Of a stretch of DNA of 29,346 nucleotides, positions 1-29,346 are shown one piece after another; position 1 is the stretch's first letter, and every line of letters begins with the position of its first letter. Origin of the DNA: a virus; the IMG/VR virus record IMGVR_UViG_3300044712_002507, positions 1 to 29,346 of that record; one strand, 5' to 3'. Below the pieces are notes generated by a model. It did no database searches, was not told where the DNA came from, and saw only the letters and a program-made list of their open reading frames with translations. The translations under genes were made by a program, and so were the position numbers.

Positions 1-348
1 GAGCAAACAGATGCTGCAGCGGTCGTTGCTGCGCATGATCCTAATGCACAGGCGCCTTGGGAGATCGACGATCAGCAAGCAAAGCAATCTAAGGATGCCT
101 TCCGATCGTTGCCGGATTGGTCCACTTGGACCCCACAACAAGCTTCAGACTACATCTCCCAGACCGTGTTGACCGGCCAAACTAAGGCACAGGTCAACTC
201 CTGGATTGATACCAATGTGACCAGCCTCGCGACCGCCGTAACGGCACTCAAATTATTGGCCGGGGCAATTGTTGACCTGCGTACGATCTTGGCAGTCGTG
301 GCTAGCGCAGTCCTAATGTTACGAAACGTTGTAATCAGGAGAATGTAA
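1..348 (+). CDS. C-terminal part of an unknown protein with a membrane segment (5' end outside window)
   Basis: The frame is open from the first base of the window, so at least 115 residues are coding and the true start lies upstream. A TTG at 109 is in frame but has no reason to be the start. The N-terminal part is polar (a WSTWTPQQASDYI stretch), and the last 40 or so residues hold a hydrophobic segment followed by a basic end (RNVVIRRM), which suggests a C-terminal membrane anchor. It overlaps the lysin gene by TAATG, so the two are translationally coupled. Its position just before the endolysin suggests a late tail-related or lysis-associated protein, but I recognise no family. Confidence 0.75.
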   Translation, partial: EQTDAAAVVAAHDPNAQAPWEIDDQQAKQSKDAFRSLPDWSTWTPQQASDYISQTVLTGQTKAQVNSWIDTNVTSLATAVTALKLLAGAIVDLRTILAVVASAVLMLRNVVIRRM

Positions 349-1739
349 TGCCAGTAAAACCACTTTTGAGCTTAGACGAAGTCGCGACCCGAGATTTGTG
401 GTGGGAAGCGCGCCAAGAAAACCAGAACTACCGGGGATCCTGGCTCATCAACATGCTTTCCAAGATTGGGCGTGTAGTTGTCAAGCCGCCCTCGCTAATG
501 CAGCGATTCGGTACCTTGGAGAGCGTAATGGCCGTAGACCTCAACAGTTACCGCCAGAACGTAAATGTGGAGCTGTTGATCGATCAGGGTGTGCGGGTCT
601 TCATGCTGCGCGTAACCTGTCCAGGTCGCTGGGAATACGGTAATTGGCAGTATTTCGTAGACAGTACTTTTACCGGGTACCACAAGCGTATCCGCGATTA
701 CGCCAAAGCTAAAGGCATCGCGGTGTGGATCGTGGGCTATGGAGTCCACAATCCCTGGTCGAATGAAGAGAGCGGTTACAACGGGCTGGACCCGCAGGTA
801 ACCATGCTCAAAGAAGCCACACGCAATCACCAATGCGACATCTATTGTTGGGATGACGAAGTCGCCGAATGTTGGAAGAATGGCGGCAATACGGTGATGA
901 CTCCGACCAACCTGGTCAAGTCCGTCTCGATTTGCATGGAGCAGACATTCAACGAGTTCGAGCGCAATATCGATGGCACCCACAAAATGGTGATGCACTA
1001 CTCGGCCAACTGGTACATGAAGAAATATGCCAGTTCCGGGTACACGGTATGGCTGGACAATGCTAATAAGGATGTCAACTCCCGCCACGTTCTGACCTGG
1101 CGCGCTTGGGTCCCCACGGTCTTCAGCACCGGCTTCGATCTCATTCGCACCTTCTTTGATCAATGGATCGTGCCCACCGGCATCCAGGAAAATTCGTACC
1201 TGCGCCTGGGCAGCAATCTAGCCGCGGACTTCTGGCAAGGCAGTTTCACAGCCATGGGGCCCTGGTGCCCGAAGAAAACCGATGGCACGTACCAATTCGG
1301 CATTGATGCCTCCATTAGCTACGGTCCCTCGGCAACATTAGCGGAGTTTATTTACAACTCTAATCTAACCCAGGTTACGACGGATACCACACCGCCTTCG
1401 GCTCCGGGGCCTGTGACTGCGAAATATGTCGCACCTTCGGTAACGGTCACTTGGAGTGCGGCCAGTGACAACGTTGCGGTTGAAGGGTACTATCTCAAGC
1501 GTAATGGGACCGTGCTGAGCACGCTGGCTGTACTTAGCTTCACTGACTCCGGTGTGACTCCGGGACAATCTTATACCTATGAGGTAACCGCCTTCGACAA
1601 GGCCGGTAACGCAGGCCCGGCGGTTTCGGTGAGCATAACCATTCCCATTGACCAACCTCCTTCGCCGTCGGGCTATGTAACCCGGGAGGAATTTCTCAGG
1701 CACACTCACAACACGGGTGGGCCTGTAGTGACAGGATAG
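348..1739 (+). CDS. GH25-like endolysin (muramidase) with C-terminal fibronectin type III domain
   Basis: This 463-residue protein is probably the phage lysin, cutting peptidoglycan glycan strands. After about 50 N-terminal residues, a TIM-barrel-like region at about 58-340 has the GH25 layout: an AVDLNSY strand near 62-68, a GVRVFMLRVT strand near 81-90, an alanine-lysine helix then GIAVWIVGY near 123-131, and an acidic pair in CWDDEVAE near 167-174 that fits the family DxE catalytic motif. An FN3 domain follows at about 347-435 (TPPSAPGPV, VTWSAASDNVAVEGYY, YTYEVTAFDKAGN). The tail ends in a short His/Thr-rich stretch. There is no signal peptide, which fits release through a holin. Membrane-protein genes follow directly. 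The GH25 call rests on pattern rather than alignment; a related glycosidase (DUF1906-like) is the main alternative. Confidence 0.72.
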   Translation: MPVKPLLSLDEVATRDLWWEARQENQNYRGSWLINMLSKIGRVVVKPPSLMQRFGTLESVMAVDLNSYRQNVNVELLIDQGVRVFMLRVTCPGRWEYGNWQYFVDSTFTGYHKRIRDYAKAKGIAVWIVGYGVHNPWSNEESGYNGLDPQVTMLKEATRNHQCDIYCWDDEVAECWKNGGNTVMTPTNLVKSVSICMEQTFNEFERNIDGTHKMVMHYSANWYMKKYASSGYTVWLDNANKDVNSRHVLTWRAWVPTVFSTGFDLIRTFFDQWIVPTGIQENSYLRLGSNLAADFWQGSFTAMGPWCPKKTDGTYQFGIDASISYGPSATLAEFIYNSNLTQVTTDTTPPSAPGPVTAKYVAPSVTVTWSAASDNVAVEGYYLKRNGTVLSTLAVLSFTDSGVTPGQSYTYEVTAFDKAGNAGPAVSVSITIPIDQPPSPSGYVTREEFLRHTHNTGGPVVTG

Positions 1740-1745
1740 GGGATA

Positions 1746-1955
1746 ATGGATCCAAACATTGTATCACTTTTCGCGCAGTTCGGCTATCCCGCATTAGTTA
1801 GTGGGTTCTTGCTGTACATATTAGTCAACAGGCTCGAAAAGGTGCTAATCCGGCTTGAGGCGGTTGAAAAGGTACTGATAGCACAGGACGATTCATTGAA
1901 GGAATATCGGCAGGAAGTACGAGAGGCCTGTGCTGAAGTCAAAGGAAGGACCTAA
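1746..1955 (+). CDS. Small holin-like protein (BhlA/UviB type)
   Basis: This 69-residue protein has one N-terminal membrane segment (about residues 8-27, FGYPALVSGFLLYILV) followed by a charged coiled-coil-like tail (NRLEKVLIRLEAVEKVL onward). That is the layout of BhlA/UviB-type phage holins and bacteriocin-export proteins. The gene begins 6 bp after the lysin stop behind an AGGGG ribosome site and overlaps the next gene by TAATG. The likely role is inner-membrane permeabilisation at lysis. XhlA-type holin-associated protein is an alternative. Confidence 0.6.
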   Translation: MDPNIVSLFAQFGYPALVSGFLLYILVNRLEKVLIRLEAVEKVLIAQDDSLKEYRQEVREACAEVKGRT

Positions 1956-2407
1956 TGGGCTTTACAATCTGGATGGCCATACAGGAAGCACTAAGCCACG
2001 CAGAATATGTGGGCACCTTAGGGTGGGTCTTAGCAATTTCAATGATGGTCGGGGCCATCCTAAACGATGGCGGCAGGCGCCTAATCAGCTGGTCTATTGC
2101 CATTATCGTCTCAGTTGCCCTGGGCGAGATGACACGGGCAGCTTACTGGGGTGCTCATAATGCCGCCCACGTGGCCACGCAAGGTACCGCAATCACATTG
2201 GTGAGCAGTGCGATAACCGTTAGCGGCTTGGCAGTTGGTTGGTTCCTAGCCTATGCGGCAAGATGTAAGGCCCGGCACGTCAGCATATTTCCGATAAAGG
2301 ACCCACACAACCGGCGCGAGACAGACAAACCCAATATAGATGACCTGCTCAGCGGCAAGCGGGATGAAGAAAGAATCAAAGCAAGGATACGGGGAAGAAG
2401 GGAGTAA
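1955..2407 (+). CDS. Three-TM membrane protein, putative holin or lysis accessory protein
   Basis: This 150-residue protein has three hydrophobic segments: about 20-38 (VGTLGWVLAISMMVGAIL), 44-58 (ISWSIAIIVSVALGE) and 76-98 (ITLVSSAITVSGLAVGWFLAYA). A highly charged cytoplasmic tail rich in Arg, Lys and Asp follows (ERIKARIRGRRE at the end). Size, topology and basic tail fit a class I type holin. It overlaps the gene before it by TAATG and is followed 1 bp later by another membrane protein. No specific family was recognised. Two or three holin-like genes in a row suggest a holin/antiholin pair. Confidence 0.6.
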   Translation: MGFTIWMAIQEALSHAEYVGTLGWVLAISMMVGAILNDGGRRLISWSIAIIVSVALGEMTRAAYWGAHNAAHVATQGTAITLVSSAITVSGLAVGWFLAYAARCKARHVSIFPIKDPHNRRETDKPNIDDLLSGKRDEERIKARIRGRRE

Positions 2408-2408
2408 C

Positions 2409-2783
2409 ATGTTTGCTAAAATCGTAGTGTTGGCTCTGCTAATTGAGAGCTTATTGACCACCTTCAAATGGGCTGCGCAGAAGGATCAGACAGTCAGTGT
2501 CTGGAACATCGTGGCCCTGGTTCTGGGAGTGCTAATCACACCGCTGGCCGGACTTGACCTATTTACGGCAGCGGGCGTGCCGTTGGCGATTCCCTTCATC
2601 GGCCCTCTAGGCGCAACGATAGGCGGTGTGCTGGGCACCATCTTTACCGGCCTGATCGTGTGCCGCGGTAGTAACGTGATTTACGATCTCTATAAGTTGA
2701 TCGCCAATCTCAAGACACAATTCCTAAGCACGAAATTAGTGGGCGTTGTTGAAGAGACAAAGCCCGTTGTGGAGAGGCCCTGA
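2409..2783 (+). CDS. Small hydrophobic membrane protein of the lysis cassette
   Basis: I chose the ATG at 2409 because an AAGGGAG site stands 4 bp upstream; a longer open frame reaching back to 2340 would overlap the previous gene by 68 bp. The 124-residue product has hydrophobic segments near 4-18, 31-46 and 56-82, the last rich in Gly, Ile and Pro (LAIPFIGPLGATIGGVLGTIF). It ends in a soluble tail, VEETKPVVERP. It is a multi-pass membrane protein of unknown function. Overlap with the next gene (ATG inside TGATG) indicates coupled translation. Confidence 0.65.
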   Translation: MFAKIVVLALLIESLLTTFKWAAQKDQTVSVWNIVALVLGVLITPLAGLDLFTAAGVPLAIPFIGPLGATIGGVLGTIFTGLIVCRGSNVIYDLYKLIANLKTQFLSTKLVGVVEETKPVVERP

Positions 2784-2974
2784 TGTCATTACTTACGTTA
2801 GTGATAACTTTGATCGTTGTGGGGGTGTTACTGTGGTTGGTAAACACGTACATCCCGATGGATCCGAAGATCAAACGGATCTTGAATATCGTAGTGGTGA
2901 TCGTCGTCGTCCTGTGGTTGCTGAGCGTGTTCGGCTTATTGCCGGCAATGGGTAGCATCCGGGTCGGCAAATAA
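2783..2974 (+). CDS. Thivi_2564-family two-TM membrane protein
   Basis: This 63-residue protein has two membrane segments joined by the short polar turn NTYIPMDPKIKRIL. The sequence VGVLLWLVNTYIPMD followed by ILNIVVVIVVVLWLLSVFG closely matches the small Thivi_2564-type membrane proteins seen in many bacteria and phages, whose function is unknown. It is the last gene of the plus-strand block and is followed by a terminator hairpin. Its place at the end of the lysis cassette suggests a role in membrane disruption, but that is inference. Confidence 0.7.
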   Translation: MSLLTLVITLIVVGVLLWLVNTYIPMDPKIKRILNIVVVIVVVLWLLSVFGLLPAMGSIRVGK

Positions 2975-3022
2975 TTGTAGGCACGCGGGCTCGTTCGGTG
3001 GTGCGAGGAACCCGCTAACCGA

Positions 3023-3069
3023 AGGCACGTCGGGGATCTGTGTTCTCCTCCCGGCGTGCCTCTTTTGTT
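3023..3069. terminator. Terminator hairpin between convergent gene blocks
   Basis: AGGCACGTCGGG at 3023-3034 pairs with CCCGGCGTGCCT at 3050-3061 (12 bp, one T-G position), followed on the plus strand by CTTTTGTT. It ends the lysis block and lies just past the stop of the GNAT gene on the other strand, so it may work both ways. A second set of complementary segments (GCGGGCTCG...CGAG...CCCGC, about 2985-3016) lies just upstream and could form an alternative structure. Confidence 0.75.
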
Positions 3070-3074
3070 ACTTG

Positions 3075-3509
3075 TTATTTGCTCAGGCTGATTTGTAAAA
3101 CGATGACCACGTTACCCGATTCGGGATTGGTGAAGCTAACGGTCTCTTTGAAACCGGCGTGTTTGAAGGTGGTTAGGCTGGCTTGGTTGTCTTCCCGGAT
3201 CGTGCATTGGGCGACCATCAGGCCAAGTTCCTGGACCCGTCCTAGCGCCAATGAAACCAACCGTTTCCCCAGGCCCTGACCACGGGCTTCTTCGGCGACT
3301 ACCAGGTGTGAGATTTCCGCTTGATACCACGACCGGCGGGTAATGTGTACACACCCCAATACGCGATCTTCCGCGATCAAGAACACGTATTCATCGGAAT
3401 GCTCAACGATGTGGCGGGCGGTGACCTTGCTGGTCAACTGGTTGTTCTGGTTGAGTAAATCGGCGGCCTGTTGGGCTAATTCGCAGGGGTTGGCGGTTGT
3501 GGTTATCAT
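3075..3509 (-). CDS. GNAT-family N-acetyltransferase
   Basis: This 144-residue protein is close to the usual length of a single-domain GNAT enzyme, which moves an acetyl group from acetyl-CoA to an amine. The strand AEISHLVVAEEARGQGLGKRLV (about 64-85) contains the acetyl-CoA pyrophosphate loop motif Q/RxxGxG/A, followed by the ALGRVQELG helix, and a C-terminal QASLTTFKHAGFKE segment fits motif B. The substrate cannot be told. AGGAG precedes the ATG, and the gene has its own repeat promoter at 3532-3564. It is the last gene of the minus-strand arm. Confidence 0.85.
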   Translation of the reverse strand: MITTTANPCELAQQAADLLNQNNQLTSKVTARHIVEHSDEYVFLIAEDRVLGCVHITRRSWYQAEISHLVVAEEARGQGLGKRLVSLALGRVQELGLMVAQCTIREDNQASLTTFKHAGFKETVSFTNPESGNVVIVLQISLSK

Positions 3510-3531
3510 CTCTCATATCTCCTATATATTT

Positions 3532-3566
3532 ATTATACACCAGCAACATGAGAATAACATGAGAGT
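3532..3566 (-). promoter_or_regulatory. Repeat promoter P1
   Basis: The -10 box TATAAT is 3532-3537 on the minus strand. Two TCTCATG elements (3547-3553 and 3558-3564) stand 11 bp apart, the nearest 9 bp above the -10. No -35 consensus is present. It drives the GNAT gene with a leader of only about 15 nt. Confidence 0.85.
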
Positions 3567-3570
3567 TTTT

Positions 3571-3840
3571 CTACCGGAGCCAAGGGAGGCGGTAAGCCTG
3601 GGAACACATTTTGCAGGCCATCTTTTGGGTGAAAGCGTTAGCTTGCACCGGGCGCACTAGCTCCGCCTCGTAATTGAGACCACAATAGTCGCAATGGCCT
3701 TGCGGCAGCCGCGGGTTCAGCTTTACCCGTTCCGCCGATTTGGCCATAATGTAGCTCAAGGGAATCAACTTAGCCTTCTTGGGCTTGGTACGGGTGACCT
3801 CTTCTTCGTCTACGCCGGGATTGTGTTGGTTGTGGTTCAT
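3571..3840 (-). CDS. Small zinc-finger protein, unknown function
   Basis: This 89-residue basic protein carries two Cys pairs, GHCDYCGLNYEAE and MACKMCSQAYR, a CxxC...CxxC pattern that would bind one zinc. The N-terminal half is charged and probably disordered (VDEEEVTRTKPKKAK). The ATG at 3840 follows AAAGGAG. It has its own repeat promoter immediately upstream. The zinc ribbon suggests nucleic-acid or protein binding, but no family is recognised. Confidence 0.7.
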   Translation of the reverse strand: MNHNQHNPGVDEEEVTRTKPKKAKLIPLSYIMAKSAERVKLNPRLPQGHCDYCGLNYEAELVRPVQANAFTQKMACKMCSQAYRLPWLR

Positions 3841-3859
3841 GTTTGAACTCCTTTATTAT

Positions 3860-3905
3860 ATTATAACGGAGTTGCATGAGAAGAGCATGAAAATTGAATG
3901 AGAGT
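3860..3905 (-). promoter_or_regulatory. Repeat promoter P2
   Basis: TATAAT at 3860-3865 (a second ATTATA at 3855-3860 is possible, but only the first keeps the common 9-bp spacing). Repeat copies lie at 3875-3881, 3886-3892 (TTTCATG) and 3897-3903 (TCTCATT), each 11 bp apart; the two outer copies are imperfect. It drives the zinc-finger gene. Confidence 0.8.
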
Positions 3906-3953
3906 TCTTGAACCAAAACGGGGAGTAGTACTGCGGCTTGGTCCACTTTGCCG

Positions 3954-4016
3954 CTACGATCGGTTGTATGGTTTGGCTTACCCTAACTGCGTATGGATCC
4001 GTACAACTGATCGTAC
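3954..4016. repeat. Inverted-repeat element E1
   Basis: A 63-bp element with 16-bp arms (3954-3969 and 4001-4016). On the plus strand the two internal differences between the arms become G-U or U-G pairs, while on the minus strand they would be A-C mismatches. The inner part shares TGGCTTACCCT and GGATCCGTACAAC with element E2. It lies just beyond the stop of the gene ending at 4023 and before promoter P2. Confidence 0.75.
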
Positions 4017-4022
4017 AGGCGC

Positions 4023-4445
4023 TCAGGTATGACAATTCATAATCCAGCCCTCAGGGGACTCTTCAACATGGAAGTAGGTCGGCCTAAACCAGTTGCCGAT
4101 CACACGCACACCGCGCTTGGCTAAAGCCTCGCCACGATGGCGGTTTATCGAGCCTGGGTAGCAGGGTGTGATGTACAAATAGGCGCCCGGCGGGATCTCG
4201 TAATCAAAGAAGGAGCACACCGCCCCCCGTAATTTCTCTACCTTCAAGGTCTCCCATTTGCGGCCCTCCAGGAATAGTTTACCGCTCCGGCCCCCATGTA
4301 TGCATGAAGCCACGTAGGCGGTCTTGCCATCCGGAGCTGTGAACAGGAACAGGTAGTCGGCCCTGTCTGTTGGACCGACTACCTTTTTGATCAATACTAG
4401 GTCTTCCCTCGGGATTGTTACCCGGCGTTGGGCTGCTGTGCTCAT
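4023..4445 (-). CDS. Hypothetical protein downstream of the DUF6011-like gene
   Basis: I placed the start at 4445 because this ATG overlaps the stop of the preceding gene (ATGA) and follows a GGGGGG ribosome site; a longer frame from 4469 is possible but would overlap more. The 140-residue product is a soluble alpha/beta-looking protein with aromatic and glycine-rich stretches (YLFLFTAPDGKTAYVASCIHG, PPGAYLYITPCYPGSINRHRG). The C-terminal half has KRGVRVIGNWFRP. No family was recognised. Coupling to the upstream zinc-finger gene suggests the two work together. Confidence 0.7.
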   Translation of the reverse strand: MSTAAQRRVTIPREDLVLIKKVVGPTDRADYLFLFTAPDGKTAYVASCIHGGRSGKLFLEGRKWETLKVEKLRGAVCSFFDYEIPPGAYLYITPCYPGSINRHRGEALAKRGVRVIGNWFRPTYFHVEESPEGWIMNCHT

Positions 4446-4945
4446 AAACCCCCCATCTGACGCATGCACTCGGGGCCAATACCATTGGCGATCGATTCGG
4501 GTACAGTCAACTTACGACCACAGCGACCACAGCGACCTTCATGCCAAACGCTGAGCACACTGGGTAAGTATTCGTACGTGGCTAAGGCGGTCAACACCCA
4601 GTTCAGCGCGACTACCGAGGGCGCCTCGAGGCCAACCTTGCTGGCGCGGGTGGTGGTGAATTTGTAATTGCCTACGATCGGGCCATCGGGGACCAACATG
4701 CCCATGTAGGTGTAATCGCTCTCGTTGTCCTGGCCGGACAGCAGCTTGATGAAGTAGCGCGGTTGCTGCGTGGGCGACTGATTCTCGACCTCATCGATCT
4801 TATAGGTGAAGTGACCGTCGGTCTTGCGGCTCTCGAAGGTAATGGTGGCGCTACCGGCGAACATGAAGCGCTTTACCGATTCTATGGTGGTCAGCTGTCC
4901 GCGCATTTCTTCGGTGGTGTGGTCGTGGGTGTGGGTTAGGGTCAT
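4442..4945 (-). CDS. DUF6011-like zinc-finger protein
   Basis: The start at 4945 follows an AGGAG site; the open frame continues upstream to 5002, but that ATG lies inside the promoter repeats. The 167-residue product has an unremarkable N-terminal part with TTR- and Lys-rich strands, and a C-terminal zinc finger of the DUF6011 type: GRCGRCGRKLTVPESIANG followed by GIGPEC. That signature is frequent in phage and plasmid proteins and probably serves nucleic-acid binding. It is the first gene of a two-gene unit under promoter P3. Confidence 0.75.
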   Translation of the reverse strand: MTLTHTHDHTTEEMRGQLTTIESVKRFMFAGSATITFESRKTDGHFTYKIDEVENQSPTQQPRYFIKLLSGQDNESDYTYMGMLVPDGPIVGNYKFTTTRASKVGLEAPSVVALNWVLTALATYEYLPSVLSVWHEGRCGRCGRKLTVPESIANGIGPECMRQMGGL

Positions 4946-4984
4946 TGCTGTATCTCCTGTTTGCGAATAACTTTCTATACCTTT

Positions 4985-5030
4985 ATTATACCGGCGCAAC
5001 ATGAGAATACCATGAGAATAACATTAGAGT
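4985..5030 (-). promoter_or_regulatory. Repeat promoter P3
   Basis: TATAAT at 4985-4990. Repeats at 5000-5006, 5011-5017 and 5022-5028 (the last is TCTAATG) are 11 bp apart, the nearest 9 bp from the -10. The farthest copy overlaps the stop codon of the 45-residue gene upstream. Confidence 0.85.
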
Positions 5031-5161
5031 TTCTTGAGCCAACGACTCACACCGCGGTAGGCAACCTTTCTAACCAGGCGGTGTGCTACCGCTTTAGGTC
5101 CTCTACGGATCGCGGTCAGGTCTCCCAACAACCTAGCCAATGCGTACAGGAATGATCTCAT
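5024..5161 (-). CDS. Small basic phage protein (45 aa)
   Basis: The ATG at 5161 follows the stop of the 77-residue gene by one base, with AAGGAG at a good distance. The product begins MRSFLYALARLLGD and continues with TAIRRGPKAVAHRLVRK, ending in WLKKL. It is strongly basic with an amphipathic N-terminal helix. Very similar short proteins (a YxLARxLGDxxAIxxGPKA pattern) are widespread beside phage and mobile-element genes, with no known function. Its stop codon falls inside the outer repeat of promoter P3. Confidence 0.75.
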   Translation of the reverse strand: MRSFLYALARLLGDLTAIRRGPKAVAHRLVRKVAYRGVSRWLKKL

Positions 5162-5162
5162 T

Positions 5163-5396
5163 TTAGAACTCCTTCAACTGGAACATGCGTGCCCGAGCCA
5201 GCTCCTTGATGAAGCCCGCCTTGGTGTGGAATATTGAAATCTTGGTGTCCGACCATTTTTTGGCGCGACTAACCATGATGAAGCGGAAGCGTAAATTCGG
5301 GTGGTAGTCCTGACTAATATGATCGTACAATTGACCGAGCGTCTCCGCTCGGTCAATATGCGAATCCGGCCAACGTATCTCGTATCCGTGTGTCAT
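5163..5396 (-). CDS. Hypothetical 77-aa protein downstream of the amidoligase
   Basis: This small mixed-charge protein starts at 5396, 12 bp after the amidoligase stop, behind AAAGG. It contains YEIRWPDSHIDRAETLG and KKWSDTKISIFHTKAGFIKEL. There is no recognisable domain, no Cys pair and no membrane segment. It belongs to the P4 unit. Phage amidoligases are thought to modify small partner proteins or peptides, so this protein or the following 45-residue one could be a substrate, but nothing in the sequence proves it. Confidence 0.65.
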   Translation of the reverse strand: MTHGYEIRWPDSHIDRAETLGQLYDHISQDYHPNLRFRFIMVSRAKKWSDTKISIFHTKAGFIKELARARMFQLKEF

Positions 5397-5408
5397 TCTG
5401 TTTTACCT

Positions 5409-6377
5409 TTATGCGCGGGCGAAATGATTCGCGCGGCTGGTGAAGTAGTTGATTGAAGTTTCATTCAGGCCCAAGCTGCGGACCAATTCTTCAACGTTGC
5501 TCTTGGCGCTCATGCTTTCGGTCTTGGCGGTTTCGGCTAAAGCTAAGACGAAGCGGACCCAATTGCTAATCTTGGCGAATTCGACCGAACCTTGGTGCTG
5601 GCGGAATTCTACCGTACCGTGGCGGGTATAGGCTTCTAAATTCACGGTGTGGTAGCGGCTGTCCGAGCGTTCCGAAAGCTGCTCGATCGTGGTGCAATTT
5701 TCGAAGTTGGCGATATCGTAGCTGTCGTAGGGCTTGCAATAGGAATTGTTTACGCGGCTCGGCGCCATGAAACTGCTGATCAAAGCGTAATTGTTCTGGT
5801 AAGATTTCACGATATTGCGGACCGCTTCAACGTTCAGATCATCGGTTCCAATGTGTACGTGGAGGCCACAGGATTTGTTGATTTTGGCACCGGCGGCAAC
5901 TAAGGCGTTGCAAACCGTTTCGAGCGTGGCCATTCCAGCCTCACCACGGAGGATTGGGCTTACAATCTCGCAACCCTGGCCGCGAATGCTGCTGTCGCTC
6001 ATAACCTTCCAAGAACGGGGTGTTTCGTGGTTATAGTGGCTGTACTCATCACTGGTTTCGATTCCGGCGGCGCGAAGGGCGGCGGTTACGGTTTCGTGAT
6101 CGATTTCGGTTACTTCCATCTCAACCCCGTAAGTGCGGTTGGTGATGGCGTATTCGCGGCTAATTTCGGTTACCGAATTGATCGTGGCTACTTCGGCGAT
6201 CAGTTCGACCACGGTCTGGTGGCGGCGGTTGCTGAAGTACTGGCGGGCGATGTCGGCGTCGATGTGCCATTCACCATTCACTTTGATCGCGGCTAAAACG
6301 CCATTGCGGGCTAACTTGCGGATGTACATTGGGTGGCGATTGTATTCGGTGGCGATCTGGTCAACTGTTTGGTACAT
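5409..6377 (-). CDS. HTH-amidoligase fusion (Amidoligase_2-like)
   Basis: This 322-residue protein is likely an ATP-dependent amide-bond-forming enzyme of the glutamine-synthetase fold. Residues 1-50 look like a MerR/excisionase-type DNA-binding helix-turn-helix (TVDQIATEYNRHPMYIRKLARNG, then VNGEWHI). The remainder has the Amidoligase_2 hallmarks: YGVEMEV at about 83-89, WKVMSDSSI at 123-131, GCEIVSPIL at 135-143, CGLHVHIG at 170-177 and EFRQHQGS at 257-264. These carry the metal- and ATP-binding acidic, Arg and His residues of the family. Established work on amidoligases proposes peptide tagging or small-metabolite synthesis. The N-terminal HTH is unusual and could target DNA or simply be a structural wing. 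An AGGAG site precedes the ATG. Confidence 0.82.
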   Translation of the reverse strand: MYQTVDQIATEYNRHPMYIRKLARNGVLAAIKVNGEWHIDADIARQYFSNRRHQTVVELIAEVATINSVTEISREYAITNRTYGVEMEVTEIDHETVTAALRAAGIETSDEYSHYNHETPRSWKVMSDSSIRGQGCEIVSPILRGEAGMATLETVCNALVAAGAKINKSCGLHVHIGTDDLNVEAVRNIVKSYQNNYALISSFMAPSRVNNSYCKPYDSYDIANFENCTTIEQLSERSDSRYHTVNLEAYTRHGTVEFRQHQGSVEFAKISNWVRFVLALAETAKTESMSAKSNVEELVRSLGLNETSINYFTSRANHFARA

Positions 6378-6424
6378 TGTAATTCTCCTGTTTGGTGGTG
6401 GTGTTTCTTTCTTTCTATATATCT

Positions 6425-6480
6425 ATTATAGCTCCGGCACATGAGAATAACATGAGAATTACATGAGAGTTACATGAGAG
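6425..6480 (-). promoter_or_regulatory. Repeat promoter P4 (four perfect repeats)
   Basis: TATAAT at 6425-6430. Four perfect TCTCATG copies stand at 6440-6446, 6451-6457, 6462-6468 and 6473-6479, all 11 bp apart. This is the best-conserved site of the window and drives the amidoligase unit. The leader carries the shared CCAAACAGGAGA ribosome-site block. Confidence 0.9.
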
Positions 6481-6482
6481 AA

Positions 6483-6650
6483 TTACTGGCGGGTTTGCGG
6501 CTCCCCTTTGCCGTTCGGCGGGGGCGGGGGCTGTGGATGCGGTTGTATCGGCCCGTGCTGCTCTTGTTGCTCGCGAATGTGTTCTTTTAGTTTGGCCTTC
6601 TCGAGCCACGTATCCTGATCGGCCTTTTCTCGGCGGTCTTGGTTGCCCAT
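6483..6650 (-). CDS. Small proline-rich charged protein (55 aa)
   Basis: The ATG at 6650 overlaps the stop of the upstream gene (TAATG) and follows TTGGAGGG. The product starts MGNQDRREKADQDTWLEKAK, is helical and charged for about 32 residues (KLKEHIREQQEQH), and ends in a proline-rich tail with PPPPPNGKGEPQTRQ. No family is recognised. The gene ends right at the outer repeat of promoter P4. Confidence 0.65.
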   Translation of the reverse strand: MGNQDRREKADQDTWLEKAKLKEHIREQQEQHGPIQPHPQPPPPPNGKGEPQTRQ

Positions 6651-6871
6651 TAGCCCTCCAATACGTCAATTGCGATTACTTCCACAGGCCCGTTGGACGA
6701 GACTTTTTTACAGCTGGTCTTGGCGGGATCGGTCCAAATATGCCCTTCAGTGTCGCAATGCTTATTGGCTTCGACACGGGCTTCCGGTTCGTTGCGAGCA
6801 CGGATAATCATGACGTTTACTTCGTCATGTTCTGCTGCACGGTCTTTGCGTTCGAGTTTATAAATAGCCAT
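6650..6871 (-). CDS. Hypothetical 73-aa protein
   Basis: A small soluble protein that begins MAIYKLERKDRAAEHDEVNVM and carries ANKHCDTEGHIWTDPAKTSC, then VEVIAIDVLEG. The pattern suggests a compact beta/alpha fold of the kind common among small phage proteins. The ATG follows GGAG. It sits about 120 bp downstream of the P5 -10 box, so its transcript has a longer leader than most in this arm. Confidence 0.65.
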   Translation of the reverse strand: MAIYKLERKDRAAEHDEVNVMIIRARNEPEARVEANKHCDTEGHIWTDPAKTSCKKVSSNGPVEVIAIDVLEG

Positions 6872-6993
6872 TTTAGGTCTCCTAAATAATATGGGTCTTC
6901 GGTTGATCCCTCCGGATCTTACTCTCGGATGGCTGCCAACGGCGGCGTGTGGGTGTGTGTACTCGGTTTCGTTTCACCTCCTCTCTTTTATCT

Positions 6994-7040
6994 ATTATAC
7001 ATCGCGAACATGAAACTCTCATGAGAATTACATGAGAGTT
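6994..7040 (-). promoter_or_regulatory. Repeat promoter P5
   Basis: TATAAT at 6994-6999. Repeats at 7009-7015 (TTTCATG), 7020-7026 and 7031-7037 are 11 bp apart. The transcript leader (about 6872-6988) contains a strong GAGGAGG followed by a GTG that could start a 31-codon frame to 6882, but ribosome site and start would overlap. Confidence 0.85.
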
Positions 7041-7061
7041 TCACTTCGCTTTATACCCGTT

Positions 7062-7199
7062 TTAGAACAACTTTTTCGTAAACACCTCATCATCCATATC
7101 CATATCGAAAACGAACAAACTCAATCCACTATTCCAATCGAACCCTACCATCCACTTCCCAATAATCAATCCAATCATTCCGGTTTCACGTGTGAACAT
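7062..7199 (-). CDS. Small hypothetical protein (45 aa)
   Basis: The ATG at 7199 lies about 20 bp below a repeat promoter and behind AAGGAG with an 8-bp spacer. The product has a hydrophobic N-terminal half (GMIGLIIGKWMVGFDW), then SLFVFDMDMDDEVFTKKLF. Codon use is rich in A/T and unlike its neighbours. It forms a single-gene transcription unit. The dedicated promoter and good ribosome site make it believable despite its size; function unknown. Confidence 0.6.
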   Translation of the reverse strand: MFTRETGMIGLIIGKWMVGFDWNSGLSLFVFDMDMDDEVFTKKLF

Positions 7200-7220
7200 T
7201 TTTTATTTCTCCTTACTTAT

Positions 7221-7268
7221 ATTATACCGGGGCAACATGAGAATAACATGAGAATTACATGAGAGTTT
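7221..7268 (-). promoter_or_regulatory. Repeat promoter P6
   Basis: TATAAT at 7221-7226 with perfect TCTCATG copies at 7236-7242, 7247-7253 and 7258-7264, 11 bp apart. It drives the 45-residue gene at 7062-7199. Element E2 adjoins it at 7269. Confidence 0.88.
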
Positions 7269-7342
7269 GTACGATGCGTTGTACGCGAATTTGGCAGGCT
7301 GGCTTACCCTTTGGGCGCAGGGATCCGTACAACGCATCGTAC
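7269..7342. repeat. Inverted-repeat element E2
   Basis: A 74-bp element with perfectly complementary 16-bp arms (GTACGATGCGTTGTAC at one end and its complement at the other). The inner 42 bp share TGGCTTACCCT and GGGATCCGTACAAC with E1. It lies between the terminator of the upstream gene and promoter P6. Confidence 0.85.
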
Positions 7343-7355
7343 CGGAGAACACAAA

Positions 7356-7376
7356 ACCCCGCTTATTAGGCGGGGT
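7356..7376 (-). terminator. Rho-independent terminator
   Basis: On the minus strand ACCCCGC and GCGGGGT form a 7-bp GC stem with a 7-base loop, followed by TTTTGTGTT. It lies 26 bp past the stop of the gene at 7403-8020 and ends the P7 unit. Confidence 0.8.
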
Positions 7377-7402
7377 CTCGTTTGTTGCGGTGGTGGAGTG
7401 GT

Positions 7403-8020
7403 TTACTCTTCGTCGGCGATGGCTAACAGTCTCGCGATGGTGACGTCGCAATCCAACCCGAGGAGGTCTAATTGCTTGCGGGCTTCGGTGGCTAACCGTT
7501 TCAGTTCGCGGCGAGCGTAGTTACGACGATTGCGGGCGTCATTGGCCTGCTGGCGGGCTTCAGCTTCCTGAATCTGCTGTTTTACGGTGGTGTTGCCCAA
7601 GCGCTTCAACATTCCCGGAATCGTGAGGCAACCGGTACGTTCTTGATAGTTGCCGTAGCGCCCTGTCTTTTTGGTCCACACATCGTTGATCATGTCGCCC
7701 AATTCCATCGATAACGAAATGTAATCGCTGCGGGTCCAGCTAGTGCTGTGGTTACGATTGGCTTCCTGGAGACCGTAGGTCGTTTCGCGGTGGCGAGGAG
7801 GGCGCTGAGCTTCGGCTTCTTTGATCAGGCGGTCGTAATCCGGCGTCCCGTAGGCGTCATTTGCGGCGTCCCACATCGGGGTCCAAGCTTCGTAAGCTTC
7901 TTTGCTGTCGTAAACCATTTCGATGCGATCCCACATGGTCCAGCGGGTTTCGGCATAGTGGCGGTGGCTGGCGATGAAAGCTACGAGTTCTTCTAAGGTG
8001 GTTACACTGTGTTGAGTCAT
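7403..8020 (-). CDS. Hypothetical 205-aa helical protein
   Basis: The start at 8020 follows AGGAG; the longer frame from 8086 would begin inside promoter P7. The protein is strongly helical. A first part holds TLEELVAFIASHRHYAETRW and a WTPMWDAANDAYGTPDYDRLIKEAE stretch. The C-terminal third is a long Arg/Ala/Gln-rich coiled-coil-like helix (QQIQEAEARQQANDARN, RRELKRLATEARKQL). There is no membrane segment or metal site and no family was recognised. It forms its own transcription unit with terminator, which implies regulated, separate expression. Confidence 0.75.
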   Translation of the reverse strand: MTQHSVTTLEELVAFIASHRHYAETRWTMWDRIEMVYDSKEAYEAWTPMWDAANDAYGTPDYDRLIKEAEAQRPPRHRETTYGLQEANRNHSTSWTRSDYISLSMELGDMINDVWTKKTGRYGNYQERTGCLTIPGMLKRLGNTTVKQQIQEAEARQQANDARNRRNYARRELKRLATEARKQLDLLGLDCDVTIARLLAIADEE

Positions 8021-8068
8021 TTTCAATCTCCTGTTTGGTCTGTTTGTGTTCGTTCGTTCTATATATTT

Positions 8069-8125
8069 ATTATACAGGCCCAACATGAGAGGTACATGAG
8101 AATAACATGAGAATATGATGAGAGT
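8069..8125 (-). promoter_or_regulatory. Repeat promoter P7
   Basis: TATAAT at 8069-8074 with repeats at 8084-8090, 8095-8101, 8106-8112 and an imperfect fourth at 8117-8123 (TCTCATC). All are 11 bp apart. The last one abuts the stop codon of the lipoprotein gene. Confidence 0.87.
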
Positions 8126-8623
8126 CTAGGGTTGCGGTGTGGCCGCCTGTTGGGTCAGCATCGCGTGTTGTGTTGCAGCCATGGGCATGTCAATCGGTGT
8201 AATCTCCGGAGTTGGCGGAACCGCCGTTGGTTGACCGGTGGGCGTTGGAATGACAATGGTAGGCGCCTCGGTCGCCGTCGCTAATGGTTCCGGGGTTGCG
8301 GTCACAACTACAACGACGACTTCCGGCGTGGCTGTGGGAATAAGCTCATTTTCGGCGGCCAGCAGCACACCCGCCTTGGGCGGGGTCGCGGTAGTCGTAA
8401 TGGTCGCCGTTGCTGGGGCCGGAGCTAAGACTGGAGCCGCCTCTACTGAAACGGGCTGCGCCAGAGTCGCCGTTGTGGTCGCCGGCAATAAGGTTACGGT
8501 GGGGGTCGCCGATGCGGTTGCGGTTGCGGTTGCAGCAGGTGTGGCTAATGGGGCCAAGACGACCTCGTTAGTACAGCCTACCAACAGGGCGACTACAAGG
8601 ATGATCAAGGTTCTAGTTTTCAT
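8126..8623 (-). CDS. Thr/Ala/Pro-rich lipoprotein
   Basis: The start at 8623 overlaps the stop of the preceding gene by 11 bp and follows GAGG. The product has a lipoprotein signal peptide: MKTRTL, a hydrophobic core, and the lipobox LVGC with Cys17. The rest (about 148 residues) is a low-complexity chain of Thr, Ala, Pro and Val with TPTATPE- and TATPEPLATAT-like units and no folded domain. It would be an envelope-anchored extended tether. It could be a spanin-like or superinfection-related lipoprotein, but no domain supports either. Such linkers are typical of Chloroflexota surface proteins, hinting at the host. Confidence 0.75.
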   Translation of the reverse strand: MKTRTLIILVVALLVGCTNEVVLAPLATPAATATATASATPTVTLLPATTTATLAQPVSVEAAPVLAPAPATATITTTATPPKAGVLLAAENELIPTATPEVVVVVVTATPEPLATATEAPTIVIPTPTGQPTAVPPTPEITPIDMPMAATQHAMLTQQAATPQP

Positions 8624-9101
8624 CTTCAATGTCCTCAATTTCAATATCGGTTGGTCCGGGCCAGAATTCAATAGTGCCTACGTCGATGCAAGAACAGTCA
8701 AACGGAGGCACACCGTTCTGCTGGGGCAGGCCGCAGAAGGGGCAGGTCCGAAGTTGCTTTAGAACGGCCCGGCGCCGAAAAATGCGGTGGCGTGGATTGC
8801 CGACAAATGTTTCCCGTTCGCCGTCCCAAACGGTATGATCTCGGACCCACCCCATAAAGCGCCACCATTCCTTGTCTTGGGGGATTATGTCGCTGCTGTT
8901 GACGCAGACAATATCGCCCGTTGGGGTGCGGAACTTGTTGATGTAGTAGGGGCCGAATTTGCCGCCTGCAGCAACGGTCTTGAAGTATTGCAGACAAGGG
9001 ATCTCGATTTTCTCGCCTGGGGTACCGAGGTGGTTGCCGGTCGGAGCTGGCTCACGAAAATCGATGATCAATTTTGGCTTAGGCGGTGTGGCGGGCATCA
9101 T
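8613..9101 (-). CDS. Hypothetical protein with zinc-ribbon-like Cys cluster
   Basis: This 162-residue protein starts at 9101, where ATGATG overlaps the stop of the 32-residue membrane peptide gene; the second ATG (9098) is also possible. The middle is rich in aromatic residues (KEWWRFMGWVRDHTVWDG). Near the C terminus a Cys cluster, CPFCG followed by CSC, could bind zinc, and the end is acidic (EIEDIEDEN). It sits in an operon with membrane and lipoprotein genes (P8 unit). Function unknown. Confidence 0.72.
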   Translation of the reverse strand: MMPATPPKPKLIIDFREPAPTGNHLGTPGEKIEIPCLQYFKTVAAGGKFGPYYINKFRTPTGDIVCVNSSDIIPQDKEWWRFMGWVRDHTVWDGERETFVGNPRHRIFRRRAVLKQLRTCPFCGLPQQNGVPPFDCSCIDVGTIEFWPGPTDIEIEDIEDEN

Positions 9102-9196
9102 TCCCTCTTTTCTTCATCTTGGATACATTTCCACAGCCCCGAAAGGACTAGGAATAAAACAATGCCCAAAACGTAGGCGGCTGGGTACATCCACAT
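9098..9196 (-). CDS. Single-TM micropeptide (32 aa)
   Basis: ATG at 9196 lies 11 bp below the stop of the four-TM gene and the stop overlaps the next start (GAATGATG). The product begins MWMYPAAYVLGIVLFLVLSG and ends WKCIQDEEKRE: one membrane helix with an aromatic N-terminal cap and a charged tail. Tight coupling on both sides supports real translation. Function unknown. Confidence 0.6.
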   Translation of the reverse strand: MWMYPAAYVLGIVLFLVLSGLWKCIQDEEKRE

Positions 9197-9206
9197 TTCA
9201 CACCGC

Positions 9207-9944
9207 CTAGTTATGGTTTACGCCGTTCTTCTTGCCGTTCTGGCGATAGCGCGGAACAAGGTCGATATTCTGGTCGCCCAGGAAGCCAGCCACTGCATCC
9301 GCCTTATCGGGATCCACATGGATCACATATTTCTTACCGCGGGGTGTGCCGGCTGTACTGGCGAACTGCTGAGTAGGTTTAGGGGCTGCATTCTCATTGG
9401 TAATCCGGTCGGACACTTCGCCGCGAATGCGATCCGAGATTAGCTTCTTTTTCTCATTGGCCAATACGCGCTTATCCGAGGCCACTAATTTCAGGGCCTC
9501 CTTGTGAATCTCGAATTCCATTTCTCGCTGGGCCCGTTCCCGCTGAAGCTTGGCATCATTAGACAGGTAGTAAAGAGCGGCGCCCACATTGGTGGCCATG
9601 ATCGCAGGTAAACCATACATCAACCCGGTTGCTAGAAAGGCTGGGATGACGTAGCCTTCTAACATGGTCTGGCGCAGAATCATGTCTGCGATACCTGCCG
9701 CCAACGACCCCACGAAGTCCATAAAGATCATGGTCACGGAAACATTGTATTGTTCGTGGGTCGTTGTATGCGACATCGAAATTTCATGCCACAGAAGCAG
9801 ACCAGCTTCGGAGGCAAACAAAAACGCGATCGACAGCCAAACGGATATGTCATTCTTTGGCAGCTGTGACAGTAAGAAGTCTACCGTGCGCCAGCCCGTA
9901 TAGGCAAGCAGTACGAACGAGTAGGCCCTGATAATCCATCTCAT
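9207..9944 (-). CDS. Four-TM membrane protein with coiled-coil and soluble C-terminal domain
   Basis: This 245-residue protein has hydrophobic segments at about 5-25, 35-52, 70-88 and 98-128 (the last including FLATGLMYGLPAIMATNVGAAL). A basic/acidic coiled-coil follows at about 130-180 (QRERAQREMEFEIHKEALKL). The tail is polar with a KKYVIHVDPDKADAVAGFLG segment that looks like a small folded module. It is the first gene of the P8 unit with the micropeptide, Cys-cluster protein and lipoprotein. The gene set suggests an envelope complex, for example superinfection exclusion, but that is only inference. No family recognised. Confidence 0.75.
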   Translation of the reverse strand: MRWIIRAYSFVLLAYTGWRTVDFLLSQLPKNDISVWLSIAFLFASEAGLLLWHEISMSHTTTHEQYNVSVTMIFMDFVGSLAAGIADMILRQTMLEGYVIPAFLATGLMYGLPAIMATNVGAALYYLSNDAKLQRERAQREMEFEIHKEALKLVASDKRVLANEKKKLISDRIRGEVSDRITNENAAPKPTQQFASTAGTPRGKKYVIHVDPDKADAVAGFLGDQNIDLVPRYRQNGKKNGVNHN

Positions 9945-9983
9945 GTCTATTTCCTTTCGTTTCTGAATTTGTTGTACCTTTCA

Positions 9984-10020
9984 ATTATACAACCCGAACA
10001 TGAAAATAACATGAGAATTT
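9984..10020 (-). promoter_or_regulatory. Repeat promoter P8
   Basis: TATAAT at 9984-9989 with repeats at 9999-10005 (TTTCATG) and 10010-10016, 11 bp apart. Only two copies, one imperfect. Drives the four-gene envelope unit at 8126-9944. Confidence 0.8.
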
Positions 10021-10053
10021 CGAGCCAGATGTGCCCCCTCGGTTCACCGGAGG

Positions 10054-10128
10054 CTACTTGACCTTGCGGGGCTTGAATACGAAATAGCCCCAGATGGCTA
10101 CGACAACGACCGCAATTAGTGTAAACAT
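10054..10128 (-). CDS. Single-TM micropeptide downstream of the DNA polymerase (24 aa)
   Basis: Its ATG overlaps the polymerase stop (TAATG) with GGAG placed 9 bp upstream. The product is MFTLIAVVVVAIWGYFVFKP followed by RKVK: one hydrophobic helix with a basic tail. It is too small for family assignment. Position and coupling argue for real translation; a chance open frame remains possible. Confidence 0.5.
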   Translation of the reverse strand: MFTLIAVVVVAIWGYFVFKPRKVK

Positions 10129-12551
10129 TAGATTAGCTCCGGCGGCTGTGCCCACCGAGTGGGGAACGTGCCGTCTTTATTGGAATCGACATCGGCCTTC
10201 CAGGCGACTCGGTGACAATACTTTTCACCCATCTCTTGCATAATTGCCTGGATTCGTTTCGCTTGCGCCGGTGCTTCATGCGGCCAAGCCTCGGCGACAA
10301 TGCTGTCATGGACCATCAAGATCACATCAATACCCTCATCCATGGCCTGACAGGCCGACAGCAGAGTCAAGTCGCTAGCGGTACCGGCAACCGGGGCGTG
10401 CACAGCTGATTTACGCGCATCATCCCGGTTTTGGGAGTTGATGAAGACGAAACGACGCCGACGACCAAATACGGTACTTACATAGGCATTGCGCACCAGG
10501 CTGTTGTATTGATCCACCCGAAACTGGGCTAACTTCGGCATGGCCCGGTTGTAGTCACGAACGAACTGGCGCGCGGCATTGATTGGCAGTCCAGCATCCT
10601 GAGCGAAGGAATATTCCGAACCACCGTATAAATAGCTGAAGTTGAACATTTTGCAACGGACCCGTTGCTCTTTGGTGTATCCAGAACCAAAGATGGCTTT
10701 GGCTACCTTACCGTGCAGGTCTTCGTTATTTCGGTACGCCTCAATCAGAAATGGCTCCTCGCTCAAGTGGGCAGCCACACGCAGCTCAGCCTGGCTGTAG
10801 TCCGCCACAATCAATACTTTACCGGGATCCGCAATAACTGAACCACGTACGATGGCGCCGTCCAAATAAGGATCATAGTCCTCCAATTGGGTCTGTTCTT
10901 CACCAACCGGCCGCGGCAACGTTTGGAAGGCTGGGTCGCGCATTGAAAGCCGCCCGATTTCGGTGCCGTGGATCAAGGTCTCCGGGTGTGCTCGCCCTTT
11001 AGCATCAACCGCCTCGATCAGATTGTCTACGTAGGAACTCTTCAATTTGGCAATGCGACGGTAACGCATCAACAAATCGATGAACTCATGTTTCCCAATC
11101 AACGGGGCTACAGCCTCGTGAGAGGTGGACCGTGGCTTGACCTTGTTAGATTTCACTAACGGCATTTTGAGGATATCATAAATAATGACCGCCACCTGCT
11201 GCGAAGAGCCCAGGTTCAGCTTGGGCTGGTTGAACATGGTCCGGGCCTGCGTTACAATCCGTTCCATCTCCTTTTCCATGGCTGCGCCGGCTCGTTGCAA
11301 ATACGGGATATCAACCCGGATACCGCGCTGTTCCATCTGTGCTAGTTTCGGTTGCGCACGCATGATCACATTACGCCAAGGCCACTCCCACAGGCCCTGT
11401 GCCTTCAGGCGCTGCTCGAATACGCCTTTTATGGCGCGGGTTACAACCACGTCCCATACACCGTATTGGGAGAAGTCTTCAAACGGTACCTTGGAGTAGC
11501 GATCATTACGATTGATCAGGTACCGGCCAACCAACATGGCCTCCCAATCCGGTAACCCAAATTCTTGATAGGCCAACGTTTTCAGACCTAGTTCCCCATT
11601 CTCGTTCAGAATGTAGGCGGCCAGCATGGTGTCGAAATCGACCCGGGTACGCAGACCTAGCTGCGCATTTTGGAATACCATGTCAAAGGTCCCGTTCTGT
11701 GCTACGAAGGTCAAGTCGGTGCGATCAAAGAATTGCTGCAGCACCACCAGGCTCTCCGGGTCGTCATACAACATTTGGTCGCCGACTACCACACCCTCGG
11801 TATCACACCAGGCGATGGATAAGAATAGAATGGCATCCCGGGGCTTGCCGTTATGCGCATACCACTCTGTTTGGTCGGTTTCAATGTCGAATGAGACATC
11901 CTCGTTCACACCGCTGGGGCAGGTGGCCAAGACCTCACGTAACTCCGTCGCCGTTGTAGGAACGATGACCTTGGGCGGCTTATGAATATTGAACCGGGGT
12001 TGTGCTTGCACACCCAGAACTACGCCGATGTCGCGATCAAGATCCCCGGCTTCGGAGGGTTTACGTAAAATGTAGGCCGGATGCCAAGAAGGCAAGATTT
12101 GGAACATGCGACCACCGATTCTTACGTTATGCCACACGCCCCGTTCACTAATATTGTAGTTGGTGAATAAGGATTCCGCGGCTACCTTGCCTAGGGCCAG
12201 GACCTTGCTAGAGGCATGTTGCTGCAGCTCGGCGACCAGCCGTGGGTAACAACAACCTGCGGCCTGCTGTACAATCTGTTCTTTGTAGAGCTCGGTACCG
12301 GGAGGCGGTGCACATAAAGTTGCATTGGTTAGGTATAGTTTGGAAACGTCTCCGCCTCGATTGGTGATCAAGGCTTTCAACAATTTCCCGGGGGGCCCAA
12401 CGAAAGGTTGCCCGTAGGCAACCTCTTCGTTTCCGGGTCCCTCACCAATTACGATCAATGCATCCGCATCTTGGCTACCTGTGGCTGGAATCATAGTTTG
12501 CGCAGACAGGGGACATTGATCACACATGGCGTGAGGTGCTTTAGAGATCAT
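10128..12551 (-). CDS. Fusion of uracil-DNA glycosylase-like domain and family A DNA polymerase
   Basis: This 807-residue protein is the replicative polymerase. Residues 1-180 match a family 4/5 UDG with an iron-sulfur cluster: Cys10 and Cys13 (CDQC), GEGPGNEEVAYGQPFVG at 36-52, TNATLC at 75-80, Cys100/101, and SWHPAYILR at 155-163. A 3'-5' exonuclease follows: DIET at 222-225, then AQNGTFD, and YGVWD for Exo III. The polymerase part has motif A (ADYSQAELR), the O-helix (RCKMFNFSYLYGG, Phe at the position that selects against ddNTPs) and motif C (VHDS). All catalytic residues appear intact. UDG-PolA fusions are known from phages such as SPO1. It overlaps the DpdA-like gene by 11 bp, so DNA modification and replication are co-expressed. 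Confidence 0.93.
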   Translation of the reverse strand: MISKAPHAMCDQCPLSAQTMIPATGSQDADALIVIGEGPGNEEVAYGQPFVGPPGKLLKALITNRGGDVSKLYLTNATLCAPPPGTELYKEQIVQQAAGCCYPRLVAELQQHASSKVLALGKVAAESLFTNYNISERGVWHNVRIGGRMFQILPSWHPAYILRKPSEAGDLDRDIGVVLGVQAQPRFNIHKPPKVIVPTTATELREVLATCPSGVNEDVSFDIETDQTEWYAHNGKPRDAILFLSIAWCDTEGVVVGDQMLYDDPESLVVLQQFFDRTDLTFVAQNGTFDMVFQNAQLGLRTRVDFDTMLAAYILNENGELGLKTLAYQEFGLPDWEAMLVGRYLINRNDRYSKVPFEDFSQYGVWDVVVTRAIKGVFEQRLKAQGLWEWPWRNVIMRAQPKLAQMEQRGIRVDIPYLQRAGAAMEKEMERIVTQARTMFNQPKLNLGSSQQVAVIIYDILKMPLVKSNKVKPRSTSHEAVAPLIGKHEFIDLLMRYRRIAKLKSSYVDNLIEAVDAKGRAHPETLIHGTEIGRLSMRDPAFQTLPRPVGEEQTQLEDYDPYLDGAIVRGSVIADPGKVLIVADYSQAELRVAAHLSEEPFLIEAYRNNEDLHGKVAKAIFGSGYTKEQRVRCKMFNFSYLYGGSEYSFAQDAGLPINAARQFVRDYNRAMPKLAQFRVDQYNSLVRNAYVSTVFGRRRRFVFINSQNRDDARKSAVHAPVAGTASDLTLLSACQAMDEGIDVILMVHDSIVAEAWPHEAPAQAKRIQAIMQEMGEKYCHRVAWKADVDSNKDGTFPTRWAQPPELI

Positions 12552-13293
12552 CGGTACACCAGCCTCTTAGGGTTAGAATATTGCCTACGTAATGGTTTGG
12601 GTTTGGGTCGACATCGTTTTGCAACGACATGCGGCCCCATCGGTCAGGATCGACGCCTTGGCCGGCTTGCGCAGCTGCTAACGGATACCCGGTATCAATG
12701 CCACGTACACCAGCGAAGGCTTCACGAGCCTGTTGAATCTCAGTATGTGGGTTGCCCCACACGCCTAATAGGTGGACATCAAAATTGTTGGTGTAGTCAC
12801 GCGACTTCAGGAACCGCAGTCCTTGAGCCCGGCCACCTAAACGTTCTAAGTGTTTCGGGACACCGATAGTGCGGAATTCACCGCGTAACATGAAGGCCAA
12901 GGTCTGCAGGCAACTAAACCATTCGTCCCAGGTATGGCCTTGTGGAATGATCATACGTTTACGAGGCGGCACTAATTCTGCGAAGGCCAGAGTACGGGCG
13001 ATGGTTTCGTCGGTGTCATAAAGTACATCGGGTAACGCGATCTCGTCCACATACGGCAGGACTCTGGCTACGATGGTTGGGAATGGTACCCGTTCTTCTT
13101 CTGGCTCTGCAGCCCCGTTGTCCAACAGGATGTAATCGCCGCGACGATGTAGCCGGGCGATCTCATTCATGTAACCGGCATCCTTTACCGCCCATTGACC
13201 CAAGAACATTTGGTAGGACGAAAGCACACCGGCCGTGAGTGCGACAGTACGGAAAGAGGGCGCCTGTGGCGGTAAAATGGATGCCAGTTTCAT
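12541..13293 (-). CDS. dpdA: DpdA-like 7-deazaguanine DNA transglycosylase (TGT superfamily)
   Basis: This 250-residue TIM-barrel-like protein probably exchanges guanine in DNA for a 7-deazaguanine base. Features consistent with TGT/DpdA are YILLDNGAAE at 54-63 (Asp58 would match the general acid in the SDSGG region of TGT), DEIALPDVLYD at 83-93, RMIIPQGHTWDEW at 113-125, RTIGVPKH at 141-148 and GIDTGYP at 198-204 (Asp200 as candidate nucleophile). There are only two Cys (128 and 246), so the zinc site of classical TGT is missing, which suits the shorter phage DpdA families. Neighbours folE, queC and DNA polymerase support the role. It has not been aligned, and the DpdA subfamily cannot be named from sequence alone. 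Confidence 0.75.
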   Translation of the reverse strand: MKLASILPPQAPSFRTVALTAGVLSSYQMFLGQWAVKDAGYMNEIARLHRRGDYILLDNGAAEPEEERVPFPTIVARVLPYVDEIALPDVLYDTDETIARTLAFAELVPPRKRMIIPQGHTWDEWFSCLQTLAFMLRGEFRTIGVPKHLERLGGRAQGLRFLKSRDYTNNFDVHLLGVWGNPHTEIQQAREAFAGVRGIDTGYPLAAAQAGQGVDPDRWGRMSLQNDVDPNPNHYVGNILTLRGWCTDDL

Positions 13294-13294
13294 T

Positions 13295-13927
13295 TTATAG
13301 TTGCCCCCGTCCGATCAGGTTCAAGAACTCGGACCGTAACGCTTCCGCGGTCAGGAAAGTACCGCGCATTTCTGATGTGATCATGGCGCCGTTGTGCTTG
13401 TTGGCGCCGCGACAGGCCATGCAGGTGTGCCGGGCCTCTAAAATCACAGCCACACCCATGGCGGCAAGCCGATGCTTGAGATCGTGCGCAATGTGGGCTG
13501 CCATGGCTTCTTGGGTGCAGGGCCGCCGTGCGTAGAAATCGACCAACCGGGGAATCTTGGACAGGCCGACCATGTACTCGTTGGGTACATATCCGACGTG
13601 CGCCATCCCGTAAAATGGTAACAGGTGATGCGCGCACATGGAATGGAACTCGATGTCCTTGACCACGATTAGCTGGTTGGCGGTGGCCTTGAAGGCGGTA
13701 AAGTTGAAGTCCAGCTGGGCCATACCCTGGGCATCCACAACCAGAGGTGCCGAATTTTCTTGCCAGTAGGCCAACACCCGTTCTGCGGTCCGTTTGGCTG
13801 AGTCGTCCCAAACATCGTTACCGAACACGTTCTGGATGACCTGGGTCAGGTTGTGTACGTCGTCGTGGTTGCGATTACCGTTGCCGTTGATTCCGGGAAT
13901 AACAAGTTGCTGCATGTCTTCTTCCAT
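13295..13927 (-). CDS. folE: GTP cyclohydrolase I
   Basis: This enzyme opens and rearranges GTP to 7,8-dihydroneopterin triphosphate, the first step towards preQ0 as well as folate. The start at 13927 is an ATG with GGAG 11 bp away; an upstream TTG at 13948 is less likely. The 210-residue product carries the zinc and active-site motifs FHSMCAHHLLPFYG (Cys98 and His101) and ARHTCMACRG (Cys169), plus GLSKIPRLV. All zinc ligands are present, so this is a type IA enzyme of normal length. It is one bp away from the DpdA-like gene and follows hairpin H1. Phage FolE proteins generally feed deazaguanine rather than folate synthesis. Confidence 0.95.
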   Translation of the reverse strand: MEEDMQQLVIPGINGNGNRNHDDVHNLTQVIQNVFGNDVWDDSAKRTAERVLAYWQENSAPLVVDAQGMAQLDFNFTAFKATANQLIVVKDIEFHSMCAHHLLPFYGMAHVGYVPNEYMVGLSKIPRLVDFYARRPCTQEAMAAHIAHDLKHRLAAMGVAVILEARHTCMACRGANKHNGAMITSEMRGTFLTAEALRSEFLNLIGRGQL

Positions 13928-13954
13928 GATACTATTATCTCCAAACAAAAGTGT

Positions 13955-13976
13955 GGGCGGGCCTTGCGACCCGCCC
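13955..13976. repeat. GC hairpin H1 (identical copy at 17425)
   Basis: GGGCGGG and CCCGCCC (7 bp) enclose CCTTGCGA, and the copy at 17425-17446 is identical, including a few flanking bases. On the minus strand it is followed by ACACTTTTGTTTGG, so it may be a partial terminator or attenuator inside the queC-folE-polA operon. Confidence 0.85.
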
Positions 13977-13982
13977 TGTGGA

Positions 13983-14246
13983 TTAGTTCTGGTTCTGGTT
14001 CCGCAGGTCTTTGACCACTAATTCTGCGTAGCCGGAGATGTCTAGCCAATGATCGATATTAGTTGGATCGGCGAGTACGCGCATCAACTTATTCACGATC
14101 ATGATGAAGGGCAGGTACATACGTGGATACACGGTTAGCAGTGCGTTGATCTCTTTGCCCATTGGATTGAGCCATTCACCGGTCCGCGCCCAAGCATCCC
14201 GATAAGCCTCACGATCCTTGATGACCTTCTTTCCCTCTTCTGGCAT
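13983..14246 (-). CDS. DUF6378-like phage protein
   Basis: This 87-residue protein ends with a segment typical of DUF6378-type phage proteins: MRVLADPTNIDHWLDISGYAEL, where the family shows an HxDxWxDIAGYA signature after a helical YLPFIMIVNKLMRVL. Function is unknown; relatives are common in phage replication and nucleotide-metabolism regions. It follows queC by 6 bp and precedes hairpin H1 and folE, so it is transcribed with the deazaguanine genes. The family link is from memory of the motif, not an alignment. Confidence 0.65.
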   Translation of the reverse strand: MPEEGKKVIKDREAYRDAWARTGEWLNPMGKEINALLTVYPRMYLPFIMIVNKLMRVLADPTNIDHWLDISGYAELVVKDLRNQNQN

Positions 14247-14252
14247 GTTGTC

Positions 14253-14927
14253 CTAGGCCTTGTAAAGAGTAGGGTCGAACACCCCAGCCAGTTTGAAGGC
14301 CTCTTTACGCTCAACACAGGTACCGCATTGACCGCAGTGAACGTCGCCGCCTTCGTAGCAGGACCAGGTGTATTCCCACGGCACACCCAGCTGATCGCCG
14401 TAACGCGCGATATCGGCTTTGGTGCTGTGAGCGAACGGGGTTGCCAACTCAACGTCGCCGAATTGACCCCCATTAGATAAGTTTTCCATCAACTGGAATT
14501 GCTGCAGGAATTCTGGCCGGCAATCCGGGTAGATGGTGTGATCACCGGCGTGTGCAGCCATGGCCACAATGCTAGCGCCATTGGCCATCGCGACGGCGAA
14601 GGCAATCGCTAACATGGTGGCGTTACGATTGGGTACCACGGTGATCTTCATGTTCTCTGCGGCATAATGACCATAAGGTACCGCTACATTAGGATCGGTC
14701 AATGCCGACCCAACCAACAGACCTTCCAGCCCACGAATGGATACAATGGAGTGACGAGCACTCAACTGGTCCGCGATTTGCTTGGCGAAATCGAGTTCCT
14801 TTTTGTGGCGCTGCCCGTAGAAAATGGACAGGCAAATCAGTTCTTCCGGCTTGGCGGTTGCCTTGAGCCAGTAGGCCAAAGTGGACGAGTCCATACCACC
14901 CGATAAAAGTACTACAGCTGATTTCAT
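14253..14927 (-). CDS. queC: 7-cyano-7-deazaguanine synthase QueC
   Basis: QueC turns 7-carboxy-7-deazaguanine into preQ0 using ATP and ammonia. The 224-residue product has the PP-loop SGGMDSS at 9-15, the NRNATMLAIA helix at 100-109, AAHAGDHTIYPDCRPEF (124-140), and a complete zinc site, Cys190, Cys198, Cys201 and Cys204 (CYEGGDVHCGQCGTC). It has the normal length of stand-alone QueC, so there is no fused glutamine amidotransferase (GAT-QueC) that would point to archaeosine-type products. It is the first gene under promoter P9. Confidence 0.95.
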   Translation of the reverse strand: MKSAVVLLSGGMDSSTLAYWLKATAKPEELICLSIFYGQRHKKELDFAKQIADQLSARHSIVSIRGLEGLLVGSALTDPNVAVPYGHYAAENMKITVVPNRNATMLAIAFAVAMANGASIVAMAAHAGDHTIYPDCRPEFLQQFQLMENLSNGGQFGDVELATPFAHSTKADIARYGDQLGVPWEYTWSCYEGGDVHCGQCGTCVERKEAFKLAGVFDPTLYKA

Positions 14928-14945
14928 GTGTGTCTCCTTATATTT

Positions 14946-14980
14946 ATTATACCACGGTTACATGAGAATTACCTGAGAGT
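14946..14980 (-). promoter_or_regulatory. Repeat promoter P9
   Basis: TATAAT at 14946-14951, perfect repeat at 14961-14967 and an imperfect one at 14972-14978 (TCTCAGG). Weakest array among those listed, with one perfect copy. It is the only visible promoter for queC, the DUF6378-like gene, folE, dpdA, polymerase and micropeptide. Confidence 0.8.
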
Positions 14981-15000
14981 AGAATTAGCCTTCTCTCATC

Positions 15001-17412
15001 TTATGTACTAAACTTGACCCGCAGTTCGCCCTGGAATAATCGGGTAGGCACGTCTAAGCCGCGAGCACACGCCTGACCTAAGTCCACACCGTACATCCAG
15101 GCATTTTCGATCAACACCGGACCACTAACGTAGGAGGCCTCTTTTAGTTGTGTATCGATAGCATCCCTTTCCAGGGCTCCGCGGCCCTGACGACGGCGTA
15201 AGGCCAACCACCAATTGTGCGTGGTGGCTAAATGGAAGTAAACAATGTTCCCATCCGAAGAGGCGGACCACTTGAACGGGGCTGTGTTTTGCATGCACTC
15301 ATTGATCGCATCTTCTACCAAGGAATCGGCTAGAGTGCGGCTAGTACCCGATTCCAGGTCAAACACGTTAGAAATGGCCGTCTGCAGCACACCCGCTTCG
15401 GGGGCTTCGATGCCCATGATTTCACACCAGAGTAGGATGCCGAAGTAGTCCACGATGTGATTGTTGCGTACCCGCTCTGGTAACTTATTTGGGAAGGCGG
15501 TGAAGATGGCCTGACGGGCCCGTTTCAATAGGGCCTCTAGAATGTTTGGAGCAGCCAGTTGGCGCAACACCTGTTGGATGTAATAACCGCCTACGTTGGG
15601 AATCTTGGCGCCGTCCTGAAGTAGTGCATGGAAGGCGGTGTAATATGGAGAGCCTTCTCCCACGTCCGATGGGTGTAACCGCACTGCAATCAACCTTTCC
15701 CGCGCGGCTGGGTCTTCAATCATATCTTCACCGTCTACGCTGAAAGGTGCCATCAACGGGTAGTCAATGGTGGTTTGATCGCTGCGACCTCGAGGGTCGT
15801 GGCCGGTGTCGTAACTAAGTAGGACAAAGCGCAAGAAATTTTCAACCTGCTCGTAGCGGAATTCACTGAAGGCAATCGGCACCGCGTTGGCGGAACCCAG
15901 CAGAGCCAGGGTCACAAAACGGGTAGTATGCGCATCATACGATTTGGCATCGGTTTGGCCAAACAACGGCATAAACACCTTTTGAATGAGGGTGGTCTTA
16001 CCGCTGCCTTTAGTCCCAGCTACATTGAGCACCGGGAAACGATAACCTTGAGTTTCTAGCCACGGCTTCAACACCGTTGCGGCATACCAACCTAGCATGG
16101 GCCAGATGCAATCAGGGCGGTTTAGGCGCGGCAAAAGTTCACACACTTCGGCCAATGCGGCTTCAGTGACTACTGGCTCCAGACACATTTTAGGATGCTC
16201 TCGTTTGCTGGGCAGCCAAGTGACCGGGCCATCTTTACCCATCCAATGTTGTTGGGCTGTTAGCGCATCTTCATCGCCCACAAAATAAGTGATGTCATGC
16301 ACCGTGTGCAGGCCGACGACCGGAGTAGCGGTTACCTTGGGCAAGCCTTTCTCTTGTAGTCTCGCCAAGAGAAATGGTAAGAGTCTGCGGACATCCCCAT
16401 CGGCACCTAGCCACTGCCACGCAGCGATTGGACACTCCTTGTCCAAAGAGTTGATCGTCGTAAACGCGGTGCGGGAGAACGTTGTCTCAGGCCAAGTATA
16501 AGTGTTGGCGGAGACAATACCGGTAATGGCATCCGGGGCGCCAAATAAGGAGCCATCCAAAAGCACCGTAGGATCAATAGTAAAAGTACTGATCCGTTTA
16601 GGCCCTTTAGCGGTAATGGTGTAGTAACCATCATCTTGGGCCACAATGCCTAAGCCATCAGCAGTTTCGCCGTCTGTGGTACCTGTTTGTTCGCGGGCCT
16701 TCTCCAGCGAGTGTAACAAATAATGTTCCCCGACTTCGCGGTACTTGTCGCCACACGGTTGTTGCGCGAACAGGTAATGGATCAGTTCATCCTCAAAGCC
16801 GGCGGAAATGAGACCCATGATTATGGACCAATCCCGCTCACTGCGGCTGTGATAACCACGAATGTCGCCGGTACGCACTTTATGTCGGGTCTTGGAATCT
16901 AAACGAGTTAGAGCTTCAATATCACGGATGCTATAGCGGGCTTCACGGACCTCCTTTATGGTTACACGTACCGGTGGTGTGTACTTGGTGTTGACCGAAC
17001 CCGGGATCCGGAGGATCCGATTTGCATTGAAACAGGCCGGGTCGCCATTGGGTACATCACCTATCAGAATTTTATTGAGGCGCTCGATCTCGCTGACGCC
17101 GAATATGGGATTCTTCATCAGCCAGTATAAGTGCCAACCTCCACCGCTGGATACGACCAGACTAGGCGGTAACGTGCACAACGGTGGTTGCTTGTTATCC
17201 ACGTCAACCCAAAGGGCAACGGTCCCCACTACGTCTTCTTTTAGGTTACCCAAACGCGATCTGGATGCAGGGCCAAAAAACACATTCTGGTCCTCCGGAA
17301 ACCGGTCCACGGATAACGCTAAAGTAGGAGTTGCTGTCGGGCCACCAATAATAGCCACAATGTTAGACGTGTCTTCAAAATTGAAGCACTCCAGGAATTC
17401 TTTAGCATCCAT
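15001..17412 (-). CDS. Primase-helicase (AEP-like primase plus P-loop ATPase)
   Basis: This roughly 803-residue protein probably primes and unwinds DNA. The N-terminal third has archaeo-eukaryotic primase (PrimPol) motifs: ALWVDVDN near 66-73 (DxD metal ligands), SSGGGWHLYWL near 88-98 (catalytic His) and NRILRIPGSVN near 131-141. The C-terminal half has a Walker A loop, VAGTKGSGKTTL (about 464-475), and a Walker B-like region PIAFSEFR about 40 residues later, followed by helical segments. Phage proteins with this order act as primase and replicative helicase. I chose ATG 17412; TTG 17418 is in frame too. No ribosome site is visible: hairpin H2 and a TATAAT directly precede the ATG, which raises the possibility of a leaderless message. 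Confidence 0.82.
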   Translation of the reverse strand: MDAKEFLECFNFEDTSNIVAIIGGPTATPTLALSVDRFPEDQNVFFGPASRSRLGNLKEDVVGTVALWVDVDNKQPPLCTLPPSLVVSSGGGWHLYWLMKNPIFGVSEIERLNKILIGDVPNGDPACFNANRILRIPGSVNTKYTPPVRVTIKEVREARYSIRDIEALTRLDSKTRHKVRTGDIRGYHSRSERDWSIIMGLISAGFEDELIHYLFAQQPCGDKYREVGEHYLLHSLEKAREQTGTTDGETADGLGIVAQDDGYYTITAKGPKRISTFTIDPTVLLDGSLFGAPDAITGIVSANTYTWPETTFSRTAFTTINSLDKECPIAAWQWLGADGDVRRLLPFLLARLQEKGLPKVTATPVVGLHTVHDITYFVGDEDALTAQQHWMGKDGPVTWLPSKREHPKMCLEPVVTEAALAEVCELLPRLNRPDCIWPMLGWYAATVLKPWLETQGYRFPVLNVAGTKGSGKTTLIQKVFMPLFGQTDAKSYDAHTTRFVTLALLGSANAVPIAFSEFRYEQVENFLRFVLLSYDTGHDPRGRSDQTTIDYPLMAPFSVDGEDMIEDPAARERLIAVRLHPSDVGEGSPYYTAFHALLQDGAKIPNVGGYYIQQVLRQLAAPNILEALLKRARQAIFTAFPNKLPERVRNNHIVDYFGILLWCEIMGIEAPEAGVLQTAISNVFDLESGTSRTLADSLVEDAINECMQNTAPFKWSASSDGNIVYFHLATTHNWWLALRRRQGRGALERDAIDTQLKEASYVSGPVLIENAWMYGVDLGQACARGLDVPTRLFQGELRVKFST

Positions 17413-17417
17413 ATTCA

Positions 17418-17423
17418 ATTATA
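17418..17423 (-). promoter_or_regulatory. Possible extra -10 box above the primase gene
   Basis: TATAAT lies five bases above the primase ATG and directly after hairpin H2 on the minus strand. Repeat elements and a -35 box are missing, so it may only be the AU-rich tail of the hairpin. If active, the transcript would start at or next to the ATG. Confidence 0.3.
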
Positions 17424-17424
17424 A

Positions 17425-17446
17425 GGGCGGGCCTTGCGACCCGCCC
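17425..17446. repeat. GC hairpin H2 (identical copy at 13955)
   Basis: Same hairpin as at 13955-13976, here between the ssDNA-binding protein gene and the primase gene. On the minus strand it is followed by TTATAATTGAAT. A role as attenuator that lowers primase relative to ssDNA-binding protein is plausible. Confidence 0.85.
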
Positions 17447-17466
17447 TGTTCCTTTACTTGATCGGG

Positions 17467-17913
17467 TTAGACTGCAGATTCGTCCAGTTCATCTTCTTCG
17501 GGGGCCGTCCAAGCAGGCCGCGCGGCCGAAACCGGCTTGACTTTCACAACCCGGTTGCGATCGGGGTAAGGCTCCCCGGTGGTAGGATCGGAACGACCCG
17601 AGTCGATCGCGACCACGATCGTCGCCATCTGGCCAATCAATGCGTCAGGGTCAACTTCGCCGCTGAAGTCTTTGGGGAAGCCCAACGACTGCAGAGTCTG
17701 CTTGGCGCGCCACAGCGCCTTGGGGTGGAACGAGATGGTGTCGAAGATCACCCGCTGTTCGCCAGATTCGGGTAACACGACCGTGTAGCGCACGTCGATC
17801 TTGGGGTTGCCAGAGCCGCTGAATCCGGCCTGGGCAGACGTAACTTCGGCTTCATATTCCCCAGCGGGGATGGGCGTAATTTCGGGTACATCAGAGAAAT
17901 CGATAGCAGGCAT
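17467..17913 (-). CDS. DUF669-like single-stranded DNA-binding protein
   Basis: This 148-residue protein has the opening pattern of DUF669-type phage proteins (IDFSDVPEITPIPAGEYEAEV, then GFSGSGNPKIDVRYTV). The later WRAKQTLQSLGFPKDFSG segment fits the same family, thought to be an OB-fold-like replication or recombination partner. The C terminus is very acidic (EEDELDESAV), like the protein-binding tail of SSB. It sits between a Sak4-like ATPase and the primase, the usual place for such a protein. AGAGG precedes the ATG. An SSB role is inferred. Confidence 0.75.
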   Translation of the reverse strand: MPAIDFSDVPEITPIPAGEYEAEVTSAQAGFSGSGNPKIDVRYTVVLPESGEQRVIFDTISFHPKALWRAKQTLQSLGFPKDFSGEVDPDALIGQMATIVVAIDSGRSDPTTGEPYPDRNRVVKVKPVSAARPAWTAPEEDELDESAV

Positions 17914-17955
17914 TTTTACCTCTTAGGTTACAGGTTTTGTATTGGGTTGGGTAGG

Positions 17956-18840
17956 TTAGTTGGTTGGCACTGCGGTTGCAGTACCGGCACGTACAGGTGT
18001 TTGTTCAGGTTTGCTATTTGTTCTGTCCGCCTCCACGACGTCTAGGATTTTGGTAATGGTTGGGTCTACCATAAAGGGGACCCCGATACCATCTTGCCAC
18101 TTAGCGGCATACTTACCGCTTGGTCGGAATAACGCGACGCTCACAGTATCGGTACCAATGGCATCTTCCACGATACCCAATTGCTTGGCGTCAGCGATCT
18201 CCTTCTGTGTTCTAGCATCCAAACGAGCCCGGTGTACCAAGCGCCCTACAAGGTGTGCGTACCCGGCAACTTCGCCTGAACTCTGGCCCCACAATAATGG
18301 ACCATAGGAAACGGTGCCCGTCGCCTCGTCCTTTTCAGTACGTTCCAGGCTGGTCATGATGACATGAATGGGCAACTGAAAGTACAGATCCGCGAGGCGG
18401 GTCATCTGGGCCAATACGCGGCCGAAATGTTGTCGCTCAATCCCGGTGGGAATGCTGCCGGGGCCGACATTTTTGTATCCGGCCACTACTGAAAAGGACA
18501 TACGCTGTACTTCGGTCAGGCCGTCCAGAATCACTGATTTGAACTGGGTCTTCAGACCAAACTTGGTCGCGAAGGGGTGATTGAGCGGCTGGCCCGCTAA
18601 AATCCAGTTGTAGGGGTCATTGAAGTCGATCAACTCTTCCATTTCGATCATAACCGGTAACTTCGCGTAGTTGCGAATGCTGACCGGGTTACCCGCGGCA
18701 ATCAACATTAGTGCCGGCGAGGTCCGCTCGTCCAACGCGGCTGTGCCTGAGGTACGGGTTTTGGTGCTGCCCGGCTGTCCGTATAGCAGCAATCTCAGGA
18801 ATGGAGAGTCCAACTGGGTTGAATTCAAACGACGGGCCAT
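17956..18840 (-). CDS. Sak4-like RecA-fold ATPase (phage ssDNA annealing/recombination)
   Basis: This 294-residue protein has a Walker A motif, GQPGSTKT, at 21-28 and a Walker B strand, SVILDGLTE, at about residue 103, with a downstream HVIMTSLERTEKD strand of RecA-like ATPases. The compact ATPase core without further domains is typical of phage Sak4 (AAA_24) proteins, which assist single-strand annealing together with a phage SSB. The C-terminal 30 residues are disordered and Thr/Pro-rich. It overlaps the deoxyribosyltransferase-like gene by one base, and the ssDNA-binding protein follows. Annealing activity is a family inference. Confidence 0.8.
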   Translation of the reverse strand: MARRLNSTQLDSPFLRLLLYGQPGSTKTRTSGTAALDERTSPALMLIAAGNPVSIRNYAKLPVMIEMEELIDFNDPYNWILAGQPLNHPFATKFGLKTQFKSVILDGLTEVQRMSFSVVAGYKNVGPGSIPTGIERQHFGRVLAQMTRLADLYFQLPIHVIMTSLERTEKDEATGTVSYGPLLWGQSSGEVAGYAHLVGRLVHRARLDARTQKEIADAKQLGIVEDAIGTDTVSVALFRPSGKYAAKWQDGIGVPFMVDPTITKILDVVEADRTNSKPEQTPVRAGTATAVPTN

Positions 18841-19172
18841 TATACAATTTCCTTTTCGGGTATCAAGTAACGGATCGGTAAACCCTTCTTCATGGCGTAC
18901 AGGATTTCGGCCCGGGTTGACTCGCCAATGTAACCATTGACGTTGATCACCATAACTTCATCGGAAATGTCGATCTTGGCCAGCTGCAGTTCTTCTAGCA
19001 ACTCCTTTTGGGCGTGGGTCAAGGCGATGCGATCCGAGTGCGGGTAGATGGCTGCCTGCAGCACGATGTTGCCCTTCAGGGTCTCGTGTGTGGCTGCCTT
19101 CTCCCAGGCTGCTTTGAACCGGGTAGACCCGACCAAGCAAACTACTTTAGGGCGTATTCTTTCTTCTGTCAC
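18840..19172 (-). CDS. Nucleoside 2-deoxyribosyltransferase-like protein
   Basis: This 110-residue protein begins with a Rossmann-like strand and loop, VVCLVGSTRFK. It ends with IDISDEVMVINVNGYIGESTRAEI followed by YAMKKGLPIRYL. That pattern, a first-strand SxR/GSTRF motif and a late GxSTxxEI helix with a candidate catalytic Glu, is seen in nucleoside 2-deoxyribosyltransferase-like phage proteins. Some act on nucleotides, others have unknown substrates. The start is a GTG one base after the stop of the nuclease gene, behind GGAAGAG. A role in modified-nucleotide salvage is possible given the preQ0 genes, but not shown. Confidence 0.72.
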   Translation of the reverse strand: MTEERIRPKVVCLVGSTRFKAAWEKAATHETLKGNIVLQAAIYPHSDRIALTHAQKELLEELQLAKIDISDEVMVINVNGYIGESTRAEILYAMKKGLPIRYLIPEKEIV

Positions 19173-20270
19173 TTATTGCTCTTCCTTCTCTGCGCGCCAC
19201 GAGGTTGCATTCTCGCGCACGCGGTATTCGTTGTCCAATAGGAATTGGACATCGCCCCCAGCATTGAGTGCTAGACACGGGTTTTTGAAACTGCAAAAGT
19301 TGCAATTCACCCAGGTCGGCGCCGGATACAGCGGTGTGCTGGCGCGCACCATTTCTAGTGCTGTAGCGTGTAAATCCGCCGCCAAATGGGTGATCTCGTA
19401 CGGTGTCCGTTTTACCGGAATCCGGGCGAAGAATTTCTGGTCGTCATTTTCAGCTAACAGGGCAATGATGTCCCCGTAATACTGCATGGCCGTTCTCTCA
19501 TCGATACCGCGGTGGTGTTTCTTGATCGCCTCGATATACATTTCGGCCGAGGTGTCGATGCTTTTCTTTTTGGAAAGGAAACCATCCTTGAGTACCTCGG
19601 GCTGTGCCGGCGCCTTTTTGCGCAGGATGTTGTACAAGACTCCGGACACCGGTTCGCCAAATAGTTGCTCGGCGGCGTAGATGTAGGCACCACACTGCTC
19701 GTCATTGGCTAAGGACCGGCCCAACTCTTTGATGCTACGAGTGGTCTTGGTTTCCCAGATCCACAAGGTGTTGTCGATGGTGTTACGTACTAATCCATCA
19801 AAGCGGCCTTGTAAATAAACCCGGGTCGACTTACGGCCACCACTATATAAAGGCACATCGAAGGACACTTCTAACGCCTTCTGGCCACCCGGCAGGTCCA
19901 AGAATTCCAGGTTCTTATCGTTCCAGATCGAAGTATCCTTTTGCTGCCAGATCGTGTAGTGTGACAGCATCGCCATGGCCAATTGTACCTGCTCGTCAAA
20001 CTGAATCGATTCCCCGGCCCAAAGAGTACCGGTTGTCTCTTCCATTTGCTTGAGTTCGTTCTCAGCCCAACTATCCAAATAGGTAATTGGGGTGGCTACC
20101 CGGCCTTGCGCATAATACTGCTCTAAACAATAGTGAATGCCGCGACCGAGGAAGAACGGGGCGTACGGGATGTTGGGTTCCAGGTTTGCTTTCAAAGGAC
20201 TGGACCAGCTCCATTTACGCCGGCAACTTTTGAATGCTCTGATGTCTGAGATGTGAACCGCGTATTTCAT
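19173..20270 (-). CDS. Cas4/RecB-like PD-(D/E)XK nuclease with iron-sulfur cysteines
   Basis: This 365-residue protein matches Cas4/AddB-type exonucleases. A first Cys lies at residue 16 (SCRRKWSW), and three more near the C terminus (NCNFCSFKNPC) would complete a 4Fe-4S cluster. Between them the nuclease core shows GRFDGLV, then WIWETKTT (the ExK motif) and a GAYIYAAEQLFG helix like the family QxxxY region. It opens the recombination operon under promoter P10, with a Sak4-like ATPase and a DUF669-like protein downstream, so it likely produces single-stranded ends for annealing. There is no cas1 or cas2 nearby, so a CRISPR role is unlikely. Confidence 0.85.
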   Translation of the reverse strand: MKYAVHISDIRAFKSCRRKWSWSSPLKANLEPNIPYAPFFLGRGIHYCLEQYYAQGRVATPITYLDSWAENELKQMEETTGTLWAGESIQFDEQVQLAMAMLSHYTIWQQKDTSIWNDKNLEFLDLPGGQKALEVSFDVPLYSGGRKSTRVYLQGRFDGLVRNTIDNTLWIWETKTTRSIKELGRSLANDEQCGAYIYAAEQLFGEPVSGVLYNILRKKAPAQPEVLKDGFLSKKKSIDTSAEMYIEAIKKHHRGIDERTAMQYYGDIIALLAENDDQKFFARIPVKRTPYEITHLAADLHATALEMVRASTPLYPAPTWVNCNFCSFKNPCLALNAGGDVQFLLDNEYRVRENATSWRAEKEEQ

Positions 20271-20292
20271 ACTGGTGGCTCCTTATGTTTTT

Positions 20293-20338
20293 ATTATACC
20301 TGAGTTTTCTGAGGCTTGCATGAGAATTACATGAGAGT
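20293..20338 (-). promoter_or_regulatory. Repeat promoter P10 (degenerate proximal repeat)
   Basis: TATAAT at 20293-20298. At the usual 9-bp distance stands a degenerate copy, CCTCAGA, at 20308-20314; perfect copies follow at 20319-20325 and 20330-20336. Phase is kept at 11 bp. Drives the nuclease to primase operon. The outermost copy and the following CTCATG (stop region of the helicase gene) form a 6-bp inverted repeat. Confidence 0.8.
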
Positions 20339-20342
20339 TTTC

Positions 20343-21698
20343 TCATGTGCTGTGGTTGCGCAGATAACTCAAGGCGGCATACACTAGTTCGGTTTGCGAC
20401 CACTTATTGGTCAAGGCTTCCAGGATCAGGTTGTCGACCGTGTTGGCACAATGCAGTAAGTAGATAACCTTGGGCTCGGTGATATCCAACCGGTGAATCC
20501 GATCATAGGCCTGGGTCATCTTTATGGTGCTCCATTCCTGATCCACGAAGATGGCGGTAGAGGCCCGTTGTAGATTGAGACCCTCACCCATGGCGGCAAT
20601 AGTACCGATCAAGATGCGTGATCGTCCGGCTAACCAACCCGCAGGCACAGCGCCTGTGCCGCCCACCAGTAATTCGGCCTCTTTGCCTAACAAGGTCTGC
20701 AAATGACTGGCAGTGGCGCGGAACCGGGTAAAGATGACCACAGACTCATCCGGATGATCATCTAGCCATTCCAGAGTCCATTCAATCTTGGCCGAGGGTG
20801 CCTTGAAACCGAGCTGTGGCGGGTACGAGGTTACTTGCTGCAACCGGGTAATCTCCGCTAAAACATTAGTGATAATCAGAGGCCCAAAATCTGGTCCACT
20901 TTCATCTACTGGAATCACTATATCAGTGGCTTCTTTTATTCTTTGGTACACTTCCCGCTGTGTTTCTCCCAGGAGAATACGGGTGGGAATAACAATTTTA
21001 GGTGGTAAATCCTTAGCAACCTCCACTTTTGTGTGACGGGTCATCAAGGTTTTTACCAGCGCAGCTAAGTCGCCCTCATTTTTCAAACCCAAAATTTTGT
21101 GCCCCCGGCCGCGCCATTGGGGCTCGCTTTCGATGAACTTATTGTAGAATGCCCAGTAGGAGGTATACCGTTTCGGGTACAGCCAATGTAAAATCGACCA
21201 CATTTCAGCGGGACTCTTTTCCATTGGAGTTCCGGTAAGCGCAACTTTACGTCGGGCCTGTAATCTCTTGATCGCCTTGGTCTGCAATGATTTCCGGTTG
21301 CTAATGCGGTGGGCCTCGTCGCAAATAATGACATCCCACATGCCGTCAGCTTTATTGATGCGGGATTGGGATTCGCCCTTCTTCGGCAAAATACTCCGTA
21401 CCGCATCATAGTGGGTGACGGTCCAACCCGGCCGGCGCAAAAAGAAAGTATCCTGAGTACCGATGTAAACCGGGTCGTAAGGATACTGGCTGGTAATCTC
21501 GGCGGCCCACTGTGGACCTACCCGAAGCGGGCAAATAACTAAAGCACACCAGGTTGGGGGTAGTTGGCCTTGCGGCCGCACACCCACGATGGCGCTCAAA
21601 GTCTTACCAAGGCCGGGATCGTCGCAAATAAGCGAATTCCCGGCCTTGATGTAAATGGTGTTTTCGACCTGGTAAGGGCGTAATGTTTTAGTCGTCAT
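20343..21698 (-). CDS. SNF2/DEAH-type helicase
   Basis: The start at 21698 overlaps the stop of the 37-residue membrane peptide; a longer frame to 21773 would cover that gene. The 451-residue protein is a superfamily 2 ATPase: LRPYQVE as Q-like motif, DDPGLGKT at 26-33 (Walker A), DEAHRI at 127-132 (Walker B), TGTPM (motif III), SVVIFTRF (motif IV), a GEGLNLQ strand (motif V) and QAYDRIHRLD (motif VI). This is the SNF2-type helicase common in phage replication modules. All motifs look intact. Its exact role (fork remodelling or clearing proteins from DNA) cannot be read from sequence. Confidence 0.9.
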   Translation of the reverse strand: MTTKTLRPYQVENTIYIKAGNSLICDDPGLGKTLSAIVGVRPQGQLPPTWCALVICPLRVGPQWAAEITSQYPYDPVYIGTQDTFFLRRPGWTVTHYDAVRSILPKKGESQSRINKADGMWDVIICDEAHRISNRKSLQTKAIKRLQARRKVALTGTPMEKSPAEMWSILHWLYPKRYTSYWAFYNKFIESEPQWRGRGHKILGLKNEGDLAALVKTLMTRHTKVEVAKDLPPKIVIPTRILLGETQREVYQRIKEATDIVIPVDESGPDFGPLIITNVLAEITRLQQVTSYPPQLGFKAPSAKIEWTLEWLDDHPDESVVIFTRFRATASHLQTLLGKEAELLVGGTGAVPAGWLAGRSRILIGTIAAMGEGLNLQRASTAIFVDQEWSTIKMTQAYDRIHRLDITEPKVIYLLHCANTVDNLILEALTNKWSQTELVYAALSYLRNHST

Positions 21699-21801
21699 TG
21701 GAGTGTGCAATCTCTTCACCGAGCAGGTAGAAAAAGGCGGCAAAACAAAGGAACGAGGCCAAACAAATAACACTGAAACCTAAGTCTACTACGGCATCCA
21801 T
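21688..21801 (-). CDS. Single-TM micropeptide upstream of the helicase (37 aa)
   Basis: The ATG at 21801 overlaps the preceding stop (TAATG) and the stop overlaps the helicase start by 11 bp. The product starts MDAVVDLGFSVICLASFLCF and ends FFYLLGEEIAHSNDD: one membrane helix with an acidic tail. Ribosome site GAAGAGGCG is moderate. Tight overlaps on both sides argue that it is translated. Confidence 0.6.
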   Translation of the reverse strand: MDAVVDLGFSVICLASFLCFAAFFYLLGEEIAHSNDD

Positions 21802-21998
21802 TATTTCGCCTCTTCTACTTTCCAGACCTTGGTGGGGTGATACCAGCACAACTGGCGTACACTTTCTGAGGTGTAAACCTGGGCTTCGTCAGCAGAGGTT
21901 ACGGTTTCGATTTGACCGTAGCAGGTTTTGACTTTGTCACCGCGAACTAACGTTGTTTGGTCGCCACGATTGGGATCCGCTTTTCGATTCTTTTTCAT
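21801..21998 (-). CDS. Small hypothetical protein (65 aa)
   Basis: A small basic protein that begins MKKNRKADPNRGDQTTLVRG, then VKTCYGQIETVTSADEAQVYT and WYHPTKVWKVEEAK. The RGDKVKTCYGQIETV strand pattern resembles a small SH3-like beta barrel (KOW-like) found in many short phage proteins, but I cannot assign a family. AGGAG precedes the ATG. First gene of the P11 unit, followed by the membrane peptide and helicase. Confidence 0.65.
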   Translation of the reverse strand: MKKNRKADPNRGDQTTLVRGDKVKTCYGQIETVTSADEAQVYTSESVRQLCWYHPTKVWKVEEAK

Positions 21999-22036
21999 CT
22001 CTGTTTCTCCTGTTTGGTTTCTCTTTCTATATATCT

Positions 22037-22082
22037 ATTATACATCCCGAACATGAGAATATCATGAGAATTACATGAGAGT
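22037..22082 (-). promoter_or_regulatory. Repeat promoter P11
   Basis: TATAAT at 22037-22042 with perfect repeats at 22052-22058, 22063-22069 and 22074-22080. Drives the 65-residue gene, membrane peptide and SNF2 helicase. The leader has the shared CCAAACAGGAGA block. Confidence 0.88.
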
Positions 22083-22091
22083 TTTAGTCAA

Positions 22092-22316
22092 TCAATTGGA
22101 CCGACCACACAGCGCTAACTCGGCACGTACAGCAGCTTCATCTATTATCACCACCCCGTACTCGTCGGCGCGATACAACCGGTGACCGAAGAGGACAAAA
22201 TCGGTAGGATTTTCATCGGTGATGATGCAGCGGTCATCGGACATGTGTAAGGTGCCCTGGCGCTCGTTGCGATCATCAAAACTGCAATAGTGCTTACCTA
22301 CGGGAATGTTTCTCAT
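22092..22316 (-). CDS. Small hypothetical protein (74 aa)
   Basis: I chose ATG 22316 (MRNIPVGKHYC) because GAGG lies 9 bp upstream; the frame also runs back to 22337. The product looks like a small beta-rich domain: HYCSFDDRNERQGTLHMSDDR, CIITDENPTDFVLFGHRLYRA, then YGVVIIDEAAVRAELALCG. It overlaps the gene before it by 23 bp. It is the last gene of the queD unit. No family recognised. Confidence 0.65.
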   Translation of the reverse strand: MRNIPVGKHYCSFDDRNERQGTLHMSDDRCIITDENPTDFVLFGHRLYRADEYGVVIIDEAAVRAELALCGRSN

Positions 22317-22434
22317 CGATACGATCCTCAATATCATCCAATGCCACGGTGTAAATGACGATTGCTACTAATAGCAGACTGGGTGTGACCCAGCAGCAAA
22401 GACCGGTTAGAACACCTTCCCACCACTGCATCAT
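22294..22434 (-). CDS. Single-TM micropeptide (46 aa)
   Basis: Starts at ATG 22434, overlapping the preceding stop (ATGA), or at the next ATG, 22431; GGAGG is close upstream. Product: MMQWWEGVLTGLCCWV, then a hydrophobic stretch LLLVAIVIYTVAL and a charged tail DDIEDRIDEKHSRR. It has one membrane helix. The tail overlaps the start of the following gene in another frame. Function unknown. Confidence 0.6.
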   Translation of the reverse strand: MMQWWEGVLTGLCCWVTPSLLLVAIVIYTVALDDIEDRIDEKHSRR

Positions 22435-22655
22435 GCCTCCAGCAGATTTTGAGGGATCCCGTTGCGCCGCCAACTTTTCAAAATGTCCTCGGTGCTGCGG
22501 GTGGATTGTCGCGCTTCTTGCGAGGCTAAGTGAAAAATATGTTCCGCTGTTTTATGATACAAAGGCGCCATTTCGGCTGCAATAAGCATGCAATTGGCGT
22601 AGTCGCGAATTGCCCCGAGTTCTACGGCGGTGTAGGTACGGGTGGGTAGTTTCAT
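22431..22655 (-). CDS. Small helical hypothetical protein (74 aa)
   Basis: The ATG overlaps the stop of the zinc-ribbon gene (ATGA). The product is mainly helical: TAVELGAIRDYANCMLIAAE, then HKTAEHIFHLASQEARQ and ILKSWRRNGIPQNLLEA. No metal site or membrane segment is visible and I recognise no family. It lies in the middle of the queD-queE unit and is translationally coupled at both ends. Confidence 0.65.
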   Translation of the reverse strand: MKLPTRTYTAVELGAIRDYANCMLIAAEMAPLYHKTAEHIFHLASQEARQSTRSTEDILKSWRRNGIPQNLLEA

Positions 22656-23095
22656 TTGCGTACCTCTTCCAAGGTAAACTGGTTAGCACGCCAGCGTAGC
22701 CGATCCGGGTTTTCGATGCGCCTAATCTCAAAGATGGCGGGGTAAGGTACATCCTGCTCCATCATGGTCAGGACTTCTTGCTCACCTTGAGCCACTAAGA
22801 ATAACTGCCAGAGCACATCATCCAAGGCCCCCATTCTCTCGCGCAGTAACGGCATCGAGAACTCGAAGTGCTCCACCAATTGCGTGCCCCGGTAGAAATA
22901 GAAACTGCGTGTGTCACGAGGCGGATCGCAAATAACCCAAACGACGTACCCATTCAGCATGAAGTAGTAGCCGTCATCTTTACGGGGTGTGAGCTTGGGT
23001 AACGGAGCCCCGCAAAACTGGCAGTAAATGCGGTCGGGCGTGGTGGGATCCTTACCGCAGTAGGAACAAGCGCAATTGGTGGAGGAAGGAGGCAT
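22652..23095 (-). CDS. Zinc-ribbon hypothetical protein after queE
   Basis: The start at 23095 lies two bases after the queE stop, with GGAG 8 bp upstream; the longer frame to 23197 would overlap queE. The 147-residue product opens with a zinc-ribbon-like cluster (CACSYCGKDP, then YCQFCGAPLPKL), then a beta-rich part, YYFMLNGYVVWVICDPP. Next comes a helical part with GALDDVLWQLFLVAQGEQEVL. Function unknown. Confidence 0.7.
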   Translation of the reverse strand: MPPSSTNCACSYCGKDPTTPDRIYCQFCGAPLPKLTPRKDDGYYFMLNGYVVWVICDPPRDTRSFYFYRGTQLVEHFEFSMPLLRERMGALDDVLWQLFLVAQGEQEVLTMMEQDVPYPAIFEIRRIENPDRLRWRANQFTLEEVRK

Positions 23096-23097
23096 GA

Positions 23098-23829
23098 CTA
23101 AACTCCGAGTTTGTGGCCCCACAAAATAACATGAAGTTGCGGTAACAGACATACGTCTTGCATGTCTTCCAGCTCGGTTACAGTCTCGAGCAGCCATTGA
23201 AACCGGTCAATGATGTTCTGGGTGCTGTCCACAGCCAGCTTCTTGACGAACTCGTTATTCGGTGCTACGGTACCCACGGAGAGGTAGAATGGCACGTCAG
23301 GATAGCGCTTATGCACACCCTGCGCGAAGAGCAGGTCATCAGTACCGAATACAACCACTTTGAGGATATGCGGTGTTTCACAGGCCTGCAGTCGATCCAT
23401 TACCTGGGACAGGGCCACGAAATCGGTCTCCATGCCTGAGGAGGGCGGCTTAGGCGAGATGACCACATTGTTGCAGGTAGTCATCCAGTATTTATACGCC
23501 GATCCCTGGGTCTCCACAGCCACTTGGTAGCCGGCATTCTGCAGCGCGTAGACCAGCTGTTGCAGGTCCCACAACAGTGGATTGCCGCCGGAGAGAATGA
23601 CCCACTTGGCAAAGCCGGGCAGGTTATTGACGCGGTCCACGATTTCTGGTGTGGTCAGCTCGGGCAACAATTTTACATGTTCGGGCAGCACCGCGTGCAT
23701 GCTGTCGCACCAAGAGCAACGATAGTCGCAGGCGCCGAAACGGACAAAGTAACAAAGCTGACCGGCTTGGTTACCTTCGCCTTGGATGGTGGGACCGAAA
23801 ACTTCGGCGACCCGGAATTTGTTTTGCAT
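23098..23829 (-). CDS. queE: 7-carboxy-7-deazaguanine synthase QueE (radical SAM)
   Basis: QueE contracts the ring of 6-carboxytetrahydropterin to 7-carboxy-7-deazaguanine using SAM and a 4Fe-4S cluster. The 243-residue protein has GPTIQGEG (12-19), the cluster motif FGACDYRCSWCD with Cys34, Cys38 and Cys41, the WVILSGGNPLL strand (GGNP in place of GGEP), VETQGS and ISPKPPSSG. These are the characteristic QueE residues. It is separated from queD by one small zinc-binding gene, all under promoter P12, while queC and folE sit in another operon. Confidence 0.94.
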   Translation of the reverse strand: MQNKFRVAEVFGPTIQGEGNQAGQLCYFVRFGACDYRCSWCDSMHAVLPEHVKLLPELTTPEIVDRVNNLPGFAKWVILSGGNPLLWDLQQLVYALQNAGYQVAVETQGSAYKYWMTTCNNVVISPKPPSSGMETDFVALSQVMDRLQACETPHILKVVVFGTDDLLFAQGVHKRYPDVPFYLSVGTVAPNNEFVKKLAVDSTQNIIDRFQWLLETVTELEDMQDVCLLPQLHVILWGHKLGV

Positions 23830-23831
23830 GG

Positions 23832-24032
23832 TTAGACCCTGTCCATTTTCATATACAATGGTTCATTCATTACCGGGCAATGCCCGAAATGAGTGTATTC
23901 GATGACGCTGCCGCCTACCCACAACTTGATCGGGACGGTAAGCGGGAACATTTCTAAGCGCTTGTGTTCCCCGCCGCAGGCGCCACATTTCGGCACGTCT
24001 ACAAATATGTGTTGTTTAGAAGAGGGGTTCAT
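23832..24032 (-). CDS. Small zinc-binding protein between queD and queE (66 aa)
   Basis: The start at 24032 overlaps the queD end by 17 bp; a longer frame would run further into queD. The product, MNPSSKQHIFVDVPKCGACG and on, has CGACGG, a later single Cys (FGHCPVM), and beta strands MFPLTVPIKLWVGGSVIEYT. A zinc site is possible but incomplete. Insertion between two pathway genes and overlap with queD suggest a role tied to preQ0 synthesis or a chance insertion; no family recognised. The ribosome site is weak, so translation probably depends on queD. Confidence 0.6.
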   Translation of the reverse strand: MNPSSKQHIFVDVPKCGACGGEHKRLEMFPLTVPIKLWVGGSVIEYTHFGHCPVMNEPLYMKMDRV

Positions 24033-24378
24033 ATGTGGCCCAAGTCTTGTCGGTCTCGCTGACCCGAACAGCACGTACCGTCGGCCCCAAAAGATCGCGG
24101 GCGACGTTGAATAATTGCTTGGCCAGGTTTTCGGCGGTGGGGTTGAACTCGCACTGGTCGTTTAGGTGTCGGTGGTCGTACTGGGCATCTAACCACTGTT
24201 GAAACGGCTTCAGCTCCCCGTAATCCTTGACAAAGCCGACCTCATTCAAAGTGGAGGCCGAAAGTACAACTTCGACCCGATAATTGTGGCCATGTAACCG
24301 CGCACAAGGATGACCTTCCGGCAATCCCTTGAGTTGGTGGCTGGCCGAGAACGTGAACTGCTTGCTGATTGTATACAT
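24016..24378 (-). CDS. queD: 6-carboxy-5,6,7,8-tetrahydropterin synthase QueD
   Basis: QueD converts dihydroneopterin triphosphate to 6-carboxytetrahydropterin, the second preQ0 step. The 120-residue product has all hallmarks: FSASHQL with zinc ligand His14, CARLHGHNY with Cys25, His29 and His31, FVKDYGELK, DHRHLND, NPTAENLA and VSETDKTW. AGGAG precedes the ATG. Its length is that of a free-standing bacterial QueD. It is the first gene under P12 but lies about 325 bp below the -10 box, a far longer leader than elsewhere in this arm. Confidence 0.95.
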   Translation of the reverse strand: MYTISKQFTFSASHQLKGLPEGHPCARLHGHNYRVEVVLSASTLNEVGFVKDYGELKPFQQWLDAQYDHRHLNDQCEFNPTAENLAKQLFNVARDLLGPTVRAVRVSETDKTWATYEPLF

Positions 24379-24706
24379 GTTGCTCCTGTTTGGAATGATT
24401 GGGGTTGGGGATTACGGTTCCCCCGACGCCGCTACTAAGGTGATCACGGCTTCAGCTAGAGACTGGTCCGGTTGCATGCCATCCACGGTCAACACCGAAC
24501 CCATGTAGTATTGCTTACAACCTTCTGCCTACTTCGCACGCCCGATAATTTTCGTGTGGAGGCGCCACTAGTCGTAGACGGTGGACTGGCGTACACCGAT
24601 TCGCGAGGTCGCAGCGCCATGTCCGAGAGTGGCGGTAATGGTATCACTTTCTAATCATTTACGGAGTGTAAGAACGTGGGCCTGGCCGCCGCTCTGGGAC
24701 TATTTT
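24379..24706 (-). other. Long leader of queD with a decayed or interrupted reading frame
   Basis: About 325 bp between the P12 -10 box and queD hold no intact gene. Read on the minus strand, the frame from 24654 to 24412 gives a protein-like sequence interrupted by only two TAG codons (24568-24570 and 24529-24531). The part before the first TAG contains GAATSRIGVRQSTVYD, the part after it starts WRLHTKIIGRAK, which together look like a helix-turn-helix. The last piece contains KQYYMGSVLTVDGMQPDQSL. There is no in-frame ATG before the stops. I see no preQ1-type aptamer, though a regulatory RNA is not excluded. Pseudogene, readthrough gene or chance are all possible. Confidence 0.4.
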
Positions 24707-24752
24707 ATTATACCGGCCCTTCCTGAGAATTGCATGAGAATAACATGAGAGT
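24707..24752 (-). promoter_or_regulatory. Repeat promoter P12 (degenerate proximal repeat)
   Basis: TATAAT at 24707-24712. The proximal copy at 24722-24728 reads TCTCAGG; perfect copies lie at 24733-24739 and 24744-24750. Drives queD, the zinc-binding gene, queE and four more genes. Confidence 0.85.
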
Positions 24753-24761
24753 TTTCTACGG

Positions 24762-25010
24762 CTATTGCAGCATCCAATCGACCCAGGCTTGGGCCTCCCG
24801 CGACAGCGGGGTTGTGATTTGCTGTGCGCCCGGATAACCGAACAGGGCTAACACATGGTTGTTCAGTTGATCAATTTGATCGCCGGACAGGCCTTTGCAG
24901 GCGGCTAAGTACAGTTGCTGTGTGCGACGGGCTGCGGAGCCTTTGCGGCGCGAATTGAAACGGTCAATGGCCCCAAGACGGGCGTAAACATCAGTTACGG
25001 ATTGTACCAT
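24762..25010 (-). CDS. Small helical protein, paralogue of the next gene upstream (82 aa)
   Basis: This protein and the one at 24991-25263 are clearly related: both have an N-terminal ARL segment, a basic patch (RRKGSAARRTQQL here), LAACKGLSGDQIDQL, a LALFG turn, and end in REAQAWVDWM. It overlaps its paralogue by 20 bp. Mainly helical, no metal site. Function unknown; a tandem duplication is the simplest origin. Confidence 0.7.
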   Translation of the reverse strand: MVQSVTDVYARLGAIDRFNSRRKGSAARRTQQLYLAACKGLSGDQIDQLNNHVLALFGYPGAQQITTPLSREAQAWVDWMLQ

Positions 25011-25263
25011 TTTGTCCCTCCGTCATCCAAGTAACCCAGGCCTGCATGGCCGGTGTGAATGAATCGCTAGCCAAACGTTGCGCTTCGGAGTCGCCCAAAA
25101 GGGAGATCACGTGTTCCTGTAAGGCACAGGCTTGGTCCACGGATAAACCCGAGCAGGCAGCTGCGAAAAGGGAGCGGGTTTTGGGCGCTGAATCGCCTTC
25201 CCACTTTGAGTTATATTTGCGTAATGCGAGGGTTTCGTTGAGGCGGGCTTCTGGACTTTTCAC
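24991..25263 (-). CDS. Small helical protein, paralogue of the next gene downstream (90 aa)
   Basis: The start is GTG at 25263 behind AAAGGAG. It shares its layout with the gene at 24762-25010: SAPKTRSLFAAACSGLSVDQ, then HVISLLGD and PAMQAWVTWM. Conserved Ala-Cys-x-Gly-Leu-Ser and Gln-Ala-Trp-Val-x-Trp-Met positions mark the pair. No known family. It follows a long perfect hairpin, which separates it from the first gene of the P13 unit. Confidence 0.7.
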   Translation of the reverse strand: MKSPEARLNETLALRKYNSKWEGDSAPKTRSLFAAACSGLSVDQACALQEHVISLLGDSEAQRLASDSFTPAMQAWVTWMTEGQNGTIRN

Positions 25264-25282
25264 GGTGATTTCTCCTTTAGTT

Positions 25283-25315
25283 GTCCCCCATCCGTTGTTG
25301 CCGCGGATGGGGGAC
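25283..25315. terminator. Strong 12-bp hairpin between two genes of the P13 unit
   Basis: GTCCCCCATCCG (25283-25294) pairs perfectly with CGGATGGGGGAC (25304-25315) around a 9-base loop. A T-rich tail (TTTGTTGGG) exists only on the plus strand; on the minus strand AACTAAAGGAG follows. For minus-strand transcription it may act as attenuator or RNA-stability element. Confidence 0.6.
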
Positions 25316-25324
25316 TTTGTTGGG

Positions 25325-25534
25325 TTATCCCTGGTTTTCGAAATAAAGGATCATATCCTTTTCCAAACTCTGCCAGGTTTTGAACTGTTTCCAATATTCG
25401 TAACCATCCTGATGTTCGGCTTCATCCACGTAAGATTTGATTTGTTCTTCGGTGAATTTACCCGAGGTCCGAACTCCCGCCAAAAGACGGTTTTTGCGTT
25501 CCACTAACTTGCGATTCATCTTTTCTTCAAACAT
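25325..25534 (-). CDS. Small helical charged protein (69 aa)
   Basis: MFEEKMNRKLVERKNRLLAG opens a basic helix, then KFTEEQIKSYVDEAEHQDG and KQFKTWQSLEKDMILYFENQ. It is strongly charged and helical, without membrane segment or Cys. AGGAG precedes the ATG, and promoter P13 stands right above. No family recognised. Confidence 0.65.
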   Translation of the reverse strand: MFEEKMNRKLVERKNRLLAGVRTSGKFTEEQIKSYVDEAEHQDGYEYWKQFKTWQSLEKDMILYFENQG

Positions 25535-25557
25535 CTGTAACTCCTTTTGTTATTTAT

Positions 25558-25603
25558 ATTATAACGGTTGAACATGAGAATACCATGAGAATAACATGAG
25601 AGT
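25558..25603 (-). promoter_or_regulatory. Repeat promoter P13
   Basis: TATAAT at 25558-25563 and perfect repeats at 25573-25579, 25584-25590 and 25595-25601. Drives the three small genes at 24762-25534. Confidence 0.88.
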
Positions 25604-25623
25604 TTTCAGATTGGGGCGGGCGG

Positions 25624-25890
25624 CTACACGAACCCGAGCCAGGCGCCGAATAGGTACAGCAGGCCCAGGGATAAGGAGACAACCAAGAATAGGACAATCC
25701 CGATTAGCACTAGGCGGTTTTCGTATTTGCGCCGATTATCGGCCACGAGCCAGGCCAATTGGGCCGTTGCGGCCTTATCAGCTGCTTTTTGTTCGTCGGA
25801 CCGTTGCTCAAAGACGAAGATGTTTGCTTGGCGGTATAAGCCGCCCGGATCGATAGACTGATCGCTGGGAGTGCGGGTGTGGCGGCTCAT
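25624..25890 (-). CDS. Tail-anchored membrane protein (88 aa)
   Basis: The ATG overlaps the preceding stop (ATGA). About 58 soluble residues (including ERSD-like charged helix QRSDEQKAADKAATAQL) lead to a single C-terminal membrane segment, VLIGIVLFLVVSLSLGLLYL, so the protein is probably anchored by its C terminus. Unknown function. Last gene of the P14 unit. Confidence 0.65.
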   Translation of the reverse strand: MSRHTRTPSDQSIDPGGLYRQANIFVFEQRSDEQKAADKAATAQLAWLVADNRRKYENRLVLIGIVLFLVVSLSLGLLYLFGAWLGFV

Positions 25891-26192
25891 TGGCGTTTTT
25901 CCTTCTCGCGCAGTTCGCGAATTACATCCTGGCTTTCTTCATAACTGTCTACGGGAAACAATAGACCATGACCAACTACGTACAGGCCGTCAGGACCCTT
26001 GATCAGGCGGTAATCGCCTTCCAGATTCGGGCTCCAGCCATCGTCGAATTTTAGCGTCTTTTTATGCACATTGGCTCCGTGGATAAAGCTCCCGGCGAAG
26101 GCCACTACTAGGCCTAATACGAACATCCCCGGGTTACTGGCCAAAGCGGCCCAACAGGCTAAGGAAAAGCCGGCAACGACAATAATGAACAT
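25887..26192 (-). CDS. Two-TM membrane protein (101 aa)
   Basis: Two N-terminal membrane segments (about 2-19, IIVVAGFSLACWAALA, and 22-39, MFVLGLVVAFAGSFIHGA) are followed by a soluble domain with LKFDDGWSPNLEGDYRLI, GLYVVGHGLLFPVDSYEES and a charged helix. AGGAG precedes the ATG. Coupled to the tail-anchored protein downstream, with which it may form a membrane pair. No family recognised. Confidence 0.65.
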   Translation of the reverse strand: MFIIVVAGFSLACWAALASNPGMFVLGLVVAFAGSFIHGANVHKKTLKFDDGWSPNLEGDYRLIKGPDGLYVVGHGLLFPVDSYEESQDVIRELREKEKRQ

Positions 26193-26195
26193 TTT

Positions 26196-26528
26196 TTATC
26201 TCCTGCCTCTAGAATAGCGGCCCGAGGAGTTGTCTTCAGGCCCGTTTTGATCATCTTCATCGGTCTTGAAAGGTTTGTGCAACCGGGGATCGTCGAATGC
26301 TTCCCCGTCCAGGACGAATTGGTTGGTGGCGCCGCAATTTTCACAGCGGATAATCTGCTCTCCGGACCAATAGGTGGTTTGAGAGGCTTGGCCCTTGTGA
26401 CGGCAACTTTTACAGGTTCCGAAAACATCCTGGCGCGTGCAGACATCATCGGGGTTGTGATCATAATTATCGGAGCGATTGTAGCCCCCGGACTGTTTCT
26501 TCTTTTTATCGCCATTGAACCAAGACAT
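26196..26528 (-). CDS. Zinc-ribbon protein with disordered ends (110 aa)
   Basis: The N-terminal part is polar and basic (GDKKKKQSGGYNRSDNYD). A zinc ribbon follows, with CKSCRHKG and CENCGATN as the two Cys pairs, and the C terminus is disordered with an SSGRYSRGRR end that is Arg-rich. Such proteins often bind nucleic acids. No specific family. Second gene of the P14 unit. Confidence 0.68.
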   Translation of the reverse strand: MSWFNGDKKKKQSGGYNRSDNYDHNPDDVCTRQDVFGTCKSCRHKGQASQTTYWSGEQIIRCENCGATNQFVLDGEAFDDPRLHKPFKTDEDDQNGPEDNSSGRYSRGRR

Positions 26529-26538
26529 AATATTCCCC

Positions 26539-26721
26539 CTATTTTAGTTGATCGCAAAGTTTATTGAAAACGTCCACTGCTTTTTGGTTACCCATCGCCG
26601 CGACCAACTCTTCGTTGGAATGGTTCTTGCGGTTACTAATTAGGTACGAGGCTTCGCCACGAGTGCAACCATGTTTTACAAGTATCGCAATAATCCGTTC
26701 GTACAAATCTGTTCGGTTCAT
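26539..26721 (-). CDS. Small helical protein (60 aa)
   Basis: MNRTDLYERIIAILVKHGCT followed by GEASYLISNRKNHSNEELVA and AVDVFNKLCDQLK. It is wholly helical with two separated Cys. AGGAG precedes the ATG and promoter P14 lies just above. Function unknown. Confidence 0.65.
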   Translation of the reverse strand: MNRTDLYERIIAILVKHGCTRGEASYLISNRKNHSNEELVAAMGNQKAVDVFNKLCDQLK

Positions 26722-26743
26722 TCTGCTGTTCTCCTATATATTT

Positions 26744-26798
26744 ATTATACTGCCCGAACATGAGAATAGCGTGAGAATAACATGAGAGTCCGATGAGA
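26744..26798 (-). promoter_or_regulatory. Repeat promoter P14
   Basis: TATAAT at 26744-26749 with repeats at 26759-26765, 26770-26776 (TCTCACG), 26781-26787 and 26792-26798 (TCTCATC). The 60 bp at 26730-26789 are identical to those at P15 (28294-28353). Confidence 0.87.
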
Positions 26799-26799
26799 A

Positions 26800-27048
26800 T
26801 TACTCTTCCTCCTGCGGCGGGTCTACCGGAAGGGCTTCCACACAGATTATGGCGGTCTTCAGGAGCTCTTTAGGGATGAAGACTTTGCCTGAGTTGGTGG
26901 TAACGGACATATAGCTAGCATGGCCCATGGCGGCATTGCGAGCAAATTCCATAACCTCGTCTACTTGCTCTTCTTCCATGACCATGGTGAGTGAGCGGGA
27001 AATGCGGCCATCTAACAGCCTTACGGTAGTAGTTACTGCGTATTCCAT
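26800..27048 (-). CDS. Hypothetical protein (82 aa)
   Basis: A small soluble protein: MEYAVTTTVRLLDGRISRSL, then VMEEEQVDEVMEFARNAAMG, SVTTNSGKVFIPKELLKTAI and an acidic Pro-rich end (DPPQEEE). The beta-alpha-beta pattern with KVFIPKELL resembles the small ligand-like folds common in phage genes. GGAG precedes the ATG. Element E3 lies between it and the upstream gene, so it may be read from P15. Function unknown. Confidence 0.65.
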   Translation of the reverse strand: MEYAVTTTVRLLDGRISRSLTMVMEEEQVDEVMEFARNAAMGHASYMSVTTNSGKVFIPKELLKTAIICVEALPVDPPQEEE

Positions 27049-27069
27049 TTTTGTCTCCGGGTGGTGGCG

Positions 27070-27132
27070 GTACGATGTGTTGTAAGGAACCAGGCGCCCT
27101 AGGGGTGCTTCATTCCGTAGATTGCATCGTAC
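27070..27132. repeat. Inverted-repeat element E3
   Basis: Arms GTACGATGTGTTGTAA and GTAGATTGCATCGTAC are close to those of E1 and E2, with two differences that stay paired as U-G or G-U on the plus strand. The inner part is unrelated and contains its own stem (GCGCCCTAGGGGTGC). It overlaps the last codons and stop of the gene ending at 27110. Confidence 0.65.
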
Positions 27133-27796
27133 CGGCGTCGACTAGTTGCAGCTGCTGGGCTGCTTTGAATGCCTCCATTGCGGCGGCACAATCGGCTAGA
27201 GAAAGTAAGACACTCTCCAGCAATTCTACTTGCTCGACCGGCACAGCGCTGGTTCGGGTCAGGCGTAACATTTGGCGCTGCAGTAGCTCAATGACCGCAA
27301 CGGGCTCAATAATGTATGTTTTGCCCTCGCGGACCTCACGACGGATCCGGTCTTCCAAACATTCGTGAATTTTGCCGTAGTCTGCTTCTAGTTTTAGGAA
27401 AGGCTCAACAACGTTACCCTCCTCATCGAAAACTTCGGTGCGGTCAATCTCATCTACTTTTGCGGCCACAGCCCAGCCACGCCAGGCTCCACGGGACCAG
27501 AGAAAGTAGTTTTCATCGGGAATCCACTCTCGGTTACTAACCACGGCCAGGTTACCCACTTTAGCTTTGCCCTTTTTGGTCTTCGTTTTCGGCTGGATTA
27601 GGGTGGCCTCGGTCTCGGTCTCGGTCTCGGCGGCGGTCTCTTCTTTAGGTTGCCGAACGTGGGCGGCTTTATGACCAACCGCAACATCATCAGCATTGGC
27701 CTTGACCCACACGCCGCCTTGGCGGCAGCCGGTGTGCTTCATGCCATCTTTGGGTCGGTGAGTAACGAACCCGCACTTGTCGCATTTTACTTTCAT
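27110..27796 (-). CDS. Zinc-finger and coiled-coil protein with ETETETE linker (228 aa)
   Basis: The N terminus has a zinc-finger-like set, MKVKCDKCGFVTHRP then GMKHTGC. Next comes a low-complexity linker with ETAAETETETEATL and TKTKKGKAK. A folded part follows with NREWIPDENYFLWSRG and EVFDEEGNVVEPFLKLE, then a long helix with LLQRQMLRLTRTS and VELLESVLLSLADCAAAME. The stop codon lies within the loop of element E3. The DNA of the ETETETE linker is a hexamer repeat (TCGGTC on the plus strand), which may vary in copy number. Function unknown. Confidence 0.72.
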   Translation of the reverse strand: MKVKCDKCGFVTHRPKDGMKHTGCRQGGVWVKANADDVAVGHKAAHVRQPKEETAAETETETEATLIQPKTKTKKGKAKVGNLAVVSNREWIPDENYFLWSRGAWRGWAVAAKVDEIDRTEVFDEEGNVVEPFLKLEADYGKIHECLEDRIRREVREGKTYIIEPVAVIELLQRQMLRLTRTSAVPVEQVELLESVLLSLADCAAAMEAFKAAQQLQLVDAGTMQSTE

Positions 27797-27972
27797 CTTC
27801 GAGCCCCCCTAAGCTCATACCGGGCGCCTTTGAACGGGCCGGCAAATACTTCCCAAATACAAACCACCTGCGTACCGATGGTGTCCAAGTGGATCAACTT
27901 GACCGAGTATTTGCCGGGAGGCAATACTCGGCCGTCTTTTGTCGTTATGGGTGCTTCAGTGACAACCTTCAC
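27793..27972 (-). CDS. Small protein with GTG start (59 aa)
   Basis: The GTG at 27972 follows GGAG by 8 bp and lies four bases below the preceding stop; the TGA overlaps the next ATG. The product begins MKVVTEAPITTKDGRVLPPG, continues YSVKLIHLDTIGTQVVCIWE and ends FKGARYELRGARR. It looks like a small beta barrel. The tight packing on both sides supports it. Confidence 0.65.
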   Translation of the reverse strand: MKVVTEAPITTKDGRVLPPGKYSVKLIHLDTIGTQVVCIWEVFAGPFKGARYELRGARR

Positions 27973-27975
27973 GAT

Positions 27976-28287
27976 CTAACTCCACATAAAACTAATATTG
28001 GTACCGCAGTGACGGCAGGTTGTATTGACCGAGCGCGTAGTGCGGTGGTTGATGGTGTGTTTGCCGCCTACGTGGGCAGTGGCGGGTTTGCGGCAATGGG
28101 GGCATTCAATCGGTTGTTTTCCGGTAATGGCGAAACTGATCTGATCTTTGACAAAGGCGTAAATGTATCCCGAGGGTACAGGTTCGGTCTTGCTGAATGG
28201 GTAGGGGTAGGCTTCCATTTCGGCTTTGGTGTTGAAGTTATGAATCTCGTACCCGGTTGAAGTCTTTCCGTAATATGTGTGTGCCAT
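27976..28287 (-). CDS. Zinc-ribbon protein (103 aa)
   Basis: A polar N-terminal half (MAHTYYGKTSTGYEIHNFN, with YPYPFSKTEPVPSGYIYAF) leads to a C-terminal zinc ribbon with CPHCRKP and CRHCGTN as the two Cys pairs. AGGAG-like GGAG precedes the ATG. First gene under promoter P15. Unknown function. Confidence 0.7.
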   Translation of the reverse strand: MAHTYYGKTSTGYEIHNFNTKAEMEAYPYPFSKTEPVPSGYIYAFVKDQISFAITGKQPIECPHCRKPATAHVGGKHTINHRTTRSVNTTCRHCGTNISFMWS

Positions 28288-28307
28288 CTCATATCTCCTA
28301 TATATTT

Positions 28308-28353
28308 ATTATACTGCCCGAACATGAGAATAGCGTGAGAATAACATGAGAGT
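28308..28353 (-). promoter_or_regulatory. Repeat promoter P15
   Basis: TATAAT at 28308-28313 with repeats at 28323-28329, 28334-28340 (TCTCACG) and 28345-28351. Near-copy of P14. Drives the genes at 27976, 27793, 27110 and probably 26800. Confidence 0.88.
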
Positions 28354-28824
28354 TCAGCGAATCTGGAACATCCTTTTCAAGCCGGCCAAACAGCTGCTGT
28401 GAATGATGAATTTGTCGCCGGGTTTATTAGAGCTAAATTGGATATCTATGCGCAAATCGGCACCGATCTTACGGCATACAAAGCAAGGGCTCAACGGGCG
28501 CAGGATTTTACGGTAGAAGCTAATTCGGGGATACTTCCGCACAACTGCTTCACCCGGGACCACGTTCTCGCCAGGAACACACTCAACCACTTTGACGGAA
28601 ACCAGGCCACTATGCCCGTAACGCTTGCCTTGGTGTTTCAAAAGCGCCGCAGCTTTGTCAGCATATTCACGGGAACCGTAAACCGCGCCCCAACGCATCC
28701 AGCCGCGGCCATCGCCTAATTTGCTGTCGTCCGGTTCCCGTGCAACGACCACGTAAGTGACCGAACGGGGGTGAATGAATTTTTCTTGTTTGTGATCGGG
28801 GAATATCAAGGTAAACGTAGGCAT
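28354..28824 (-). CDS. Hypothetical protein with four Cys (156 aa)
   Basis: The N-terminal part reads MPTFTLIFPDHKQEKFIHPR, then WMRWGAVYGSREYADKAAALL. A Cys-rich C-terminal part has SPCFVCRKIG, then FIIHSSCLAGLKRM; the CxxC with a later H-x3-C could bind zinc. AGG is the only ribosome-site hint. A 6-bp hairpin (28836-28855) lies in the gap above the start. The gene has no repeat promoter inside the window and is probably read together with the gene upstream. Confidence 0.65.
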   Translation of the reverse strand: MPTFTLIFPDHKQEKFIHPRSVTYVVVAREPDDSKLGDGRGWMRWGAVYGSREYADKAAALLKHQGKRYGHSGLVSVKVVECVPGENVVPGEAVVRKYPRISFYRKILRPLSPCFVCRKIGADLRIDIQFSSNKPGDKFIIHSSCLAGLKRMFQIR

Positions 28825-28870
28825 GAGACCTGTGGGGCGGTTGACCTACACCGCCAGGCCGAGCTGTGGT

Positions 28871-29346
28871 TTAGCGCCGACTACCGCGTGCGCGCACAAC
28901 GTTCATGGCATCGCCATGGGAATCATACTCAATCTTTTGACCACGGGCCTCTTGACGGGCTTCCGCGCGCCGGATGGCGGCATCCCAAATGTTGCTTTCA
29001 ACGGGCGCGGGAGTAGGAGTGGGGGTCGGGGCAGGAATTTCAGCGCGGGATCGGAAGGTATTCGCGGCTGTGGTTTCGGTTGAAACCGTGGACAATTGGC
29101 GGCTACGCCAGGAGAACTCTTTTTGCCGTTCTAAGGCCTGGACATCTTGCTTGGTTTGCTGAACTTGGGCCTGGGTGGGCTTGACCACTTTTACCGAGAA
29201 GGCAAAGCGGAGCAAATTGACCACCAAAATGACGACCAAAATGAGGACCAAGATAATCATGCCTAAACCGAGGGCCTGATTGACGATATCCTCCGCGGCC
29301 GCTTTGGCAGCTTCACACGGGGGGCAAACTAGGAGGTTGATGGTGT
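28871..29346 (-). CDS. Membrane protein with Pro/Thr linker, probably cut by the window edge
   Basis: The frame stays open to the window end with a plausible sequence (NLLVCPPCEAAKAAAEDIV) above the first ATG at 29260, and that ATG has no ribosome site, so the gene probably starts outside. Alternatively it starts at 29260 (129 residues). A membrane segment, MIILVLILVVILVVNLLRF, is followed by a helical stretch (QAQVQQTKQDVQALERQ), a Pro/Thr linker of PTPTPTP type, and a basic C-terminal part. The CPPC pair before the membrane helix is notable. No family recognised. Confidence 0.6.
   Translation of the reverse strand, partial: TINLLVCPPCEAAKAAAEDIVNQALGLGMIILVLILVVILVVNLLRFAFSVKVVKPTQAQVQQTKQDVQALERQKEFSWRSRQLSTVSTETTAANTFRSRAEIPAPTPTPTPAPVESNIWDAAIRRAEARQEARGQKIEYDSHGDAMNVVRARGSRR

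Follow-up and report, generated by a model that had tools for sequence, protein, structure and literature searches.

Fifteen promoters on the minus strand of a viral genome fragment, between positions 3532 and 28352, each combine a TATAAT box with two to four in-register repeats of the TCTCATG type at an 11-bp period. Activation of these array promoters by a regulator of the OmpR type is well supported, with binding predicted from the arrangement of the repeats. On balance, we favor a reading in which an OmpR-family regulator other than PhoB, probably host-encoded, would drive the early arm of the phage. The window, i.e. the whole stretch of DNA that was analyzed, is IMG/VR record IMGVR_UViG_3300044712_002507, a viral sequence of 29,346 bases. 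Lysis-type genes lie at its left on the plus strand, and one long minus-strand arm encodes a GNAT protein, an HTH-amidoligase, a UDG-DNA polymerase A fusion (10128..12551, minus strand), FolE, QueC, a primase-like protein, an SSB-like protein, an AAA ATPase, a PD-(D/E)XK nuclease, a SNF2-type helicase, QueE and QueD.

Promoter arrays of the early arm

Using a motif scan, four-unit arrays were placed at 26744..26799 (gene 26539-26721), 8069..8124 (gene 7403-8086, the true start codon of which probably lies inside that open reading frame) and 6425..6480 (HTH-amidoligase gene 5409-6377). Eight sites carry three units: 28308..28352 (gene 27976-28287), 25558..25602 (gene 25325-25534), 24707..24751 (5' of queD/queE), 22037..22081 (ahead of 21801-21998 and the SNF2-type helicase), 7221..7265, 6994..7038 (proximal unit GTTTCATG, with an inverted repeat inside), 4985..5029 (gene 4442-4945) and 3860..3904 (gene 3571-3840). 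Two units are present at the other four, namely 20293..20337 (PD-(D/E)XK nuclease gene 19173-20270, where a degenerate proximal unit accompanies two good ones), 14946..14979 (queC, 14253-14927), 9984..10017 (gene 9207-9944) and 3532..3565 (GNAT acetyltransferase gene 3075-3509). All fifteen are on the minus strand, and units were counted in register with one mismatch allowed.

The first-pass annotation had described fifteen such phased arrays, and every one was located. Pairs of TCTCATG 11 bp apart, each with up to two mismatches, occur 30 times in the window against 0.13 expected from shuffles, in which the maximum was 1. A window scan of all 6-mers gave the same picture: TCTCAT had 18 recurrences at a spacing of 11 bp and 10 at 22 bp, and no other 6-mer exceeded two recurrences at any of the spacings between 8 and 24. 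The fifteen promoters account for 29 of the 30 phased pairs, and the last is the plus-strand reading of the inverted repeat at 7017. TATAAT is absent from the plus strand of the window, and just two non-overlapping minus-strand copies, at 17423 and 18844, have no array. With spacings of 16-18 bp, the closest match to a -35 averaged 2.9 of 6 positions at the array promoters compared with 2.4 of 6 at random positions; this is near chance, and the array promoters therefore have no -35, as had been noted from the sequence initially.

The core unit TTCTCATG is followed by TTA or TAA, the preferred full unit being TTCTCATGTTA or TTCTCATGTAA, and the unit farthest upstream mostly starts with C (CTCTCATG). 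The base after the heptamer is G at a frequency of 0.93. A literature search with TTCTCATG yielded unrelated items alone among the matches listed. The proximal unit is degenerate at two sites, reading TTCTCAGG at 24712 (in the array 5' of queD/queE) and GCCTCAGA at 20298, so the 9 bp between the end of the nearest CATG and the -10, initially described as invariable, applies to 13 of the 15 sites.

Class of the predicted regulator

Winged-helix activators of the OmpR/PhoB type typically recognize heptamers with 4-bp spacers that end about 10 bp above the -10. A promoter layout of this type, with 7-bp repeats, 4-bp spacers and the -35 replaced, was found at 15 of 15 sites. SARP activators share this geometry (PMC5930380), and CtrA too has an 11-bp period (PMC9437464); because the geometry is common to these regulators, it names a class and not PhoB.

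The fifteen sites would thus be activator-dependent promoters, in which two to four head-to-tail TTCTCAT heptamers, spaced by one helical turn along the same DNA face at about -22 to -62, would stand in for the -35. An OmpR/PhoB winged-helix activator is predicted to bind the heptamers as tandem subunits beside the -10-bound RNA polymerase, in a class II mode of activation, and the number and quality of the units probably set relative promoter strength. The most likely binder would be a host response regulator of a CusR/RppA-like OmpR clade, not PhoB. In Chloroflexota, this clade appears to control its own genes via TTC(T/C)(C/A)AT-N4-TTC(T/C)(C/A)AT-N10 to the -10, a pattern that the phage arrays also match.

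Matching boxes in bacterial genomes and the host search

Bacterial genomes were scanned with a looser pattern, TTCTCATN4TTCTCATN10TANNNT with up to 2 mismatches. Across 201 Chloroflexota genomes there were 119 matches versus 26 for the reversed control and approximately 68 at a 12-bp period, the excess thus being partly present at 12 bp as well. In 199 Planctomycetota genomes the balance was approximately 108 against approximately 76. Genes for OmpR-family response regulators lie downstream of the Chloroflexota sites at several separate loci. At L117, and at L126 and its orthologues, the site is upstream of an OmpR-family regulator gene, while L163 has a three-unit array and L167 a divergent pair, both at OmpR-family regulator genes. 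The box is present again ahead of genes orthologous to the L126 regulator, whereas more distant OmpR-family regulators are mostly without it. An unbiased scan of all 7-mers upstream of this regulator clade, to which the expected motif was not supplied, returned TTCCCAT in 12 of 25 regions and TTCTCAT in 8 of 25 (background 0.2 and 0.1). The base after the heptamer in host boxes is C at 0.50 and G at 0.19, in a set that was picked with the pattern and is hence biased; this preference for C differs from the G of the phage arrays and speaks against the host reading.

Regulators behind the TTCTCAT boxes scored 200 and 207 bits against an NCBIfam PhoB cut-off of 296 and are nearest to CusR/RppA in NCBIfam. 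Other genes below Chloroflexota sites encode HtrA-like and CtpA-like proteases and further exported proteins. An FMN-binding/ApbE operon of Levyibacteriota, adjoining an OmpR-type regulator and kinase, has a well-formed site at its head. The secretion-stress regulators CutR and MprA are likewise of the OmpR family, with htrA among their targets as at one Chloroflexota site; the motifs published for them are TAWATAAA (PMC12802291) and TKTTAAGAAM (PMC12113857), neither of which fits the arrays, and both proteins were rejected as the array regulator.

The host was also sought directly. A search of all species genomes for two exact units followed by a loose -10 returned 36 scattered matches, compared with about 30 by chance, with no host cluster among them. 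No scanned genome, therefore, has TCTCATG in as perfect a form as the phage does, and the exact motif was abandoned as a host marker. Neither a CRISPR nor a prophage link to a host was found; CRISPR matches in Chloroflexota were weak, and the four tested sit outside any repeat array. QueC shares 57% identity with Chloroflexota and 56% with Sinorhizobium plasmids and an Arthrobacter phage, and was dropped as a host marker because it is equally close to other phyla. The lipoprotein encoded at 8126-8671 is Thr/Pro-rich, a style common in Chloroflexota. A Chloroflexota host is a guess, based on the box and on this lipoprotein style, the latter suggestive only.

Related phages and alternative regulators

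Two pattern scans of viral contigs recovered one contig, L010, with the same promoter type. Its array promoters, at 481, 743 and 1392, all lack a -35. Relatives of the L010 terminase and of the window polymerase, the latter used as a query, occur together on the 56 kb record IMGVR_UViG_3300027887_000001, which places L010 and the window in one phage group, and L010 covers a region absent from the window. Arrays were found at 0 of 16 loci of polymerase A relatives, so the array is a trait of one sub-lineage. The early promoters of some of these relatives share different motifs, e.g. CAATGACCCTTATG above TATAAT in G430. A primase scan of viral contigs confirmed no relatives.

A regulator encoded by the phage itself was considered in two forms. 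The first-pass annotation had raised a phage-borne winged-helix protein. With a profile built from the DNA-binding domain of the Chloroflexota regulators, no OmpR-type domain was detected in the window (which is incomplete), in L010, in four relatives of 48-56 kb or in 18 other contigs. This absence favors a host protein, with the proviso that the window is incomplete. Alternatively, an activator unrelated to OmpR may bind the arrays in an immediate-early to early cascade, itself expressed from an ordinary sigma-70 promoter before turning on the array promoters. A candidate is the product of L010 gene 2689-3633 (minus strand), a 314-aa protein with five helix-turn-helix units; the repeated units are supported by Pfam and AlphaFold, although pTM is low. 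Preceding the gene is a near-consensus sigma-70 promoter (TTGTCA-17-TATAAT, 11 of 12) with no array, as would be expected for an immediate-early activator, while the other recognized L010 promoters have arrays and no -35. Array-less relatives gave weak matches to this protein (E ~1e-3). However, the cascade leaves unexplained why heptamer, spacer and -10 distance match those of a bacterial OmpR clade. It draws on one contig, the corresponding region being missing from the window, and the protein might just as well serve as a small terminase subunit or in late regulation. We regard such an activator as unlikely, albeit the alternative that deserves most attention.

A SARP/BTAD-type activator of host or phage, a winged helix of the same fold that also recognizes 11-bp-spaced heptamers, is considerably less probable. 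SARP boxes are 22-nt heptamer pairs with 4-nt spacers, sometimes with three units (PMC5930380), and the PimR operators share with the arrays their heptamer direct repeats, 4-nt spacers and two to three units. PimR, however, belongs to the antibiotic regulators of actinobacteria and recognizes another heptamer, CGGCAAG rather than TTCTCAT. No SARP/BTAD-type domain was found in the phage proteins scanned, and the TTCTCAT boxes of Chloroflexota are located at two-component genes.

The arrays had originally been likened to Pho boxes, which would make the early arm a phosphate-starvation regulon under host PhoB. Their geometry is that of a Pho box, five of seven letters are common to TTCTCAT and the E. 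coli heptamer CTGTCAT, and cyanophages do use host PhoB (PMC10976474). By contrast, the heptamer found in phase ahead of Chloroflexota pstS genes is CTTAACC, present in 8 of 28 upstream regions (background 0.8), with TTCTCAT in 0 of 28, a result valid only for a host of that group. Matches above host pstS had been proposed as support for PhoB, and in Chloroflexota that support did not materialize, bearing in mind that the true host may differ. Of the original suggestion of a PhoB/OmpR-type activator, the OmpR class is thus retained on the strength of geometry and the Chloroflexota boxes, and the assignment to PhoB and phosphate, now very improbable, is set aside. CTTAACC itself is similar to PyTTAAPyPy, the Pho box of cyanobacteria (PMC10976474).

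Iterons are tandem direct repeats clustered at an origin. Although tandem 11-bp direct repeats look like iterons, a replication-initiator array or other non-transcriptional element is scarcely credible here because the units are in register with -10 boxes, 29 of 30 pairs keeping the TATAAT register over 15 sites and 25 kb.

Comparison with known systems and implications

Among the readings considered, a host OmpR-family regulator other than PhoB is compared here with known cases of phage promoters under host control. Phages of Alphaproteobacteria have promoters with many high-scoring sites for host CtrA, linked to 'lytic deferment', and CtrA binding and regulation have been demonstrated at phage sites of the form TTAA-N7-TTAA (PMC9437464). 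The two systems are alike in having phage promoters with sites of the OmpR-family type at an 11-bp period. In those phages the sites cluster in gap regions or terminal repeats, whereas here one site type occurs at 15 early-arm promoters, the heptamer is TTCTCAT, there is no -35 and binding is predicted. Cyanophages carry host PhoB boxes at a few genes, DNA polymerase included (PMC10976474); the common element would be phage genes under a host regulator of the OmpR family, with box and gene number differing. A further likeness is to the autoregulated CusR/RppA-like clade of Chloroflexota, in heptamer, 4-bp spacer and approximately 10 bp to the -10, but that clade usually has two degenerate units at the regulator gene compared with two to four near-perfect units in the phage.

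Use of host response regulators by phages is a known theme, as CtrA and PhoB illustrate. Control of almost a whole phage early arm by an OmpR-family regulator was not found in the literature searched.

Irrespective of the phage, the analysis provides a usable box for a two-component clade of Chloroflexota, TTCYMAT-N4-TTCYMAT, and a separate one, CTTAACC, for the pstS regulon. If the proposed control is real, the arrays would also offer a DNA signature for pairing uncultured phages with their hosts, and the natural promoters with two, three or four units would constitute a test set for tandem OmpR-family binding versus promoter strength.

A more specific proposal, which we advance tentatively, is that this is a lytic phage whose early/replication arm, with its 15 promoters, is under one host CusR-like regulator of envelope or redox stress, such that a host signal is awaited or sensed before the lytic programme is entered. 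To our knowledge, reliance of a lytic arm on a phosphorylated host regulator would be unusual. With one regulator predicted at nearly all early promoters, the replication programme may hinge on a single, probably host-made, switch. If a host regulator does run nearly all early genes, infection would be conditional on a host signal, and the phage would present a stronger case of such dependence than the CtrA and PhoB examples.

Promoter motifs in other phages

Promoters of the phage relatives share other motifs above TATAAT (loci L246-L257 from records G428, G430, and G431), for example CAATGACCCTTATG-like sequences at several promoters of G430 and TTGACCCTTGTG in G428. Two promoters with the geometry of the window arrays are located near the terminase gene in P-SSP7-like cyanopodoviruses (L007, L008, L009, L011); one reads TCTCATGACAGTCTCATGN9TATAAT and the other is weaker. 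L010, a second viral contig of the same group as the window phage, encodes a 314-aa protein of approximately five HTH units (2689-3633, minus strand); this gene adjoins a divergent late operon and has a near-consensus sigma-70 promoter without an array.

Repeats upstream of bacterial genes

In Levyibacteriota (L172 and L173), a promoter with the TTCTCAT box, the heptamer of the window arrays, heads an FMN-binding/ApbE operon adjoined by an OmpR-type regulator and kinase. In two genomes of Chloroflexota (L146, L147), htpG is immediately preceded by a weaker box with two mismatches. The pstS genes of Chloroflexota are preceded by 11-bp-phased CTTAACC repeats (L212-L241), which are probably the Pho box of this phylum.

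Window features and predicted DNA modification

The array at 6994-7038 contains an inverted repeat (CTCTCATG...CATGAGAG), which accounts for the single phased pair read on the plus strand. Side by side at 24762-25263 are two small proteins, paralogues of 82 and 90 aa, that had no family match. The region 12541-24378 encodes FolE, QueC, QueE, and QueD together with a possible transglycosylase of 250 aa, suggesting 7-deazaguanine DNA modification in this phage.
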